Positions 1-64,000 of a DNA stretch of 64,000 nucleotides are shown here, one piece after another. A model generated the notes under the pieces. That model had not been told where the DNA came from. It made no database searches and saw only the letters and a list, made by a program, of their open reading frames with translations. Each line of letters starts with the position of its first letter. Positions within the stretch are counted from its first letter, which is position 1. The stretch is from assembly GCA_019753105.1 (NCBI GenBank), contig JAIELJ010000012.1, positions 186,001-250,000 of the forward strand, given 5' to 3'. Source of the DNA: Hyphomonadaceae bacterium. GTDB taxonomy: Bacteria; Pseudomonadota; Alphaproteobacteria; Caulobacterales; Aquidulcibacteraceae. The position numbers and the translations under genes were made by a program.

Positions 1-256
1 CGACCAAGATTACGTCCCCTGTGCTCGCCGCGAGCATCGCTGCATCACGCGTGAGGCGCGAGAAGTCTTCCGTCGAAAGTGCGGCGCGCAATCGGGCCAG
101 TCCATTCGAGCTCAGATCAAGCTGCGTGAGCATTGGGTTCACGCGACTACTCAGTCCGCCTAACCATTGCGCAGGAACCGGAAAAATTGATCCGCCGAGC
201 CAGCCGAAAACGATGAGGCAAAGCCCCACCAAGCCTTTAATTGCAAATCCGAGCAT
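1..256 (-). CDS. Membrane-anchored hypothetical protein, 3' end outside window
   Basis: An open frame starts at an ATG whose first base is 256 and runs leftwards off the window, giving about 85 residues with no stop. A ribosome binding site (AAGGAAA) lies about 8 bases upstream. The N-terminus is a hydrophobic segment (about residues 4-25, beginning MLGFAIKGLVG) that could be a signal anchor, followed by a polar region. I do not recognise the family. The frame is open to the window edge, which supports it being a real partial gene. Confidence 0.55.
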   Translation of the reverse strand, partial: MLGFAIKGLVGLCLIVFGWLGGSIFPVPAQWLGGLSSRVNPMLTQLDLSSNGLARLRAALSTEDFSRLTRDAAMLAASTGDVILV

Positions 257-545
257 CGCGCTTTCCTTGAGCAGACGCCTTCCGCAAAGGAGTCTCGTAT
301 CGACCCGCAAAACTCGCCTCACAAGCCCGCACGCTTACAGCGGGTAAGTCTGCATCGTTCATGCGGTCGGTGGTCGTAAAGTGGATGCACTGCAGCATCG
401 CGTTAGAGTTGCGGACGATGCGCCGCGCCTGCAACACCTAAACAGCTCATGAGATTATGCTGCGATCGCGGCGACGAGTGTTGTCAGTTTTGACTAGGTT
501 GTGTCGCCACTTCACGTTACCCGTATGTCCAGTGCGGAGGGGACG

Positions 546-1283
546 ATGAGTGGTATCAAGTCGCGCATGGCGCTGGGCGTCGTCGGGCTTTCGCTCGCGA
601 TCCTTTGCTCGGGCTGCGCGTGGTGGGATCGATCTGCTATTACCAGCGCGGTGCGCCCGTCTGCATCGAGTGAGGCCGTAGCGCCTCCAGGTGTAGTGGA
701 GGTTTCGCAACCGCGTATTCCGCCAGAGCGTCCGCATCCGCTGCCGGCAATATCCAATGAGCCAGAGGATTTTGTTTGTCTTGATGGGTCGCTCATTCGG
801 ATCAGTTATTCGGGGAGCCGCGATGTCGTCGCAGTCAGTCTCGATAGTTCACCCCCCATTGCTATGGGCCGCGATGATGAGGATGGGCTGACGACGTACC
901 GAGCCACAAACCTCGTATTGCGTCGCTCAGGCGTTCGCGTTGCACTGGCTAGCGATCTTTCTTCGGTGACCGTTCAAAGCGGTGATACGCTTGGATCGAT
1001 AGCATTTCGCACTTATGGCGACCGAATACGCGCAATGGATATTGCGCGCTTGAACAACATCGAAAACCCCGATCTGATCTACCCTGGTCAAGTTTTGACG
1101 CTCCCTCAGATCGAGCGTCGTTGCAGGCGCACGCAATACCAAGAAGCATCCTATGTGGTTGATGTCGCGACTGGTTCACGACAACCCCGTCCGCTCGACC
1201 GAAGACTGTTTAGTCCGCCGAGTGATGGCCAACCGGATCAGAGCAGGGTTCGCGCAACAGCCAGGGATCGTTCGGCTGAGTGA
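546..1283 (+). CDS. LysM-domain lipoprotein
   Basis: The start is taken at the ATG preceded by GGAGGGGACG; the longer GTG frame from 501 has no such site. The N-terminus is a lipoprotein signal peptide with lipobox L-C-S-G-C at about residue 21, so the protein should be lipidated and face the periplasm. A LysM domain (about residues 135-185) contains the motif VQSGDTLGSIAFRTYGD and ends YPGQVLTLP, which is typical of peptidoglycan-binding LysM modules. The protein is 245 residues with a polar, probably disordered C-terminus. Role inferred: cell-wall-associated lipoprotein; no enzymatic domain is visible. Confidence 0.8.
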   Translation: MSGIKSRMALGVVGLSLAILCSGCAWWDRSAITSAVRPSASSEAVAPPGVVEVSQPRIPPERPHPLPAISNEPEDFVCLDGSLIRISYSGSRDVVAVSLDSSPPIAMGRDDEDGLTTYRATNLVLRRSGVRVALASDLSSVTVQSGDTLGSIAFRTYGDRIRAMDIARLNNIENPDLIYPGQVLTLPQIERRCRRTQYQEASYVVDVATGSRQPRPLDRRLFSPPSDGQPDQSRVRATARDRSAE

Positions 1284-1400
1284 GTGTTTCACCACGGCGC
1301 CATAGTGTTGCAAATGGCGGAAATGTATCGGTCTTGCCTCATCATTAAGGGGCACAATCGTGCGGCGGCTGTTTGAACCGTCCGCTAAGGGGGATGGGTA

Positions 1401-1961
1401 ATGGCTGAGCGAATGGGCGTATCTGGATGGTCAGGCGTGCTTGGCACTTGGGTCAGCATAGTGGGCGTCTTTGGCGGTGGTGTCGCTGCCTTGAACACAT
1501 ATGGCGAAGAGGTCGCCAAGATGGAGGACGCACGCGTTGTGCAGACCTTCGCTTTGTTCGAGATGTTCAGCAGCGCCGAGCGGCTTCAAGCGCGACAGAG
1601 AATTCTGGACGCGGCCAACAGCCGTACTGAGTACGAGGGTCATGATCTTTGGATCACGCTCGACTTCTACGACGCCCTCCAGGTGTGCGTTGAACGCAAC
1701 CTCTGCGACCAAGATTTGGCCGTGCGGCTGTTTCAACCTTATGCCGTTCCCATTTGGAACGGACTGAGTTCGGACATTGTCTCTGGACGCACGCCCAGCG
1801 ATCCAAACATGGGAGCAGGCATCGAGTGGATGGCCTCGCTTCCACTCTCCGAAGGCGCCGCGGTCACTTTGGAAGTTGCCGAGCCCGCAGCGCCAGATTC
1901 TCTGACGACGGAAGTGGCGCCGGTCACTAGTGATGCGTTGGCTGAAACGCCGAGCGAGTGA
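1401..1961 (+). CDS. Hypothetical protein with one N-terminal membrane segment
   Basis: This is a 186-residue frame with ATG start after an AAGGGGGATGGGTA leader. Residues about 10-30 are hydrophobic and glycine-rich (GVLGTWVSIVGVFGGG), fitting a single membrane anchor. The middle is acidic and helical with a QARQRILDA-type segment, and the C-terminus is rich in Ala, Pro and Thr. No family is recognised. A repeat copy (alpha) starts about 14 bases after the stop codon. Confidence 0.6.
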   Translation: MAERMGVSGWSGVLGTWVSIVGVFGGGVAALNTYGEEVAKMEDARVVQTFALFEMFSSAERLQARQRILDAANSRTEYEGHDLWITLDFYDALQVCVERNLCDQDLAVRLFQPYAVPIWNGLSSDIVSGRTPSDPNMGAGIEWMASLPLSEGAAVTLEVAEPAAPDSLTTEVAPVTSDALAETPSE

Positions 1962-1974
1962 TATCAAACAGCCT

Positions 1975-2064
1975 AATCGCGCCGTTGCTGCACGCGCTAA
2001 GCGATCAACCGCATTGGATCGACCATGCCTCTCGTGAAACGAGGCGAGCCCGCCTACGCTGATT
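1975..2064 (+). repeat. Intergenic repeat family, alpha copy, truncated at 5' tip
   Basis: It contains the alpha signature GCCGTTGCTGCACGCGCTAA followed by a CAACCGCATTGGATCGA block. The 3' half is degenerate and runs into the start region of the next gene. It follows the stop codon of the upstream gene by about 14 bases. Confidence 0.6.
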
Positions 2065-2095
2065 GAGGCGAGCGTTCAGAGAACAGGGCCGGCGT

Positions 2096-2515
2096 GTGAC
2101 TGCATCCATCATTGTCGTGGCGAATGCGGAGTCTACGGATCGAGAGATCATCGCGTCGGGTATCCGCGCCTTTAATGAGAGCCGCGCCGGTTGGAGCCAA
2201 GCGAGCCCGCTGGCGGTTCTGCTGAAGGACGAGAGCGGTCAAACCGTCGGCGGCCTCTGGGGGCGCACAAGTTTCGGCTGGCTGTTTGTGGAATTGTTGT
2301 TCGTACCTGAAGCGCTTAGGGGCCGTGGATATGGACTTCGAGTGTTAGAAGCAGCGGAACACACCGCCGTGGCTAGGAACTGCCGCGCTGTTTGGCTCGA
2401 CACCTATGATTTTCAGGCTGTCCCGTTTTATGTGCGGCTGGGTTACCGTGAGTTTGGAAGGCTTGAAGATTATCCGCTCGGGCATACGCGGCACTTCCTG
2501 CGCAAGGATCTCTAA
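2096..2515 (+). CDS. GNAT family N-acetyltransferase
   Basis: This is an acetyl-CoA-dependent acyltransferase of the GNAT fold. The acetyl-CoA binding motif is RGRGYG, preceded by the strand LFVELLFVPEALRG, and the C-terminus has the usual motif-B pattern (VPFYVRLGYREFGR). I chose the GTG at 2096 (M-T-A-S-I-I-V-V); a TTG at 2063 would add 11 residues and neither start has a clear ribosome site. The substrate cannot be told from the sequence. The TAA stop lies inside the start of the next repeat copy. Confidence 0.8.
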   Translation: MTASIIVVANAESTDREIIASGIRAFNESRAGWSQASPLAVLLKDESGQTVGGLWGRTSFGWLFVELLFVPEALRGRGYGLRVLEAAEHTAVARNCRAVWLDTYDFQAVPFYVRLGYREFGRLEDYPLGHTRHFLRKDL

Positions 2516-2634
2516 TGTCGTATTTCGGCGATCGTGAGCCGTCCACGCGGGTAGGGCGCAAGCGGCAGCAGTTGAGCGAGTAGGCCGGTCGCAGAGTTTC
2601 GCGCTATGACACACGCTGGCCCATTGCAGACGCT
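2514..2634 (+). repeat. Intergenic repeat family, gamma copy
   Basis: The 5' tip AATGTCGTATTTCGGCGA overlaps the TAA stop codon of the acetyltransferase gene. The centre has the gamma block (CACGCGGGTAGGGCGCAAG), then GTAGGCCGGTCGCAGAGTTT, and it ends in CTGGCCCATTGCAGACG. Confidence 0.75.
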
Positions 2635-2780
2635 AGCGTCTGAAACGCCGATGCGTTTAGATCGAAACGTAGACCCACCGCCGCGATTTTTGGAATGAAC
2701 TCAGGTCTAGTGGACAGGGGCGAGTCCACCACCGCACAGCCGGTTTCGAGCGGCTGAGCCAAGCGGCGAAATACGCGAGC

Positions 2781-3179
2781 TCAGGCAGCCTCCTCGGCAA
2801 TTCTTGCGAACACGCCGATAACTTGGTCAGCACCCGCGCGCTTGAAGGCGCCTTCTTCGACCTCGGCTGGCGTCCACATCCAGGAGTGCGGCGGGTCGTC
2901 GCGCATGGCCCATGTGGGAAACAGGCGCGATGTGATTGGCGCGGATGCAAGTCGCGTCACTTCTAGGTGCCGGTCGTCGAGCGCGATTCGAGTGAATGCT
3001 GCCTCGACAGCTGCTGCCGGACCCTCGAGGTATTGCAGGTAGAGATCGGCGCGGCACACAAGCGCGCCAGTGATGTCGTCGCGCGTGTTACAGCGGCGGG
3101 CGTCGATGAGGATGCCGTTGAGCATCGCCTCATCGAAACCGAAGGGCCGGGACGCGTACACGAGCTGTATGAGATCCAT
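2781..3179 (-). CDS. BLUF-domain blue-light sensor protein
   Basis: This 132-residue protein is a stand-alone BLUF domain, which binds FAD and senses blue light. The start (MDLIQLVYASRP) follows the family consensus; the longer frame upstream is unlikely. Expected flavin-pocket residues are present: Tyr8, Asn31, Arg33 and Gln49, with Trp90 and Met92 in the FPTWAM segment. No output domain is fused, so it would have to signal by protein contact or act as a short BLUF protein with a C-terminal helical cap. It lies 93 bases downstream of an NAD(P)-binding protein on the same strand and could be co-transcribed with it. Confidence 0.9.
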   Translation of the reverse strand: MDLIQLVYASRPFGFDEAMLNGILIDARRCNTRDDITGALVCRADLYLQYLEGPAAAVEAAFTRIALDDRHLEVTRLASAPITSRLFPTWAMRDDPPHSWMWTPAEVEEGAFKRAGADQVIGVFARIAEEAA

Positions 3180-3271
3180 GATGTATTGCCCTAAGCGCCC
3201 GCAAGTTCTGAGTCGAGTATGTCTGCCTATCACAGACGGATACGATCGTCCGTTCGAGAAATGCTCGCTCT

Positions 3272-3913
3272 TCAGCGCACAAGCACGGGCGCTTGGCGGA
3301 CGTATGCGTCTTCAGTCAGTTGCCGCACGATGAAGTCCGCGACATCCTTGCGTGAGATGAGCCCGTTTCTCCAGTCCTGTGGTCGCGTCAAAACTCGATA
3401 ACGTCCCGTGCCGCGACCATTATTGAGGACGCCGGGCCGAACAATGGTCCAGTCGAGGCCACTTTGGATGATCAAGTTTTCCTGGATATCTTTGTCGGCA
3501 TAGGCGCGGCCAAAAACGAGATCGAATCCCAGCCGTTGCAGGGGGTTGATCGCAGACCTGCTTTCCCCGGCGCCAAAACCTGTGACGCTGATTAGGCGAC
3601 GGATTCCTGCCTCTTTCATCAACGGCAAAAGCGTTGCGGTGGCCGCCGAAAACAAGTCGATTGGACCAGTCAGCATGCGCGCGTTTGCTGGAACGCCTAG
3701 TGCTTGGACGACAATTTCGGCGCCGCTCATGGCGCGCGCCACGTCAGCAGATTTGCGTGCGTCACCCACAAAAGTACGGAGCTTGTCGTGCTGGACTTGA
3801 ATGCGACCTGCGGATCGCGCGAAGGCGACAACCGAGTGTCCACGCTGTAGCGCCAAGCTGGCTGTGGCAAGTCCGATCCCGCTGCTGGCGCCCATGATTA
3901 GCACTGTCGCCAT
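3272..3913 (-). CDS. NAD(P)-binding oxidoreductase (atypical SDR / NmrA-like)
   Basis: This 213-residue protein has an N-terminal Rossmann motif MGASSGIG (about residues 6-13). The later motifs ALGVPAN, LISVTGFGAG and DWTIVRPGVL are typical of atypical short-chain dehydrogenases of the NAD(P)H-binding (SDR_a5, biliverdin-reductase-B/NmrA-like) group. A canonical YxxxK pair is not evident, so it may be a redox sensor or flavin/quinone reductase rather than an alcohol dehydrogenase. The start is the ATG at MATVLIMG. A strong hairpin lies 27 bases upstream in its leader. Confidence 0.8.
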   Translation of the reverse strand: MATVLIMGASSGIGLATASLALQRGHSVVAFARSAGRIQVQHDKLRTFVGDARKSADVARAMSGAEIVVQALGVPANARMLTGPIDLFSAATATLLPLMKEAGIRRLISVTGFGAGESRSAINPLQRLGFDLVFGRAYADKDIQENLIIQSGLDWTIVRPGVLNNGRGTGRYRVLTRPQDWRNGLISRKDVADFIVRQLTEDAYVRQAPVLVR

Positions 3914-3939
3914 GAGGTCGACTTCACTCTCCAAGAATG

Positions 3940-3982
3940 GAGCCCCTGGCGCGTGGGGCGGGGAGGGCGGCGCCAGGGGCTC
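3940..3982 (-). promoter_or_regulatory. 13-bp perfect hairpin with G-rich loop in the SDR leader
   Basis: GAGCCCCTGGCGC (3940-3952) is exactly complementary to GCGCCAGGGGCTC (3970-3982), with a 17-base loop that is very G-rich on the + strand. It sits just upstream of the start codon of the NAD(P)-binding gene. It is not followed by a T-run, so a simple intrinsic terminator is unlikely; a regulatory or stabilising leader structure is possible. Confidence 0.5.
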
Positions 3983-4122
3983 TCGATGGTTGCTGGCCCA
4001 AGGGCCGCAACACTTGAGTTACGCGCACTGGCGCGCCACGGATCAGCGCTTGTGCCAGTAGGGTGCGTGCGCTTCAGGTCGGTCTTTCGCGTAGCGTCGA
4101 AAAGTGAAACCGGCAGCCGCTG

Positions 4123-4446
4123 CTAAGCAGTCATCTGGAAAGCCGCGTACGCGGCCAGCCAGAGTGTAGTGTAGATGGCAATGATCGCTGGCTTGCCCTT
4201 AAGAGGATTTGGTAGGTCGAGCCGACGTTCGGGCGCGACCAATAGTCGAAGCCCAAAAGCAAGGCTTGCGAGTCCAACGAATCCGGTGGCGAGGAAAAAC
4301 AATTCGGTCATCAATGCGCTTATTCCGGCATCGGCCTCCAACAGCCCGATAACTGGGAAAAACGACGCACTTGCCCATACAGCGCCAACGGGAGTGACGT
4401 AGCTCCACGCAAGCAGTTTGCCAATTTCCAAGCGCGACGCTGACAT
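4123..4446 (-). CDS. Small integral membrane protein, function unknown
   Basis: This frame encodes about 107 residues, nearly all hydrophobic, with probably four membrane helices (for example FFLATGFVGLASLAFGLRLL and IIAIYTTLWLAAYAAF). The start at MSASRLEIG is a judgement; in-frame ATGs at 4503 and further upstream exist and no start has a strong ribosome site. The C-terminus has a PNPLKGKPA loop before the last helix. The family is not recognised with certainty. Confidence 0.6.
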   Translation of the reverse strand: MSASRLEIGKLLAWSYVTPVGAVWASASFFPVIGLLEADAGISALMTELFFLATGFVGLASLAFGLRLLVAPERRLDLPNPLKGKPAIIAIYTTLWLAAYAAFQMTA

Positions 4447-4617
4447 CTTAAGGCCCACTGTATGTACAACGTCTGTACGGCGGGGCGAGGCTGGTGGATC
4501 CATATAACGGTGGGTCACGTGAGTGAGGCCGAGCCTGATTATCGCCTCGCGTGAACAAGCATCAGAAGACACTGCAGCGAATTCTTTTCGGCGGCGTCGG
4601 CTATCCAATTGACGCGG

Positions 4618-5061
4618 TCAGACGTGAAAGGCGGCTACGCAAAGAGAGAGGGCGGCCGCGCATGAAAGCGGCCATCGCAACTGCATGAACCACGCAGGCA
4701 CGAGGGCGGATTTGACTGCGATCGCATCTATCACCAAGACCGCGAGCAAACCGGTCGCCGTAAGCGCATGCCCATATGGCGCCGGGGCCAATAATGCCGA
4801 CCAGCCGAGTAATTGCGGGACTACGCTCATGCCCAGTTTGGCGGCGCGCGGGTGGGGCGTCGGTGACGCGATCGCGAGACCCCAATGAACGCCACCAAGA
4901 AAAGACAGGATCGTAGCGCCGTACGCGAGCAGGGCAAAAGACGCGTCGTTGCGCATAGAGTCTGGCGCGACGAACACCAACGCGGCGAGCGCGACAAAAG
5001 GTACAAGACCGAGATAGCCTAGCGTTGACGCGGCTAAAGGCGTTCGTTCATGCGCGCTCAT
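4618..5061 (-). CDS. DUF3429 family membrane protein
   Basis: This is a 147-residue membrane protein matching the DUF3429 family by its N-terminal LGYLGLVPF motif and the SFLGGVHWG motif, which carries a conserved His-Trp. About four to five helices are visible. Members are widespread in Alphaproteobacteria and have no assigned function. The start is the ATG at MSAHERTP; an upstream GTG would add five residues. It lies between another membrane protein and the COQ7-like gene, all on the minus strand. Confidence 0.75.
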   Translation of the reverse strand: MSAHERTPLAASTLGYLGLVPFVALAALVFVAPDSMRNDASFALLAYGATILSFLGGVHWGLAIASPTPHPRAAKLGMSVVPQLLGWSALLAPAPYGHALTATGLLAVLVIDAIAVKSALVPAWFMQLRWPLSCAAALSLCVAAFHV

Positions 5062-5115
5062 TGGTTTGGACCCCACATGCGTTGTTGCGCACCAAAACGA
5101 GGCGGCGAAGCAAAA

Positions 5116-5694
5116 TCAGACATGCCGCGCGATTGTTACCGCAAAGGCAGAACCGGCGCTCACGAGTCTGGTCCAGGCGGCGAGCATAATTCCTGGCGCT
5201 GCTTGGCGCCTGTGCGATGCGTCGTTGCGATGCGCCACTTCGTCCTGGCGCCAACCATCAAGCATTGAGGTCAAGGAGGTGTCGCCGTTATCCGCTCGAA
5301 GGCGGTCGATTTGCTCCTGATAATGCTGGTCCACGAATGTCTCCACCGCCTCGATCGTCGCGAAGACTGCATCTCGGCCCATCAGTCCGGGCACGGCGCC
5401 CGTCATCCATCCAAGTATGCGCCATAACCAAACGAGCCGTGAGCGCCTCTCAGCGGGGACAATAGCGCTGACTTCACGCAGGTGGCGGGACTCTGTGTCC
5501 ATGTGAGCGCGGGCGAACGCCCGCACCTCAGGGTCGCGCGACGTGGCGAGCACGCCTCTATAAATCCAGACTGCTCCGGTCTCGCCCGCGTGATCCGTTC
5601 GTAACGCAGCCCAGACCCACACAGGCCAATCGGCTTCCGGGCGACTGACTGCGCGCTGCGTTTCCAAGCACAACTCAGACTGAGCCGTGATCAC
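5116..5694 (-). CDS. COQ7-like diiron demethoxyubiquinone hydroxylase family protein
   Basis: This 192-residue protein has the complete carboxylate-bridged diiron ligand set of the COQ7/UbiF-type family. The ligands are Glu38 (DHAGETGA), Glu68 and His71 (TESRHL), Glu118 in a helix with FVDQHY, and Glu152/His155 (DEVAH). COQ7 hydroxylates demethoxyubiquinone in ubiquinone synthesis. It overlaps the upstream alternative oxidase gene by 4 bases (ATGA), so the two are translationally coupled. Given that partner, it could supply or remodel the quinol used by the oxidase (inference), or be the organism's only ubiquinone C6 hydroxylase. Confidence 0.85.
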   Translation of the reverse strand: MITAQSELCLETQRAVSRPEADWPVWVWAALRTDHAGETGAVWIYRGVLATSRDPEVRAFARAHMDTESRHLREVSAIVPAERRSRLVWLWRILGWMTGAVPGLMGRDAVFATIEAVETFVDQHYQEQIDRLRADNGDTSLTSMLDGWRQDEVAHRNDASHRRQAAPGIMLAAWTRLVSAGSAFAVTIARHV

Positions 5695-6383
5695 GCTTGT
5701 GCTCCGTCGAGCCGGCTACGCGCGGTTGCAACCTCACGGGGACGCATCTTCGTGCGCGACGACCTTAACTCGTCCGCAAACTGGTGGTTGACGTCGCGAT
5801 GTCCTGCTTCGTCGGCGCGCACCGCTAAGATGACGTCGCGCAGGCGGGCATTTACAGGGAGGCCCCAATAGCGGATGGCGATCTCCGGCGCCGGGGGATT
5901 GTCCGCGCCGCCGCGATCGATCTCGGCAAGGTAGGCAGTATAACTGACGACCGCTTCTTCTTCGAAATAGCCAACCAATCGATGCGCGGTTCGTGGCGCA
6001 AAAAGATAGAGCACGAAGAACGCATTGAAGAACAAGCCTTGCGCCAGCAGCACGAGCGCTCGTTCGAATGGGCTTGGCTGGGCGACAGCAATGAATGTCA
6101 TCAAGTGCATGCGCTCATTCTCGGCCTCGTCGAGAAGCGTTTTGATCCAACCCCTGTCGTCTTGCATGCGGCGCAGGCTTTTTAGGTGGTTCAGCATCCC
6201 GCCGACCATGCCAGGCACAGCCGCCACGGTTTCCAAGACTACAGCGCGATGGCCGTAGCGTTTCCTGAAGAAAGCATCGGCGAAGAGGCGTAGGAAACGC
6301 GTAAGCATAAGCGCAATGCGGTCGGACCAGTCAGTAGGAATTCGATGCGACTTAAGCTCGACCTGATCGGCACGGGGGGACAC
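5691..6383 (-). CDS. aox: Alternative oxidase (cyanide-insensitive ubiquinol oxidase)
   Basis: This 230-residue membrane-bound diiron quinol oxidase reduces oxygen to water without pumping protons. Iron ligands and family motifs are intact: LETVAAVPGMVGG (Glu51), NERMHL (Glu90, His93), FEEEAVVSYT (about residue 140) and RADEAGHRDVNH (about residues 190-200). Two amphipathic to hydrophobic helices (ALVLLAQGLFFNAFFVLYLF) fit the membrane-binding region. The start is a GTG with AAGGAG 7 bases upstream. It heads a two-gene unit with the COQ7-like gene. Bacterial AOX occurs in some Alphaproteobacteria. Confidence 0.92.
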   Translation of the reverse strand: MSPRADQVELKSHRIPTDWSDRIALMLTRFLRLFADAFFRKRYGHRAVVLETVAAVPGMVGGMLNHLKSLRRMQDDRGWIKTLLDEAENERMHLMTFIAVAQPSPFERALVLLAQGLFFNAFFVLYLFAPRTAHRLVGYFEEEAVVSYTAYLAEIDRGGADNPPAPEIAIRYWGLPVNARLRDVILAVRADEAGHRDVNHQFADELRSSRTKMRPREVATARSRLDGAQA

Positions 6384-6632
6384 GACTTGCTCCTTGTTGT
6401 CGCGGACGGCGCATCGGAAACCTGACTTTTACGCGCGAGATGAGCCCTTCAGACCTGTGAGATAAGCGCAAACAGAGTTTAGGCTCGAAGGCGCATTGCC
6501 GCAGTGCGGCGCTAGGGCGCGACGTTGGGCGCCTTCAACGGGCGTGTCCGCTATTGCAGGGCGAGCAGCGAGACGGCTGCCATCGACGACAGGCGCCGCG
6601 AACTTGAGGCATCGATCCGATTGTAACGAATA

Positions 6633-6653
6633 GCCGGCACTCGCGGAGCCGGC
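6633..6653 (-). terminator. Hairpin downstream of the integrase gene
   Basis: GCCGGC arms (6633-6638 and 6648-6653) enclose a 9-base loop, 10 bases beyond the integrase stop codon on the minus strand, followed by TATTCG. The T-run is poor, so this is only a possible terminator. Confidence 0.35.
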
Positions 6654-6662
6654 CATTCACGC

Positions 6663-7307
6663 TTAAAGATCTACGCCTTCCGAAATGGCGATGGCGTCAT
6701 CGACCTCCACGCCCAGGTAGCGCACGGTGCTTTCAAGCTTTGTGTGTCCGAGGAGAAGTTGAACCGCCCGCAGATTGCCAGTCTTCCGATAGATCAAAGC
6801 AGCCTTGGTACGACGCATCGAATGCGTGCCATAGGTCGCTGGGTTTAGGCCGATCGACGCAACCCAGCCTTGGACGATGCGCGCATACTGGCGTGTCGAG
6901 AGGTGAGGTGACCTCGCGAGCCGGCTCGGAAACAGGTAGTCGCCCGAACGCAAGTACTCGCGCCGCATCTGTTTCAGTACAGCGCTGCGGGTTTGCTCGG
7001 TGATCTCGAACTGCACCGGGCGGCCGGTCTTCTTTTGAACGACGATGCCACGTGTCTTCACCTCGCCCCCGGCCGCCACATCGTCGACCTTGAGGCGCGT
7101 GAGGTCGCAAGCACGCAGTTTGCTGTCGATCGCCAGATTAAAAAGCGCGAGATCGCGAACGCGCTTCTTCAATTCCAACCTGGCGCGGATCGACCAGACC
7201 TCTTTCATCTTGAGAGCGGGCTTCTGGCCCGTCAGCTTTCCACCGGTAATGCGACGTTGGCGCTTGGCGGCGCTGAGCGGTGTTTCGGTGATAATCTCCA
7301 AGGTCAT
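6663..7307 (-). CDS. Solitary short tyrosine recombinase (integrase catalytic domain only)
   Basis: This 214-residue protein is essentially a catalytic domain. Visible active-site elements are the first Arg in SKLRACDLTRL, the HSMRR box (H-x-x-R), the LLGHTKLESTVRYLGVE block with the second His, and the nucleophilic Tyr in RYLGV. An N-terminal core-binding (SAM-like) domain is missing compared with phage integrases of over 300 residues. The start is the ATG at MTLEIITETP. No excisionase, att repeats or phage genes are nearby. A 5'-truncated copy of the intergenic repeat lies about 65 bases upstream. Confidence 0.85.
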   Translation of the reverse strand: MTLEIITETPLSAAKRQRRITGGKLTGQKPALKMKEVWSIRARLELKKRVRDLALFNLAIDSKLRACDLTRLKVDDVAAGGEVKTRGIVVQKKTGRPVQFEITEQTRSAVLKQMRREYLRSGDYLFPSRLARSPHLSTRQYARIVQGWVASIGLNPATYGTHSMRRTKAALIYRKTGNLRAVQLLLGHTKLESTVRYLGVEVDDAIAISEGVDL

Positions 7308-7372
7308 GGCGTGAGCCTTCTGCTCACCCGCCCGCACAGTACGAGCGGGGAGGGAAGCCTACGCCTCAGACC

Positions 7373-7446
7373 GAATGACCGCCATTGAGAGACTAGGCCA
7401 GTCGCGAAATGTGATCAGATGTCGTGGGCTGGCCCTTTCCGGTCAC
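7373..7446 (+). repeat. Intergenic repeat family, alpha copy, 5' half missing
   Basis: It starts at AATGACCGCCATTGAGAGAC and continues with TAGGCCAGTCGCGAAATGTG, then GGGCTGGCCCTTTCCGGTC. The 5' tip block is absent. It lies between the divergent 5' end of the integrase and the 3' end of the patatin gene. Confidence 0.7.
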
Positions 7447-7510
7447 TAGCTCGTGTGTCTCGCGCTTCCAATGTCTGATGGAGCAGGAGACTCCGGCTCC
7501 TTGTGGGGCA

Positions 7511-8659
7511 TTACTCTGAGACAGCCCCATCGGTCGCCGGCGATGCATCTCCCGGCGGCGCGCTTATGCGTGACCATACGACGCCAGTGGCGGCGCGCGC
7601 CCTTCCAAGTTCGAAGAGCGAACGCATAGCGGCGGGATCAAAATCCAAACTCGATGCGTCTGCATTGGCAGGAATAGTCGTGATGAAGACGCTGATGCCG
7701 ACGCTATTGGCATAGGCGGCGTTGTCCGCCAGCGCTGTGCGCAGGCCGGCATTGCTCCAGCTATCAAAGCTGCGGGCGAGAATGCTGGTGAGGTTTCCTC
7801 GCGTAGGCTGATAGCGCGCGCTTATCTGGCCGTTGACGATCACGAAAAGGACACGTCGCACCCCGTCAGGGGGCCCACGAGAGGACGGCAACGCTTCTGG
7901 AACGCCGAGAAAAGGCAAGTTGACGCCTCCATCGACGTGCATCTCTTCGACAGGTAAGCCCGTCGGTGTGACGCCTTCGATGAGAACGGGCGGAAAGATT
8001 CCGGGTAGGCTTGCGGATGCCAGCAAGATTCGCCGAAAGAGCGAGAGTCCTCTCTCGCCGCCGATCGTGGCTATAACGCCCATGTCCCAACTTACGGGTT
8101 GGGCCGCGTCGAGATTGGTGGTGACGACGAGGAGCCTGCGCCCGCTGGCGTGTTCGGCTGCAATCTGTCGAAGCATTTCGGGCGTGATGTGTTCATCGAT
8201 CAGGCGGCGGAGTGTTCGTGAACTGAACAGGCTTGGCGCCGCGAATGCGGCTAAGCTTCGCCACCCGACTAGACCGCGAGTCCCACCCTCGGTGTAGACG
8301 CGCCTGAGTTCATCGTTCCAACCGGCTCCGAGGAAAGCGAAGGGCGCCGCGAGCGCTCCTGTACTGACGCCGGTTACGACATCGAAATTGGGACGATCTC
8401 CGCTCTCTGACCACCCGACCATAACACCAGCGCCGTAGGCGCCGTTAGCGCCGCCGCCCGAGAGTGCGAGTATGGCGTGGCTCTCAGCTGGCGGGCTCGC
8501 CTGGACCCGCTCAGCAAGCGCCAAAGATTGTGGCGCCTGCCGAGCAAGCATTTGGACGCCGACCGGTAATGCGACGCCAGCGCTCGACTGACGGAACGTT
8601 GCGGAATAGTCGCGCGAAATCGTACCGCAGGCGGCCAGCGAGAACGCAACGACAAGCAT
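7511..8659 (-). CDS. Patatin-like phospholipase, lipoprotein
   Basis: This 382-residue protein has a short lipoprotein signal ending L-A-A-C (Cys11), so it is probably anchored in the cell envelope. The patatin domain is complete: glycine-rich oxyanion motif SGGGANGAYGAG (residues 67-78), nucleophile Ser99 in GVSTG, and catalytic Asp243 in HVDGGVNLPF. Patatin-like enzymes use a Ser-Asp dyad to hydrolyse acyl lipids. It is a single-gene unit on the minus strand. Substrate unknown. Confidence 0.88.
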   Translation of the reverse strand: MLVVAFSLAACGTISRDYSATFRQSSAGVALPVGVQMLARQAPQSLALAERVQASPPAESHAILALSGGGANGAYGAGVMVGWSESGDRPNFDVVTGVSTGALAAPFAFLGAGWNDELRRVYTEGGTRGLVGWRSLAAFAAPSLFSSRTLRRLIDEHITPEMLRQIAAEHASGRRLLVVTTNLDAAQPVSWDMGVIATIGGERGLSLFRRILLASASLPGIFPPVLIEGVTPTGLPVEEMHVDGGVNLPFLGVPEALPSSRGPPDGVRRVLFVIVNGQISARYQPTRGNLTSILARSFDSWSNAGLRTALADNAAYANSVGISVFITTIPANADASSLDFDPAAMRSLFELGRARAATGVVWSRISAPPGDASPATDGAVSE

Positions 8660-8727
8660 GATCAGCGCGCGACCGCTTTGGTGTGATCGCCGAACCGCCG
8701 TCGTATTTCTGAAACGAGCGATCAGAA

Positions 8728-9030
8728 TTATTGGCGCTTTCCGCTGTGGGTCACCGCATAGCCCAGCAAGCCTACCGCAGCTGCTGCGAGCGCGGCGGCG
8801 GCGATTGGATGTTCGCGGACCTCCTTGCCAGTGCTCTTGGCAAGTTCGGCCGACTGCTTCTTGATGGTTTCTGCCAGCGCTGAAGCGGAGTGGACGAAGC
8901 CCTTTGCGGATTCGACGACGGCGTCGTCGCCATGGTCTCCAATGTTCTTCGTCATGCGTCCTAGCGCTTTCACGACGACATCGTAGTCATCCGATAGTTC
9001 AGTCACGAGTTGTCTGGCGGCGTGAGGCAT
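8728..9030 (-). CDS. DUF883-like (ElaB/YqjD-type) small membrane protein
   Basis: This 100-residue protein has a helical, charged N-terminal region with SAKGFVHSASALAETIKKQ and a C-terminal membrane segment EHPIAAAALAAAAVGLLGYAV. This is the layout of the DUF883 family, whose E. coli members ElaB and YqjD anchor ribosomes to the membrane. The start is the ATG at MPHAARQL. It stands alone. Confidence 0.75.
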   Translation of the reverse strand: MPHAARQLVTELSDDYDVVVKALGRMTKNIGDHGDDAVVESAKGFVHSASALAETIKKQSAELAKSTGKEVREHPIAAAALAAAAVGLLGYAVTHSGKRQ

Positions 9031-9088
9031 TGCGCTATCTCCTGTCGAGGGGTTCGGGTCAGTCGTTTTCAGCAAGCGATAAGGCGCC

Positions 9089-9196
9089 TTAGCCGCTCAT
9101 TATGGCCCCGTAGCCAATGGCAACGGCACATGATGCAAGCCACAACACCGTCATTAGAGTGGCTTGTCGCGAGGCTGAGTGAGTGTGTTTGCGCAT
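9089..9196 (-). CDS. Possible 35-residue membrane microprotein
   Basis: A short frame starts at an ATG (M-R-K-H-T-H-S-A-S) and ends with a hydrophobic helix (LMTVLWLASCAVAIGYGAIM) before a TAA. A weak GGAA lies 7 bases upstream of the start. The polar basic N-terminus with one C-terminal membrane segment is a common shape for small membrane proteins. Support is by composition only. Confidence 0.3.
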   Translation of the reverse strand: MRKHTHSASRQATLMTVLWLASCAVAIGYGAIMSG

Positions 9197-9614
9197 GCGG
9201 CGTTCCAGTGCGAGTAGGGCGCTACGAGACAGGGTCGTCTTGGCGGACGATGTGCCCTAACGCGATCCCAAGTCGTTGCATGCGCAAGTAGCGGGGTCTG
9301 TGCACTATCGCACACTGCGCCATACCAAAAGGCGCTCGGTACAAGTTGCCACAGCGCGGATTGCGATCCGTTCGGACATCAGACGCGCCCGCTGATAGAA
9401 CCCGCCGCGGGCCATTCTTCGCTTGCGCGCTGAAACCCGCCATGGACCCCGTGGTTCATGCGCCGCAACGAGGTTTGGAAACCGGTCGCGCGCGCTGAGT
9501 GACATGGGGGTTACTGCGGTGCTCGCGCATGAAGCGTCTGGGCGTGCTCGCTCACCTTGACGAGCCTAAGCATCGCATGAGCAGTCACCCGGCGCGTGAG
9601 CTAAAGGTACTCGT
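9197..9614. other. Intergenic region upstream of the efflux operon
   Basis: About 420 bases lie between a candidate microprotein and the adaptor gene at 9615. Short overlapping frames are present on both strands but none has a good ribosome site or recognisable product. The promoter of the efflux operon should lie here. I see no clear repeat copy. Confidence 0.4.
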
Positions 9615-10799
9615 ATGACGCAAGAGTTAGACGAAGCCGCACCGCCGCCGCCTTCAAATGGCGGGATGCGTCACGTTGTCGGCATCGCGCTGGAGTGGTT
9701 CAGAGCCCGACTTTCAGATCCCAAGCGCCGCAATCTTTTCTTTGCCCTTCTGCTGGTGGGCGCGTTGCTTTTCTCGGGGCTTGGCTGGTGGCTGTTGCGC
9801 CCGCCAGAAATAGCGGTGCTCGCAATCGAGCCTCGGCCGGTGGAAATTGCTCTATCGGTGGTCGCCCGTGTGCGCCCCAAAAATCTTGTTGACGTGCGCT
9901 CGCCGAACGCGGGCCAGATCATCCGTTTGCTGCACGATGACGGGGATGTTGTGGCAGCTGGCGCGCCTCTTGCCATTGTTCGCTCGACGGTGGAGCAGGC
10001 GCAAACAAACGCCAGCGCTGCACGTGAACGCGCCGCGCGCGCCGAGCTCGACCGCGCGCAACTAGCGTTCAACCGAACGCGAACGCTGGCGGATCGCGGC
10101 TTTGCTTCTGACGCGGCTTTAGATGAAGCGCGGGCGACGCTACGCTCAGCGCAAGCTGGTCTTGCTGCCGCCGCTGCCGATCGAAACGCCTCCGCAGCAC
10201 AAACGCGGGAGTTCACAATTCGAGCCCCGATGGCGGGCATCGTTTTGGTGCGTCCCATCGATGATGGCCAAGTGATATCGCCCGAGACGACCCTGTTTCA
10301 GCTCGGTTCGCGCGAGGGCATCGAGCTGCAGGCGGACGTCGACGAAGCTTACGCCGATGTGCTGCGCATTGGCATGGAGGCGCGCGCGGCGCTTTCAGGG
10401 TCCGAAGAGATTTTCGCAGCGCGTATTATGGAGATCTCGCCACGCGTGGATCCGACGACTGGCGGACGCCTGATCAAACTTGCGCCGGTTGAGGAGACTA
10501 CCATCCCCCCGGGGCGATCCGTTGACGTGACGATTGTTGTGGCCCGTCGCGAGGCCGGTATCTCTGTGCCGCGTCAGGCCGTGATCGACGCCACCACGGA
10601 TCCAAATGTCTATGTGGTCGATGCAAGCGGCCGTGTAACCGTGCGTTCGGTCGTCATTGCCAATTGGCCGTCTTTGAACGCAATCATCGACGATGGTCTC
10701 AACTCGGGTGACCGGATTGTGCTGACGCCCTCGGAAACCGCACCGGGCGCTCGTGTTCGTGTGAGGCTAGAGCGCAGTATTTCAACGATGGGGGGCTAG
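9615..10799 (+). CDS. Efflux periplasmic adaptor (HlyD/MacA-like)
   Basis: This 394-residue membrane fusion protein has a cytoplasmic N-terminus, one membrane anchor (about residues 37-58, LFFALLLVGALLFSGLGWWL), and a lipoyl/barrel-sandwich half-motif (PNAGQIIRLLHDDGDVVAAGAPL). It then has an alpha-helical hairpin rich in Ala and Arg (about residues 130-200), a second half-motif (IRAPMAGIVLVRPIDDGQVI) and beta-barrel domains. It should bridge the ABC permease and ATPase encoded just downstream to an outer-membrane channel not found here. ATG start with AAAGGT upstream. Confidence 0.88.
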   Translation: MTQELDEAAPPPPSNGGMRHVVGIALEWFRARLSDPKRRNLFFALLLVGALLFSGLGWWLLRPPEIAVLAIEPRPVEIALSVVARVRPKNLVDVRSPNAGQIIRLLHDDGDVVAAGAPLAIVRSTVEQAQTNASAARERAARAELDRAQLAFNRTRTLADRGFASDAALDEARATLRSAQAGLAAAAADRNASAAQTREFTIRAPMAGIVLVRPIDDGQVISPETTLFQLGSREGIELQADVDEAYADVLRIGMEARAALSGSEEIFAARIMEISPRVDPTTGGRLIKLAPVEETTIPPGRSVDVTIVVARREAGISVPRQAVIDATTDPNVYVVDASGRVTVRSVVIANWPSLNAIIDDGLNSGDRIVLTPSETAPGARVRVRLERSISTMGG

Positions 10800-10804
10800 C
10801 GCCT

Positions 10805-12010
10805 GTGTTCGCGTTTACCGTCGCCCGCCGCTATCTTTTCTCCAACCCTTCTCAGACGGCGCTATTGATTGCGGGGGTCGCCTTGGGCGTCACGGCGTTC
10901 GTGTTCATCACCGCACTCATCCAGGGATTGGCCATACGGCTGACCGACGACGTAACCGCAAACAGCGCCCACGTCTCTTTGGAGCCGGTGACGCGTGTGG
11001 CGCGCGTTTTGCCCAGTGCCGACGTGGATGTGGAATCCGTCGCGATTGTCTCGACATTTCAGCGCCGCCAGATTCGCGCTTGGGCGTCGACTGTAGAACT
11101 CTTGCGAAGCCAGCCATCGGTGTCGGCGATTAGCCCGCAGATTTCAGGCAGCGCGTTTCTAGTGAAAGGAGAAGCGGTCGCGCCAGTTGCTGTATCGGCA
11201 ATAGATCCTTCCGGACTAGACGCTATCTCACCCATCAGTACGGAAATTGTGAGCGGCGACGCTAGCTTGGGCGCGGATGGCATCCTAATCGGCGTACGAT
11301 TGGCCGAGAATCTGGGACTGTCTGCGGGCCAACCAGTTCTGTTCCGTACCGATCGCGGCGTTGATCGGCTACTCACTGTACGCGGCATTTTCCAGACTGG
11401 CTTGCAGAGCCTCGACGAAAGAGTGGCATACCTGTCGCTTCAAACCGCGCGCCCACTCTTCCTTCTGCCGGAAGGGGTGACGAACATCGAAGTAAAACTC
11501 GTGGACCCGGCGCGCGCGCGCGAGTTCGCGGCTTTCTTGACGGAGGCCACGGGTCTGCGCGCGACATCGTGGCAAGAGAAGAACGCAAATCTGGAAGGCG
11601 CACTCGCCGCCCAAGCGCGGACCGGAACGCTGATACAGATATTCTCGCTCATATCTGTGCTTATCGGCATCGCCAGCGCCTTGAGTCTATCGGCCAATAG
11701 ACGCCGGGGCGAAATCGGCATCATGCGCGCCTTCGGCGTTTCGAAGCGCTTCATCGCAGGCGTGTTCGTGTTGCAAGGTCTGCTTATTGGCGTGGTGGGC
11801 GCTGGGATTGGTTGTCTCAGTGGGTTTGCGCTTTGCTCGTGGCTTGCAACGCTGACTGAACCCGACGGAATGATGGTGCTTCCGATCGCGCCAAGCGAGG
11901 GCGGTTATGTCGCTGTATTCCTGCTGACAACGCTTGGTGCGATCCTGGCGTCAGTGATTCCTGCGCGCTCCGCTGCGCGGCTCGATCCGCTCGAGGCAAT
12001 CCAGCAATGA
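10805..12010 (+). CDS. ABC transporter permease (MacB/FtsX-like)
   Basis: This 401-residue protein has the MacB/LolC/FtsX layout: a first membrane helix near residues 18-42, a large periplasmic domain of about 220 residues, and three C-terminal helices (ISVLIGIASALSLSA, VFVLQGLLIGVVGAGIG, VAVFLLTTLGAILASVIP). The C-terminal PARSAARLDPLEAIQ is a family hallmark. It starts at a GTG five bases after the adaptor stop and overlaps the ATPase start by 4 bases, so the three genes form one operon. Confidence 0.88.
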   Translation: MFAFTVARRYLFSNPSQTALLIAGVALGVTAFVFITALIQGLAIRLTDDVTANSAHVSLEPVTRVARVLPSADVDVESVAIVSTFQRRQIRAWASTVELLRSQPSVSAISPQISGSAFLVKGEAVAPVAVSAIDPSGLDAISPISTEIVSGDASLGADGILIGVRLAENLGLSAGQPVLFRTDRGVDRLLTVRGIFQTGLQSLDERVAYLSLQTARPLFLLPEGVTNIEVKLVDPARAREFAAFLTEATGLRATSWQEKNANLEGALAAQARTGTLIQIFSLISVLIGIASALSLSANRRRGEIGIMRAFGVSKRFIAGVFVLQGLLIGVVGAGIGCLSGFALCSWLATLTEPDGMMVLPIAPSEGGYVAVFLLTTLGAILASVIPARSAARLDPLEAIQQ

Positions 12011-12717
12011 GCCCCGTTCTGGACGCGCGCGGAATCGGCATGACCTTCCGCAACGGTGATGAACTTACCGAAGTGCTGAAAGGTGTTGACCTCACGCTGA
12101 ACCCAGGGGAGTTGGCGGCTCTTCTTGGTGCTTCCGGTTCGGGAAAATCGACGCTTCTTTCCATTGTCGGTCTTTTGCTTCGACCCACCGTTGGAACGAT
12201 CACGATCGCGGGCGAACGCGTCGACACATTGTCGGAAGCCCAGCGCGCGCTGTTTCGCAATCGGCGGCTCGGCTTCATTTTCCAATTTCACTATTTGTTG
12301 CCGGACTTCACGGCGACAGAGAATGTAGCCTTTCCCGCGGCGGCTCCGGCAGGAGGCATTTCTCCTGAAATGCGGCGACGCGCACGCGATCTGTTGGCCC
12401 GGGTAGGCTTATCGGATCGCATGGAGTTTCCGGCGACGCGTCTTTCCGGGGGGCAAAAACAACGCGTCGCCATAGCGCGGGCGCTCATGAACGGACCAGA
12501 CCTTGTTCTCGCCGATGAACCAACTGGAAGTCTCGATCGAGCATCGGCCGAGCAGGTTCTGGACCTGATGCGCGAGGTCAATCAGGAGGACGGGGCAACG
12601 TTCCTAATCTGCACGCATGATGAACACGTGGCCGCACGCTGCACGCGTCGCATCAGCCTGAGCGATGGCCGCGTCGAAAGTGTCATGAGAACTGATCTCG
12701 GCGCGAGGGGCGCTTAG
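12007..12717 (+). CDS. ABC transporter ATP-binding protein (MacB/LolD-like)
   Basis: This 236-residue ATPase has Walker [10 protein letters not shown] (41-49), Q-loop [10 protein letters not shown] (93-102), signature LSGGQKQR (146-153), Walker B LVLADEP (166-172) and an H-loop in THDEH. The sequence is of the LolD/MacB/FtsE class that drives permeases of the type encoded just upstream. Together with the adaptor this would be a tripartite mechanotransmission exporter for a drug, lipid or peptide substrate; which one cannot be told. Confidence 0.9.
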
Positions 12718-12751
12718 CGGGCCCGGCTGTCGTGTAAACAGGAGGTCGAGC

Positions 12752-13252
12752 ATGGAACACGCAGAACTCAGCAAGTTGAAAGCCCTCCGAGATAAAGCGC
12801 GCGAACGTTGGGGCATGCCTCCCGTCCCGACCGCTGCGCCGCTGGGATTTGCAGAGAAAGCGGCGGACGTAGTCGCGAGTACCGTCGGCTCTTGGCGTTT
12901 TATCTTGATCCAAAGTGGTCTGCTAATTGGTTGGATAGTGTGGAACGCGGTCACCAACCAACCTCTGGACCCTTTTCCGTTTATCTTGCTCAACTTAATC
13001 CTGTCGTTTCAGGCGGCGTACACCGCGCCCATCATCATGATGAGTCAGAACCGACAAGAAGAGATTGATCGGGAACGTTCGATTCAAGATTTTGAGGTGA
13101 ACCAGAAAGCCGAACTGGAGATTGAATTGCTGCACACCAAAATCGATTTACTGAAAGAACAAGAAATTGCGCAGCTCACTTCAGCCATCAAGACTCTAAC
13201 GCGCATGTTGGAGGACAAAGAGCGGTCGGCTAACCCTAATCAACCTCTATGA
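12752..13252 (+). CDS. DUF1003 family membrane protein
   Basis: This 166-residue protein has the DUF1003 core: GSWRFILIQSGLLIGWIVWN, then FPFILLNLILSFQAAYTAPIIMMSQNRQ with two membrane helices. After it comes a long coiled-coil-like C-terminus rich in Glu, Lys and Leu (about residues 110-160). Ribosome site AGGAGG is present. It follows the ABC operon by 34 bases and may be co-transcribed. The family's function is unknown. Confidence 0.85.
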   Translation: MEHAELSKLKALRDKARERWGMPPVPTAAPLGFAEKAADVVASTVGSWRFILIQSGLLIGWIVWNAVTNQPLDPFPFILLNLILSFQAAYTAPIIMMSQNRQEEIDRERSIQDFEVNQKAELEIELLHTKIDLLKEQEIAQLTSAIKTLTRMLEDKERSANPNQPL

Positions 13253-13278
13253 CTGAAGAATGGTTGGGGTGCATTGAG

Positions 13279-13315
13279 GTCCGAATTCGGGGAAATCGCG
13301 CCGGTTTGACTGTGA
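13279..13315 (+). repeat. Possible 5' fragment of the intergenic repeat
   Basis: GTCCGAATTCGGGGAAATCG followed by CGCCGGTTT resembles the 5' tip and adjoining block of complete copies. The rest is missing and the resemblance could be chance. Confidence 0.3.
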
Positions 13316-13349
13316 GGGCGCGAGCGGAGGGACTTGAACGTGTCAGCAA

Positions 13350-14201
13350 ATGAAAAGTCCGGCGCACACACAGCTTCTAAGTGAGGCTCTCATTGCGCCG
13401 GGCGATAAGGTCACATTGCATGCGCTCTCCGCCTCCAGACAAATGCAGGGTGTGGATCGCCGCATCATTTATTGCCATGGTTTGCCGGGTTCGCCGGAAG
13501 AACTCTCTGCGTTTGAAGCATCAACGCCCCTGCAGCACGTTCGTGCTCTCGATCGACTTGGGCATCACAGGGGAAACTTCGAAGACAGCGTCTTATCAGC
13601 CTTCGATGGATTGGGGGGCGACGAGCCGGTTACAGTTGTAGGGTTCTCGCTCGGCGCCATGTCGGCAGTGCACATAGCGGCAAGGCGCGGCCTTCTGGTC
13701 CGCAAGCTCATCTTGATCTCGCCTGCGGCGCCGCTGCAACTCGGCAACTTCCTGCCTGCCATGGCCGGGCGACCGGTTTTCGAAGCAGCACAAGTGGGCG
13801 ATTGGGCGCTCCGCCTCCTCACAGCCTCGCAAGCGTCGTTGGTGGCGCTCGCCCCGAAGCTTGCGATCAAGACGATGTTCCGTGCGAGTCCAGTTGCCGA
13901 GTTGGGGCTGCTAGCTTCGCCCCGCTTCGTTGACCTCGTAGTACGTGGGTTGCGTACTTGCTTCGGGCTGCGCCAAGCAGCGTATCGAAGCGAACTGCAC
14001 GCTTATGTTCAGCCATGGGCCCATGTGCTTGATGATATTAGGTGTGAGACCGAAATTTGGAGCGGCAGTCATGACGACTGGGCGCCGCCGGCGATGAGTG
14101 AGGCGCTAAAGGAGCGGCTTGGCGATCGCGCTTCTCTAAACGTTTGCCAGGGCCTCGGGCATTACTCGACTTTGCGCACAGCGTTGTCGAGGTTGGACTG
14201 A
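13350..14201 (+). CDS. Alpha/beta hydrolase
   Basis: This 283-residue protein has the alpha/beta hydrolase signatures HGLPGSPEEL (oxyanion region), nucleophile elbow GFSLGAMS (Ser100), a late Asp (SGSHDDW, about residue 248) and the catalytic His in GLGHYSTL (about residue 271). No signal peptide is visible, so it is likely cytosolic. Substrate unknown. Its TGA stop sits exactly at the start of the next repeat copy. Confidence 0.85.
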   Translation: MKSPAHTQLLSEALIAPGDKVTLHALSASRQMQGVDRRIIYCHGLPGSPEELSAFEASTPLQHVRALDRLGHHRGNFEDSVLSAFDGLGGDEPVTVVGFSLGAMSAVHIAARRGLLVRKLILISPAAPLQLGNFLPAMAGRPVFEAAQVGDWALRLLTASQASLVALAPKLAIKTMFRASPVAELGLLASPRFVDLVVRGLRTCFGLRQAAYRSELHAYVQPWAHVLDDIRCETEIWSGSHDDWAPPAMSEALKERLGDRASLNVCQGLGHYSTLRTALSRLD

Positions 14202-14317
14202 CCGCTTTCGGCGTGACGCGCCAGTCGCCGGCGGCTGACGCCAGCGTCACGTTTTGAGCGACCAAGCCATTCGTGATTTCGTTCGCTACGTCCTAGGTTG
14301 GCCCATTCCGGACAGTC
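14199..14317 (+). repeat. Intergenic repeat family, beta copy
   Basis: It begins with TGACCGCTTTCGGCG, which includes the stop codon of the hydrolase gene. It then has the beta mini-hairpin TGACGCCAGCGTCA, GAGCGACCAAGCCATTCGTG and TAGGTTGGCCCATTCCGGAC at the 3' end. Confidence 0.8.
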
Positions 14318-14359
14318 CGAGATGCTCCCAAGCGTGGGATGCTGTAAGCTGATCTCGGT

Positions 14360-14752
14360 ATGAAAGCGCATCCTCCAGGCGCGGACGAAAAGGTCCTTGG
14401 CGAACTCGCCAGACATGCCGTTGGGCCGCGAAGTCCAACGCAGGACGATCTCCTATGCCTTATGATCCTCTTTCACACGCACCGCCTCACATTCATGCGA
14501 CCGATTTTGCCGTCGGAGCCAAACGTCAAACAATTTGCGGCGTTCACACAGCACCACGTATCTGAAATTGTATCGGCTGCGTTCCCTCAACATGCACCCT
14601 CCGAACTCTACGCGGCGTTCAACAAGGCCCCAGGCGCAGGACGGTTTGAGGTCATGGACGATGTTCCACCTGATCTCGCAGATCAGGTGATTGCGCTGAG
14701 ATCGAAGCTGCTCACCCACCCGGACATGCTCTTTGCTTACCCAGAAGGCTGA
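14360..14752 (+). CDS. Hypothetical protein
   Basis: This is a 130-residue frame starting ATG (M-K-A-H-P-P-G-A-D). It is soluble in character, with several His residues (FHTHRLTF, FTQHHVSE) and a C-terminal helix LADQVIALRSKLLTH. No family recognised. It is flanked by a beta repeat upstream and a convergent amidohydrolase gene downstream. Confidence 0.5.
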   Translation: MKAHPPGADEKVLGELARHAVGPRSPTQDDLLCLMILFHTHRLTFMRPILPSEPNVKQFAAFTQHHVSEIVSAAFPQHAPSELYAAFNKAPGAGRFEVMDDVPPDLADQVIALRSKLLTHPDMLFAYPEG

Positions 14753-14860
14753 CTGTCCGTAGTCGGGCACTAGGTGCCCTCGAGCGGGGCCGTAGGATTT
14801 GGGCCGGCCGCATTGCCCGTAACAGGTAGGGCGGCGGGCGCTCCGCCAAAGCACGCTCAG

Positions 14861-15871
14861 CTATTGCGGCGCGTGATCGGCGGCGATTTCCTCTGGCGTC
14901 AGGCGCAGGAAGCGGGCGGCGTTCGCGTAGAAAATCAAGCGTTTCTGATCGGCGCTGAGAAAAGGCGCGTCATTGATCGCTGCAATCGATTCTCCGATCG
15001 CGTCGGGCCATATCATCTGATCGGAACCGTACATGATCCGCTGTTCGAAGCCGGCATCGATCATGCGCTGAAGATGATCGTAGAACTCGCGCCGTGGCAT
15101 GCCCCAGTTGTTGGCGGACACATCGACGTAGAGATTAGGGTAGGCGAACATCATGGCGAGCATGTCGTCCACCAGCGGCGATCCATAGTGCATCACGTAG
15201 ATGCGGAGCCGCGGATGGCGTTGCAGAACGTTTTCGAGTTGCAAGGCGCTGCTGAGGCTTACGCGATAAGATTCATAGCCTGGAAAACGGCCCGACGCGG
15301 GCGGGCCTTCGCCGATATGAACGCCTACCGGCACGTCAAGCTCTTCGGCGAGTGCGAAGAAGGGCTCTAAACGCTCATCGTCGGCGGCGATGCCTCGATA
15401 TTGCGCAAGAACTTCAGCGAAGACCGCGACCTCTCCGCGTGCGTGCATCGCGCGTAATTGCTCAACGCTATAATTGTCCTCGGTGGCAAACCCTACTGCC
15501 GGCACGATGCGTTCGCTCGCTTCGCGCCAGCGCAAGACGTCGCCAATGGCCCCCGATGTGACAGCGCGCCGGATATCGTGTTGCCCGAACTGCGCCAGTG
15601 TCAGCCGTAACGCTTCTTCGTCGGTGGCCGGGGCGATCAACGGTTCGGGGCAGCCGCGGCTCAAGAGTTCTGGAGTGAATTCCTCATTAGGGTCGAGCGG
15701 TAATATCGGCATGCCTTGATCGCCAGGGCAGATCGGGGCGCCAGCGGCAAAAGCGACTGGATAAGCGTGTAAGTGCATGTCGATGATGGGGCCGCGATAG
15801 GCGCCGCCACTGGGCTCGCCGCCAGAACATGCTGCGACGAGCGCCGCGCAGGCGAGTAGCCAAGATCTCAT
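14861..15871 (-). CDS. Amidohydrolase-family lipoprotein
   Basis: This 336-residue protein has a lipoprotein signal ending V-A-A-C (Cys15) followed by an amidohydrolase_2-type TIM barrel. The metal-binding motif D-M-H-L-H (His33, His35) is at the start. A VGVHIGEG strand gives a further His, YVMHYGSP another, and the late YGSDQMIWP supplies the usual catalytic Asp. Relatives are decarboxylases or lactonases acting on small aromatic or carboxylic substrates. An envelope-anchored member is unusual but the lipobox is clear. Confidence 0.82.
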   Translation of the reverse strand: MRSWLLACAALVAACSGGEPSGGAYRGPIIDMHLHAYPVAFAAGAPICPGDQGMPILPLDPNEEFTPELLSRGCPEPLIAPATDEEALRLTLAQFGQHDIRRAVTSGAIGDVLRWREASERIVPAVGFATEDNYSVEQLRAMHARGEVAVFAEVLAQYRGIAADDERLEPFFALAEELDVPVGVHIGEGPPASGRFPGYESYRVSLSSALQLENVLQRHPRLRIYVMHYGSPLVDDMLAMMFAYPNLYVDVSANNWGMPRREFYDHLQRMIDAGFEQRIMYGSDQMIWPDAIGESIAAINDAPFLSADQKRLIFYANAARFLRLTPEEIAADHAPQ

Positions 15872-16082
15872 GTGCCCCCTCGATCCGGGGAAAGACTAGC
15901 GGCGGCTGAAAACATTGACAACGAACGCCGGCTCGGAGCGCTTGTGAACGTCCGATGGCGTGCGAATGGCCGGAAGCGACGTTCCAAGCCACCCATGATT
16001 GGCTCTTTTGCGGTCGTTGGCGGTCAGTCACGTCCGTTACGCAACTTGGTCGGACGGGCTGGATCGCTGCGCTGGCGAGAGT

Positions 16083-17346
16083 TCAGACAAAGAATACCGG
16101 TGCGAAGCCGCCGCCGGGCGTGCGGAAGTTCGTGGTCTGGCCCTGATAGAGCCGCGCCGCCGCGATCAGCACTGCGCCCTCATATGTGTAGAGACGGACA
16201 TCGACCTTCCTCTGCACCCGCTCGCCATCGAGTTTTATCGTCCGCTCGCTCGGCGGTGCAATGGTTTGCGCGATGTAGTCACCGGTGAGAATCTCGGTCC
16301 AAACGCCCTTGGTTAGTTTGTCGCCGCGATACACGGCTTTGCCGCCGTGGCCGGCCGCTGGCTTGAAGAAATAGCTTTTTCGCTCCGCCCAAAGTTGATC
16401 CGCGTCCGCATGGTTTACGCGCAGCGTGTTGGGCACGCCCTTGAGCGCTGCAGCGTGATCGGCATCTAGCCCCCGTGAGCTGTGGGGGATCGGACAACAA
16501 GATAAGATTGCGCTTGTCTGCGCGCAGGGCGTGATTGCGCGGGTTCGGCGTGACGACGACCGCGCCGCCCTCATAGGCGATTCTGATCGCGGCGTGTTCA
16601 GGCGCTCCAAGCGCGAAATCGACCAGTCGGTTGTAGATCAGGTCAATCGGGCGCCCGCCATGTTGAAGCAGCTCGCATTCGAAGCGCAGTTCGCTCGGAT
16701 CGGCGACCACCACCTCGATGCCGTTTCGCTCGAACAAGCGCTTGGCCAGCACGAATTCCGGGTAGAGGTATTGCTCCTGCGGGCGTTCATCGACGATGGC
16801 GATCCGCCGTAACGGATCGTTGCGGCCCTGGCGGCGCCACTCGGCTTTGAACATGGTGATGACCGCGTCATCGAATGCGGCAAGCGATGATAGCCCAAAC
16901 GCGTGCTCGACTTCGGCGCAGCAAGCGATCTGCGCGCGCGCCAGGAACGCATTCAAGAACGCGCCGCCAGCATTGGTGTTGACCTCGATGAGTTTTGGCC
17001 CCGCCGGCGTGAGGTGAAAGTCATATCCCATGAAGGCGCCCGACGGGCCATGATCGACGCGGGCGATCGGAGGGGCCCAGGCAAGCACCGCCTCTTGATA
17101 AGCATGTAAGCGCGCCGCCGCCTCAACGGCGTTGACGATCGCCTGCATGGCGTCGCGGTCTGCTTTGGGCAGAAACACTGGTGCCTGCGAGAAGAGATGA
17201 GGCCGAGTTTGCGCAAGCTTGGCGAAGAAATCGCCATCGCCGACTTCGCTCTGAAGCGCTTTGGCAAGGGCGGCTTGATCGAGCGTGATACAAAAGCAGT
17301 CTCGGTTGAGCTGGTCGGCCGCCGCTCGGGCTTGTTGAACAGGCAT
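16083..17346 (-). pseudogene. ATP-grasp protein gene with a single-base frameshift
   Basis: The frame from the ATG at 17346 contains PSGAFMGYDFHLTPAGPKL and IEVNTNAGG, then stays open to about 16480. The ATP-binding part (YFFKPAAGHGGKAVYRGDKL) continues in another frame to 16083. The whole span is 1264 bases, one more than a multiple of three. The shift lies in or between two five-base runs (C5 and G5) at about 16470-16490. Removing one base joins the frames into a protein of about 420 residues. It starts 3 bases after the OsmC gene stop. It could be a true mutation or a sequencing error. Confidence 0.75.
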
Positions 17347-17349
17347 TGA

Positions 17350-17778
17350 TTAGATCTCTGCGGTCGCGCGGCGAATGACGCCATTGAGTTCAGTGGCTGC
17401 GGCAATAGTGTTGGACACTGTGCCGTACTTGCGGATGTTCTTGTGCAGTAAGTCAATGCGTTGATCGCTCTCTGGCGTCTCAACAATGATTTCGTAGTCA
17501 ATGCGGATCATTTTCGGTGGCGCGTCTTGCCGGATGCCGTGCAGGCGAACTTCCATGCCGCGCAGATCAAACTTGAGCATCGGCGCAACACGCTCAGCGC
17601 CCTTGATCATGCACGCGGCGATCGATGCGAGGAGCAATTCGGCCGGATTGAAGGCGTCTGCCCGCCCGGCGATATCGGTGTCGAGCGTGATCGAGGTGGC
17701 CTTGGTTTCTGCGGTGCTGCCGTGCGCATCAACGCGCCGAGCGCTGACTCGGTATTCGAGCATCAGGTCTTCAGCCAT
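17350..17778 (-). CDS. OsmC-family protein lacking the second conserved Cys
   Basis: This 142-residue protein has the OsmC/YhfA layout with AFNPAELLLASIAACMIKG in the central helix (Cys56) and a C-terminal NIRKYGTVSNT motif. In catalytic OsmC/Ohr peroxidases a second Cys sits where this protein has Gly119. A thiol peroxidase cycle using a Cys pair is therefore unlikely. It lies directly upstream of the ATP-grasp gene, so the two probably act together or share expression. Confidence 0.82.
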   Translation of the reverse strand: MAEDLMLEYRVSARRVDAHGSTAETKATSITLDTDIAGRADAFNPAELLLASIAACMIKGAERVAPMLKFDLRGMEVRLHGIRQDAPPKMIRIDYEIIVETPESDQRIDLLHKNIRKYGTVSNTIAAATELNGVIRRATAEI

Positions 17779-17910
17779 TTCACTAGATCGTCAGCCATCG
17801 GCACACTGCCAATCCGGCGTGAGCGCGCCACCTTAGGGCGCGTGCAGCGTACCGAAAAGCCGGTGTCAGCCCATAAGACGCAGACAAATCCTCCGGGAAG
17901 ACGCTCAAGG

Positions 17911-18033
17911 GCAGCCTCGGCGAAATCAGGCCGGTCCACCCGCCGGCTGACGCAGGTGTCGCATTTTGAGCGACTAGGCCATTCGTGATTTTGCGTGCTA
18001 CGGCCTACGATGGCCCGAAGCGGACGCTGTCGA
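17911..18033 (+). repeat. Intergenic repeat family, beta copy
   Basis: It shows CTCGGCGAAATCAGGCC, the TGACGCAGGTGTCG mini-hairpin, GAGCGACTAGGCCATTCGTG and GGCCTACGATGGCCCGAAGC. TAGGCC and GGCCTA form the internal stem. It lies upstream of the OsmC gene. Confidence 0.8.
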
Positions 18034-18044
18034 AGATCGCTCCC

Positions 18045-18197
18045 TCAATTGAAACAGTAAGCTCGTGACCCCGGCGAGCATGGCTCCGCGATGTGCGGAA
18101 GCGCGACCATGAATCCCACGAACAAGAGGAAGGCTACGATCAAACAGGCTGCCGCGACGGTGCAGCCTCTCCGCTTGCTGGGGTCGATATCGTCCAT
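18045..18197 (-). CDS. 50-residue single-pass membrane microprotein
   Basis: A short frame (start M-D-D-I-D-P-S-K-R-R) has a basic stretch followed by a strongly hydrophobic helix (CTVAAACLIVAFLLFVGFMV). It ends with a short Cys-containing tail (EPCSPGSRAYCFN). The charge layout (positive before the helix) predicts N-in topology. No clear ribosome site is seen. It is packed between two repeat copies. Confidence 0.5.
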   Translation of the reverse strand: MDDIDPSKRRGCTVAAACLIVAFLLFVGFMVALPHIAEPCSPGSRAYCFN

Positions 18198-18223
18198 TGC
18201 AACAGACTAGCGGTCTACCCCGC

Positions 18224-18345
18224 CAATGTCTGCTTCCGGCGACATCACGCCGTAGCGAAGCAACCCTGATCTACGGCACGAATTGAGCGCGTCGGTCGTT
18301 CGACAAAAATTGCGATTTGCACGGCCATAGCCCGAGCGAGCGTTG
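18224..18345 (+). repeat. Intergenic repeat family, beta copy
   Basis: It starts AATGTCTGCTTCCGGCGACA, then TCACGCCGTAGCGAAG, GGCACGAATTGAGCGCGTCG and ends CACGGCCATAGCCCGAGCG. The 3' end is more diverged than in other copies. Confidence 0.7.
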
Positions 18346-18485
18346 ACCGCATCCCACATCAAGCGTCGGATACAGAACCAGAGAGGGCCGCCTCGTGCGA
18401 CGTCCGAGCGAACCGCGTACTTGCCCATCCTCACTGCCTGTCGCAGAAGCAAGAGCATTGATGCGTGGGGTCGGGGGCGTCGTGT

Positions 18486-19448
18486 ATGCTGGAACGGTTC
18501 AACACGCCCTCGGCCGAGGTGGTGTTCTTGACCGCCTCACGTCCGAAGCGAACTTTTCAAGGATTGCGTGGCATTCCGGGAGCTCCGGCTTTTGCAACGC
18601 AGCTTTACAGCGCGATGAGACGCGGGCGCCGGATGACTGCTGCGGTGGTTGTGTTCTGCGACGTCGAGCGTATAGGGCCGGAGATTGAGGATAAGGCCGC
18701 AGCGCTAGCCCAAACCTGGGACCGCCTCGCGCCGGCGCCTTTGCTTCTGAACCGTCCGCCAAACGCAATGCGTCGGTATCCTTTGATGAAGGCGCTAAAG
18801 GTCGCCGGAATCAACCAGCACGACGTTGCCCGGCTCGACGATCCCGAGGGGTTGGCTCGGATCCGCTTTCCCTGCTTCGTGCGCTATGAGAATGGTCACC
18901 TTGCAAGAGGCCAGCCGGAGTTAATCCAAGACGAGAAGGGGCTGCTCGCCGTAATCGGGGCGATGAAGCTGCGAGGTGAAACGCTCTACGGAAAGATTGC
19001 GGTAGAGTATGCAGACGTTCGTGACGCTCACGGTGACCACGTCAAATACAGTTACTTCCGCATCGGCCGCACGCTCATTCCTAGCCACCGTTTCGCCGGC
19101 CCCCACTGGTTCGTAAAGTCCGCGTCCCCGGAGTTCTTGGAGCAGCGTCCAGATGCGATTGCGGCTGAACGCCAGTTCCTGGAAGAAGCGCCGTTTCAGG
19201 ATGAAATCGCGCGTGTCTTTGATATTGCCGGTGTGGATTATGGCCGCGTCGACTTCGGATTGCGGAGCGACGGCGGGGTTCATGTTTTTGAGATCAACAC
19301 CAATCCGCGTCATCCGCTGTTACGAGAGGCATATCACGGCCGCCAAGATTTAGTTCGCACCGTCAAGACACGGCTTGGGGAGGCCCTATCAGATCTCGTT
19401 GGGCATCGGCGACGCATACACTTGCACTGGCGGCGCGGGGCGATGTGA
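18486..19448 (+). CDS. ATP-grasp-like protein
   Basis: This protein is about 320 residues, starting at the ATG M-L-E-R-F-N-T-P-S; a longer frame from 18465 is possible. The C-terminal part has the ATP-grasp metal/phosphate motif, an Asp in VDYGRVDFGL and then FEINTNPRHPL (E-x-N). An upstream GAMKLRGETLYGKIAVEYAD region could hold the ATP-binding lysines. It may be a degenerate or specialised member; the substrate is unknown. A second ATP-grasp gene lies about 1.1 kb away on the other strand. Confidence 0.65.
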   Translation: MLERFNTPSAEVVFLTASRPKRTFQGLRGIPGAPAFATQLYSAMRRGRRMTAAVVVFCDVERIGPEIEDKAAALAQTWDRLAPAPLLLNRPPNAMRRYPLMKALKVAGINQHDVARLDDPEGLARIRFPCFVRYENGHLARGQPELIQDEKGLLAVIGAMKLRGETLYGKIAVEYADVRDAHGDHVKYSYFRIGRTLIPSHRFAGPHWFVKSASPEFLEQRPDAIAAERQFLEEAPFQDEIARVFDIAGVDYGRVDFGLRSDGGVHVFEINTNPRHPLLREAYHGRQDLVRTVKTRLGEALSDLVGHRRRIHLHWRRGAM

Positions 19449-19470
19449 CCGCTCGAGGGGTGAAGTACTC

Positions 19471-19905
19471 ATGGCGAATTGGGAGGACCCAGGCAGCGTG
19501 CTTGCGTGGCTCAGACGATGGGAGCAGCTCATTCGCGCGCAGGACTTCGAAGCCGGCGAAGCGATGTTCCGTGCGGACGCGGTCGGCTTCGGCACAGTGA
19601 CGGATACTACGCGATCTCGTGCAGAGCTTCTGGAGCAGCAGTGGCGAGTGGTTTGGCCAAGAACGCGAGATTTCTCGTTCGTCTGGGAAGACGTTCACGT
19701 CCATGTTTCCCGCGAGGGCTCAATGGCGATGACATTCGCGCCCTGGCGCTCAGTTGGTGTTCTCGGCACGCGCCAACGCCGCGGGCGCTGCACCATAGGC
19801 CTCGTTCGTGATGACGCGCGTGCGCCTTGGCTGTGCGTCCATACGCACTTTTCAATGTGGCCCCAGAGCGGCGATGCATCACTGTTGGATCGGCCCGACA
19901 TCTGA
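19471..19905 (+). CDS. SnoaL-like (NTF2-fold) protein
   Basis: This 144-residue protein has the NTF2/SnoaL pattern: a first helix with WLRRWEQLIRAQDFEAGEAMF, then strands VGFGTVTD, FSFVWEDVHV and WLCVHTHFSMWP. Such proteins are small ligand-binding or enzyme folds. The start is an ATG after a GAGGGGTGAAGTACTC leader, 22 bases after the upstream ATP-grasp-like gene, so the two are likely one transcription unit. Confidence 0.72.
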   Translation: MANWEDPGSVLAWLRRWEQLIRAQDFEAGEAMFRADAVGFGTVTDTTRSRAELLEQQWRVVWPRTRDFSFVWEDVHVHVSREGSMAMTFAPWRSVGVLGTRQRRGRCTIGLVRDDARAPWLCVHTHFSMWPQSGDASLLDRPDI

Positions 19906-19913
19906 GAACCGCG

Positions 19914-20035
19914 AATGGCAGCTTCCGGCGAACTTGAGCCGTTCACGTGGGCAGGGCGCGGCAGGCCGATTCGGATCGACTAGGTCATTCGCGGAATTTT
20001 GTACAATGGCCTACCTTGGCCCATTTGCGACACTC
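19914..20035 (+). repeat. Intergenic repeat family, gamma copy
   Basis: The 5' tip is AATGGCAGCTTCCGGCGAAC. The centre is the gamma block TTCACGTGGGCAGGGCGCGG. The internal stem TAGGTCATT/AATGGCCTA pairs over nine positions with one G-T pair. The 3' end is CTTGGCCCATTTGCGACACT. It begins 8 bases after the stop codon of the SnoaL-like gene. Confidence 0.8.
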
Positions 20036-20104
20036 GCGATCCGAGCGTAGCTTACGGGAAACGGGGAGCCTGACCTTCGAGGCTTCGCTCGGGATGCCAA
20101 AACA

Positions 20105-20494
20105 ATGGCCGAAAAGTCTCTTCTTGATCATAAATTGAGATGGGCCCGAGCAATGAAGGCCGTCGCTGATGATAATCGCCATCTCGAAGAGATCGCGTTG
20201 CAATTTAAGGCAAAGTTCTATTCTTCGCCTCGGCTTGATCAGTTCTTTCTTCGCGGCGTGACCAACCACGAGGGCCGGCTGCAATTTGGTGCCGGAATCT
20301 TCTTCAGGACGGACGCCGACATCGGCGAGAGTGAGGCCGATGGCACTAGCCAGGCCATGCGCGACTTCATTTACGAGAAGCTCGAAGAATTCGGGCGCGG
20401 TAAGCGCCACGAACTCGACGTGCAATTCGATTTCGATTCCTTCGAGAATGTTCAGAAGAACTTCGAGGGCAGCTATTTCTTGCGCCTGCGTTGA
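20105..20494 (+). CDS. Hypothetical protein
   Basis: This is a 129-residue frame starting M-A-E-K-S-L-L-D-H-K. It is charged and soluble, with a helical N-terminus (RWARAMKAVADDNRHLEEIA) and beta-like C-terminal part (ELDVQFDFDSFENVQ). Family not recognised. It sits between two repeat copies. Confidence 0.55.
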   Translation: MAEKSLLDHKLRWARAMKAVADDNRHLEEIALQFKAKFYSSPRLDQFFLRGVTNHEGRLQFGAGIFFRTDADIGESEADGTSQAMRDFIYEKLEEFGRGKRHELDVQFDFDSFENVQKNFEGSYFLRLR

Positions 20495-20517
20495 GCATTA
20501 GCGAGCGCGACGCCGCG

Positions 20518-20640
20518 AATGTCTGGCTTCGGCGACAACGCGCCGTTACCGCGGGCGCTAAGTCACTGACCGCATTGGAGCGAGTACGCCTGTCGCGAAA
20601 ATGTGCGCGATGACCTAGGCTGGCCCTTAGCAGCCGTTGT
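20518..20640 (+). repeat. Intergenic repeat family, alpha copy
   Basis: It starts AATGTCTGGCTTCGGCGACA, then GCGCCGTTACCGCGGGCGCT, AAGTCACTGACCGCATTGGA and GCGAGTACGCCTGTCGCG. It ends GACCTAGGCTGGCCCTTAGC. Confidence 0.8.
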
Positions 20641-20805
20641 CGCTCTCGCGCGCCAGTGTCGTGTTGAGGACAGAAAGCTGCCGTGGTGCGCAATGCCGCC
20701 GACATCAACAGGGTCACGCGTTCCCACTTGCTCGGGGTGAAGAGACCCAAGCCAAACGTCTTTTTCCTTGCCGTGCGCTTCGCATGTCCAGCAATCGCTC
20801 GGATG

Positions 20806-21189
20806 TTACGCAAGCCCCATCTCCTTCAATCGATCGGGCGCGTATTGGCATATGATCGCTTCATTGCCTTCGGTGTCAGCGAACTGGCGAAGCTCGCATA
20901 TTGTCGGGATCGCGTGCTTTGGTCCGAGAAGTCGACCGCCAGCCGCTTCAATCGACTTGCTAGAGGTGTCGATATCGAAAACCGCGAAAGAGCATTCATA
21001 GCCCTTTCGCCCGGAGGGAAGCGGCTCGCGATGCTTTTGCAATGCGCCGTGAACACCGGCGCCATCGATCAGATAAAATCCAGGCGGTCCCCAGGGGGAA
21101 AAACGCCATCCGAAGACGCTCTCATAGAACTTGAGCGCGCGCTCGACATCTTCAGCTTCGATGGCGAAATGGGCGAGTTTGTTGGGCAT
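20806..21189 (-). CDS. VOC-superfamily (glyoxalase/bleomycin resistance-like) protein
   Basis: This 127-residue protein has two beta-alpha-beta-beta-beta modules. The first is LAHFAIEAEDVERALKFYES, with His in the usual metal-ligand place. The second is ECSFAVFDIDTSSKSIEAAG, followed by LRQFADTEGNEAIICQY with the late Glu. The start is an ATG with AAGGAGA 8 bases upstream. It is divergent from an AraC regulator 76 bases away, which probably controls it. Confidence 0.82.
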   Translation of the reverse strand: MPNKLAHFAIEAEDVERALKFYESVFGWRFSPWGPPGFYLIDGAGVHGALQKHREPLPSGRKGYECSFAVFDIDTSSKSIEAAGGRLLGPKHAIPTICELRQFADTEGNEAIICQYAPDRLKEMGLA

Positions 21190-21232
21190 GGACCGCTCTC
21201 CTTCGGCCAAGAAACCATAACGCGACCTTGTC

Positions 21233-21269
21233 GCATACGCCGAAACGCGGCAATTTTGTCGGCATATGC
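21233..21269. promoter_or_regulatory. Dyad element between VOC gene and AraC regulator
   Basis: GCATACGCCGA (21233-21243) and TCGGCATATGC (21259-21269) form an imperfect inverted repeat across the short divergent intergenic region. It overlaps the AraC start codon. Its place suggests an operator for autoregulation and for control of the VOC gene. Confidence 0.4.
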
Positions 21270-22033
21270 GCCACCGCTTCTCCCGCGCCGACGAGCCTCA
21301 CTTTCTCGTCCGGTCTCTCGCCATCGACTATGACGCGGGCGGACAAGAGGACATGCACGCGCACCCGTGGCCGCAATTCCTTTATGCCCAATCCGGCGCC
21401 TTGCGGGCATCTATCGAAGGCCGCTTTTGGACGCTCCCAACGCGGAGGGGGCTCTATATCCCCGCCCACACGCCGCATCGCCTCTCTATGTCTTCGCGGC
21501 TTCAGCTGCGGACTCTCTACCTTCCGCCCCAAGACGAAACCGCGCCCCAGAGCGTGTGCGTGGTTCCTGTCAGTGGTTTGCTGCACGAGACGATTTCGCG
21601 GGTCTGTGCGCAAGGCGTGCTTGATCGGCGCATTGAGTTCGACCTCTGCCTTGCAACGATTATCCGGGCTGAGATCACTTTTCGTGAAGCTGCAGGCTTT
21701 ATCTTACTGCAGCCGAAGGACACGCGAGCCAGAAAGCTCGCGGACTTCTTTTTTGACGCGACATGCGTCGGCGTCCCTTTGGATGCTTTGTACGAACGCG
21801 CGGGCCTCAGCCGCCGCACCGCCGAGCGTGTGTTTCAAGACGAGTGTGGGCTTTCGCCGGCGCAGTGGCGCAGATTGGCCGGACTGTCCGAGGGCCTCGT
21901 CAGAATTGCGGGCGGCGCAACAATCGATCAGGCTGCGATCGCTGCTGGATATCAAAGTCGGAGCGCTTTCAGCGAGGCCTTCTCGAAAGCATTTGGATTT
22001 CCGCCGAGCGAAGCGAAAAGGCAGGTTGTTTAG
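21266..22033 (+). CDS. AraC-family transcriptional regulator
   Basis: This 255-residue protein has an N-terminal cupin-like sensor (MHAHPWPQFLYAQSGAL, ending YIPAHTPHRL). The C-terminal double helix-turn-helix has first helices PLDALYERAGLSRRTAERVF and the signature AAIAAGYQSRSAFSEAFSKA then FGFPPSEAK. The signal is probably a small molecule bound by the cupin. It is transcribed away from the VOC gene. Confidence 0.88.
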   Translation: MRHRFSRADEPHFLVRSLAIDYDAGGQEDMHAHPWPQFLYAQSGALRASIEGRFWTLPTRRGLYIPAHTPHRLSMSSRLQLRTLYLPPQDETAPQSVCVVPVSGLLHETISRVCAQGVLDRRIEFDLCLATIIRAEITFREAAGFILLQPKDTRARKLADFFFDATCVGVPLDALYERAGLSRRTAERVFQDECGLSPAQWRRLAGLSEGLVRIAGGATIDQAAIAAGYQSRSAFSEAFSKAFGFPPSEAKRQVV

Positions 22034-22038
22034 CGCTT

Positions 22039-22455
22039 TTAGCTTTGTAGCCGCGCGCCAAGTTCTTCTTTCTGCTTCCGCGTCAGGCTTGCATAAATGA
22101 TATCGTACGAACCAGCGATCAGCTTTCTGAGCTCGCTGAGGGGCACGTCGCCATCGACGTTGATACTGATCCAGAAACGGCGATCAAGGTGCGAACGGTG
22201 GCCCACGCCGCTGTAGGTTTGGCGAAGAATGTCCGCCAAGCCGGGGTCGCACTTCACGATGATAAACGCGTCTCCCCGAATGGAGAGAATGGCGAACATC
22301 TTGCCCATCAACTTGTACATCAAGGCAGGTGCCGGCCCGCCGCGTGGCACTGGAACGGGCTCTGCGTTTTCGGTGGCCTTGCTGATCGGCGCTTCGAGGT
22401 CTTTCGTTTTGGCACGCGACTTCGATTTTACCTTGGTGACGCCGGTCATTGTCAT
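22039..22455 (-). CDS. MmcQ/YjbR family protein
   Basis: This protein is about 138 residues. Residues 45-138 match the MmcQ/YjbR fold: KLMGKMFAILSIRGDAFIIV, KCDPGLADILRQTY, HLDRRFWISINVDGD, then LRKLIAGSYDIIYASL. The first 40 residues are a charged extension. YjbR has a double-wing fold thought to contact DNA, with no firm function. Start taken at the first ATG of M-T-M-T-G-V. It converges with the AraC gene, 5 bases apart. Confidence 0.78.
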   Translation of the reverse strand: MTMTGVTKVKSKSRAKTKDLEAPISKATENAEPVPVPRGGPAPALMYKLMGKMFAILSIRGDAFIIVKCDPGLADILRQTYSGVGHRSHLDRRFWISINVDGDVPLSELRKLIAGSYDIIYASLTRKQKEELGARLQS

Positions 22456-22600
22456 GCTCCACGCGGTTTTGGGCGTACATGCATCTATAGTTCTCGATTT
22501 ACACCCGCAGGCAATGGACTCGACATTTCTGCGATGAGGAAAATGCGCTGTATGCGCCTGGAATGCCTTCGTTTGCCCACATTGGGAACGAGGCCTGCTA

Positions 22601-22721
22601 CGACCGCAATCGCCGAGAACACGCCTTTGCTGCACGCGCTAAGCAACTGACCGCAATCGAGAGAGTAGGCCGGTCGCAGAAATCGACGCTACGGCCTACC
22701 GTGGCCCAAAGCCGCCAATGG
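22601..22721 (+). repeat. Intergenic repeat family, alpha copy with perfect internal hairpin
   Basis: GTAGGCCG (22665-22672) and CGGCCTAC (22692-22699) are exact complements, with GTCG/CGAC pairing inside. TTGCT/AGCAA form a second small stem upstream. The 3' end TGGCCCAAAGCCGCCAATGG is one of the best-preserved ends. Confidence 0.82.
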
Positions 22722-22816
22722 CACGTGCACGACAGCGGGGACCAGTACTCGCACGCGCCCTGCGTTCGCCGCCTACTCGACGAGAAGCGCTTCCTGGGCG
22801 CGCGTGCGCCGTTAGA

Positions 22817-23269
22817 TCAACCGTCAATTCGCGCGAGTTCGGTGAAGTCTGACCACGCCTCGACGGCGTTGATTTCTTCTTCGGAAAACAGAGGTGTTAT
22901 CTCTGCTAAGCTGGCAGCGAGACAGACCTCCGTACCTTGGCCGTCTCGAGAGTGCCTGCCTGCGAGCCAATACTCGACAATTCGACACGCCTCGGCCGTA
23001 GCGCACACCCATGCCGCGCGACGCACCATGTAGAATTCAATGCCTCGTTGGAGTTTCGCGTAGTGTTCGCGTAGCGCGTCCACATGTTCGAGTGATAGCG
23101 CGGACAGGTCTGCATTTTCGTCGATGATGTGTATCGCATCCACCGCAGCGAAGCTCGGTAGGGATTGATGCAACCGTCCAAGCCGCACCAACTTGTCGAA
23201 TGTCACCCGATCTTCGAACCGGATAACGTGAAAGCCCCACAATCGATTCAGGCTGAGCGTTACGGACAT
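22817..23269 (-). CDS. Hypothetical protein, possible SpoIIAA/STAS-like fold
   Basis: This 150-residue soluble protein begins M-S-V-T-L-S-L-N-R-L. The alternating strand and helix pattern (FHVIRFEDRVTFDKLVRLG, then AIHIIDENADLSALSLEHVD) resembles single-domain STAS/SpoIIAA-like proteins, but this is a guess from pattern only. No enzymatic motif is visible. Confidence 0.6.
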   Translation of the reverse strand: MSVTLSLNRLWGFHVIRFEDRVTFDKLVRLGRLHQSLPSFAAVDAIHIIDENADLSALSLEHVDALREHYAKLQRGIEFYMVRRAAWVCATAEACRIVEYWLAGRHSRDGQGTEVCLAASLAEITPLFSEEEINAVEAWSDFTELARIDG

Positions 23270-23462
23270 TATAGGTTTTGCTCAGACTTCCTGTATCCGT
23301 CGGGCTGCCATGCTAGGCGTTGAGATTTAAGTCCGCCTTGCGCGCGACCAGCGTGGGAAAGCGAATAACCCAAAATGGGCAGGCCCGCCTGTAGTTGTGT
23401 CGAGCATGCTGCCGGTTTTTGCTATTCGATCACGCGTTGCATGGGCGCAAAGGATTACGCGA

Positions 23463-23735
23463 ATGGCCGATGATCGTGCCACCAATGCGGTGGATCGGAA
23501 GATCGGAGAGCGAGTCCGCTCTCGCCGACTGGAGATCGGCATGAGCCAAGAGCGGCTCGCTGATCTGATCGGCGTCACCTTCCAGCAAGTGCAGAAGTAC
23601 GAGAAAGGCGTGAATCGAATCGCGGCCGGCCGACTGTTTGACATCAGTTTGGCGCTGGACTTGCCGGTGTCGCGCTTCTTCGAAAACCTCGTCACAGCGC
23701 GTGCTAATGTGGCGACGTCGCGAAAGCGCGATTAG
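23463..23735 (+). CDS. XRE-family helix-turn-helix regulator
   Basis: This 90-residue protein consists of one HTH_3 domain: IGERVRSRRLEIGMSQERLA, then LIGVTFQQVQKYEKGVNRI and LFDISLALDLPVSRFF. This is the standard XRE/SinR-type layout seen in short alphaproteobacterial regulators. Start at M-A-D-D-R-A-T; a longer frame from 23397 is less likely. Targets unknown. Confidence 0.85.
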   Translation: MADDRATNAVDRKIGERVRSRRLEIGMSQERLADLIGVTFQQVQKYEKGVNRIAAGRLFDISLALDLPVSRFFENLVTARANVATSRKRD

Positions 23736-24012
23736 CTGGATACCCAGCCCTATCTCTTAATGGGACCTGGCACGCAGCCATACCCAAAACGGGTATTATT
23801 GGCTGTTCCTGGTGCGACACCAGTTCGTCGCTGAGTTAACTTGAAGCCCGCGCTGGTCGCACACGAATTTCCGTACCCGTGAAGCCGATTAGTCGCGTAC
23901 TTGCCGCCACCGCATACAACTTAAGCCCCGCGGTGGCGGCAATTTGCGGTTGATCTTTCGGGAGCTGGCGCCGACGCTTCATCGATGTGTATCTTCGCGC
24001 TAGACATGCGAT

Positions 24013-24471
24013 ATGACCGATGACGTCCCCGCCTTCACACGTCCGGGCGCCTTCGCCGCGACCGAGCTGATGCTCGACCTCTTTTACGTGACGACAAACT
24101 ATTTTCAGCTTGACCTTGAGGCGATCTGGATACTTGCGGTTGTCGGTCACGAGACGATGCGCCCTTGGATATTAGATCCAACCACCGCCCCGCTGCACCT
24201 GACCGACCAACGCGTGCCAGATCAGGTGAGGGGATCGATTAGCCGCGTGTTGGTGGCGGATCGAACCGGACTCCCGCGTGAAACCGTTCGCCGCAGGATT
24301 GCGGAGTTGGAAAAGAAAGGGCTCATCGCGCTCGATGAGAGGGGTTACGTGCGTCTCCACGGCCAGAGCGTTGTTGATCCAGCCTATCAAAAGTCGGTGG
24401 TCGATATCTATCGCGCCGTTGAACGCTACCAAAAGCGCATCGCCGCTTTCGGCGTGAAGCCTGAAGACTAG
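24013..24471 (+). CDS. Winged-helix transcriptional regulator
   Basis: This 152-residue protein has a C-terminal winged helix-turn-helix at about residues 75-115: ISRVLVADRTGLPRETVRRR, then IAELEKKGLIALDERGYVRL with a clear recognition helix and wing. The N-terminal half is helical and may bind a ligand or dimerise. The overall layout is MarR/GntR-like without a known effector domain. Confidence 0.72.
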   Translation: MTDDVPAFTRPGAFAATELMLDLFYVTTNYFQLDLEAIWILAVVGHETMRPWILDPTTAPLHLTDQRVPDQVRGSISRVLVADRTGLPRETVRRRIAELEKKGLIALDERGYVRLHGQSVVDPAYQKSVVDIYRAVERYQKRIAAFGVKPED

Positions 24472-24510
24472 TGGGGCTAACATCTACTATCTGGGAGAAT
24501 TTAAGTTGCC

Positions 24511-24634
24511 GAAAGGCAGATTTCGGCGAACTCAGGCCAATCGCCGTCGCCTGACGCAAGCGTCACGAATTGAGCGAGCAAGCCGTTCGTGATTTTGTAC
24601 GCTAAGGCGCACGTTGGCCCCTACCGGACGCTTG
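24511..24634 (+). repeat. Intergenic repeat family, beta copy
   Basis: It starts AAGGCAGATTTCGGCGAACT. It carries the clean mini-hairpin TGACGCAAGCGTCA, GAGCGAGCAAGCCGTTCGTG and ends ACGTTGGCCCCTACCGGACG. Confidence 0.8.
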
Positions 24635-24729
24635 GCGTGCCGTATAGCTAGGTCCCAACCGACCGCGGCCTGACCGACGACCGCCGCATCGAACTCAGCT
24701 TCGTTGCGGCATACTTCGCCCGCGTTGGC

Positions 24730-25068
24730 GTGAAGGATGATAACGCGGACATCGACGACAGCGGTTTCACCGTAGTTGGCATGCATCAAGGTCCTTCTGA
24801 TCAATACCTCGAATGGCGTGAGCAACGGTGGCGCCAAACGGGGCTTTGCCTCGATTCCGGTTTTTACGTCACCACCGAGTCGCCGTGGCTTAGTTCCGCC
24901 GGCTTGAAGCATCTCGCGCTACGACATTTCGTACTCGCCGGTAGTGACAACTACATCGAAGTTCTCGCGTCTCGATTTTCGTGGCGGGAATGGCTTTGGC
25001 CATCCGGGCCACGCGATCAATACACAAGCCCGGATGACGTGGTCGGTTCTGGGAAAGGCGTGGAGTAA
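24730..25068 (+). CDS. Hypothetical protein, start uncertain
   Basis: The frame is open from a TAG at 24649 to the stop at 25068, but its first usual start codon is the GTG at 24730. Codons upstream (reading DDRRIELSFVAAYFARVG) look coding, so the true start may be a rare CTG at 24670 or the 5' end may be lost; a beta repeat ends at 24634. Aromatic-rich middle (SDQYLEWREQRWRQTG, FSWREWLWPSGP). Family not recognised. Confidence 0.4.
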   Translation: MKDDNADIDDSGFTVVGMHQGPSDQYLEWREQRWRQTGLCLDSGFYVTTESPWLSSAGLKHLALRHFVLAGSDNYIEVLASRFSWREWLWPSGPRDQYTSPDDVVGSGKGVE

Positions 25069-25073
25069 CCGCA

Positions 25074-25140
25074 ACGACCGCTATCGGCGAGATTAGGCCG
25101 TTGCTGCGACCGCTAAGCGATTTGCAGACGTTGGGGCACA
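25074..25140 (+). repeat. Intergenic repeat family, internally deleted alpha copy
   Basis: It keeps the 5' tip (CGCTATCGGCGAGATTAGG) and the alpha block CCGTTGCTGCGACCGCTAAG, then jumps to GACGTTGGGGCAC. The internal hairpin region is deleted. Confidence 0.55.
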
Positions 25141-25156
25141 AGCTTACGCTGCTGTT

Positions 25157-25339
25157 ATGATGTCTCCGCCATCACTCCCAAAGGACGTGAAGGACCGAGC
25201 GTTCCGCGCACACAATTGCGAACTTGGCATCCTGCTGGCCGACACAAGTGCGTTCTTAGAAGCCTGTCGGTCCGACCGAGTCCGCGTGTTGGGATGGGAG
25301 CTTTGGGTCGTCGACCACCGGTGGGACGCCGAGATACAC
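25157..25339 (+). pseudogene. Possible 5' remnant of an unrelated gene
   Basis: A frame starting at M-M-S-P-P-S-L-P-K-D reads through a protein-like segment (ILLADTSAFLEACRSDRVRV, then LGWELWVVDHRW) up to about 25335. There the coding signal changes to the TIR gene in another frame. It may be the start of a different gene joined to the TIR gene by a deletion. Confidence 0.35.
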
Positions 25340-26136
25340 GCGATGTGGCTGGGCGCATCTACGACGCTCTGGAGAAGCGCTTTGGTCGTGATCGGCTCTT
25401 CAAGGATGTCGATAATCTCCGCCCAGGTGCCGAGTTCGGCGAACACATCAAGGCATTACTTCCACGCTGCCGCGTGGCTTTGATCTTAATCGGTCCGAAT
25501 TGGGTGAACGCGGTCGATGAGGAGGGCCGGCGCCGGCTGGACGACCCCCACGATTGGGTGCGTGTGGAGATTGAGATCGCTTTGGCCGCTAGCGGGCTGG
25601 ATGTTGTGCCTGTTCTGGTGAACGGCGCGAGCATGCCGCGTGCCAACGAACTGCCGGAAAGCCTGCATCCGCTGTTGCGTCGTCACGCTGCCTCGATCCG
25701 ACCCGATCCGGATTTTCGTGACGACATTGATCGCCTCGCAACTGCTCTGCGCGCAAGCGTGCGCACAGGCTTGTTGGACCTAGGCGTCGCCAGCGCACAG
25801 CGCCAAGTAGTGGCCCCTAAGGTAGGGGCGTTCTGGCTTAGCTTGCTGAGTTTCGCTGGTGCGATCGCCGCCGTCGAGACCTGGTATATTCCAGTCGTTT
25901 GGGAATCGCGCCACCTGATCGGGGTGCCGTTCCCCGGAACGAGCTACGATGACGTAGAAGGATACTTCGTCGGGCTTCCTGATGTCGTTCAGGTCGCGTT
26001 GAGCTTTATTGGCGGCGGCTTAGTCTTTAGAGCGCTGACGGGGTCGAAGCCAACGCCAGCCGTTTTGCTGCTGTTGCTTTTCACAAGCCTCGTCGTTTGG
26101 TCCATCGCCAACTTTATGGCCAGTAGCGCGGTGTAG
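25294..26136 (+). CDS. TIR-domain membrane protein, N-terminus missing or altered
   Basis: From about 25327 the frame matches a bacterial TIR domain: RRDTRDVAGRIYDALEKRFG, RLFKDVDNLRPGAEF, ALILIGPNWV, RRRLDDPHDWVRVEIEIAL (with the putative catalytic Glu) and VVPVLVNGASMP. The first beta strand (usually F-I-S-Y-R-R) is absent; the upstream sequence in this frame is not protein-like. After the TIR domain come three predicted membrane helices. TIR proteins are often NAD-cleaving defence effectors. The start is uncertain (ATG 25294 or TTG 25216), and the gene may be inactive. Confidence 0.6.
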   Translation: MGALGRRPPVGRRDTRDVAGRIYDALEKRFGRDRLFKDVDNLRPGAEFGEHIKALLPRCRVALILIGPNWVNAVDEEGRRRLDDPHDWVRVEIEIALAASGLDVVPVLVNGASMPRANELPESLHPLLRRHAASIRPDPDFRDDIDRLATALRASVRTGLLDLGVASAQRQVVAPKVGAFWLSLLSFAGAIAAVETWYIPVVWESRHLIGVPFPGTSYDDVEGYFVGLPDVVQVALSFIGGGLVFRALTGSKPTPAVLLLLLFTSLVVWSIANFMASSAV

Positions 26137-26289
26137 GCTACTGCTAATCCGACACCGCAGATCTTTTTCCACTTTCTGAACGTGTTGACGCCGGCCGCTA
26201 CTGCTCTCACGGCAGTCTTGGCAGTCAAGCTGCAGCGGTCCACTGTCACTTAGTCGGAAAGCTAGGCTTTCAAGATTGCGCATCCCCGA

Positions 26290-26460
26290 TCTGTCTTCGG
26301 CGATGCCGCGCCGGATCGATGCAGACATTACGAACCACAAAGTTCGCGTGTCTCCGCCAGCCAGACTGCGAGGGGTAAGCCACTGGCTGCAATGGAGAGA
26401 GTAGGCCGGTCGCAGAATTTCGCGCTACGACGCACGCTGGCCCGTTCAAGCCACTCGCGC
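26290..26460 (+). repeat. Intergenic repeat family, alpha copy with an internal insertion
   Basis: The 5' tip TCTGTCTTCGGCGATGCC is separated from the alpha block (TAAGCCACTGGCTGCAATGG, then AGAGAGTAGGCCGGTCGCAG) by about 75 bases, twice the usual distance. It ends ACGCTGGCCCGTTCAAGC. The 420-base gap between the TIR and SCO genes holds nothing else that I recognise. Confidence 0.7.
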
Positions 26461-26555
26461 TTTCTGTGGCTGGCCCCGCAGGAAGCGCTTGCCGCGCATG
26501 CTTGGAGCGCGCGAGATGAAACCTGCTGATGCCTAAACTTACCACTGAGTGGGCA

Positions 26556-27215
26556 TTATCGACGGGCGCGCGCCAGAATGAATTGAGCGATGGCGGCGGG
26601 CGTCGCGTCGTGGCGCAGGTAGCCCGCAACTTCACCGGTTGGGTCGATCAGATAGATCGCCGACGTATGATTGATGCTGTGACCTTGCTCTCCGAGATCG
26701 GTACGCGGCGGCACGTGTTCGGCGCGAACGCGGAAGGCCGTGAAGGCTTGGCGCAACTGCGCCCGCGAACCGGTGAGGAAGCGTATGGAGCTAAACTGTT
26801 CCGCCAACGCTGACAGCGCCACTGTCCCGGAAGGACGGTGGTTGTGCGTGTTCGCCGGTGCCGCTTGTGAGCGAAGCCGGATGGGCGCGGCGGGCGCTTC
26901 GATCTCGACGAATACTGCTTGAGCCGCGACGCGGGCGGATCGCAAACGGGTGAGCGCGTCAGACAGGTTCGGTAAGGCCGTGGGGCAAGCAGAGCGGCAA
27001 TTGGCGTAGCCGAAGTACAGCAACGTCCAGAAACCGGCGAAGTTGGCGTCAGTGAAAGGCCTGCCAGCCAAATCGCTAAGCGCGATCGTGCCGCCCAGTG
27101 AGCCCGGCTCCGGTCCGACATAACCGTGGCTGTCGTCGCCGTGATTATGCTGCGCCCACGCGGCGCTCGAGAGCGCCGCCGCCGATAGCGACAAAAGGTA
27201 AGTACGTCGGTTCAT
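26556..27215 (-). CDS. SCO1/SenC-family copper chaperone
   Basis: This 219-residue protein has an N-terminal export signal (MNRRTYLLSLSAAALSSAAW, ending AQ) and a thioredoxin-like SCO domain. The copper motif is ANCRSACP (Cys73, Cys77), and the third ligand His is in the GHSINHTSAIYLIDPTG segment. SCO proteins deliver copper to cytochrome oxidase Cu-A or other copper enzymes. Its start overlaps the end of the oxidase gene by 4 bases, so here it probably metallates the multicopper oxidase. Confidence 0.88.
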   Translation of the reverse strand: MNRRTYLLSLSAAALSSAAWAQHNHGDDSHGYVGPEPGSLGGTIALSDLAGRPFTDANFAGFWTLLYFGYANCRSACPTALPNLSDALTRLRSARVAAQAVFVEIEAPAAPIRLRSQAAPANTHNHRPSGTVALSALAEQFSSIRFLTGSRAQLRQAFTAFRVRAEHVPPRTDLGEQGHSINHTSAIYLIDPTGEVAGYLRHDATPAAIAQFILARARR

Positions 27216-28237
27216 GTGACGATGATTCGAGTGTTGGCGACGCCGCGGCCGTTGTCGTGCACTTGCCGGCTGATCCAGTGTAGGAACTCGAAGCGCGCAT
27301 TGTAAGTCGCTGCGCGAGTTGGTTCGATCAGCAGGTCGTAACGTTGCGCCGAGGTCAATTCGAAGCGCTGGCCTGCGGGGATCGTGAAGGGACGCGACCA
27401 TGGCGAGCCGGGGCGCCCGAGCGCGCGCCCATCAACGCTGACGACGGTCGCGTCGATGCCCAGTTGTGTGCGCAGAATGCTGTAGCTCGCGTTCAGAAGA
27501 CGTATGAGGATACGGTCGCCGGTGCGTGCGCGCACAACGGCGCGCGGATCGGACATCGTGTTTGGCGCGAATGCGCCAGAGATTCCAAAATATTTGGGGT
27601 TGAAGCGATCCAGCCCCGCATCGTCGCCGCAGAGGCCAGCCTGGTGATCAAGTTCGCGCCAGCGCGGATCGAAATCGTCCAGCACCCAAGCTTTCTCGAC
27701 CGTGTAGGCAGGCCCGCCTTGCCATATACGTCCCGGGCCCTCCGGCGGATCGACAATCAACAGGCCGTACATGCCCATTTCGAAGTGCAGCACCGTGTTC
27801 TTGTGACAATGATAGAAATAGGTGCCGGGCTCATTAGGTTGAAATTGGTACGTGTAGCTGCCCGAAACTTCGAACGACGTGTGCCCGACGCCATCATTGA
27901 AGGGTGTGAGGTTCATGCCGTGATGGTGAATAGTGTGAGTGTTCGACCGAGAGTGAATCGTTGAGTGCACGACTTGGCCTTGGCGGACGCGCAAGGTGGG
28001 CGACGGCCACGCGTTAGTCTGCGGACGGTCCTCCCAATCGAACCGCCAGACTTCGATCTCACGGAAATCTGGTGTTGGCAGATCCAATCCAAAGCGAACG
28101 CCGAGTTCGAAACGGACATCAGGCTCCAGTCGATCGGGCGTTGGCGGGTTCGCTTGGAACACATCACAACCGAATGTCTCGAAGGTGGATGCCTCAGCGG
28201 CGGCCGTACCGGCGAAAATGTCGTCATCGTCGGGCAT
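27212..28237 (-). CDS. Multicopper oxidase, subunit or half protein B
   Basis: This 341-residue protein has cupredoxin domains and copper motifs HTIHHHGMNL (H-x-H-G type) and TYFYHCHKNTVLHFEMGMYG (HCH...H...GM). The start is M-P-D-D-D-D-I-F-A-G, 2 bases after the stop codon of oxidase gene A. It has no signal peptide of its own, so either it is exported with partner A, which has a twin-arginine signal, or it was once part of a longer product. It overlaps the SCO gene by 4 bases. Confidence 0.78.
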   Translation of the reverse strand: MPDDDDIFAGTAAAEASTFETFGCDVFQANPPTPDRLEPDVRFELGVRFGLDLPTPDFREIEVWRFDWEDRPQTNAWPSPTLRVRQGQVVHSTIHSRSNTHTIHHHGMNLTPFNDGVGHTSFEVSGSYTYQFQPNEPGTYFYHCHKNTVLHFEMGMYGLLIVDPPEGPGRIWQGGPAYTVEKAWVLDDFDPRWRELDHQAGLCGDDAGLDRFNPKYFGISGAFAPNTMSDPRAVVRARTGDRILIRLLNASYSILRTQLGIDATVVSVDGRALGRPGSPWSRPFTIPAGQRFELTSAQRYDLLIEPTRAATYNARFEFLHWISRQVHDNGRGVANTRIIVT

Positions 28238-28239
28238 GA

Positions 28240-29339
28240 TCAGCGCTCCGCTGGCGTGGTGGGGCCAAGGAGTTCCCAATCGGTTATGATTCCTTGGGGA
28301 TAGTTGCCGCCGCCGGCCGTCTGCGACATCTCAGTGTGACAGTGCATTGGATACTTCAGAGGGAAGCGCTCTTGGACCGGTGGGTAGGCGGCGTAGGGAA
28401 TGTCGTTTGGCCGCTTGAATGGCAGCAGGATATCTTTGCGATCAAGCGGCGCCATAACCCAGGTGTCGCGTTCGATAATGTTGTCGCGCAGGACCTGCAC
28501 GCCTTGGGCGTTTATACCTGACAGTTCGAACACGTGATTGCCGTGGATGTGCGGGGAGTGTGTGGCGAGGCCGGCGTTGGCGACCCGAAAGATCAACGGT
28601 TCACCCAGGTAGCCGTCCGCACATGTGGCCGGATCGTGCGATGCATCGAACCCGCTCTTGCCGTTAAGGGTGAAGTAGCGGGGTGCAAACGTACGCAACA
28701 CGGTAGATGGATCGATGGCTTGTCCAGCATCGACTCGTCGGTTCAGCACCGGATCGATCTGTGAGAACAACCAGACGCGTTCGCGATGCGCGCGCCAGGG
28801 CAATCCGGGAAACTCTGTTGATGGGCCCAGCGCGTCAAAAAGCGCAGCGATGGCTGGCGTCTGAAGCGCGCGCGAGAACGGCGTCAGAGCGCCCGCGTTT
28901 GTAGTCGGCGTGCGCGGCGCGACAACAAAGGCACCGAAGAGCCCCAGCAGGCGGTTCACCGGCGCACGCGTGTGATCGATATAAAGGTAGGTACCGCCGC
29001 GCGCGGCGCGGTGAACGAGACGCTGCGCGCAGTCCCTGGTGCGATTGCCGAAATTGTCGCGGCAGGCACTCCTGGAATGGCGAAGCCGTGCGAACGCGCA
29101 TCATTGTTAAGAACCGTGATCGAGACTTGATCGCCCTCGACTGCGCGCAGCGTTGGACGCGGCCCACCCTGACCAAAGAATAGAATCTGAAAGACCACTT
29201 CGCCGTCGATCATCTCGACGTCAGCGGCTTCGATGCTCAGCGAAGCGGAGACTGCCGCAGCATACGCACTCGGCGCGCCACCAAATACGCAAGCGGCGCC
29301 GGCTGCGAAGCCATATTGAAGAAATTTTCTGCGATCCAC
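28240..29339 (-). pseudogene. Multicopper oxidase A with Tat signal, frameshifted
   Basis: It starts at a GTG after a CGGGGGGCGAAC leader with a twin-arginine signal (DRRKFLQYGFAAGAACVFGG). A first cupredoxin domain follows, and the frame ends at 28956. A one-base change in the GC-rich run near 29003 (reading A-A-G-T-Y-L-Y-I-D-H-T) restores the second frame, which runs to 28240 and carries HSPHIHGNHVFEL and MHCHTEMSQTAGG. The 1100-base length is not a multiple of three. The HCH motif lacks the usual later type-1 His. Mutation or sequencing error. Confidence 0.75.
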
Positions 29340-29344
29340 GTTCG

Positions 29345-29834
29345 CCCCCCGAGGGAATAAAAGTGCGAGCGGCGGAAAGTTTGCGACTTCATTCGCCCAG
29401 CTGGCGAGTTCACGTAATGGCAGGTTCGCGCGCCCGCTTGCTGCGCCTCCGACGGTGCGCTGAGCAGCACCATACATTGGGGCAGGACGGACACCCGACC
29501 GCAGCTGTGATCGGGCGAAGAGTTGTGCGAATTTGCGACGTTCGCTCTGCAAACTTCCGACAGCGCTAGCGAACTCCGCGAGACGCCGACGCCGCAGGTT
29601 AGCGGAATTACGCAAGACGACTGAACGCGCGCCAGACTTTGAGGTGCCGGGATAGCGCTCGAATGAAAAGCCGCTCCGTGCGGGGGACGCTCGGAGCGGC
29701 AAAGCAATCAAGCCTTCCGCAGTTTTTGGTTGCGGGCAACTGATTGATCAGCGCGTTGGCGCTGGTGTCAGAAGCCAAGCACTTCGAAAGCTGACGAGCA
29801 TTGACCCTTATCAATTGCTCGATGGCCTAAGGTC
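29345..29834. other. Intergenic region upstream of the oxidase operon
   Basis: About 490 bases lie between the oxidase A start and the next repeat copy. No convincing protein-coding frame is seen on either strand. It holds one terminator-like hairpin at 29670-29700 and presumably the operon promoter. Confidence 0.4.
29670..29700 (-). terminator. Terminator-like hairpin with no gene in front of it
   Basis: GCCGCTCCG and CGGAGCGGC arms form a perfect 9-bp stem with a 13-base loop. On the minus strand it is followed by TTTTC, as in an intrinsic terminator. No protein-coding gene ends here, so it may close a small RNA or be a decayed gene's terminator. Confidence 0.45.
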
Positions 29835-29952
29835 ACAATTCAGCGAGATCACGTCATTGCTGCGTGCACTAAGCCACTGACCGCAATCGAGAGAGTAGGC
29901 CAGTCGCAGAATTTGTCGTTATGTCGGGCTCTGGCCCGTTTGCGACATTGGC
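29835..29952 (+). repeat. Intergenic repeat family, alpha copy
   Basis: It contains CATTGCTGCGTGCACTAAGC, CACTGACCGCAATCGAGAGA and GTAGGCCAGTCGCAGAATTT, then TCTGGCCCGTTTGCGACATT. The hairpin block is nearly identical to the copy at 35345 (both with GTCGTTATGTCGGGCTCTGG), so these two are recent relatives. Confidence 0.82.
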
Positions 29953-30020
29953 AACTTGGGGTCTTGCGGTCGAGGTAGAGGTTCTTCACGCTGGACGTTG
30001 GTGGTCTAGGTGAGGGGCTA

Positions 30021-30536
30021 ATGCTGATCCGTCGCGTTTCAATTTCCGCATTTCTGATAGCTGTTTGCTTGGTCGCAGCGAGTTGCAATCGCACGACCGA
30101 CGCCGAGACGGCGGCCCCTTTCGTTGCCGCCGGTGGTGAGGCCCAAATCCGGAATGCGCTCGCGCAGGATGATCCAGCGCTCGCGGCATTCGGGGTGGTG
30201 AGGTTTAACGACCTTCCGGACATCTCGAATGTTGCCGCCGTGCGCTTGTTCGGTATAGGCGGCGGCGACCAGGCTATGAACGGTCTTAGGGTCTATCTGG
30301 GTTTCGTCTCGGCGCATGATGAGAGAGGGTTTCTCCTCGGCGACTTCTACGACTATCGCGTGATTACCGCATCGCCGGGGCGCATTGATTTGGAAATCGA
30401 TGAAGATGTCATGGATGACGCGGGTCAAATCAGTCAGCTCACACGTCGCGTCATCGTCTCCTGGACCGAGCTGGAGCAAGAGCCATCTCCCAATCCGGAA
30501 TTCCCAACAACGGTGACGATAACGCCTGCACAATAG
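30021..30536 (+). CDS. Hypothetical lipoprotein
   Basis: This 171-residue protein has a lipoprotein signal ending V-A-A-S-C (Cys22). The mature part is acidic and beta-rich (RVYLGFVSAHDERGFLLGDF, then YDYRVITASPGRIDLEI) with no recognised family. A second lipoprotein gene follows closely, so the two are likely one operon. Confidence 0.65.
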   Translation: MLIRRVSISAFLIAVCLVAASCNRTTDAETAAPFVAAGGEAQIRNALAQDDPALAAFGVVRFNDLPDISNVAAVRLFGIGGGDQAMNGLRVYLGFVSAHDERGFLLGDFYDYRVITASPGRIDLEIDEDVMDDAGQISQLTRRVIVSWTELEQEPSPNPEFPTTVTITPAQ

Positions 30537-30572
30537 CAGTTGGGTCTTGGGATGGTTCAAAGGGGCACGGTC

Positions 30573-31379
30573 GTGCGTAAACTTGTTTCGATGAGCGCGC
30601 TCTTGTTTGCAGTGTTCTGCGCAGTTGGGTGTTCGACGCTAGCGTCCAGACCAGACCGATCTCCAAGTACCGCCGCAGGGCCCGCATCTTCCGCCGGTGG
30701 CGCGGAACAAAGCCCTGACGCTGAGGCGCAACCAGACCGTCAGGCCGTGGATGATCAAATCCCTTCGTCCTTTCGCGACTGCTCGGAATGCCCAACCATG
30801 GTGCGCATTCCCGGTCAGTCGTTCGCTGTCAGCCAATACGAAGTGACGTTTGACGAATGGGACGCTTGCGTCGCGGCCGGCGGTTGCAATGGCTATAGGC
30901 CAGGTGACCGAGACTGGGGCCGCGGCAATCGTCCGGTGATTTATGTGTCATGGGACGATGCGCAAGCCTTTGCCCAATGGCTGAGCCAACGCACGGGGCA
31001 GCGCTATAGGTTGCTGACTGAAGCGGAGTGGGAATACGCGGCGCGGGCAGGAACGACAACGACCTATTCTTGGGGCGATCAAGACCCAGTTTGCGATCTG
31101 CGCGCGCGCAATGGCGCAAACTTCGCCGCCTGCGATGATGACCGGACAAGGCCTGTTGGGGCGTTCCAGCCAAACGGTTTTGGTCTCTACGACGTTCACG
31201 GCAACGTTTCGGAGTGGGTGGAGGAGTGCTACGAGCCAAGCTGCATCTATGACGGCCGCGTGTTTCGAGGGGGGTCCTGGGATCGCCCCTCATCGGACGT
31301 CGATTCCGCGAGCCGCGGCTGGAATGAACAAGACGCTCGGGGCAACCTCATTGGGTTCCGCATCGCCAGGATCAATTGA
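30573..31379 (+). CDS. Formylglycine-generating enzyme (SUMF1)-fold lipoprotein
   Basis: It starts at a GTG with AAAGGGG upstream. The signal peptide ends A-V-G-C (Cys20). Residues about 75-268 have the SUMF1/FGE fold: VSQYEVTFDEWDACV, NRPVIYVSWDDAQAFAQWLS, YRLLTEAEWEYAARAG, GLYDVHGNVSEWVEECY and RVFRGGSWD. In true formylglycine-generating enzymes this fold oxidises a sulfatase Cys; many bacterial members are non-catalytic or have other roles. No sulfatase lies nearby, so a different envelope role is more likely. Confidence 0.82.
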   Translation: MRKLVSMSALLFAVFCAVGCSTLASRPDRSPSTAAGPASSAGGAEQSPDAEAQPDRQAVDDQIPSSFRDCSECPTMVRIPGQSFAVSQYEVTFDEWDACVAAGGCNGYRPGDRDWGRGNRPVIYVSWDDAQAFAQWLSQRTGQRYRLLTEAEWEYAARAGTTTTYSWGDQDPVCDLRARNGANFAACDDDRTRPVGAFQPNGFGLYDVHGNVSEWVEECYEPSCIYDGRVFRGGSWDRPSSDVDSASRGWNEQDARGNLIGFRIARIN

Positions 31380-31480
31380 AAATCTTCTCTCGTTACTGAC
31401 CGGCGTCTTGGGCGTCTTTACTCGGCGGGCTGTGGCGTAGTCTCGCAGTTGTGCGGTCGACAGAGGTTTTGAAATCTTCG

Positions 31481-31590
31481 AATGTCGCTTTCCGGCGAAC
31501 GCGAGCCAGTGGAGCAGGGCACAAGCCAATGTCCGAGTTGGATCGACAATGCCAGTCGCTGAATTGTCGTTTTGCGCTCGAGCCCGACAC
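31481..31590 (+). repeat. Intergenic repeat family, gamma copy, diverged 3' end
   Basis: It starts AATGTCGCTTTCCGGCGAAC, then GAGCCAGTGGAGCAGGGCAC and TCGACAATGCCAGTCGCTGA. It ends GCTCGAGCCCGACACG instead of the usual GGCCC block. Confidence 0.7.
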
Positions 31591-31641
31591 GCGCTAACGA
31601 GTGGCCGATGAAGTCTAACCCCCGAATATCCCCGCCAATGA

Positions 31642-31716
31642 CGGCGGGTAGCTTAACGGTTAGAGCGGGCGCCTTATAAGCGCTTGATCCGGGTTCAACT
31701 CCCGGCCTGCCGACCA
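31642..31716 (+). tRNA. tRNA-Ile (anticodon UAU)
   Basis: This is a 75-base cloverleaf. The acceptor arm is CGGCGGG/CCTGCCG with one G-T pair, the D stem GCTT/GAGC, and the anticodon stem GGCGC/GCGCT with loop CTTATAA. The T stem is CCGGG/CCCGG with loop TTCAACT, followed by discriminator A and an encoded CCA. The loop places TAT at positions 34-36, which reads AUA codons as isoleucine. Most bacteria read AUA with a lysidine-modified CAU tRNA instead, so this isoacceptor is unusual. The repeat copy starts on the next base after CCA. Confidence 0.88.
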
Positions 31717-31834
31717 GGCATCTTTCGGCGACAAGCGACGCGGTTCAGGCCTGACGCGCGTGGCACGAATTGAGTGCCTAGGCCATTCGTGACTTTGTAC
31801 GCGATGGCCGATGTTGGCCCAAAGCTGCCGTTGC
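31717..31834 (+). repeat. Intergenic repeat family, beta copy abutting a tRNA
   Basis: It starts directly after the tRNA CCA end with GGCATCTTTCGGCGACAAG. It continues GGCACGAATTGAGTGCCTAG and GCCATTCGTGACTTTGTACG, then ATGTTGGCCCAAAGCTGCCG. GGCCAT/ATGGCC form the internal stem. Confidence 0.82.
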
Positions 31835-31849
31835 GGCTTGCCCATCTGA

Positions 31850-32731
31850 TTACTGTCTCAAGACGATGCGATCGCCACTCCTGCTGAGTGTTTCTTGAAT
31901 CCACTCTGCGTAGTGGGAGAGGCGCACATTGTATGCCGGTTGGCCATAGCGACTGCCAGGCTGGCGAACATCAACATCGCCGCCCTTCCAGGATATCAAT
32001 CCTGCCAAGGTCCAATGTCCCCGAACGCGGATGAGGACAGGTCCACCGCTGTCGCCACTGCCGCCCATGCCTTCAAGGCGATGGGCGCGCCGCCCGTCGT
32101 CAAACGTGTAGACGATCCAACGCCCATCAGCGGCATCAATTCTGTTGAATGCTCGCCGTAACACGCCTCGTTGAGGACTCCCCTGAACCACACCAGACAA
32201 GCCAGTTCCGGTAGCGCCCTTTCCGAACAATTGCGCTGTTCTGCCCACCTCCCCGTTCCCGCTGTAGATTCGGATTGGTTCGATATCGTTGATGGGCTGA
32301 GACAGCCTGATCAACGCAACATCATCAATTCCAGCAAGAAACTGATTGATTTCCAGGGCCCTCCCGGTTTCAAGAGCTCTTTGAACGATATCGCCGGGGA
32401 CGCTCCGATATCCTGGATGAATTTCGATATGGTCCACCTCTCGGGGGACCCCACCGATTGTGACGGAATGTACCTCGCCTTGGATGGTGTGGGCTGCCGT
32501 CACGACCCAGCGTGGAGCAATCAGCACGCCGTGGCCAACGTTTGGCATGTCTACAAGCTGAGGAATGTCCGGCGCGCGGGCCTGGTATCGCTCGTCCACG
32601 ACATCATGACGTACAACAATGGCTGATGCTGGCCCGTGCGCAGAAACGAGCAGGACACCTATCGCTAGCAGCGGCGATAGAGTTTCACGATTTCGGGCCT
32701 CTCGTTGCAGATGTTGCCGCCGCATGCGCAT
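31850..32731 (-). CDS. Trypsin-like (S1 family) secreted serine protease
   Basis: This is about 293 residues from the ATG at M-R-M-R-R-Q-H-L. A signal peptide (LSPLLAIGVLLVSAHGPASA) precedes the protease domain. The triad is intact: His in WVVTAAHT, Asp in DDVALIRL and Ser in GSGDSGGPV. A C-terminal YAEWIQETL helix closes the domain as in S1 proteases. No PDZ domain, so not DegP-like. Probably exported to the periplasm or outside. Confidence 0.85.
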   Translation of the reverse strand: MRMRRQHLQREARNRETLSPLLAIGVLLVSAHGPASAIVVRHDVVDERYQARAPDIPQLVDMPNVGHGVLIAPRWVVTAAHTIQGEVHSVTIGGVPREVDHIEIHPGYRSVPGDIVQRALETGRALEINQFLAGIDDVALIRLSQPINDIEPIRIYSGNGEVGRTAQLFGKGATGTGLSGVVQGSPQRGVLRRAFNRIDAADGRWIVYTFDDGRRAHRLEGMGGSGDSGGPVLIRVRGHWTLAGLISWKGGDVDVRQPGSRYGQPAYNVRLSHYAEWIQETLSRSGDRIVLRQ

Positions 32732-32954
32732 GTGACGGTACAGAATAATACAAGCAGCACCCCCAGGGTAGGCTGCGATATTAGGATGCACGCGATGGCG
32801 TGCAAGCGCGCGCCGGTCGCGCCACGCATTTGATGAGCCTGTTCACGAATGGTCCAAAGTCGACAATAACGACATGCGACGACAATGCGCATGATTGACA
32901 TTTTTGCTGGTGAAACCGCTCCTGACCGCCTCCGGGTTGACAGTGCCAGTGAAG

Positions 32955-33027
32955 TCGTCTGTCGGCGAACTCACGCCGTAGCGCGCCAAGGCTGATCAAT
33001 GTCTCGAATTGAGCAATCGGGCCGGTT
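32955..33027 (+). repeat. Intergenic repeat family, beta copy, 3' part missing
   Basis: It shows GTCTGTCGGCGAACTCACG, CCGTAGCGCGCCAAGGCTGA and CTCGAATTGAGCAATCGGGC. It is cut where the 3' end of the convergent small gene begins. Confidence 0.65.
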
Positions 33028-33235
33028 AGGCGTTGGCGGCTTCCGCTGGCGTCGGCGCAGATTCCCAAGCACTATCTGGCGTCACGCGCGTCCAAGCAGT
33101 CTCGGGAGCAGTGCGGCTCAGGACATCGACCGTGCCCTTTCGCTCGGCACGCCAGCCTGGATATGGAGTGCCGCCGTAAATCTGCTTCCAGATGCGTTCG
33201 AGCTGATCGTTCGGGATGTCCATAACGATAAGCAT
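33026..33235 (-). CDS. Small hypothetical protein
   Basis: A 69-residue frame starts M-L-I-V-M-D-I-P-N-D with GGGGG about 6 bases upstream. It is soluble, with a helical start (NDQLERIWKQIYGGTPYPGW) and an Ala/Pro-rich end. Family not recognised; the stop lies at the truncated end of a repeat copy. Confidence 0.5.
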   Translation of the reverse strand: MLIVMDIPNDQLERIWKQIYGGTPYPGWRAERKGTVDVLSRTAPETAWTRVTPDSAWESAPTPAEAANA

Positions 33236-33267
33236 GGCCCCCAGCGCGCATCATAACAAGACGCGGC

Positions 33268-33335
33268 AAGCGGCAGCTTTCGGCGATCTCGCGCCGAAGC
33301 GCGCGCAGTATTACCGGCGACACGATTGTACCGAC
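33268..33335 (+). repeat. 5' fragment of the intergenic repeat
   Basis: It contains AAGCGGCAGCTTTCGGCGAT, then CTCGCGCCGAAGCGCG, which is the 5' tip and first block. The hairpin and 3' end are absent. Confidence 0.5.
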
Positions 33336-33418
33336 CCAGCCCTTCGAAATTGGAATGGCTCGTGGGCGGGTATTGCCCGTGATTTGCTTGAGTGAGTGCT
33401 ACGCGTAGAATTGATCGC

Positions 33419-33937
33419 GTGACTTTGATCCTAACCGAGCGCCTTGAGCTTCATTCGCTGTCGCCGGCTATAGTGGCTGCGCTTATCCACGGTGAACTAA
33501 ACACGGCTCGGGCGCTGGCGCCGCAATACGAGATCACCGAGCGGACTTTTTCTGGAGACGCCCACGTACTGCGGTTGCGGAACGAACAACTGATCGCCGA
33601 TCCGTCAGAGGAGCCTTGGCTCTATCGGGCGGCGGTGCTTCGGAGCAGTCGCGAGGTTGTTGGCCGCGTCGGCTTCCACAGCTCGCCGAACGCCGACGGA
33701 ACCGTCGAGATTGGATACGCCACGGCGCCTAAACACCGTCGCCGCGGCTTCGCTCTCGAGATGGCGCGCGGATTGCTGAAGTGGGGCGCCGAGCGTGGCG
33801 CGCGACGCTGCTTGGCAAGTGTTCGCCCCGATAACGAAGCGTCTTTAACGACGATTGCGCACCTCGGCTTTGTCCGTATCGGGGAACAGATTGACGAGAT
33901 CGACGGCTTGGAATGGGTTCATGCGCTGGACCTGTGA
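33419..33937 (+). CDS. GNAT acetyltransferase (RimJ/RimL-like)
   Basis: This is about 172 residues from the GTG that gives M-T-L-I-L-T-E-R-L-E-L, the usual start of RimJ/RimL-type proteins; a GTG at 33392 would add nine residues. It has the beta strand GTVEIGYATAPKHRRRGFAL with the acetyl-CoA loop, and the NEASLTTIAHLGFVRIGEQ segment. RimJ/RimL relatives acetylate protein N-termini, but many act on other substrates. Confidence 0.82.
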   Translation: MTLILTERLELHSLSPAIVAALIHGELNTARALAPQYEITERTFSGDAHVLRLRNEQLIADPSEEPWLYRAAVLRSSREVVGRVGFHSSPNADGTVEIGYATAPKHRRRGFALEMARGLLKWGAERGARRCLASVRPDNEASLTTIAHLGFVRIGEQIDEIDGLEWVHALDL

Positions 33938-33961
33938 TCCGCTCTAGTCGCAAACATTGCG

Positions 33962-34080
33962 AACGTCTCGGACCGGCGAAATCGTGCCGTTGCTGTGTGC
34001 GGTAAGTGACTGGCGGCAATCGAGAGAGTAGGTCACTCCCATAAGTCTTGGCTGCGACGCACGCCAGGGGCCAGCAAGCC
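33962..34080 (+). repeat. Intergenic repeat family, alpha copy
   Basis: It contains CTCGGACCGGCGAAATCGTG, CCGTTGCTGTGTGCGGTAAG and GCGGCAATCGAGAGAGTAGG, then CGCCAGGGGCCAGCAAGC. The last block is diverged. It lies between two convergent genes. Confidence 0.72.
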
Positions 34081-34091
34081 ATCGCCGTTCA

Positions 34092-35243
34092 TTAAAGCGC
34101 CGCAGTCACGATTTGTCGAAGCGCGCGAAATGGTGTCGCTGGACCAACGTCGCCGTTACAGAGCACGGCCATCGTTACCTGAGGCCCCAGGAACGTCTGC
34201 AGGGCGCATGCGAAACCGTTGATGTAGCCGTAGTGCAGAATACTCGGATGTGCGTCCAATGTCGGAGACACAAGCAAGCCGCAGGCATATTGCACATCGC
34301 CATAGCGCGCATCCTCGGGCGAAAACCGATTGGCGCCACTCACGCGCCCGTCGCGCAACCTGCCCGGCGCCATCATGAGAGCGACGTCGCTTGGCCTAAG
34401 CAATTGGCCTCCCAGCAGGCCAGCATGCCAGCGGCAAAGGTCCGTAGCTGTCGAGCGCATTGAACCCGCGCCGCCAGCATCCGATATCTCGAGTAGCGCC
34501 GCATTTGCGAACGGGCCATCGGCGCCGTCGCCGGGCGTGTATCCATTCACTCTATGGGCGACAACATCGCCAGTGTGGTCGACGCTTGTCGATGTCAGGC
34601 CGAGCGGCGCGCAAACCAATTCGGACATGGCTTGAGAGAAAGGAGTGGCAGTCACCGCTTCGATGACCGCGCCGAGCACGATGTAGTTGGCGTTGCTGTA
34701 GAGCCAAGCTGTCCCAGGGGGAAAGTCAAAGGGTTGGGATTGACGTGCTATCTCCTCGGCGAGCGCGACCTGGCTGGGCGCTGCGCCGGAATGGGTCGTT
34801 ACGCCGCTTTCGTCGCTATGAAGTCCTGCCGTGTGATGCATGAGCTCCAGAAGTGAGGTCGCCTGCAATCGTTCCATGAATGGCAGGTAACGTGCGACCG
34901 GCGCGTTGAGTTCGACCCGACCGGCTGCCGCGAGTTTGACGAGCGCCGCTGCCGTGAATTGTTTTGTTAGCGACGCAATTCGAAAAACACTACGCTCGGA
35001 CGTCGCCGTGCGAGTTTCGATATTTGCCATGCCGTAAGCGCGCGATATCGACACGTCGCCCGCGACCGCGATGCTAATCTGAATGCCGGGGCAAGCATGC
35101 GCTTCAAGCGCCTCTGCTGCAGCGGCGTCTACTAGTCTCCTTCTCAAGCGGAGTGGGCGCGCCGATGCTGCGTCTGGCGCAAACACCCACGCGCCAATAC
35201 CCATCGCGCCGCCGCTGATCATGCCCCGTCGTGATAAATGCAT
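34092..35243 (-). CDS. Serine hydrolase of the beta-lactamase/PBP4* family
   Basis: This 383-residue protein has an N-terminal export signal with a twin-Arg-like start (SRRGMISGGAMGIGAW). The beta-lactamase class C-like domain has motif 1 S91-L-T-K94, motif 2 Y182-S-N184 and motif 3 HYGYING near the C-terminus. The family includes esterases, D-aminopeptidases and peptidoglycan-acting enzymes, so resistance cannot be inferred. It is periplasmic. A repeat copy lies upstream of the start. Confidence 0.85.
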   Translation of the reverse strand: MHLSRRGMISGGAMGIGAWVFAPDAASARPLRLRRRLVDAAAAEALEAHACPGIQISIAVAGDVSISRAYGMANIETRTATSERSVFRIASLTKQFTAAALVKLAAAGRVELNAPVARYLPFMERLQATSLLELMHHTAGLHSDESGVTTHSGAAPSQVALAEEIARQSQPFDFPPGTAWLYSNANYIVLGAVIEAVTATPFSQAMSELVCAPLGLTSTSVDHTGDVVAHRVNGYTPGDGADGPFANAALLEISDAGGAGSMRSTATDLCRWHAGLLGGQLLRPSDVALMMAPGRLRDGRVSGANRFSPEDARYGDVQYACGLLVSPTLDAHPSILHYGYINGFACALQTFLGPQVTMAVLCNGDVGPATPFRALRQIVTAAL

Positions 35244-35344
35244 AACAGTCCTTGAGACTCATCGAAGGCCGCTCGATTCCCACAGTGCGCGGTCGTTGTC
35301 AGTAGGCTCCATAAGGCAAGTTTCCGGCGGCCAGTGGTTGCCAC

Positions 35345-35468
35345 CAATGTCGCCTTCCGGCGACAACGCGCCATTGCTGCGAGCGCTAAGCCACTGGCCG
35401 CAATGGAGCGAGTAAGCCGGTCGCAGAATTTGTCGTTATGTCGGGCTCTGGCCCATTCGAGCCGGGTG
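35345..35468 (+). repeat. Intergenic repeat family, alpha copy, well preserved
   Basis: It starts AATGTCGCCTTCCGGCGACA and has CGCGCCATTGCTGCGAGCGC, TAAGCCACTGGCCGCAATGG and AGTAAGCCGGTCGCAGAATT. It ends CTCTGGCCCATTCGAGCC. Confidence 0.85.
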
Positions 35469-35998
35469 CGATGAGCCGAGTTGCGGCTGCCTTGAGGCTC
35501 ATATCTGCCGCTCGCGCCGCCCTTAGAACCACAATGGAATTGAGAAAGCTCTTACTGTGATGTCATGGCCCGCTAGCGTTCCGCTTGGGATGGCGGGTGG
35601 CAGGCATGGACCGGATTGGGCAAGCGGCGGCTTGAAACTTGCGGCGCTGGCTTAACGTTCTGATCGTGCGGCCGCCTGCGCAGAGATTTGCCTGCCGATT
35701 GATCGCCGAAAAGGCAGTTGTCGGCGATCGTAAGCGGAATTGCCGAGCACGGCACGAGCCGGTGTTCTTGAGGTCACTCGGAGCATCCTGCAAATCGCGA
35801 CCGCCGTGGGCTCAGACCCGCTGCCAGCTGCAAACCAAAGAAGCGCTAATCGCAATGCTCGGGATAGGCACGTTGGCGCGCTATTTTAATGGATGCGATG
35901 TGCATCCCTTCTAACCATGCGGTCGCACAGCGCTTGATAGGTCTGGTACACCTTTATTCTCACGATATATGAACGCCGGCAACACTCAGAGGGTTTTC
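35469..35998. other. Intergenic region with a possible repeat fragment
   Basis: No convincing gene is seen in these 530 bases. A possible 5' fragment of the repeat (AAAGGCAGTTGTCGGCGATC at about 35713) is present. Short frames on both strands lack ribosome sites. Confidence 0.4.
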
Positions 35999-37153
35999 AT
36001 GGCGAGCAACGGCTACATCAAGGGGCCCGACGGTCGTTATCGGAGCCTTGATGGCACTCGCTCCGAAGGCATGTTTGGCGACAATGCAATCTACGACCAG
36101 TTTGGCAACAAGGTTGGCGAAGTGAAACGCAGCATACTCGGCGACGTTAGCATAGAGGAAGACTCGGTATTTTTCCCACAGAGCAACAAGGCAGATCACG
36201 TAAGCCAATCCACTGGTGGGGGTGGCGAGTATCAGGCAGAGTTAGCGTTCAAGATTATCGGCGTGGCATTGATTGCGTTGCTGGTGCTTGGGGTTGCTTC
36301 AGCGACATACAATTTCTTAGGAGGCGCTATAGCGTCAGTCTCCAGCGTTTTGAGGCAAACCAGCCGTGTCCAAATCGCTGATGGGCCTAATGCTGAAACA
36401 CCTCGCCCGCCGTCACTCCAGCCTTCAAATGTAGCGGACGCATGGGACCGGGCGCTAGCGGATGACACTTGGGACGCCTATGCTCGCTTTCGTATTCAAA
36501 ATCCTAATGGCGATGATGCGTATCCGTCACTGGAGCGAATGCAAACGAGTTTTCGGGCAATCGCGCCTTACCGACGTTGGTGGATGTTTGCCGGCCGCGT
36601 TGAGAACGATGTGATGGGCCGAGAAGCGCCGCTTGATGACGCACGACTCTCGAATACCACTTATCGCAAAGGGCAACTCATCATATTTCACGTCGTTCCA
36701 ACGGAAGCAGGGCAAAATCCATATGTCGCGACCTGGGTAGAGACCCCATCTCCGCCGCATTTTGAGTTTCTGCCTAGATCAGCGGTACGATCAGTTTCAG
36801 ACGAAGCCTCAGTCAATGCATTGGATGGGGTGCCGATGTATTTGTCGAACCTTCCAGTTTGTCGCACTTCGCCAGAAACGCCGTTCCAGCGCCAAATCAA
36901 CCCGATCGTCGTTCCCGCCTCCGCCAACGGCTTGCAACCCGGCGAGGCTGTTCAGGTGACTTTGGTTTTAGACGAGACTGGTGAGATCGCAGAGATCGTC
37001 GCCGACGGCACTCGCCAGATGCGCACGCCTTCCTTCGCTTCCCTCGCCCATACCTACGTCGAACGCATGCCAATTTCATGCCGACCCGCAGTCAGCGCGT
37101 TCTATGGACCGGTTAGTTGGATGTATCCCATTGTTTTTCAGGCCATAGACTGA
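35999..37153 (+). CDS. Hypothetical membrane-anchored protein
   Basis: This is 384 residues from the ATG at M-A-S-N-G-Y-I-K-G-P, preceded by AGAGGG. The N-terminal cytoplasmic part (about 80 residues) contains GPDGRYRSLDGTRSEGMFGD, a segment with the look of a short repeat-like cytoplasmic motif. One membrane helix follows (IIGVALIALLVLGVASATY), then a large extracytoplasmic domain. The last 90 residues (VTLVLDETGEIAEIVADGTR) recall the TonB/energy-transducer C-terminal pattern, but this is weak. No firm family. Confidence 0.6.
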   Translation: MASNGYIKGPDGRYRSLDGTRSEGMFGDNAIYDQFGNKVGEVKRSILGDVSIEEDSVFFPQSNKADHVSQSTGGGGEYQAELAFKIIGVALIALLVLGVASATYNFLGGAIASVSSVLRQTSRVQIADGPNAETPRPPSLQPSNVADAWDRALADDTWDAYARFRIQNPNGDDAYPSLERMQTSFRAIAPYRRWWMFAGRVENDVMGREAPLDDARLSNTTYRKGQLIIFHVVPTEAGQNPYVATWVETPSPPHFEFLPRSAVRSVSDEASVNALDGVPMYLSNLPVCRTSPETPFQRQINPIVVPASANGLQPGEAVQVTLVLDETGEIAEIVADGTRQMRTPSFASLAHTYVERMPISCRPAVSAFYGPVSWMYPIVFQAID

Positions 37154-37438
37154 AATCAATGACCGCTTTCTATCGAAGAAGCGTTTGATATTGGACCAGC
37201 AGCAGAGCTTCTGATGTTGATCCGCAATGCCAAGCCACGGGGGCACAACGCGCCGATGGACGCAGTGATCTGCAATTCGTGACACAGAAATCCTGCTCCC
37301 AGTGCGCACGAGCCGACCGCATTGGGCTGATAGCTTCACAGCCGCGATGTAGTTGGCGGTTATTTCCTATGAACTGACAGGTCAGGCCCCGTGTGTCGAG
37401 AATGCTCTACAAAGCCGACATCGCCGGCAAGGTGGCCT

Positions 37439-37558
37439 GCGACAGCCATCGGCGAAACCGCGCCGGTTGTGAGCACGCTAAGCCACTGACCGCAATCGAG
37501 AGAGTTGGCCGTTCGTAAAAATCTGTCCGCTGACCACGTTGGCCCAAAGCGGGCCTCC
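37439..37558 (+). repeat. Intergenic repeat family, alpha/beta hybrid copy
   Basis: It starts GCGACAGCCATCGGCGAAAC, has the alpha block TAAGCCACTGACCGCAATCG, then TTGGCCGTTCGTAAAAATCT, which is the beta form. It ends ACGTTGGCCCAAAGCGGGCC. The 285 bases before it hold no clear gene; a very weak repeat-like stretch may lie at 37225-37330. Confidence 0.78.
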
Positions 37559-37591
37559 TCAACTGCCGTCGCTTCTGCCAAAAGATGCTCG

Positions 37592-38263
37592 ATGGAAGTG
37601 ATTATCTTCAGCCTGAAGTACACTGGGCCGCTGCTAGCCTTCGGCCTATGTATTTTCGGTTGGATAAAGGTTTGGTCTCGCCCGGATTACGTTTTTGCGC
37701 TGATCTTTGCCGCCGGCTTGTCGGTCTGTTTCCCGATTGCTGGACTCTTCGCGCCGGCGCAGCCGCCAATCGTCTGGAGTGTAGCAGGCGGCTACATTTC
37801 GATGGATTGGTTCGCATTTTGGGGAACCGTTACCGCTCTGGTGTTCGCGGCGCCCGCGCTAAGCATCGTCGCGATCCGTCAACGCATGGGCATGCGCGAA
37901 CGGTCTGATGACGGTGCAACGGGAATCTTCAGTTTCAAGGGCCGTATGGACCGGGTTGGCTTCTTTATTTCCAGCATGTCCGTTACGGTCGCGTTGGTGT
38001 TTTGGGCCGTTGTTCACGCGGCAGCTGACGCCCTCCTTGGAGATGTTGCCGGCGCCGGGCCCGCCGCAATGGTGAGTGGCACGGGACTTGTCGTCACTCT
38101 GCCAATTGTCATCTGGATCTACTTGGCGGGCTTTGTACGCCGGTTGCACGACATCGGCGCGTCCGCGTGGTGGTCAGTGCTGTGCCTGCCATTGCTCCCG
38201 CTATCCAGCTTGGTTTTGCTATTTACGCCGAGCCAAAGGGGAGAAAATCGGTTCGGGCCGTGA
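37592..38263 (+). CDS. DUF805 family membrane protein
   Basis: This is about 223 residues from M-E-V-I-I-F-S-L-K-Y. Three hydrophobic N-terminal helices precede a DUF805 domain that starts FSFKGRMDRVGFFI. It ends FVRRLHDIGASAWWSVLCLP and FTPSQRGENRFGP, both hallmark motifs of the family. Its function is unknown. The N-terminal extra helices are an addition to the usual short DUF805 protein. Confidence 0.85.
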   Translation: MEVIIFSLKYTGPLLAFGLCIFGWIKVWSRPDYVFALIFAAGLSVCFPIAGLFAPAQPPIVWSVAGGYISMDWFAFWGTVTALVFAAPALSIVAIRQRMGMRERSDDGATGIFSFKGRMDRVGFFISSMSVTVALVFWAVVHAAADALLGDVAGAGPAAMVSGTGLVVTLPIVIWIYLAGFVRRLHDIGASAWWSVLCLPLLPLSSLVLLFTPSQRGENRFGP

Positions 38264-38296
38264 CTCGGCCAATGTCCGCTCTCGAAGGAGAATGAG

Positions 38297-38383
38297 GTGA
38301 GCCGCCGTCATGCCATCACGGTCTGGGTCGTGTTGGGTTTGATTGTCGTGTTCCTCGGCTTTCGCCTTTGGTTTGGGTGGTGA
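38297..38383 (+). CDS. 28-residue membrane microprotein
   Basis: A tiny frame starts at a GTG with a strong GAAGGAG site 6 bases upstream and reads M-S-R-R-H-A-I-T-V-W, then VVLGLIVVFLGFRLWFGW. It is a basic N-terminus plus one membrane helix, 34 bases after the DUF805 stop, so probably the same transcript. The ribosome site makes it more credible than most frames of this length. Confidence 0.55.
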   Translation: MSRRHAITVWVVLGLIVVFLGFRLWFGW

Positions 38384-38388
38384 CCACC

Positions 38389-38430
38389 GAGTGGCCGCTT
38401 TCGGCGAGTTTTAGCCGGTGCCGGAGATTG
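38389..38430 (+). repeat. 5' fragment of the intergenic repeat, rightmost copy
   Basis: AGTGGCCGCTTTCGGCGAGT followed by TTTAGCCGGTGCCGG matches the 5' tip and first block. It is the last trace of the family found in the window. Confidence 0.5.
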
Positions 38431-38449
38431 GCCGAACGACGGAGTTCGC

Positions 38450-38735
38450 GCGCATTCGCGACACTCACGCCGAAGCAACTATAAGCGCGCGCTGGCCATC
38501 GACGAGCAGAGCTTCGGCCCCGATCATCCCAAGGTGGCGATCCGCCTCAACAACCTCGCGCAGCTGCTGCAGGACACCAACCGCCACGCCGAGGCCGAGC
38601 CGATACTCAAGCGCGCGCTAAAGATCATGGAGCGTTCATTCGGATCGGACCATCTCAACATGAAGACGGTGGCCGAAAGCCTCGCGCTCTGTGAATCGGC
38701 AAATGCACAACTGGAGAACAAATCTCCCAAGCATT
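38450..38735 (+). pseudogene. Remnant of a tetratricopeptide (kinesin light chain-like) gene
   Basis: The frame reads YKRALAIDEQSFGPDHPKVA, IRLNNLAQLLQDTNRHAEAE and PILKRALKIMERSFGSDHLN, which are two kinesin-light-chain-type TPR units. The upstream unit continues in a different frame (THAEA) before 38480. No full start is present. This is the 3' end of a decayed TPR gene next to the tRNA-Thr. Confidence 0.65.
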
Positions 38736-38788
38736 TCCCAAGAACTACGTCGTGTTTCCGCAGTGTGGCACTGATAGGCCGCGAAGGC

Positions 38789-38863
38789 TGGTGCCACGAG
38801 TGAGGATTGAACTCACGACCTCACCCTTACCAAGGGTGCGCTCTACCACTGAGCTACCGCGGC
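38789..38863 (-). tRNA. tRNA-Thr (anticodon GGU)
   Basis: This is a 75-base cloverleaf on the minus strand. The acceptor is GCCGCGG/TCGTGGC, the anticodon stem CACCC/GGGTG with loop TTGGTAA (GGT at 34-36), and the T loop TTCAATC. Discriminator A is followed by an encoded CCA. Its 3' end faces the accessory half of the window. Confidence 0.95.
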
Positions 38864-38940
38864 GTTGCCTGAAGCGGGCGCTTCTAGCGCGCGTCGTCCC
38901 CCGATGGAAGCCCGTCGCTGGGTCGCAATGGCGGGCGCCC

Positions 38941-40152
38941 TCAGGGCACAGATTCGGGGGCGGCGCGCCCGGGCGGCGGCGCTGGGGCCGCCTCGGGCGG
39001 TGCGTTGTTGGGGCCCGGCGGCGTTTCCGGGGGCGCTTCCTCTGCCGGCGGCTCATCATCCTCGGCCGCGTTCTGGCCGGCGCCGCCGCCACACGCCTGA
39101 CGGACGATTGTCCACTCGCGCTCATCCATCGAGGGCGGCAGGTCTGGGCGCGCCCGTGCGCGGGCCGCCGCCGCGCGTTCACGGTTGGCCGGGTGTGACG
39201 AGAGGATCGTCGGGAACTCGCCGCGCTCGCGCTCCTCCATCATCTCCGAGAGGCGCTCGAACAGATCGGCGATCGGCCCGGCATTGATGCCCGAGGCGTC
39301 GAGATACGCAAGACCGCGGCCGTCGGCTTCGGCTTCATCGTCGCGTGTGTAGCGGAGGCCGGAGAGGTTCATCGATGCAAGCGCCAGCGCCTGGCCTGCG
39401 CCTGCGCCGCCGAACACGACGTCGAAGAAGATGCCCGCGCCGATCTGGCGGACGATGCCCTGCATGACGTGGTTTTCTTCAATGTGCGCAATCTCGTGCG
39501 CGATAACCCCTGTGACCTCGTCCGGATGCTCCGCCATGGCGATCAAATCGTCGGTGACGATGATCGAGTTGTCCGGCAGCGCGAACGCGTTTGGCATCGG
39601 CGCGTCGACGATCGAAATCCAAATCTCGTCGCGCTGTGGAACGCCGGAGGCCTCTATCATGCGATAGGCGACGCCGTTCAAGATTGCTTCGGCTTCGTCG
39701 CTGTCGTCGCAGATCTCCGATATGGCGTTGACCTGCGCCCAGGCCACATCGCCGATCTGTTCGCGGTATTGGGCCGGCATGTAGCGCGCGATCGGATCGG
39801 CGGCGAATGGCACGCCAACCAGGAAAAGCGCCGCGAGCGACCAAGCGCCCGCCATGACGCCGCCAACGACGCCCGGATGCTCGACGCCCTGCGCACGCGC
39901 CTTGAACAAATGCGGGGCCGCTAAACGCAGAGCCCCCGCGGCGTCCATCTCCAGCGTGAGGCGTTCGCCATTGTCTTGCTTGCGCTGGCGCAGAATGATG
40001 CGGCGGTTGCCGTCGTCGGCGCGGCGTAGCTCGCTGTACACCCAGCTATGGCGCGCGCCGGCTGCGTCGATCGTCAGCGCCTCTTGGCCGAGTTCGACCT
40101 CCGCCGTGTGCACGAGCGCTGTCCGCCCGTCGATATAGCGTCCCTGGATCAT
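38941..40152 (-). CDS. M48-family zinc metalloprotease
   Basis: This 403-residue protein has an N-terminal region of about 90 residues, a membrane helix (GVVGGVMAGAWSLAALFLVG) and an M48 domain with the HEIAH zinc motif. It also has the later DDEAEADGRGLAYL helix with the third ligand Glu, and SSHPANRERAAA. The C-terminal 50 residues are Pro/Ala/Glu-rich. M48 proteases act in membrane protein quality control. The start overlaps the end of the upstream DUF898 gene by 4 bases (ATGA). Confidence 0.88.
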   Translation of the reverse strand: MIQGRYIDGRTALVHTAEVELGQEALTIDAAGARHSWVYSELRRADDGNRRIILRQRKQDNGERLTLEMDAAGALRLAAPHLFKARAQGVEHPGVVGGVMAGAWSLAALFLVGVPFAADPIARYMPAQYREQIGDVAWAQVNAISEICDDSDEAEAILNGVAYRMIEASGVPQRDEIWISIVDAPMPNAFALPDNSIIVTDDLIAMAEHPDEVTGVIAHEIAHIEENHVMQGIVRQIGAGIFFDVVFGGAGAGQALALASMNLSGLRYTRDDEAEADGRGLAYLDASGINAGPIADLFERLSEMMEERERGEFPTILSSHPANRERAAAARARARPDLPPSMDEREWTIVRQACGGGAGQNAAEDDEPPAEEAPPETPPGPNNAPPEAAPAPPPGRAAPESVP

Positions 40153-41267
40153 ATCAGTCCCACGCCCATGTCGAGGTCGAAGGCATCTGCCAAGCTTTCG
40201 CCAGCGCCTGGCGCCGCTATGGTTGGTTGATTGATGTCGGCGAACTTTGGCGTGCCGATCATCACCAAACGATTTGAGATGTACCGCACCTGCATGTAGC
40301 CCGCGAGCGGGGCCAGCAAGCCCAGCGAAAGAATGATCATCGCCCATCCGGCAAGCTGGATGAGCAGAAATGGGATCGTCTTCACACGCAGTTTAAAGCG
40401 CGCGCCGTCGAGCAGAATGAGCGAGGCGATGCGGTTCATGGCGGCCGCGCGATAGGGCGCCCAGAGCGAGTATGCGAGTACGATGGCGGTTAGAAGCGTG
40501 ATGCCGACTGTCACGAACATCAGCCACTCATTCGTCTCGCCATCCTCGTTCGTTGGCGAAAAGATGCCGTACTGGGCCAGCAGCGCGATCAGGAAGCCGG
40601 CAATGAGGAGCGACACGATGTACGCGATGACGAAGCCGAACCAACCAAGCGCAAACGGCAACCAAAGGCCGTGTGTTGGCGACCGGCCATCATCGATGAA
40701 CTCGAACGGTTGATCGCCGAAGCGCGTGTTGTTCCACATAAGCCGCGCGCGGTTGATGCGCGCGACGGGCGTGTACCAGCCGAGCGACAGCTGCTGGAGC
40801 CACCACCACCCCCACGAGGCGGCGGCAAATCCCCAAGCGGAGCCGTCGAGCCCCATGCGGATGCCGCGCCAGCGCGTACGCGAAAGTTGGTAACGCCGCA
40901 TCCAATACCGCGCCGCCGCAAAGAGCGGCACGAGGATCACGTAGAAGGCGAACGTCAGCCAAGCCGCCGAAGTCGGCTCCATCACCAGTGGTGCGATGTA
41001 AAGAACAAAGGTCGCGGGGATGAAGAAGAAGATGAGCGAGATCAGAAAGCCCCGGAAAAGCTCCCAGCCCGTGCCGGTATACTCAAACGAGTCACCCATC
41101 ACCCAGGCGTGCGACCAGATCCGCCGGCGCATGGAGGTGCGCGCCCAAAAGCGGTAGAGCGTGAGCGTCACGATTGTCAGACCGGCGTTTTTGAGCGCCA
41201 GACCGACTGCGTTGAAGAACTTGCCGGTGTGCGAGAAGGGATGCACGTCCGGTGGTTCAGTCGTCAT
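40149..41267 (-). CDS. DUF898 (YjgN-like) membrane protein
   Basis: This 372-residue protein has five to six membrane helices and the DUF898 signatures FSHTGKFFNAVGLALKNAGL, TLTLYRFWARTSMRRRIW and FEYTGTGWELFRGF. It also contains LLWNNTRF-type motifs near HVNRARLMWNN. DUF898 proteins are often next to M48 proteases, as here, which suggests a joint role in the inner membrane. Confidence 0.88.
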   Translation of the reverse strand: MTTEPPDVHPFSHTGKFFNAVGLALKNAGLTIVTLTLYRFWARTSMRRRIWSHAWVMGDSFEYTGTGWELFRGFLISLIFFFIPATFVLYIAPLVMEPTSAAWLTFAFYVILVPLFAAARYWMRRYQLSRTRWRGIRMGLDGSAWGFAAASWGWWWLQQLSLGWYTPVARINRARLMWNNTRFGDQPFEFIDDGRSPTHGLWLPFALGWFGFVIAYIVSLLIAGFLIALLAQYGIFSPTNEDGETNEWLMFVTVGITLLTAIVLAYSLWAPYRAAAMNRIASLILLDGARFKLRVKTIPFLLIQLAGWAMIILSLGLLAPLAGYMQVRYISNRLVMIGTPKFADINQPTIAAPGAGESLADAFDLDMGVGLI

Positions 41268-41321
41268 GATGGTCCCCCGCGGGCCAGACTAGCCTCCAGA
41301 TTGCACCGGGTCGATTCGTCC

Positions 41322-41438
41322 ATGCAGGCCAAAACACCACCGCCGCCGCCGAGTTCGCGCGAAAAGCGCCTCGCTGACGCTCTAAAGCGCAATATTCAGA
41401 GGCGCAAAGCCGCGCAAAAGCCTGGCGAAAAGAAATAG
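41322..41438 (+). CDS. Small conserved basic protein upstream of murA
   Basis: This 38-residue frame starts [10 protein letters not shown] and ends with a basic helix [20 protein letters not shown]. Short proteins of this type, rich in Arg/Lys with an [12 protein letters not shown]-like segment, are commonly annotated just before murA in Caulobacterales. It is divergent from the DUF898 gene, and the murA start lies about 100 bases downstream. Confidence 0.6.
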
Positions 41439-41538
41439 TTTGCTACGGCCATCGGGCCGCCGGGGGCTCGCCTTGCTTACGCCGGGCCGCCACCCCATAA
41501 CCGGCCCGGGCGGGGCGCGAGGGCCACGAAAGACGTTT

Positions 41539-42813
41539 ATGGACCGCATTAGCATCACTGGCGGCGCGCCGCTGAACGGCGTTATTCCGATCTATGGGGC
41601 GAAGAATTCGGCGCTGAAGCTTCAGGCGGCGTCGCTGCTCTCGGCTGAGCCTTTGATGCTCGAAAACATGCCGGATCTCGCCGACACGCGGTTCATGACC
41701 CAGCTGCTGAAGACGCTGGGCGTTGAGATCACCTGGATCAAGGAAACCCGGACGCTGCGCATGCATGCAGCGGAAATCCAATCGACCATCGCGCCGTACG
41801 ACCAGGTCCGGAAGATGCGCGCCTCGTTCAATGTGCTCGGGCCCCTGCTGGCGCGTGCGGGCCATGCGACCGTCTCGCTCCCCGGCGGCTGCGCTATCGG
41901 TGCGCGTCCCGTCGATCTGCACTTGAAGGCGTTCGAAGCGATGGGCGCCGACATCCACATCGAGCAGGGCTACGTCAAAGCCGCAGCGCTTCGTGGTCTG
42001 AAGGGTGCCGCGATCGAGTTTCCGTTCGTCTCCGTCGGCGCCACCGAGCATGCGATGCTTGCCGCCGTCTTGGCCAATGGTGAGACGGTTCTGAAGAACG
42101 CCGCGCGCGAGCCGGAAATCGCCGACCTCGCCGATTGCCTGAACGCGATGGGCGCGAAGGTCGAAGGCGCAGGCACGGGCGAGATCCATATTCAAGGCGT
42201 GACGTCCCTGAAGGGCACGAAACACGCCGTCGTCGCGGACCGCATCGAAGCGGGCACGTACGCGATGGCTGCAGCCGCTGCGGGCGGCAACGTGCTGCTC
42301 CAGGGCGCGCGCTTCGAGCATCTGGGCGCGATGATCAAGTTGATGCGCGGCGCCGGTGTTCAGGTCGATGCCGAGGGCCGCGGTTTGCGCATTGTGCGCC
42401 CGCGCAATGCGCCGATCAAAGCGGTTGATTTCGAAACCGAAGCGTTCCCCGGTTTCCCGACTGACCTGCAAGCGCAGGCGATGGCGCTGATGTGCCTTGC
42501 CGATGGTCAGTCACGGATCAAGGAAACCATCTTCGAGAACCGCTTCATGCACGCGCCGGAACTGGCGCGCCTAGGCGCCAAGATCGAAGTGCACGGCAAC
42601 GAAGCGGTGGTCACAGGCGTTCCAAAGTTGATCGGCGCGCCAGTGATGGCGACGGATCTGCGCGCTTCGGTAAGCCTTGTGATCGCGGGTCTCGCCGCGG
42701 AGGGCGAAACCATCGTCAACCGGGTGTATCACCTGGATCGCGGATTCGAGAGCTTGGAACCCAAGCTCGCCGCGTGTGGCGCTAGAATCGAGCGCCAGCG
42801 AGGAGAAGACTAG
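41539..42813 (+). CDS. murA: UDP-N-acetylglucosamine 1-carboxyvinyltransferase
   Basis: This 424-residue enzyme catalyses the first committed step of peptidoglycan synthesis, moving enolpyruvate from PEP to UDP-GlcNAc. The start is the ATG at M-D-R-I-S-I-T-G-G. It has Lys22 in GAKNSALK, the catalytic Cys118 in [15 protein letters not shown], and [13 protein letters not shown] and [14 protein letters not shown] typical of MurA. The Cys makes it fosfomycin-sensitive in principle. Length is normal. It begins the core cluster. Confidence 0.97.
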
Positions 42814-42818
42814 AGCGT

Positions 42819-43256
42819 ATGTCCGGCTTGCTGAAACTGATGGCCGAGGACGCTGCCGACCTCGAGATCATCGGGGCTGCGGCGCAGGATGCGTTGGTGC
42901 GCGTCGGCGATATCAGCGTCGACAAACGCGCGCGGCGCTTTGCGTTGATGATGCACCGTTTTCGCTGGGAAGCGGCGGGCGAACAGGGCCCTTATGAGCG
43001 CATTCGTTCGGCGCTGTCGTTCGAGAGCGTGCTGAGCGTCAAGAGCCGGAAGATACGCACTGAAGCGCCCGATGCGCTGGCGGCGTTGCTCGCTGTGCAG
43101 TTCGTGCCCGACGCAGAGCCGCCAAGCGGCGTCGTCCGCCTTGTGCTTGCCGGCGGCGGTGAGTTCGAGATTAACGTCGAGTGTCTCGACGCTACGCTTT
43201 TCGATTTCGGCGAACCTTGGCGCACGCCGCGTCGGCCTGACCACGAACAGCAATGA
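42819..43256 (+). CDS. DUF2948 family protein
   Basis: This 145-residue protein has DUF2948 features: LKLMAEDAADLEIIGAAAQD, FALMMHRFRWEA and the late VRLVLAGGGEFEINVECLDA. It follows murA by 5 bases and overlaps the UPF0262 gene by 4 bases. The family is confined mainly to Alphaproteobacteria and its function is unknown. Confidence 0.88.
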   Translation: MSGLLKLMAEDAADLEIIGAAAQDALVRVGDISVDKRARRFALMMHRFRWEAAGEQGPYERIRSALSFESVLSVKSRKIRTEAPDALAALLAVQFVPDAEPPSGVVRLVLAGGGEFEINVECLDATLFDFGEPWRTPRRPDHEQQ

Positions 43257-43726
43257 GCGAGCGCAATCGCCTCATTGATGTCATTCTTGACGAAGGTTCG
43301 CTCGCGCCTGCCTCAACCAATGCCGAACACGAACGCCGCATCGCGCTGTTCGATTTGAAGGAAACCAACTCGTTTGGCGTAAAAGGTGAGGATCGCGGGC
43401 CATACCAGCTCAGCATCGCGCACATTGAAGGCCGCTTGGCCTTCGATGTGCTGAACGAATGCGGCGAGCGTGTCGTGCTCCACTATCTCGCGATGTCTGT
43501 GATGCGAAAGCTGGTGAAGGACTATGTCATCATCTGCGAGAGCTATCACTCCGCCATCCGCACGGCCTCGCCCAGTCAGATCGAAGCGATCGATATGGGC
43601 CGGCGCGGGCTGCACAACGAAGCGGCCGAAGTGCTGCAGGACGCGCTCAACGAGCGCTTCGATATCGATCTTGAAACCGCGCGGCGTCTCTTCACGCTCG
43701 TATGCGCTCTGCAGACGCGGGCGTGA
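43253..43726 (+). CDS. UPF0262 family protein
   Basis: This 157-residue protein matches UPF0262 by RLIDVILDEGSLAPAS, EHERRIALFDLKETNSF and MSVMRKLVKDYVIICESYHS, with EAIDMGRRGLHNEAAEVLQD near the end. The function is unknown. In related genomes hisD commonly precedes this gene; here it directly overlaps DUF2948. Confidence 0.92.
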   Translation: MSERNRLIDVILDEGSLAPASTNAEHERRIALFDLKETNSFGVKGEDRGPYQLSIAHIEGRLAFDVLNECGERVVLHYLAMSVMRKLVKDYVIICESYHSAIRTASPSQIEAIDMGRRGLHNEAAEVLQDALNERFDIDLETARRLFTLVCALQTRA

Positions 43727-43732
43727 CGCACA

Positions 43733-44191
43733 ATGGCGGAGGGCCCGCCCGCTTCGGTGCTGTTTGCCTGCACCCATAACGTGATCCGCTCGCCGATGGC
43801 CGCGGAGCTGATGCGCATGCAGTTCGGGTCGCTGGTTCGGGTGGATAGTGTCGGCCTGCGGCCTGGGGACGAGGTGTCGGCGATGGCGGCCTTCGTGGTC
43901 GATGAAGCCGGCGGCGACATCTCGAAATACGAGCCCAAGGGCTTTGACTATTTCGAGAGCGATTATTTCGAGCATGGCCCGTTTGACTTGATCGTCTCGC
44001 TCAGCCCCGAAGCTCACCACACCGCCTTGGGCCTCATCCCAGTTTTGACCGGTGCGGCCGAGTACTGGCCCACCTTCGACCCCTCCCTGACGGAAGGCTC
44101 GCGCGATCAAGTGCTTATGGAGTACCGGGCGGTGCGGGATGGGCTCGCGAAAAGGATCGCTGCCCGCTTCGCCCGCCCATCGACGGGATAG
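43733..44191 (+). CDS. Low-molecular-weight protein tyrosine phosphatase-like protein
   Basis: This 152-residue protein has the CX5R loop C13-T-H-N-V-I-R19-S at its N-terminus, the active-site pattern of LMW phosphatases and arsenate reductases. The rest (FDLIVSLSPEAHH, then WPTFDPSL) fits the fold, with Asp in FDP as a possible general acid. Phosphatase activity is probable but the substrate is unknown. It lies between UPF0262 and infA as in other Alphaproteobacteria. Confidence 0.85.
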   Translation: MAEGPPASVLFACTHNVIRSPMAAELMRMQFGSLVRVDSVGLRPGDEVSAMAAFVVDEAGGDISKYEPKGFDYFESDYFEHGPFDLIVSLSPEAHHTALGLIPVLTGAAEYWPTFDPSLTEGSRDQVLMEYRAVRDGLAKRIAARFARPSTG

Positions 44192-44236
44192 AGTCGGGAG
44201 CCTATAAGGCCCCGCCGCCAAGAATCTGGAGACCGA

Positions 44237-44455
44237 ATGGCAAAGGAAGAACTACTGGAATTCGCGGGAACCGTGATTGAGCTTTTGCCCAACGCGACGT
44301 TCCTGGTGAAGCTCGAGAACGATCACGAGATCATCGCCCACACCGCAGGCAAGATGCGCAAGAACCGCATCCGCGTGCTGGCCGGCGACAAGGTCCTAGT
44401 CGAGATGACGCCATATGATCTGACCAAGGGTCGGATCACGTATCGTTTCAAATGA
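44237..44455 (+). CDS. infA: Translation initiation factor IF-1
   Basis: This 72-residue OB-fold protein has the classic IF-1 sequence: [40 protein letters not shown] and [12 protein letters not shown] at the C-terminus. IF-1 binds the ribosomal A site during initiation. Length and motifs are exact for the family. It overlaps the next SDR gene by 4 bases. Confidence 0.98.
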
Positions 44456-45321
44456 GAAAAGCCTCGCTCGATCGCGCAGTCGTCGTCACCGGCGCATCAA
44501 CCGGCATCGGCCGCGCCGCTGTGGCGAGCGCTGTCGGCCAGGGCAGCCATGTCTTCGCCAGCGTGCGCAAGCAGGCAGACGCGGACAGTTTAACGACTGA
44601 GTTCGGCGAAGCCGTTACCCCGCTGATCTTCGATGTTGCTGACGAGGTCGCCGTACGCGCGGGCGCAGCCCAGGTCGCGCAGGCGCTCGGCAATCGCAAG
44701 CTCTTCGGGCTTGTGAACAATGCCGGCATCGCCGTGCCTGGCCCGCTGCTGCATTTGGACACTGACGATCTACGCCGGCAATTCGAAGTGAATCTCTTCG
44801 GCGTGCACAATGTCACGCGCGCATTCGCTGATCTTCTGGGCGCGGATCGCGAGCGCATCGGCAGGCCTGGGCGCATTGTGATGATCTCGTCGGTGGGCGG
44901 TCAGAATGGCGCGCCGTTCGTCGGGCCGTATTCGTCGTCGAAGTTCGCGCTCGAAGGCTACTCGCAGTCGCTCCGCCGCGAGCTGATGCTCTACGGCATC
45001 GACGTCATCGTCATCGGCCCCGGCGCAATCGCCACGCCCATCTGGGATAAGGCCGAGCAGAACGATTTGAAGCGGTTTTCCAACACGCCCTATGCGAAGG
45101 CGACAGAGCGGGTGGCGGATTACATGCTGAAGCAAGGCCGCGAAGGCCTGCCAGCTTCGCAAGTCGGCGATCTCATTTGGCGCTGCTTGGCCGATGCCAA
45201 CCCGAAGGTGCGCTATCCCATTCTTCGCCGCCCCTTCATGGACCGCACGCTGCCGCGTCTCATGAACCCGCGTACGGTTGATCGCATCATCGCCAAACGC
45301 TTGGGGCTCACGAAGCGTTGA
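44452..45321 (+). CDS. Short-chain dehydrogenase/reductase
   Basis: This 289-residue classical SDR has the cofactor motif TGASTGIGR (about residues 13-21), NNAGI, catalytic Ser in MISSVGGQ and the Y-x-x-x-K motif in [19 protein letters not shown], with [13 protein letters not shown] after it. The lack of an acidic residue after the second strand (FASVRKQ) suggests NADP preference. It overlaps infA (ATGA) and the maf-like gene (TTGA), and is an addition relative to the usual infA-maf order. Confidence 0.9.
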
Positions 45322-45875
45322 AGCTTATCCTTGCCAGCGCGAGCCCGCGCAGGCTGGCGCTTCTGGCGCAAATCGGCATCGCGCCGGACGAAATTCGCGC
45401 TGCCAACATTGATGAAACGCCGCTGAAAGGCGAAACGCCGCGCTTGCATGCATTGCGTCTCGCGCGCGGAAAGGCTGAAGCCGTGAGCGCGGACGACGCG
45501 CTTGTGTTGGCGGCCGACACCGTCGTCGCTGTCGGGCGGCGCATTTTGCCAAAAGCGGAGACCGAGCAACAAGCGCGTGATTGTTTGGCGCTTCTCTCCG
45601 GCCGCACGCATCGGGTCTATACCGCGGTCGCGTTAAAGCGTGCGGATCACGTGAACACACGGCTTGTTGAGGCGCGTGTCTCGTTCAAGCCGCTCACGAA
45701 GGCGGACACCGAAGCCTACATCGCCAGCGGCGAATGGCAGGGCAAAGCGGGAGGTTACGCGATCCAGGGCCTCGCCGCACGCTACATCACCAACATCATC
45801 GGCTCCTACTCCGCGATAGTCGGCCTGCCGCTCTATGAGACGGCGAACCTGATCGAGGGCGCGCGTCGTGGCTGA
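45318..45875 (+). CDS. maf: Maf-family nucleoside triphosphate pyrophosphatase
   Basis: This 185-residue protein starts at a TTG overlapping the SDR stop codon. It has the Maf signature [16 protein letters not shown], the [17 protein letters not shown] motif and [19 protein letters not shown] with the conserved Tyr and Gly residues. Maf proteins hydrolyse nucleotides such as dTTP, UTP or modified NTPs. It overlaps the RNase E/G gene by 8 bases, so they are co-expressed. Confidence 0.92.
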
Positions 45876-46962
45876 GCCCCTCGAGACCTGGATCGACGCC
45901 GCGATCGGTGAAACCCGCGAAGCTTTGGTGCGCGATGGCAGCCCGATCGCATTGCGTGTCATGCGCGCCAGCGACGAGGGTCGGCGGGCGCGTTGGGGTG
46001 AAATTTACTGCGCGCGCGTTCGCGAGATCGACCGCCGCCGTCGTGGAGCATTTCTCGATCTGGGCTTAAGCGCGCAGCAAGGCTTCTTGCCGCTTGGCGA
46101 CGATGGCCGTGCGCGACTGCGCCGCGAGCGCGTGGCATTGCGCGAAGGCCAAGGCGTCATCGTCTCGGTCACGCGCGAGGCGGCGCGCGAGAAAAATCCG
46201 GTCGTTGAACTCAGCGAAGTCGGGCACGACGGCGAGGCGCCGCATCGCATCGCCCAGCACGAGGTTGATGAGGAATTACTATTGGCGCGCCCCGCCGATG
46301 CGTCGCTTCGCGGCAAGCTCGACGGCGTGATCGAAGATGCGCTTGCGCGCGCGGCGCCAATCCCCGGCGGCGGTGTCCTCACGATTGAACCCACCGCGGC
46401 GCTGGTGGCGATCGATGTCGACGCCGGCGGCCGCGCTGGTTCGGGCGACCCGGAGCGCTTTGCGCTTGATCTCAATATCGCCGCCGCGCACGAGGCCGCG
46501 CGGCAGATAAGGCTGCGCAATCTGGCAGGCATTATCGCTATTGATTTCGTGTCGCTCCGCGCCAAGTCGCACGCCAAGCAATTGGAGGAAGCAGTGAAGC
46601 AGGCGTTCGCTGGTGATCCGTGGAGCGTACAGCTGGGCGGCTTGTCGCGCTTCGGCGTCTTTGACATGGCGCGCTCGCAACTCCGCGCGCCGCTGCATGA
46701 ACAACTGCGCGATCCGGATGGGCGGCTGTCCGTTGAGACCGTGGCGTTGATGGCGTTGCGAGCGATTGAGCGTGAGGGCCGTGCCCAAGCAGGCCGTCAG
46801 ATTGCCTGCACTGTGTCGCCGGAGGTTAAGGCTTGGCTCGACGCCGCCGAGATTGATTGGCGCGCGCAGCTCTCCAATTCGCTGGGCATGCGCTGGACGC
46901 TCGATAGCGCGCCCAAAGAGGCCCCATGGCCGCGCGACAGGATTGATGCGAGGGCGCTATGA
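45868..46962 (+). CDS. Ribonuclease E/G family protein
   Basis: This 364-residue protein begins at a GTG. It has the S1-like domain part ([23 protein letters not shown]), an [13 protein letters not shown] segment, the catalytic core [10 protein letters not shown] with metal-binding Asp and IIAIDFVSL. It ends with [14 protein letters not shown]. It is shorter than E. coli RNase G (489) and lacks the zinc-link and C-terminal extensions. This matches the short alphaproteobacterial paralogue beside maf and yacG. Confidence 0.88.
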
Positions 46963-47123
46963 GTAAGTGCGCTATCTGCGGCAAGGAACAGGACCCGAAG
47001 TTCAAGCCTTTCTGTTCGAAGCGTTGTGCCGATGTGGATTTGAATCGCTGGTTTTCGGGCGGTTACGCTATTCCCGCGGTCGAAGAAGATGATCCAGACC
47101 AAGGCGAGGAGCGAGAGCAATGA
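46959..47123 (+). CDS. yacG: DNA gyrase inhibitor YacG (zinc-binding)
   Basis: This 54-residue protein has a zinc motif C4-x-x-C7 and C19-x-x-x-C23 in KCAICGKEQDPKFKPFCSKR, followed by ADVDLNRWFSGGYAIP, a strong YacG signature. YacG inhibits gyrase. It overlaps the RNase E/G gene (ATGA) and the next lipoprotein gene (ATGA), so it belongs to the same operon. Confidence 0.95.
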   Translation: MSKCAICGKEQDPKFKPFCSKRCADVDLNRWFSGGYAIPAVEEDDPDQGEEREQ

Positions 47124-47473
47124 GGAAATTTCTAATCGCCGCTTTCGTGCTGGGGCTCGCCGCCTGCGCGCCGGTTGATCCAGCGCCGACGCCCGGGGCA
47201 TCAGCTGGCAGCGCCCAGACCGATTGCACCGCGCGCGGCGGCACGATGCAACGCGTCGGCCGTGCGCAGACGCTGCAATGCGTGGTGCCGTACGCGGATG
47301 CAGGCGAGGCTTGCCGGAGCGGTAGCGAATGCGATTCCGGTAATTGCATCGGCCCCGTAGACGCGGCCGGCCAGACCAATGTCACAGGCCAGTGCCAAGC
47401 GTCGAACATGCGTTTCGGTTGCTACTCGCATGTAAACAACGGCCGCGCCGAACAAGCGATCTGTGTGGACTAG
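47120..47473 (+). CDS. Cys-rich lipoprotein
   Basis: This 117-residue protein has a lipoprotein signal ending G-L-A-A-C (Cys16). The mature part has eight further Cys residues in patterns such as GEACRSGSECDSGNC, suggesting disulfides in the periplasm or on the cell surface. No family recognised. It ends the murA-yacG run and converges with a DUF4112 gene. Confidence 0.72.
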   Translation: MRKFLIAAFVLGLAACAPVDPAPTPGASAGSAQTDCTARGGTMQRVGRAQTLQCVVPYADAGEACRSGSECDSGNCIGPVDAAGQTNVTGQCQASNMRFGCYSHVNNGRAEQAICVD

Positions 47474-47477
47474 GCTG

Positions 47478-47867
47478 TCAGCGCACCACGCGTCCTTGCT
47501 CTTCCAAATGGCGAAGCAGCAAGCGCACGTTTCTGGTGTTTGAGCGGAAGGCGAAGTCAAAGACGTCGCCGAGCAGCGGAACGGCGCCGAGTAGCGTGTC
47601 GAGTACGACGTTGCCGCCCATGCGCGCGAGCAACAGAGGCGGGGCGCCGAGCTCTCGCGCGCGATGCATAATGTAAAGGCTCATGAGCGCGGTGACGCCA
47701 TCACCCACGCCGGGGACGAGGCCGATAACGGAATCCAATCCGAAACGGAGATTCGTGCCAGGTATGACGAAGCGCGTATCGAGCCAATCGGCGAGTTTAC
47801 GAATATCCGAAATGTCCGCGATCTCGCGGGCTTGGAGTGGTTCGATGATCTCTATGCGCGTAGTCAT
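47478..47867 (-). CDS. DUF4112 family membrane protein
   Basis: This 129-residue protein matches DUF4112: RKLADWLDTRFVIPGTNLRF, GLDSVIGLVPGVGDGVTALM and PLLGDVFDFAFRSNTRNVRL. It has two short membrane segments. Function unknown. The stop lies 5 bases from the convergent lipoprotein gene. Confidence 0.88.
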   Translation of the reverse strand: MTTRIEIIEPLQAREIADISDIRKLADWLDTRFVIPGTNLRFGLDSVIGLVPGVGDGVTALMSLYIMHRARELGAPPLLLARMGGNVVLDTLLGAVPLLGDVFDFAFRSNTRNVRLLLRHLEEQGRVVR

Positions 47868-47901
47868 GCGGCGCTAACGATGAGTGCCGCGCGCCGGTTC
47901 C

Positions 47902-48684
47902 TTAAGCGAATGTTGCAACGATCGGGACGTGATCTGACGCCTTCTCCAGGCTGCGCGCTTTCTTGAAGATTTCCACGTCCTGCAAGCGGTCCGCCGCCTG
48001 CGGTGACAGCAGCAAGTGGTCGATGCGGATGCCGTGATCCTTTTGCCAGGCGCCGGCTTGGTAGTCCCAGAATGTGTATTTGTGCGCAGCGCCATCGTCG
48101 GCCATGAACGCGTCAGTCAGGCCGAGGTTTTGCAGGGCGCGATAGGCGGCGCGTGTTTCGGGCTGGAAGAGTGCATCGCCCGTCCAGACGCGAGGATCGT
48201 GACAATCGACGTCGCGCGGGATGACGTTGTAGTCGCCCGCAATGATGAAGCGCTCCTCCTGCTTCAGCAGCTCCGACAGGTGCGCGTGCAGCGCCTCCAT
48301 GAACTGCAGTTTGAACTGGAATTTCTCGGTGGCGATTGGATTGCCGTTAGGTGCGTAGATCGACCCAACGCGCACCGGACCATCGGGTGCTGCGATCACG
48401 GCCTCAATGTAACGAGATTGCTCGTGCTCAAGGCCGGGGATGCCGCGGACGAATTCTTCAATGCGATGCTTCGACAGGATCGCGACGCCATTATAGCTCT
48501 TCTGGCCGAACGTCTCGATGTTGTAGCCGAGCGCCTCGAACTCGAGCCGCGGGAAGCGCGGGTCCTCGCATTTGATTTCCTGCAGACACCAAACATCGGC
48601 GTTCACTTCCTCGAACACCTTTAGCGCCGTAGGCAGGCGCGCGAGGATGGAATTGACGTTCCAGGCAGCGATCTTCAGAGCCAT
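47902..48684 (-). CDS. xthA: Exodeoxyribonuclease III
   Basis: This 260-residue enzyme has the EEP fold: KIAAWNVNSILARL (Asn7-like), WCLQEIKCEDPRFP (catalytic Glu), SIYAPNGNP, FIIAGDYNVIPRDVDCHDP (Asp, Asn) and KDHGIRIDHLLLSP and KASDHVPIVA at the end. It repairs abasic sites and trims 3' ends. All catalytic positions look intact. Confidence 0.95.
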   Translation of the reverse strand: MALKIAAWNVNSILARLPTALKVFEEVNADVWCLQEIKCEDPRFPRLEFEALGYNIETFGQKSYNGVAILSKHRIEEFVRGIPGLEHEQSRYIEAVIAAPDGPVRVGSIYAPNGNPIATEKFQFKLQFMEALHAHLSELLKQEERFIIAGDYNVIPRDVDCHDPRVWTGDALFQPETRAAYRALQNLGLTDAFMADDGAAHKYTFWDYQAGAWQKDHGIRIDHLLLSPQAADRLQDVEIFKKARSLEKASDHVPIVATFA

Positions 48685-48715
48685 ACGCCGGGCTTAGCCG
48701 GGCGCGCAGGCGGCA

Positions 48716-48865
48716 TCAACCGAACCAGCCGAGGCCAACGGCCGCGAAGCCGATAATGACGAGGGCGATGCCTCCCGCCAGGACGTAGCGGAGGTGGTGG
48801 CCAGTCTCGCCGGCCCGGGCTTCGTCTTTGTTCAGTTCGACGTGGTCTCCGACGCGGCGAGCCAT
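48716..48865 (-). CDS. Small membrane protein, conserved type
   Basis: This 49-residue frame starts M-A-R-R-V-G-D-H-V-E with AGGAGG 6 bases upstream, and has a C-terminal membrane helix (VLAGGIALVIIGFAAVGLGW). The polar start followed by a single helix, and the good ribosome site, support a real small membrane protein. Function unknown. Confidence 0.65.
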   Translation of the reverse strand: MARRVGDHVELNKDEARAGETGHHLRYVLAGGIALVIIGFAAVGLGWFG

Positions 48866-48941
48866 GTAAGCCTCCTGTTGCTTGTCCGGGTTGATTTGTA
48901 GGGGCGCCGGGAAGCGTTTATGCTGCGGCCCTGAGGCGCGT

Positions 48942-49268
48942 ATGATTGTAATCCTTTGGGCGTTCACATTGTTCCACCTCGTCGTGGGGCTCGCGAGCTT
49001 GGGCATGGCGGTGCGTCTGCTCGGGCCGGTTGAGCGCTCGCACTGGCGCTCGAAGGTGGCGCTGCTTGTGGCTGAGCTGCTGTGCTGGATTTATCCGGTG
49101 GCGGCTGTGGTTGCGGTGAAGTCCGCGTGGTCGGCGCATGATGCGGGGCATCCGATGGCGCTCGCCATGCTGCTCGCGCCGATTCTGTGGCTCGTCATGA
49201 TGGGGCTGGCGTTCGCCATCGTCGACTTCGCCGAGGACGGCGTGCTGGGCAACGCTAGAACCCCTTGA
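48942..49268 (+). CDS. Hypothetical integral membrane protein
   Basis: This is about 108 residues from M-I-V-I-L-W-A-F-T-L, with three predicted helices (LFHLVVGLASLGMAVRLL, VALLVAELLCWIYPVAAVVA, LAMLLAPILWLVMMGLAFAI). The 3' end overlaps the 3' end of the convergent nitroreductase gene by 14 bases. Family not recognised. Confidence 0.6.
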   Translation: MIVILWAFTLFHLVVGLASLGMAVRLLGPVERSHWRSKVALLVAELLCWIYPVAAVVAVKSAWSAHDAGHPMALAMLLAPILWLVMMGLAFAIVDFAEDGVLGNARTP

Positions 49269-49914
49269 ACGTCGCAAACTCGTCCACGCTCGCGCGATCA
49301 GCCCGCAGTGTGTTCACAGCTTTCGTCTCGTCGGCATAACCGAGCGCCATGCCGCAATAGATCATCTCTTCGTCGGGTAGCGCGAAGTGCGATGCGAGCG
49401 GGACGCGCATGCGCGCCCAGGCTTCCTGCATGCAAGAGCCGACGCCGCGCTCGATCGCGGCGAGCGCCACCGATTGCATGAACATCCCCATGTGCGCCCA
49501 CTGGCCGTGGCCCATGGCTTTTTCGATGACGAAGAAGAGACCAACAGGCGCGCCGAAGAATTCGTAATTCTGCATCAGATGCATCAGCCGCGCGCCTTTG
49601 TTTTCGCGCGGGATATCGAGCAATGCGTACATGTCTTCGCCGAGCTTGTAGCGGCGCGAGCGGTAGGGCTCCCAGAGATTGGCGGGATAGACCGGGCGAT
49701 CATCTTCGGCGCCGGGCAGGTTCGCTTTCGCAAGTGCTACCACCTCGTCGCGCTCCGCGCCGCTGACGGCGATGACTTTCCACGGCTGCAGGTTTCCGCC
49801 GGATGGCGCGAAGCGAGCGATGTCGAGGATCTCGCGCACGAGCGTTTCAGGCAGCGGATCGGGTTTGAAGGCGCGCACGGAAATGCGGGCCTTAAGCGCT
49901 TCGGTGACGTTCAT
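49255..49914 (-). CDS. Nitroreductase family flavoprotein
   Basis: This 219-residue protein has the nitroreductase features ARISVRAFKPDPLP (FMN phosphate binding), RFAPSGGNLQPWKVIAVS and the later EDEEMIYCGMALGYADET type ending (ALPDEEMIYCGMALGY). These enzymes use FMN and NAD(P)H on nitro compounds, quinones or flavins. Cytosolic. No partner gene suggests a substrate. Confidence 0.9.
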   Translation of the reverse strand: MNVTEALKARISVRAFKPDPLPETLVREILDIARFAPSGGNLQPWKVIAVSGAERDEVVALAKANLPGAEDDRPVYPANLWEPYRSRRYKLGEDMYALLDIPRENKGARLMHLMQNYEFFGAPVGLFFVIEKAMGHGQWAHMGMFMQSVALAAIERGVGSCMQEAWARMRVPLASHFALPDEEMIYCGMALGYADETKAVNTLRADRASVDEFATFKGF

Positions 49915-49956
49915 GCAGCGATATGAACCTCTCGCACGCGCTCTGCCAACGGCGCC

Positions 49957-50586
49957 CTAGGGGCGCCCTTCGCGGACGCGCTGTTGAATATCCTTGGCGT
50001 AAGCGCGCCCAGCCTTTTGTGCGGCCTCGATTTCTTTCGCCGACATTTCGCTCGCCAACGCTTTCGCCCGTTCGCGCGCCGCATCGTCTCCCGCGAGCGA
50101 TACGCTGGCGTAGAGCCATGAGAGCGCTTCAACGGGATCCCGGTCCATCAACATATCGGAGAGGTGCAGAATCGCGGGCGCGTGGCCGAGTTCGGACGCG
50201 CGCAACAACCAGCGGCGCGCGTCGTCTGGATCACTCATGGTCGCTAGTTGAATCATTGCATCGCGATCACCCGCGCCGGCGGCGGAGCGGAACAACGCAT
50301 AGGCGCGCTCGTCATCCTTCGGCGTGCCAACACCGGAGCGGAGCGCGATGCCGTAGGCGACTTCAGCGCCGACGTGACCAAGATCGGCGGCGCGTGCAAA
50401 GCAATCGACGCCCGCTTCCTTTTCAACCGGCCCGCCGAGGCCGCGCCAATAGAGTTGGCCGAGGTGATAGAAGCCAGCGGCGCGATCGTCGTCTTGCAGG
50501 CCTTCTTCGAGAAGGCGGCGCGCGCGCTTCCAATCCTTCTTGCCGAACGCCTCGATGCCCCGGTCAATCTTGGAGCCGCCGAACAT
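49957..50586 (-). CDS. Sel1-like repeat protein
   Basis: This is about 209 residues from M-F-G-G-S-K-I-D-R-G. Several Sel1-type repeats are visible, such as AGFYHLGQLYWRGLGGPVEK, DLGHVGAEVAYGIALRSGVG and AILHLSDMLMDRDPVEALSW. Such repeats form protein-binding scaffolds. It lies 5 bases downstream of the erpA-like gene and is probably co-transcribed with it. Confidence 0.85.
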   Translation of the reverse strand: MFGGSKIDRGIEAFGKKDWKRARRLLEEGLQDDDRAAGFYHLGQLYWRGLGGPVEKEAGVDCFARAADLGHVGAEVAYGIALRSGVGTPKDDERAYALFRSAAGAGDRDAMIQLATMSDPDDARRWLLRASELGHAPAILHLSDMLMDRDPVEALSWLYASVSLAGDDAARERAKALASEMSAKEIEAAQKAGRAYAKDIQQRVREGRP

Positions 50587-50591
50587 TGGCG

Positions 50592-50918
50592 TCAGACCGC
50601 GAAGCTCACGCCGCAGCCGCAGGCGGAGGTGGCGTTTGGATTTTTGATTTTGAACGAGGCGCCGATCAGTTCGTCGACCCAATCGACCTGCGAGCCGAGC
50701 AGAAATGGCAGCGACACCGGATCGACAAAGAGCCGCGCGCCGTCGCGTTCGATCACGACGTCATCGGCATTGGCGCTGGGCGCGACGCCGATTTCGTACT
50801 GAAAGCCGGAGCATCCCCCACCCTCGACGGCGACGCGCAGACCGGCGCCTGCCGGCTCGGCGGCGACGATCGACTTGATGCGCTCGGCGGCGGTGGCGGT
50901 GAGGGCGATGTCAGTCAT
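50592..50918 (-). CDS. erpA: Iron-sulfur cluster insertion protein (ErpA/IscA type)
   Basis: This 108-residue A-type carrier has the three Cys ligands: Cys36 in VEGGGCSGFQYE and Cys100/Cys102 in TSACGCGVSF. The C-terminal CGCGVSF is diagnostic. It passes Fe-S clusters to target enzymes. It is divergent from dgt by 84 bases, a common arrangement in Alphaproteobacteria. Confidence 0.93.
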   Translation of the reverse strand: MTDIALTATAAERIKSIVAAEPAGAGLRVAVEGGGCSGFQYEIGVAPSANADDVVIERDGARLFVDPVSLPFLLGSQVDWVDELIGASFKIKNPNATSACGCGVSFAV

Positions 50919-51002
50919 GCGTTAACGATACCGTGGTGGCGGTTTCTCAAAGGGTCAGCGTCCATATATGGTCTCATTCGGACAAAGAGGAGAAGCCAGT
51001 TC

Positions 51003-52232
51003 GTGGCTGACGGGCAGAAAGCTGTGAAACGCGCCAAAGTGAAGGCGGCGGGCGGCTATGAGCGGCCGCCGCGGGCGGTTTATGCCACCGATCCGGCGCG
51101 TTCGCGCGGGCGTCTCCATGCGGAACCCGAGAGCCGGACGCGCAATCCTTTCGAACGCGATAAGGATCGGATCGTCCATGCCAGCGCCTTTAGGCGCCTC
51201 AAGGGCAAGACGCAGGTGTTCGTCGCCCACGAGGGCGATCATTACCGCACCCGGCTCACACACTCGCTCGAAGTGGCGCAGATCGCGCGCAGCGTCGCGC
51301 GTGTGATGGGCCTTGATGACGATCTCGCCGACGCTTTGGGCATTGCCCACGATCTCGGCCACCCGCCGTTCGGGCATACGGGCGAGGACGTGCTCGATCT
51401 CTGCATGGATGGCTATGGCGGCTTCGATCACAACGCGCAGACTTTGCGTGTGCTGACGAAGTTGGAGCGCAAGTATCCGCTCTTCGACGGGCTCAACCTC
51501 ACCTGGGAGACGCTGGAAGGCGTGGTCAAGCATAACGGCCCGCTCGTGCGCTATGGCGCGACGCTCGCGGACTTGCCGGTGGCGATCCAGGAATATGTCG
51601 CGACGCACGATCTTGAGCTTGAATCGTGGCCGGGGCCCGAGGCGCAAGTTGCGGCGCACGCGGACGATATCGCTTACAACAATCACGACATCGATGACGG
51701 CCTGCGCGCCGGCCTCTTCACGCTCGCGGAAATTCGCGAGGAAGTCCCGATGGTGGCGCGTGTGCTTGACGAGGTGGAGCGCGACTATCCGAACCTGGAT
51801 GAATTCAGGCTCTCGGCCGAAACCGTGCGGCGCTTGATTGGCGTTTGGGTTGACGATCTCGTCTGGGAATCCAGCAATCGCATTGCCGAGGCCAATCCAA
51901 AGAGCGTTGAAGACGTGCGCGCGGCGGGCAAACCGCTGGTCGGCTTCAGCGATGAAATGAACGAGCACCAGGCGGTGCTGCGGCGCTTTCTGATGCAGCG
52001 CATGTATCGGCATTGGAAGGTCAATCGCTCGCGCAGCCATGCCAAGCGGCTGTTGCGTGATCTGTTCGAATTGCTGCTGGCGGAGCCGGAATTGTTGCCG
52101 CCGGGCTGGCAAGTGGGCGCCGATGGTCCGAAGGGGCAACGTACGGCGCGTCGCGTGTGCGATTACATCGCCGGCATGACCGATGATTACGCGATCGAGG
52201 AACATCGGCGTTTGTTCAATTTGCCGCGCTAG
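51003..52232 (+). CDS. dgt: Deoxyguanosinetriphosphate triphosphohydrolase-like protein
   Basis: This is 409 residues from a GTG at M-A-D-G-Q-K-A-V-K-R with GAGGAG upstream; the much longer open frame to 49923 is not coding. It has the HD-domain signatures TRLTHSLEVAQIARSVAR (His) and IAHDLGHPPFGHTGEDVL (HD), and FDHNAQTLRVLTKLE. These hydrolyse dNTPs to the deoxynucleoside and triphosphate. In relatives argS follows; here it does not. Confidence 0.93.
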   Translation: MADGQKAVKRAKVKAAGGYERPPRAVYATDPARSRGRLHAEPESRTRNPFERDKDRIVHASAFRRLKGKTQVFVAHEGDHYRTRLTHSLEVAQIARSVARVMGLDDDLADALGIAHDLGHPPFGHTGEDVLDLCMDGYGGFDHNAQTLRVLTKLERKYPLFDGLNLTWETLEGVVKHNGPLVRYGATLADLPVAIQEYVATHDLELESWPGPEAQVAAHADDIAYNNHDIDDGLRAGLFTLAEIREEVPMVARVLDEVERDYPNLDEFRLSAETVRRLIGVWVDDLVWESSNRIAEANPKSVEDVRAAGKPLVGFSDEMNEHQAVLRRFLMQRMYRHWKVNRSRSHAKRLLRDLFELLLAEPELLPPGWQVGADGPKGQRTARRVCDYIAGMTDDYAIEEHRRLFNLPR

Positions 52233-52664
52233 GCGTGCGTGTGCGCTCTCGCGCTCGATAACTAGCCGAAGGGCGGGACGCTGAGCTGACGCGCTAAGGC
52301 GCCAAAAGATAGATAGGAACTGCGCGTTTCGCTCAGCGTCCCCGCGATGCTTACATCAGCGCAAGAGATGAGGAGTTATTCACTCCGGGCCCTGTGCGCC
52401 AACGGCGAGTGGGTCAGTCCAACACCGATCCCCAGACCGCGACGGTTTCAATCCCCGCCGCCTAACCTCGCTCACCACGTTCCGCCTCACGCTGGGTTGG
52501 ACCAACGCCCCTTCGATGAAGCAGACGAGCGCAGTCTATGCGCGGTTCGAAGGTGTAGGATAAGTTTTGTGCGAGGCGTTGAAAACAAAGACGCAGCGCG
52601 GTGTTTGGTGTTGGATAGAGTGCGGAAGAGCGCGCCACCCTGACTGACTCTACGAGGTGAAGCC
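52233..52664. other. Intergenic region where argS is usually found
   Basis: About 430 bases lie after dgt with no convincing gene. It includes a strong long hairpin at 52275-52342 (listed separately). A frame at 52347-52643 is not protein-like. The GATTGAAAC on the minus strand near 52450 is isolated. Confidence 0.4.
52275..52342. repeat. Long inverted repeat downstream of dgt
   Basis: GGGACGCTGAGC (52275-52286) is exactly complementary to GCTCAGCGTCCC (52331-52342). Inside it ACGCGC pairs with GCGCGT, so an 18-bp interrupted stem with a loop of about 27 bases can form. It is the strongest structure in this part of the core half. It is not followed by a clear T-run. Confidence 0.6.
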
Positions 52665-53330
52665 TTGAGGTCCAAAGAAACCCCCAAAACGCAACGGCTT
52701 CGGCAAATCGCCGCGGACTATCTTTCGGCTTTCCCAGGCTGGTCCCTGTATAGGGATACTTATTTCTTCGGACTTTGGCGCGCGTGTGGTCCGATCCGGC
52801 AAAACATCTGGTTCGGAATCATGAGCAACGGCGATTATCGTTTGTCGCATGATGTGACGGCCTTCATTCCGCATTTGAATGCGATTGGAAACCAGAAGCC
52901 GTGGGTCGGAATGCTGCCGCAACTCATAAGCATCCGGGATCGCCTGCAGTCGATAAGTCCAAGCCGGCACGAAGCGCGTTGGCGAGATGCCGTCGCTGCG
53001 ATGGAGCGGGAACTCAAGCCCAGCATTCGCGCGCCGCTAGATCTTGCTGAGATATTGGAGATGTGCGTTGAGCAAACGCTGGGATATTGGGATCAAAACA
53101 ATCTGGCGATGGTGGCGATTCTTAGCGCTTCCGTCGGTAAGACTGACGAGGCGCGGCAATGCTGTATTCGGCTGCAATCGATAGAGGCAGCTGATGCCGA
53201 AATGCGCGACTGGGACCGCGAGATGAAAGCGTTTGGTCTCGATCTTCTCAAGGCTATAGAGGCCGGACAAGAGCGGCAGTTTCTAGAGCCGGTAATTCAC
53301 ACCGCTGCCAGCGAAACGGGCGACGCTTAA
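52665..53330 (+). CDS. Hypothetical protein between dgt and SPOR gene
   Basis: This 221-residue protein begins at a TTG (M-R-S-K-E-T-P-K-T-Q). It is soluble, with a helical C-terminus (ADAEMRDWDREMKAFGLDLL) and an aromatic N-terminal segment (LSAFPGWSLYRDTYFFGLWR). Family not recognised. It occupies the place of argS, so it looks like an insertion into the conserved dgt-argS-SPOR order. Confidence 0.6.
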   Translation: MRSKETPKTQRLRQIAADYLSAFPGWSLYRDTYFFGLWRACGPIRQNIWFGIMSNGDYRLSHDVTAFIPHLNAIGNQKPWVGMLPQLISIRDRLQSISPSRHEARWRDAVAAMERELKPSIRAPLDLAEILEMCVEQTLGYWDQNNLAMVAILSASVGKTDEARQCCIRLQSIEAADAEMRDWDREMKAFGLDLLKAIEAGQERQFLEPVIHTAASETGDA

Positions 53331-53499
53331 GCTGTGGATCACACGCGAGTCCGCCGCCGCCCGCGCATCTGCCGCTAACGACTCCGTTACGGCTGCGGAA
53401 TTATGGATTCCTGCAGGGGTGCTTCCCGCGTCGTTAAGCAGAGGTGAAGCCGAAGCGTGGTAAACGCGCGTTGAAGATCGATTCCGGGAGCGGAGTTCC

Positions 53500-54090
53500 G
53501 TGAGCAGAAGTTACGACCCGCGCGCACATGCGTACGATGATCAGACGCGCCACGCCGGCACGCTCTACATCCTCATGCTCGTGATCGCCGTCTGCTTCGG
53601 CGGCTTTGTGTGGCAGCTCTATAGTGGCCCCGAGACGCCGCGCATCAGCGCGCCTGGGCCTTACAAGATCACGCCATCAGAGGCGGGCGCTTTGGCCGCT
53701 GATCCGGTCGGGCCCGATGCGCTCACCGTTCCGGAAACCGTGACCGCTGAGGCAACGCCTGCGCCGGTGGAAGAAGCGCCGCCAGCGGCTGAGCCCGTAG
53801 GGCCGCCGCAAATGGGCGCTGTCCCGCAATTCGCATCGAACGGCCGCTACGTCGCACAACTCGCAGCGCTGCAATCGGAAGCGGCGGTCGATCCGGCGTG
53901 GCGGCGTCTATCGTCGCGCGCGCCGGAATTGTTTGCCCCCGCTCAACTCGATGTGGAGCGCGCCGATCTTGGCCAGCGCGGCATCTATTATCGCGTCCGC
54001 GCCGGCTATTTCGCCGACCGCACCCAGGCCGCGCGCTTCTGCGAGCGCATCCGGCAAATGGGTCAGGACTGTTACGTCGCGGCACGCTAA
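53500..54090 (+). CDS. SPOR-domain cell division-type protein
   Basis: This 196-residue protein has a short cytoplasmic N-terminus, one membrane helix (ILMLVIAVCFGGFVWQLYSG), a Pro/Ala-rich linker and a C-terminal SPOR domain (about residues 118-194). The domain reads GRYVAQLAALQSEAAVDPAW, then YYRVRAGYFADRTQAARFCE. SPOR domains bind denuded glycan at the septum. GTG start. It precedes nagZ as in other Caulobacterales. Confidence 0.88.
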   Translation: MSRSYDPRAHAYDDQTRHAGTLYILMLVIAVCFGGFVWQLYSGPETPRISAPGPYKITPSEAGALAADPVGPDALTVPETVTAEATPAPVEEAPPAAEPVGPPQMGAVPQFASNGRYVAQLAALQSEAAVDPAWRRLSSRAPELFAPAQLDVERADLGQRGIYYRVRAGYFADRTQAARFCERIRQMGQDCYVAAR

Positions 54091-54099
54091 GAGCAGAGA

Positions 54100-55173
54100 G
54101 TGTCACAAAACCATCAGCCTATTGGCGCTAAGGGCTTCGCCGAACGGGGTTCGGGGAAATCGGTGCTCAGCTGCGCACTTGGCTTACGACAGCCAAAGCT
54201 CGATGCGGATATGCGCGCGTTCTTTCTGGACGCGCGGCCGTGGGCGTTCATTCTGTTCCGCGAAGCGTGCGTGTCGCGCGATCAGGTGCGGGCGCTGTGC
54301 GCTGAGTTGCGCGAAGCGGCGGGACATGACGCGACGATCTGGATCGACCAGGAGGGCGGTCGCGTTGCGCGGTTGAAAGCGCCGGAATGGCCGGTGTGGC
54401 CGGCGTGCGCGCGCTATGGCGACGTGTTCGACGGAAACAACATTCACGGCGTCGAGGCGGCCTATCTCGGCCACCGGCTGATCGCACACGAACTGCGCTC
54501 GATCGGCGTCGATGCGGATTATGCGCCTGTGCTCGATGTGCCGGTGGATGGCAGTGACAAGATCGTCGGCGATCGCGCGTTCTCGGCCAATCCGAAGATC
54601 GTCGCTGTGCTGGCGCGCGCAGCGCTTGAAGGCTTGCACGATGGCGGCGTCGCCGGCTGCATCAAGCACATGCCGGGGCACGGCCGCGCGACGGCGGATA
54701 GCCATTTTGCTCTGCCGCGCGTTTCGGCGAGCGAGCTTGATCTCACCCACGACGTCTTCCCCTTCGCGCAGAACGCAGACGCCGAAGCGGCGATGACGGC
54801 GCACATCATCTATGACGCTTGGGATCCCGATCGCCCGGCGACGTGCTCGTCGTTCGTGATCGAGGAAATCATCAGGAAGCGCATCGGGTTTGCCGGCCTG
54901 CTGATGAGCGACGATCTCGACATGAAGGCGCTCCAATACGCCTTAAACGGCGGGCTGACTGAGCGCGCTGAGGCGGCATTGGCGGCGGGTTGCGACCTGG
55001 TGCTGCAATGCTCCGGCAATCTGAAAGACATGCAACAGGCGGCGAAAGGCTGCCGGACGCTGGATGGCTTGTCGCTGGTTCGCGCCAGGGCGGTGGAGAG
55101 CTTCGCAAAACGCCCGCCGCGCGAATTCGATGCCGAAGCGGGCTGGGCGCGCTTCAGAGAGCTTGTGGGCTAA
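54100..55173 (+). CDS. nagZ: Beta-N-acetylhexosaminidase
   Basis: This 357-residue GH3 enzyme begins at a GTG 9 bases after the SPOR gene. It has the family markers IDQEGGRVARL, the GDRAFSANP segment, KHMPGHGRATADSH with the catalytic His/Asp pair, and nucleophile Asp in LMSDDLDMKAL. NagZ removes GlcNAc from muropeptides in peptidoglycan recycling. Cytosolic; no signal peptide. Confidence 0.93.
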   Translation: MSQNHQPIGAKGFAERGSGKSVLSCALGLRQPKLDADMRAFFLDARPWAFILFREACVSRDQVRALCAELREAAGHDATIWIDQEGGRVARLKAPEWPVWPACARYGDVFDGNNIHGVEAAYLGHRLIAHELRSIGVDADYAPVLDVPVDGSDKIVGDRAFSANPKIVAVLARAALEGLHDGGVAGCIKHMPGHGRATADSHFALPRVSASELDLTHDVFPFAQNADAEAAMTAHIIYDAWDPDRPATCSSFVIEEIIRKRIGFAGLLMSDDLDMKALQYALNGGLTERAEAALAAGCDLVLQCSGNLKDMQQAAKGCRTLDGLSLVRARAVESFAKRPPREFDAEAGWARFRELVG

Positions 55174-55201
55174 TCGGCGCGATCTGCGCTATATCCCGAT
55201 C

Positions 55202-56020
55202 ATGAGCGACGACGCCGAGACCATTCAGGCTGACCTCTTCGCCGCCGAACAGGCGGACGAGGGCGAAGCGCTGGTGCTTGCACTCGATGCCTTCGAAGGC
55301 CCGCTGCACCTGCTCCTGGAGCTCGCACGCACGCGCAAAATCGATGTCGCGAAGGTTTCCATTGGCGAGATCGCCGATCAGTACCTCGCCTTCATCGCCG
55401 AGATGCGCGCCGGCAATATGGAGATTGCGGGCGACTATCTCGTCATGGCGGCGTGGCTGGCGCTGTTGAAGTCGCGCCTGCTGATCCCGAAGCCGCACCT
55501 GGCTGAAGACGAGCCCGATCCGCAGATGATGGAAGCGGCGCTGCGTCAGAAGCTGATGAACTTGGCGCAAGCGCGCGCGGCGGCCAAGAAGCTGGAAGAG
55601 CTGCCCCAGCTTGGGCGCGATGTGTTCTTGAACGGCCAGCCGCAGGCGACGGTGCTGACCAAGCAGACCGTGTGGAGGGCCGATCTCTACGAATTGCTCA
55701 ACGCCTATTGCGCCGATCGCTCGAAGGTCATCCGGCGCAAGGCGTTCAAAACGTTCGTGCGCCGCGCCTATCCGCTCGATACCGCGCGTAAGAAATTAGA
55801 GCAGGCGCTGACTAAGCTCGATGAATGGCAGGCGATCACCACGCTCGCGCCGGCCGCGGATGATACAACACCCGATGCGCCGCCGCCCGAGAGCTATCTG
55901 GCCTCGACGTTTGGCGCTTCGCTGGAGCTGACGCGCGAGGGCAAGTTGGAACTGCGGCAGGTCGAAGCATTCGCGCCGCTATTCCTGCGCGCCCGCAGCG
56001 GCCATAAGGACCGTGCATGA
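55202..56020 (+). CDS. scpA: Segregation and condensation protein A
   Basis: This is 272 residues from the ATG M-S-D-D-A-E-T-I-Q-A. The ScpA core reads ALDAFEGPLHLLLELARTRK, then ISIGEIADQYLAF-like (VSIGEIADQYLAFIAEMRAG) and DYLVMAAWLALLKSRLLIP. The C-terminal winged helix has VRFTFAPLFLR-like VEAFAPLFLRARSG. ScpA is the kleisin of the SMC condensin complex. It overlaps scpB by 4 bases. Confidence 0.95.
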   Translation: MSDDAETIQADLFAAEQADEGEALVLALDAFEGPLHLLLELARTRKIDVAKVSIGEIADQYLAFIAEMRAGNMEIAGDYLVMAAWLALLKSRLLIPKPHLAEDEPDPQMMEAALRQKLMNLAQARAAAKKLEELPQLGRDVFLNGQPQATVLTKQTVWRADLYELLNAYCADRSKVIRRKAFKTFVRRAYPLDTARKKLEQALTKLDEWQAITTLAPAADDTTPDAPPPESYLASTFGASLELTREGKLELRQVEAFAPLFLRARSGHKDRA

Positions 56021-56742
56021 ACGAGGCTGATCCGCCCCTCGCTGATACGATGCGCCGTATCGAGGACGCCTTCACAGATGGCGAGCGTGCGCGCGCCGAA
56101 CCGTCAGCGGACGCGATCAGGGCGGCGGAGGCGCTGCTGTTTGCGGGCGGCGAGCCGATCCTGGCGAAGGATCTGGGCGAGAAGCTCGGGCCCGCGGTTG
56201 ATGTCGCCGCTGTGCTCATGAAGCTAAAGGCCGATTACGCAGGCCGCGGCGTGAACCTGGTCGAGACCGGGGCCGGGTGGCGCTTTCAATCGGCGGCGGA
56301 CCTGTCGAGCCTTTTCGCCGAGACCCGCGAGGCGCCGAAGCGGCTGCCTAAGGCGGCGCTGGAGACCCTGGCGGTTATCGCATACCACCAACCTGTCACG
56401 CGGGCCGAAATCGAGGAAATCCGGGGCGTCAGCCTCTCGCGGGGCTCAATGGAGCTTCTGCTGGAAATCGGCTGGATCAAGCCCCGTGGCCGCCGCCGGA
56501 CGCCGGGCCGGCCGCTGACGTTCGGGACGACGGACGCATTCTTGAGCCAATTCGGCCTAGCCTCGCTTGACGCTCTGCCAGGCAAGGACGATTTGAAGGG
56601 CTTGGGCCTTCTGGACCCGCGCGCGGCTACTCAGCTCGATATCCCGCGCCCCAGCGAGGACTTGGCGAGTGACGAAGAACCGCTGTCGGAGAGTGACGAC
56701 GCGGCAAGCTTTTTCGTAGATCATATGGACAAGGACGAGTAA
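56017..56742 (+). CDS. scpB: Segregation and condensation protein B
   Basis: This 241-residue protein has two winged helices. The first starts AAEALLFAGGEPILAKDLGE; the second has LPKAALETLAVIAYHQPVTR, AEIEEIRGVSLSRGSMELLL and GRRRTPGRPLTFGTTDAFL, which is the standard ScpB signature. It binds ScpA in the condensin complex. Its start overlaps the scpA stop. Confidence 0.96.
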   Translation: MNEADPPLADTMRRIEDAFTDGERARAEPSADAIRAAEALLFAGGEPILAKDLGEKLGPAVDVAAVLMKLKADYAGRGVNLVETGAGWRFQSAADLSSLFAETREAPKRLPKAALETLAVIAYHQPVTRAEIEEIRGVSLSRGSMELLLEIGWIKPRGRRRTPGRPLTFGTTDAFLSQFGLASLDALPGKDDLKGLGLLDPRAATQLDIPRPSEDLASDEEPLSESDDAASFFVDHMDKDE

Positions 56743-56780
56743 GCGCCGCTAGCGCCGTCCGGAATTGGAGTTCCATTCAA

Positions 56781-57005
56781 ATGCATATGCCTGGGTTGAT
56801 CCCGCTTCTCATCGTCCTGGCGCTGGCGTTCCTGCTGTTCAGCCGGCCAGGCCGCATCTCGAACCTGATGGAAGATCTCGGCAAAGGCATCCGCGGTTTC
56901 CGCAAAGGCTTGAGCGATCCGCAAGACCCACAGCCGCCGGCCGAAACGCCACGCCAAGTGCAAGATCAAGCCGAGCAGCGTCAACGGGACAACGCGCAGA
57001 ACTAA
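56781..57005 (+). CDS. tatA: Twin-arginine translocase subunit TatA
   Basis: This 74-residue protein has one N-terminal helix (LIPLLIVLALAFLLFSRPGR), then the amphipathic helix ISNLMEDLGKGIRGFRKGL and a polar tail. The hinge sequence F-S-R-P-G is a small departure from the usual F-G-x-x-x-L. TatA forms the export pore of the Tat system. It is followed by tatB and tatC. Confidence 0.9.
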   Translation: MHMPGLIPLLIVLALAFLLFSRPGRISNLMEDLGKGIRGFRKGLSDPQDPQPPAETPRQVQDQAEQRQRDNAQN

Positions 57006-57029
57006 AGCGCGCACGGGGCCCAACGCCAC

Positions 57030-57512
57030 ATGCTACCGAGTCTTGGCTTCAACGAGATCATCATCCTCGGCATCCTCGCCCTTCTGGTCGTGGGTCCGAA
57101 AGACTTGCCGTTGCTGTTTCGCAAGATCGGCCGCTGGACGGCGAAGCTGCGCGGTATGGCGCAGGAGTTTCGCACCGGCTTCGATGAGCTCGCACGCCAG
57201 GCCGAACTCGATGAGCTGAAGCGCGAAGTCGACGCGCTGCGCAAGACGACATCGCTGCACGACATACGTAACGAACTTTCAAAGCCGTTGCCGACGCTTG
57301 AAGACTATGCGGGCGTCTCGAAACCGGCGCCGTCATTGCCGTCGCCCGAGGGGCCCGCGGAAACCGCCGTGCCGCCGCCGATCGCTACCGCGCGGGGCCC
57401 GTCCGGGCCGTCCATCACGCAAACCTCCGATACCGACGCTGCGCCAGCTGAAGCGCCGGCGGCCGAAGAAGCGCCCTCCAATGTCACGCCGATCGTGCGG
57501 AGCGCGCCATGA
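57030..57512 (+). CDS. tatB: Twin-arginine translocase subunit TatB
   Basis: This 160-residue protein starts M-L-P-S-L-G-F-N-E-I. One helix (IIILGILALLVVGPKDLPLL) is followed by an amphipathic FRKIGRWTAKLRGMAQEFRT segment and a long Pro/Ala-rich tail. The VGPKDLP motif is the TatB hallmark. TatB with TatC binds twin-arginine signals. It overlaps tatC by 4 bases. Confidence 0.95.
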   Translation: MLPSLGFNEIIILGILALLVVGPKDLPLLFRKIGRWTAKLRGMAQEFRTGFDELARQAELDELKREVDALRKTTSLHDIRNELSKPLPTLEDYAGVSKPAPSLPSPEGPAETAVPPPIATARGPSGPSITQTSDTDAAPAEAPAAEEAPSNVTPIVRSAP

Positions 57513-58351
57513 GCGCTGCGGCCAACGACGAAGACGAAATCGAAGCTTCGCGCGCGCCGTTGCTCGATCACTTGGCTGAGTTGCGCTATCGCCTAGTGCG
57601 TTCGGTGATTGCGATCGTTGTGGGCTTTGCGATCTGCTTTGCCTTCGCCGACGACCTCTTCCTGTTTCTGGCGCAACCTTTTCAGACCGCGATGGCGAGC
57701 GTCCATCCAGAGCGCGCCGGTGAGGCGATTCAGCTCATCAATACGGGCGCTTTCGGCTTCTTCTCGGTGAAGATGCAGATTGCGCTGTTCGGCGGCATCG
57801 TCTTGGCGTTTCCCGTCCTCGCTTGGCAGGTCTACGCGTTCATCGCGCCGGGTCTCTACAAAAATGAGCGTGCGGCTGCTGCACCCTTCATGATCGCTGC
57901 GCCGATCATGTTTCTCACCGGTGCTGCGTTTGTGTTCTACGTCGCTGTGCCGTTCGCACTGCACTTCGCGCTAACGCAAGAGGTCACCGAAGGGCCGGTG
58001 CAGGTTTCGTACCTGCCGAAGGTCGAGGAATATATGGGGCTCGTCACCACATTGGTGCTGGCGTTTGGCCTCATGTTTCAGATGCCGGTGATTTTGTCGC
58101 TTCTGGGCCAGGTGGGGATCGTATCGAGTTCGCTTCTCCGCAAAGGCCGCCGCTACGCCATCGTTGGGATCGCGGCATTTTCAGCATTGGTTACGCCAAA
58201 CGACGTCATCTCGATGTTCGTCATGGCCGTGCCGGTTTACCTGCTCTACGAGATTTCGATCTGGATCGTCTCGGCGATCGAGGCGGCGCGCGGTCGCAAA
58301 GAGAAGGCTGAAGCCGCGGCGTTAGCCGCCGGCGCGCCGCCCGCCCCGTAG
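57509..58351 (+). CDS. tatC: Twin-arginine translocase subunit TatC
   Basis: This 280-residue protein has six membrane helices and TatC motifs: PLLDHLAELRYRLVRSVIAI, FFSVKMQIALFGGIVLAFPV, YKNERAAAAPFMIAAPIMFL and the SALVTPNDVISMFVMAVPVY segment. TatC is the signal-peptide receptor. The multicopper oxidase A at 28-29 kb carries a signal of the type it recognises. Confidence 0.96.
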   Translation: MSAAANDEDEIEASRAPLLDHLAELRYRLVRSVIAIVVGFAICFAFADDLFLFLAQPFQTAMASVHPERAGEAIQLINTGAFGFFSVKMQIALFGGIVLAFPVLAWQVYAFIAPGLYKNERAAAAPFMIAAPIMFLTGAAFVFYVAVPFALHFALTQEVTEGPVQVSYLPKVEEYMGLVTTLVLAFGLMFQMPVILSLLGQVGIVSSSLLRKGRRYAIVGIAAFSALVTPNDVISMFVMAVPVYLLYEISIWIVSAIEAARGRKEKAEAAALAAGAPPAP

Positions 58352-58374
58352 CGCTTTTGCGCACGTTCCGCTAA

Positions 58375-59814
<1,440 letters not shown>

Positions 59815-59822
59815 ATCGACGT

Positions 59823-60374
59823 CTACGCCGAGACTTGTGACTTCCAGCGCGTGCGCAGGACGAACGCCACGATCGCGAACACGAGTTCAATAGCGCTACC
59901 CGTTATCGCCCCGATGAGCGGCGCCGCGTTGAGATAGACCAACGCGATTGCCGCAGCTGCGAGTGTGAAGCCAAGCGCCCAATAGAGGCGCATGCCGTAA
60001 ATGGTCGCGAAGATGAGGTAGCGTCCGGCAATGATGAGCAGCATTGCCGGGAAGAACCATTCGAGCCGCTGCAGCGACGCGACATAGGCTAGCGGCAGGC
60101 TGAAGATCAGCCAGAACGTGCTGGCGATCGCCACAGCGCCGAGCGGGTTTGCCTTATCGTGCCCGCCGCGCGCGCCGAGCACTTTGCAAATCAGAATGCC
60201 GACTGGGTGGATCAGCATGCCGCCGATGAACAAAACCCAGACCGATTGTGCAGGCGAGACGAACCAAGCCGTTGCCGCTGCCGCTCCCCAAGCGAGCGAC
60301 GACGCCAGAATGCCGCCTGCGCCACTGAGGTAGCCGTGGCGCATGTCTCTCTGTGCGAGCGTTAGATCGTTCAC
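59823..60374 (-). CDS. Integral membrane protein (DUF7010-like)
   Basis: This 183-residue protein has about six helices and starts M-N-D-L-T-L-A-Q-R-D. Segments LFIGGMLIHPVGILICKVLG and KANPLGAVAIASTFWLIFSL resemble the DUF7010 group, but that name is a guess from pattern. Function unknown. It converges with serS, 8 bases apart. Confidence 0.65.
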   Translation of the reverse strand: MNDLTLAQRDMRHGYLSGAGGILASSLAWGAAAATAWFVSPAQSVWVLFIGGMLIHPVGILICKVLGARGGHDKANPLGAVAIASTFWLIFSLPLAYVASLQRLEWFFPAMLLIIAGRYLIFATIYGMRLYWALGFTLAAAAIALVYLNAAPLIGAITGSAIELVFAIVAFVLRTRWKSQVSA

Positions 60375-60409
60375 GATGTCCCCCAGTTTATGCCGCTGTT
60401 CGTATCACA

Positions 60410-61057
60410 CTAGTCCGCTGCCAGCAGAGCGAGCATTTCGTCGCCGCTTGCGCTTTCCGGCAGCGCCGCGAATGTCGCGCTGGTCTCCAACGCCACCTCA
60501 AGCAATGCCTGAAAGATCCGCCGCGGGATCGTCTGCGCGCCGAACTGCGAGAGGTGCGGCGTGATGAATTGCGCGTCGAGCAGTTTGAAACCGCCGAAGC
60601 GCAGGCGCGCTGCGAGATGCACGAGTGCGGCTTTGCTGGCGTCGGTGGCGCGCGAGAACATGCTTTCGCCGAAGAACGCGCCGCCGATCGCCACGCCGTA
60701 GAGCCCGCCGGCAAGCACGCCATCGATGCGCGCCTCCACGCTATGTGCGACGCCTTGGGCGTGCAGCGCCAAATAGAGTGCGCGGATGTCGGGATTGATC
60801 CAGGTGTCTTCGCGATCGGGGCCGGGTTCGGCGCAGCCGTCGATGACGGCGGCGAAATCGCGGTCGATGGTGAAGCTGAAGCGATTGGCGCGGAGCGTGC
60901 GGGCGAGGCGGCGCGGGACATGGAAGCGGTCGAGCGGGAAGAGGCAGCGCCATTCCGGGTCGACGATAAAGAAGCCTTCGTCCTCACGGCTCTCCGCCAT
61001 CGGAAAGACGCCGCGCCGGTAGCAGGCGAGCAGATCGTCGGTGGAGAACGGCTTCAC
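60410..61057 (-). CDS. aat: Leucyl/phenylalanyl-tRNA--protein transferase
   Basis: This 215-residue enzyme starts M-K-P-F-S-T-D-D-L-L. It has the Aat signatures AYRRGIFPM-like CYRRGVFPMAES, GCAEPGPDREDTWINPDIRA, AHSVEARIDGVLAGGLYGVA and GAFFGESMFSRATDASKAAL. It transfers Leu or Phe to N-terminal Arg/Lys, creating N-degrons for ClpS/ClpAP. Length is normal. Confidence 0.95.
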   Translation of the reverse strand: MKPFSTDDLLACYRRGVFPMAESREDEGFFIVDPEWRCLFPLDRFHVPRRLARTLRANRFSFTIDRDFAAVIDGCAEPGPDREDTWINPDIRALYLALHAQGVAHSVEARIDGVLAGGLYGVAIGGAFFGESMFSRATDASKAALVHLAARLRFGGFKLLDAQFITPHLSQFGAQTIPRRIFQALLEVALETSATFAALPESASGDEMLALLAAD

Positions 61058-61114
61058 GGGCGCAAAATGCCAAACTGCGGCGGCGTTTCAAAGACGTCTT
61101 GACTCGGGTTCGGT

Positions 61115-61157
61115 GCGATATATAGCCAAGCCAGAATATAACCTAATAGCGATATAT
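61115..61157 (+). promoter_or_regulatory. Direct repeats upstream of the ArsR gene
   Basis: GCGATATAT occurs at 61115-61123 and again at 61149-61157, the second overlapping the ArsR start codon, with further AT-rich sequence (GAATATAA) between. It may be the regulator's own operator and promoter -10 region. Confidence 0.35.
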
Positions 61158-61506
61158 GAACCTGGACGCCACATTCTCAGCACTCGCCGACCCGACGCGC
61201 CGGGCCATCCTTGCCCGGTTGGCGGAGGGCGAGGCCTCGGTGATGGAATTGGCCGCACCGTTTGCGCTGAGCCAACCGGCCGTCTCCAAGCACCTGCGCG
61301 TGCTCGAGAATGCGGGGCTCATCACCAAGGGCCGCGATGGCCAACGCCGGCCGTGCAAGATCGAAATGGCGCCGCTCAACGCCGCCAACGATTGGATCGA
61401 GCGCTATCAGCAGATTTGGGAACAGAACTACGTGCGCCTCGATAATTTGCTCGAGGCGCTGAAGCAGGACGCGCCAGAAGCGCGTGGCAAACGAAAGAAA
61501 AAATAG
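61156..61506 (+). CDS. ArsR-family transcriptional regulator
   Basis: This 116-residue winged helix protein has FSALADPTRRAILARLAEGE, then ALSQPAVSKHLRVLENAGLI and the wing TKGRDGQRRPCKIE. No metal-binding Cys pair is evident. This type (ending WIERYQQIWEQNYVRLDNLL) is typically encoded next to SRPBCC proteins, as here, and is probably a repressor of that operon. Confidence 0.92.
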   Translation: MNLDATFSALADPTRRAILARLAEGEASVMELAAPFALSQPAVSKHLRVLENAGLITKGRDGQRRPCKIEMAPLNAANDWIERYQQIWEQNYVRLDNLLEALKQDAPEARGKRKKK

Positions 61507-61579
61507 AGCGCCGGTGTCGGCGCGGGTGGGTCTGAAGCGTTCCTCGAACGAACGCCGCAATACTCCAAGGAGCAAGACA

Positions 61580-62074
61580 ATGTCAGCACAAGTTTCATTG
61601 CCGAGCGACCGCGAAGTCCGCGTGACGCGCACGTTCAAGGCGCCGCGTCAGCTGGTGTGGGATGCGCACACGAAGCCGGCATTGGTGGTGAAGTGGATGC
61701 TCGGCCCGCCGGGCTGGTCGATGCCAGTGTGCGAGATGGATGTGCGCGAAGGCGGCGCTTACACGTGGCGCTGGAGAAGCGACGAAGACGGCAAAGAGTT
61801 CGGCTTCCACGGCACGTTCACTGAGGTCAACGAACCAGCAAGGCTGGTGCACGATGAGTATTACGATCCCGGCGAGATCGGCGGCGACATGCCGGAGAAT
61901 GATCCTGCGCTCGTGACGCTCGATCTCAGCGAAGCGGGCAACGTCACGACGCTTGTTTGCACTATGCGCTTCTCTTCGAAAGAAGCGCGCGATGGCGCGG
62001 TCTCCACTGGTATGACCGATGGCATGGAGATCGGCTATGCGCGTCTCGACCAGATGTTCGCGCAAGCAGCGTGA
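61580..62074 (+). CDS. SRPBCC (AHSA1-like) protein, first of a tandem pair
   Basis: This is 164 residues from M-S-A-Q-V-S-L-P-S-D with an AAGGAGCAAGACA leader. The AHSA1/CalC fold is seen in VRVTRTFKAPRQLVWDAHTK, KWMLGPPGWSMPVCEMDVRE and the late FSSKEARDGAVSTGMTDGME. The fold has a ligand cavity. It is followed 8 bases later by a close paralogue. Confidence 0.88.
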   Translation: MSAQVSLPSDREVRVTRTFKAPRQLVWDAHTKPALVVKWMLGPPGWSMPVCEMDVREGGAYTWRWRSDEDGKEFGFHGTFTEVNEPARLVHDEYYDPGEIGGDMPENDPALVTLDLSEAGNVTTLVCTMRFSSKEARDGAVSTGMTDGMEIGYARLDQMFAQAA

Positions 62075-62082
62075 GGCAAGCA

Positions 62083-62574
62083 ATGCCAGCACCAGCACAA
62101 GTTACATTGCCAAGCGATAGAGAAGTCCGGGTCACGCGCCAGTTCAATGCGCCGCGTCAGCTCGTATGGGACGCGCACACCAAGCCCGACTTGATGCCGA
62201 AATGGCTCGGTTATCCCGGGTGGGATATGCCGATCCGCGAAATAGACCTCCGCGTTGGCGGCAAATATCGCTGGCAATGGAAGAACGACGCGGAAGGTCA
62301 GCAGTTCGGCATGCTCGGCACATTTACGGAGGTGGATGCGCCGTCGCGTATCGCTCACGAGCAGTATTTTGATCCGGACGGCACGGGCTCGCCTGTGGGC
62401 GACGCATGGACCGTTTCTCTGGATCTCAGCGAGGAGAATAGCGTCACCACGCTCGTCTGCACGATGCAGTATGTATCGAAGGAAGCGCGCGACAACTCTC
62501 TCGCCACCGGCATGACGGACGGCATGGAGTTTAGCTACTCCCGTCTCGACGGCTTGGTCGCCGAGGCAGGCTGA
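62083..62574 (+). CDS. SRPBCC (AHSA1-like) protein, second of a tandem pair
   Basis: This 163-residue protein begins M-P-A-P-A-Q-V-T-L-P and is a close homologue of the preceding gene: PSDREVRVTRQFNAPRQLVW, DAHTKPDLMPKWLGYPGWDM and SKEARDNSLATGMTDGMEFS. The pair looks like a local duplication. Its stop overlaps the next start (TGATG-type). Confidence 0.88.
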   Translation: MPAPAQVTLPSDREVRVTRQFNAPRQLVWDAHTKPDLMPKWLGYPGWDMPIREIDLRVGGKYRWQWKNDAEGQQFGMLGTFTEVDAPSRIAHEQYFDPDGTGSPVGDAWTVSLDLSEENSVTTLVCTMQYVSKEARDNSLATGMTDGMEFSYSRLDGLVAEAG

Positions 62575-63020
62575 TGTCAGCCAAGGATGTTTCCACGAAG
62601 CCGCGATCGGCGGCCGCTGCGCCGAAGAAGAAGGCGGCGGCGAAGAAGGCAAAGCCAGCTGATGACGTCGGTGGTTTGATGGACGGGCTGAAGCATCCGC
62701 AGCGCAAAGAGATCGATACGATCCGCAAAGCGATTAAAGGTGCGGACAAGTCGATCAGCGAAGGCGTGAAGTGGAATGCGCCGAGCTTTCGCACGCACGA
62801 ATGGTTCGCGACGGTCAATCTGCGCAGCAAGAAAGAGTTGCAGGTTATCCTGCATCTCGGCGCCAAAGTTCGCGCCGGGCAGAAGCGGCCTGACATCACC
62901 GACCCAAGCGGCTTGCTGAAATGGCTGGCCAATGATCGCGCGATGGCCACCATGCGCGACACGCCTGCCGATCGCAAAGCGCTTGCGGCGATCATGCGTC
63001 AGTGGATCAAGTTCGTCTGA
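62574..63020 (+). CDS. DUF1801 family protein
   Basis: This 148-residue protein has a basic Ala/Lys-rich N-terminal tail (about residues 10-30) and a DUF1801 domain: LKHPQRKEIDTIRKAIKGAD, ISEGVKWNAPSFRTHEWFAT and VILHLGAKVRAGQKRPDITD. DUF1801 proteins have a YdhG-like fold of unknown function. It overlaps the upstream and downstream genes. Confidence 0.85.
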   Translation: MSAKDVSTKPRSAAAAPKKKAAAKKAKPADDVGGLMDGLKHPQRKEIDTIRKAIKGADKSISEGVKWNAPSFRTHEWFATVNLRSKKELQVILHLGAKVRAGQKRPDITDPSGLLKWLANDRAMATMRDTPADRKALAAIMRQWIKFV

Positions 63021-63742
63021 TGGTAGCGAAGAAGAAGTCCGCGCCGAAGAGAACCGCAGCGAAGACGGCGCCGCCGCGCGATGTGAAGGCGGTTGTCACT
63101 GAGCTGAAGCGCGCGGGATCGGCTGCCTACAAGGCCGACATGGCAAAGCGCTACGGCATCATCACCAAAGCCGAAGTGTACGGCGTGACAGTCGCGACAT
63201 TGCGCAAGATGGCCAAGGAGATCGGCAACGATCACGCGCTCGCGGAAAAGCTCTGGGCCACCGGCATACACGATGCGCGCATGCTCGCAGCGATGGTGGA
63301 TGATCCAGCGCTTGTGACGCCCGCGCAAATGGATCGTTGGGTCAAGGATATGGATAATTGGGGCATCGTAGACACGGCGTGCTTCCATTATTGGGATCGC
63401 TCGCCGCACGCGTTCAAGCAAATCGAAAAATGGGCGAAGTCCAAGGACGAGTTTACAAAACGTGCGGCGTTCGCGCTGCTCGCCAGTTGCGCGCTGCACA
63501 AGCAGGGCACGGATGCGCAGTTTCTGCGCGGGTTGGACTTGATCGAAGATCACGCGGGCGATCCGCGTAACTTCGTGAAGAAGGCGGTGAACTGGGCGCT
63601 GCGTGCGATCGGCGGCAAAGCCAAGCCGAAACTGCGCGCAGCGGCGCGTGAGACGGCAGAGCGGTTGAGCGCTTCCGATGACAAGACTGAGCGTTGGGTG
63701 GGGCGCGACGCAATGAAGGCGTTCGACAAGGCCGACAAATAG
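63020..63742 (+). CDS. DNA alkylation repair protein (AlkD-like HEAT repeats)
   Basis: This is 240 residues from M-V-A-K-K-K-S-A-P-K. The AlkD/HEAT-like layout is seen in YGVTVATLRKMAKEIGNDHA, LWATGIHDARMLAAMVDDPA and NWGIVDTACFHYWDRSPHAF (catalytic Trp/Asp region), then KKAVNWALRAIGGKAKPKLR. AlkD removes alkylated purines from DNA. It overlaps the DUF1801 gene (TGATG). Confidence 0.88.
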   Translation: MVAKKKSAPKRTAAKTAPPRDVKAVVTELKRAGSAAYKADMAKRYGIITKAEVYGVTVATLRKMAKEIGNDHALAEKLWATGIHDARMLAAMVDDPALVTPAQMDRWVKDMDNWGIVDTACFHYWDRSPHAFKQIEKWAKSKDEFTKRAAFALLASCALHKQGTDAQFLRGLDLIEDHAGDPRNFVKKAVNWALRAIGGKAKPKLRAAARETAERLSASDDKTERWVGRDAMKAFDKADK

Positions 63743-63751
63743 GAGGCGATC

Positions 63752-64000
63752 ATGATCCGCAAAGTGGCGTTCACGATGCTGACGATGAGCGACGTTTCGC
63801 GGGCGCGAAAATTCTACGAAGAGACCCTGGGCCTCAAGGTGGGTCTCAAAGGCAATCAAGGCGATCAATGGTGGATCGAATACGATCTGCCCGAAGGCGG
63901 CTGCATCGCGCTGCAGAACTTTGATTCAACCCCGCCCGGCGGCGGCGCGCTGGCGCTAGAGGTCGAGGATCTCGACGCGCTGATGGCGCACCTGAAAGCG
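63752..64000 (+). CDS. VOC-superfamily protein, 3' end outside window
   Basis: An 83-residue visible part starts M-I-R-K-V-A-F-T-M-L with AGGAGG upstream. The first VOC module FTMLTMSDVSRARKFYEETL and GCIALQNFDSTPPGGGALAL fit the glyoxalase/dioxygenase superfamily. It lies 9 bases after the AlkD-like gene and is cut by the right edge. Confidence 0.8.
   Translation, partial: MIRKVAFTMLTMSDVSRARKFYEETLGLKVGLKGNQGDQWWIEYDLPEGGCIALQNFDSTPPGGGALALEVEDLDALMAHLKA

Follow-up and report, generated by a model that had tools for sequence, protein, structure and literature searches.

A Co-Oriented Intergenic Repeat as a Putative Recombination Site of Gene-Cassette Arrays in a Hyphomonadaceae Bacterium

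Introduction

What are the short repeats that recur between genes throughout the left half of a 64,000-nucleotide stretch of a Hyphomonadaceae genome (hereafter, the window)? The original prediction, made from the sequence alone, offered two readings, a non-autonomous mobile element or a conserved structured RNA. Integrons are the textbook system for the stockpiling of genes as cassettes, and our comparison of arrays within and between genomes led us to an explanation of that kind. We estimate a probability of roughly 70% that the repeats are recombination sites of gene-cassette arrays.

Results

A seed profile from 14 window copies was searched with nhmmer, giving significant matches on the + strand alone; the two − strand rows had E values of 0.74 and 1.8. 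The refined profile of the 73-locus search bore out the proposed family, yielding 20 window copies at E ≤ 0.01 (1956–37554), 20 of 20 on the + strand, with a repeat length of ~125 bp. The first copy, detected by nhmmer, lies at 1956..2063 (columns 3–110). It is followed by a near-full copy at 2512..2634, in whose 5′ arm the upstream GNAT gene (2063–2515) ends; likewise, the hydrolase gene at 13350–14201 ends within the 5′ arm of the copy at 14196..14316. The repeat at 31717..31832 stands immediately 3′ of tRNA-Ile (31642–31716). The profile search located further repeats at 19912..20034, 20516..20638, 22599..22719, 24510..24632, 29827..29949, 35344..35463, and 37438..37554, together with 17916..18028 (columns 14–124), 33960..34064 (columns 2–106), and the degenerate copy at 18223..18341. 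It also located partial copies at 25072..25126 (columns 3–57), 26367..26455 (columns 36–124), 31479..31567 (columns 2–90), 32952..33026 (columns 5–79), and 33268..33350 (columns 3–85). A short site (7372..7447, columns 49–124) adjoins a recombinase gene. A weak partial 21st copy (38388..38440, columns 2–56, E 0.005) came from a smaller profile search and is absent from the 20-copy list. All of these are on the + strand, and this shared direction of the window copies is a striking property that the original prediction did not mention.

The earlier count was of about 17 copies and five short fragments; the fragments proved to be partial copies belonging to the family. The proposed extent of 2.0–38.4 kb agreed with the window copies and failed for the start of the array, which is near C3:165947, ~20 kb before the left edge of the window. 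On the two strands together, the motif TTTCGGCGA occurred nine times where 1.55 would be expected, a count reached by 0 of 100 shuffles; five occurrences were inside listed repeat copies and four outside. The genome itself yielded 91 profile matches at E ≤ 1, above the 50 proposed as the mark of a real family, the strong ones being nearly all confined to a few oriented clusters. No Rfam family matched at the gathering threshold. The repeat site appears nearly genus-specific: the family was present in 25 of the 30 genus genomes examined, and a profile search found it in 0 of 143 other sampled genomes from the same class. One repeat copy searched against plasmids and two repeat patterns searched against viral contigs returned nothing. 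Similar palindromes may occur in sphingomonads.

The predicted inversion of the ends was confirmed: when the consensus 5′ 29-mer is set against the reverse-complemented 3′ 29-mer, 22 of 29 positions agree (equaled by 1 of 5000 shuffles). The consensus starts with AATGTC and ends with GACATT. Site A, at the 5′ end, consists of the arm AATGTCCGCTTT and the core CGGCGA; site B, at the 3′ end, of the core TGGCCC and the arm AATGCGGACATT; a body of ~85 bp separates them. The cores are the most conserved columns, with a background identity of 0.97 at columns 15–20. We also considered whether the body holds a third site similar to the 5′ one, and dropped the idea, the similarity within the body being no better than in shuffles (P 0.16). 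The structured RNA reading found no support in the fold: RNAalifold predicted 3–4 pairs, none with two-sided change, mean single-strand z-scores ranged from −0.26 to −0.67, and z < −1 was obtained for 15–20 of 46 copies.

Across 13 genomes and 73 loci, 472 of 473 copies shared one orientation per locus, the ten single-copy loci agreeing trivially; 20 further loci replicated the agreement (70/70 copies). GC skew was positive along the array orientation in all 51 loci with at least four copies and in 7/7 new loci. An orientation bias relative to replication was thus seen in the GC skew (51/51 loci), and also in the G027 arms. Genomes carried several arrays. A single gene occupied 217 of the 375 inter-repeat intervals, and the stop codons of 147 single + genes lay a median of 8 nt upstream of the next repeat. 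Array genes numbered 381 on the array strand and 254 on the opposite one. The array orientation could stem from selection rather than from mechanism.

Flanks were then compared over 33,152 repeat pairs; 16 shared the upstream side only, 11 the downstream side only, and none both. This result, with the single orientation per locus, spoke against the predicted non-autonomous element inserted between fixed genes. In the upstream-sharing pairs, the 5′ arm identity was 0.72 versus a background of 0.52. In the downstream-sharing pairs, identity rose to 0.64 versus 0.52 for the body and 0.79 versus 0.50 for the 3′ arm, although the body showed no sharing in some of them. The reciprocal arm and body comparisons were close to background. 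The 5′ arm therefore moves with the upstream gene, and the body and the 3′ arm with the downstream gene.

A more elaborate version of the element reading invokes MITE-like transposons running from CGGCGA to TGGCCC, with AATGTCCGCTTT/AAAGCGGACATT as the target palindrome and composites that carry genes. No empty target site came to light. The inverted ends suit it, as does a 1.3-kb block in G027 that is 99.5% identical across two arrays, starts exactly at CGGCGA, and stops exactly at TGGCCC, the arms beyond these ends being different. The existence of 144 left-only and 18 right-only copies also points that way, although many in the former group may be alignments that break off where the 3′ half is variable. 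We nevertheless consider this reading unlikely, as each locus keeps one orientation, no pair has both flanks in common, the repeat body moves with the downstream gene, and strong copies are restricted to a few clusters.

Homologous gene units common to different arrays often terminated within repeats, mostly at the core CGGCGA. Block ends were scored at ≥85% identity against a null of simulated uniform breakpoints in real repeats, extension into conserved columns included. Right ends fell at columns 18–24 in 11 of 18 cases (8.4% in the simulation, P 2.6e-8), and left ends at columns 13–17 in 7 of 14 (14.9% in the simulation, P 0.002). The 81 blocks contributed these 14 left and 18 right ends because each of them is inside a repeat at both of the loci compared, most ends lying elsewhere; the block pairs are few and partly non-independent, since gene families recur. 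In the new loci, these column ranges again held right (3/4, P 0.002) and left (4/8, P 0.02) ends. The breakpoints fall in columns 15–22; the conserved core limits how closely they can be placed relative to a dif-type arm–6 bp–arm site with crossover in the 6 bp. Other ends lay elsewhere in the repeat, e.g., at columns 26–31, 38, 55, 65, and 97.

Ends at core B were no more frequent than under the null in the original (left 2/14, right 2/18) or the new loci (left 1/8, right 0/4). On this ground, core B does not stand out as another main site, yet three observations require it. One gene family bears the same arm on core A in G027 and, inverted, on core B in G023, with homology stopping at the core in both; this case rests on that family at 78.5% identity. 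This family supplied two of the 17 inverted blocks, with an end that coincides with core A on one side of the comparison and with core B on the other.

Chance breakage offers another account of the peak, in which the repeats are passive relics and ordinary recombination within accessory islands, whether homologous or illegitimate, happens to break such an old repeat where it is most conserved. We regard it as quite unlikely. Although the cores are indeed the most conserved columns and the qualifying block ends number just 32, the uniform-breakpoint simulation with real repeats fails to reproduce the peak, and the repeat-body identity of ~0.52 is low for RecA-type recombination.

A weak candidate for the enzyme is the short XerD-like tyrosine recombinase at 6663..7307 (−), a 214-aa protein with a catalytic domain, recognized by XerD alignment and by PF00589 on the longer frame 6663–7337. 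In the 22 genus genomes tested, repeats are more numerous in the four that carry a relative at ≥77% identity (P 0.008), although larger arrays contain more of any gene. Relatives were found in 442 plasmid records; none was present at E ≤ 1e-20 in the array-rich G008, G018, and G020. No enzyme was found common to all array genomes examined. A 308-aa recombinase was also dropped as a candidate: three equal-score copies adjoin the G023 arrays, the two that were read are identical, and the gene presumably resembles an insertion-sequence accessory gene. The integron integrase IntI (TIGR02249) was above cut-off in 0/37 and 0/9 genomes, several of them incomplete and all 30 genus genomes included; the best score was 105.3 bits (G028) against a cut-off of 265.

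True integron arrays without an integrase (CALINs) and with divergent attC sites are very unlikely: they would explain direct, co-oriented 125-bp repeats with two inverted simple sites each, mostly one gene per unit, and an orientation linked to replication, but attC identity was rejected, as the consensus lacks RYYYAAC ... GTTRRRY, no conserved hairpin exists, arms are as complementary between copies as within one (0.491 versus 0.499), and IntI is above cut-off in 0/46 genomes.

Discussion

Sequence comparison brought out the repeat family, its orientation, the shuffling of units, and the position of the breakpoints; from the same comparison, we infer recombination itself. Breakpoints lie inside the repeats, and arm and body travel with the neighboring genes; therefore, the repeat appears to behave as a cassette recombination site. 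This explanation fits the data better than a structured RNA or an inserted non-autonomous element. A site-specific recombinase, probably of the tyrosine family, would drive the exchange, with double-stranded DNA as its likely substrate.

According to the proposed mechanism, each repeat would bear two copies of one core-type site, inverted around the body. Exchange would take place mainly in core A (columns 15–20), so that the usual mobile unit would begin at CGGCGA, take in the rest of the repeat (body and 3′ arm) and the next gene or genes, and end with the 5′ arm of the following repeat. Core B would be used at least sometimes, letting a gene unit flip between A and B while the repeat direction stays unchanged. 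Repeated exchange would build long arrays of unrelated genes, with sites all pointing one way, along the replication direction.

If this is true, the same array architecture arose via other sites and probably another enzyme, which would point to more than one evolutionary origin of cassette stockpiling. The arrays would also form a store of exchangeable genes that tools built on attC probably miss, and the reason for the alignment of cassette arrays with replication would become testable.

Among known systems, short intergenic repeats with inverted ends and many copies recall MITEs, REP, ERIC, and RIME. The present copies differ in being clustered, one-way, and exchanged with the adjacent gene; REP, ERIC, and RIME were set apart by description rather than by sequence. 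The repeat site presumably also differs from the consensus of chromosomal dif, the 28-bp XerC/XerD site. According to PMC13141974, the dif modules of Acinetobacter plasmids (XerC/XerD) are bounded by sites in inverse orientation, each with two arms and a short center between them, and they undergo extensive shuffling and module inversion. The arrays share with them gene modules between inversely oriented sites and shuffling; one gene family suggests an inverted unit as well. Unlike dif modules, they are chromosomal, and their compound site spans 125 bp, contains a conserved body, and keeps a constant direction.

Sedentary chromosomal integrons come closest, with long co-oriented arrays, mostly single-gene units, ~125-bp sites of two inverted simple sites, and unit shuffling. 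The attC definition in PMC3053210 describes two inverted simple sites in a 57–141-bp element, and the repeat has such a pair (~125 bp, 22/29 inverted match). Array orientation is linked to replication here, as in integrons, for whose arrays PMC11023631 gives a replication-tied orientation bias. Unlike sedentary chromosomal integrons, several arrays occur per genome. An integron cassette is a gene with its downstream site, and crossover takes place at the far end of that site, whereas the main crossover here adjoins the upstream gene. For the majority (+) genes, the site thus travels 5′ of the gene; genes on the opposite strand would match the integron layout. The arrays look like a system with the architecture of integrons, different joints, and probably a different enzyme. 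Tentatively, at somewhat less than even odds, they may represent a third independent kind of cassette array beside integrons and dif modules, with a nearly genus-specific, double-stranded compound site of two inverted cores, a non-IntI tyrosine recombinase, replication-locked arrays, the site 5′ of most genes, and units that flip between cores.

Results

A profile seeded with 14 window copies was run on the window, then refined with 48 copies from the host genome and run on all fetched loci. In the 73-locus search, the refined profile placed 20 copies in the window at E ≤ 0.01, all on the + strand and spanning 1956–37554, which confirmed the intergenic repeat family proposed in the original prediction. 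Another search with this profile added a weak copy at 38388–38440, and the profile search found no copies in the rightmost 25 kb. TTTCGGCGA occurs nine times in the window (1.55 expected), and the listed copies contain five of these occurrences. An Rfam search of the window returned two tRNAs only.

The host genome (3.87 Mb, 20 contigs; the window is 186001–250000 of contig C3) gave 91 covariance-model matches at E ≤ 1. The strong ones were almost all clustered, on the + strand at C3 166–224 kb, at C6 95–99, 168–188 and 251 kb and on C19, and on the − strand at C1 148–205 kb and C2 439–442 kb. The stronger lone matches were C2:251397 (E = 1.2e-6) and C5:32803 (E = 3.5e-5), with weaker ones elsewhere. 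The family is nearly confined to one genus, where 25 of the 30 genomes examined gave one or more matches at E ≤ 1e-4 (at least 675 in total, with up to 117 places scored per genome). Matches were present in two of seven genomes from the same family outside the genus (one and three matches) and in none of 24 from other families of the order. In a class-wide sample of 144 genomes under stricter filters, the only match was the host genome itself.

Flanks were compared for 258 near-full copies with 150-bp flanks, giving 33,152 pairs once copies within 300 bp of each other at one locus had been excluded from pairing. Sixteen pairs shared the upstream flank only, 11 the downstream flank only, and none shared both. 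In the upstream-sharing pairs, the identity of the 5′ arm was raised to 0.72 (background 0.52; P = 0.0002), with the body (0.54) and the 3′ arm (0.55) staying near background. The downstream-sharing pairs were above background in the body (0.64, P = 0.0006) and the 3′ arm (0.79, P = 0.0002, six pairs), and not in the 5′ arm (0.56). The switch between the upstream- and downstream-travelling parts falls at core A, CGGCGA (consensus columns 15–20).

Strict blastn over all loci yielded 185 blocks, 13 of them inverted. Breakpoints were taken from 81 non-inverted blocks of at least 85% identity, and an end counted only if it lay inside a repeat at both loci; 14 left and 18 right ends qualified, and the remainder lay elsewhere. 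For the null, real repeats were joined into simulated chimeras whose breakpoints were uniformly distributed. Seven of the 14 left ends fell at columns 13–17 (14.9% simulated) and 11 of the 18 right ends at columns 18–24 (8.4% simulated); the P values are optimistic, because some ends come from one gene family. Ends at core B, TGGCCC, were not above the null (left 2/14, right 2/18). Held-out loci gave 4/8 left and 3/4 right ends in the same column windows, with 1/8 and 0/4 at core B.

The clearest case was a 1,305-bp block that two arrays of the complete genome G027 share at 99.5% identity. It starts precisely at CGGCGA and stops precisely at TGGCCC, and the arms outside are unrelated. This block supports exchange at the cores, but a unit with core A at both of its ends does not match it. 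A second, weak case in G027 comprises identical 309-bp units with assembly N adjoining.

The original prediction had suggested a structured RNA element as one reading of the repeat layout, and had named more than about 50 genomic copies with conserved structure as support for a real family. The copy number held, with the 91 matches; the structure did not, since RNAalifold gave four pairs for 14 copies and three pairs for 46, with no two-sided change in either. Dinucleotide-shuffle z-scores averaged −0.26 to −0.67 (46 copies, both strands, RNA and DNA parameters), with 15–20 of the 46 copies below −1. Folding near that of shuffled sequences and the lack of two-sided changes speak against a structured RNA. 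The 5′ and 3′ ends are one site inverted, matching at 22 of 29 positions; shuffling gave as good a match once in 5000 trials. The arms showed no excess complementarity within a copy (0.499) versus between copies (0.491). An attC site, in the excerpted definition of PMC3053210, has two inverted simple sites (RYYYAAC/GTTRRRY) over 57–141 bp, a folded bottom strand and a position downstream of a gene; judged against that definition, the repeats are probably not attC sites.

The majority orientation of the locus was kept by 472 of 473 copies (73 loci, 13 genomes; 10 single-copy loci agree trivially) and by all 70 copies at 20 further loci, loci within one genome not being independent in these or the skew counts. 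As a rule, the leading strand has positive GC skew. With the repeats masked, the skew along the array orientation was positive in 51/51 loci, a count that took in only loci with at least four copies. Unmasked, it was positive in 7/7 new loci of at least four copies; the two new loci with negative skew were both single-copy. In G027, the skew sign flips near 0.1–0.29 and 2.0–2.19 Mb, with one of 20 samples (at 2.95 Mb) opposite in sign to its arm. Its arrays are + in the positive-skew arm and − in the negative-skew arm. At G027 loci L087–L126, GGGNAGGG motifs, which we take to resemble FtsK-orienting motifs, lie on the strand predicted by the skew in nearly all samples having any.

Genes were counted with a crude hexamer gene finder in inter-repeat intervals 150 bp or longer, at loci with at least four copies. 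The 375 intervals (median 815 bp) held no gene in 43 cases, one in 217, two in 60 and three or more in 55; 381 genes ran with the array and 254 against it. Where a unit held one gene, on the array strand (147 units), that gene's stop codon lay a median of 8 nt 5′ of the next repeat. The window genes include GNAT acetyltransferases, a TIR-domain protein, a beta-lactamase-family hydrolase, an FGE-sulfatase, efflux components, BLUF, COQ7 and alternative oxidase. Within 25072–26455, the TIR-domain gene is flanked by a left-only and a right-only partial repeat, as a composite element would be expected to be. A tRNA-Ile (anticodon TAT, 31642–31716) lies between two repeats, the next of which begins at the tRNA 3′ end, and a tRNA-Thr (GGT, 38789–38863, − strand) sits right at the array end; tRNAs (Ser, Trp, Val, Met) occurred in 6 of 56 other array loci scanned.

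Over both data sets, 17 blocks were inverted relative to the array; for 15 of these, neither end fell within a repeat at both loci. The remaining two represent one gene family (78.5% identity, G027 versus G023). In G027, the gene and arm are joined to core A; in G023, at two near-identical places, the gene is turned round and the same arm is joined to core B. Homology stops at the core in each case. Exchange between two inverted cores would give such an inverted unit. Core-to-core inversion would also account for the 254 of 635 genes lying against the array while the repeats keep their direction.

In 46 genomes, including all 30 genus genomes examined, no integron integrase passed the curated cut-off. 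A short tyrosine recombinase (6663–7307, − strand), XerD-like by alignment, adjoins a short site (repeat columns 49–124). The XerD alignment matched R, HxxR, H and Y, presumably the active-site positions of tyrosine recombinases. The stretch upstream of the gene recurs in G011 and G023, where it adjoins partial repeats. A tblastn search against array-oriented loci gave nine rows in eight loci: all five of at least 89% identity (two partial) were opposite to the array, as were two short fragments, and two relatives of 63–68% were on the array strand. The recombinase family occurs widely on plasmids (442 records), and at E ≤ 1e-20 it was not found in the array-rich genomes G008, G018 and G020. 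As the array enzyme, this recombinase is a candidate only.

Adjoining it is a − strand gene run (2781–6383; BLUF, NAD-binding, DUF3429, COQ7, alternative oxidase), parts of which also occur in L149 (G008) and L047 (C1). Arrays have further tyrosine recombinases within them or close by. Two of 350–360 aa (L180 and L190, G027:61634 and 67757) are each followed by a repeat within ~100 nt, and a broken relative of the candidate recombinase, with one in-frame TGA, lies at C3:149811–150386 (L079), ~16 kb left of the array.

Discussion

The repeats are a real family, probably of compound recombination sites that form replication-aligned gene-cassette arrays. We infer the mechanism from comparative breakpoints, with the enzyme a candidate only. 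No description of this family came up among the top-ranked openly licensed PMC papers. Among known systems, passages in PMC13141974 describe dif modules as gene modules between XerC/XerD sites whose spacer is 6 bp long, and report inversions between such sites. For sedentary integrons, an excerpt of PMC11023631 reports an orientation that preferentially puts the attC bottom strand on the leading-strand template. The array departs from integrons in four defining features that were tested and is therefore not filed as one, yet it works like an integron array.
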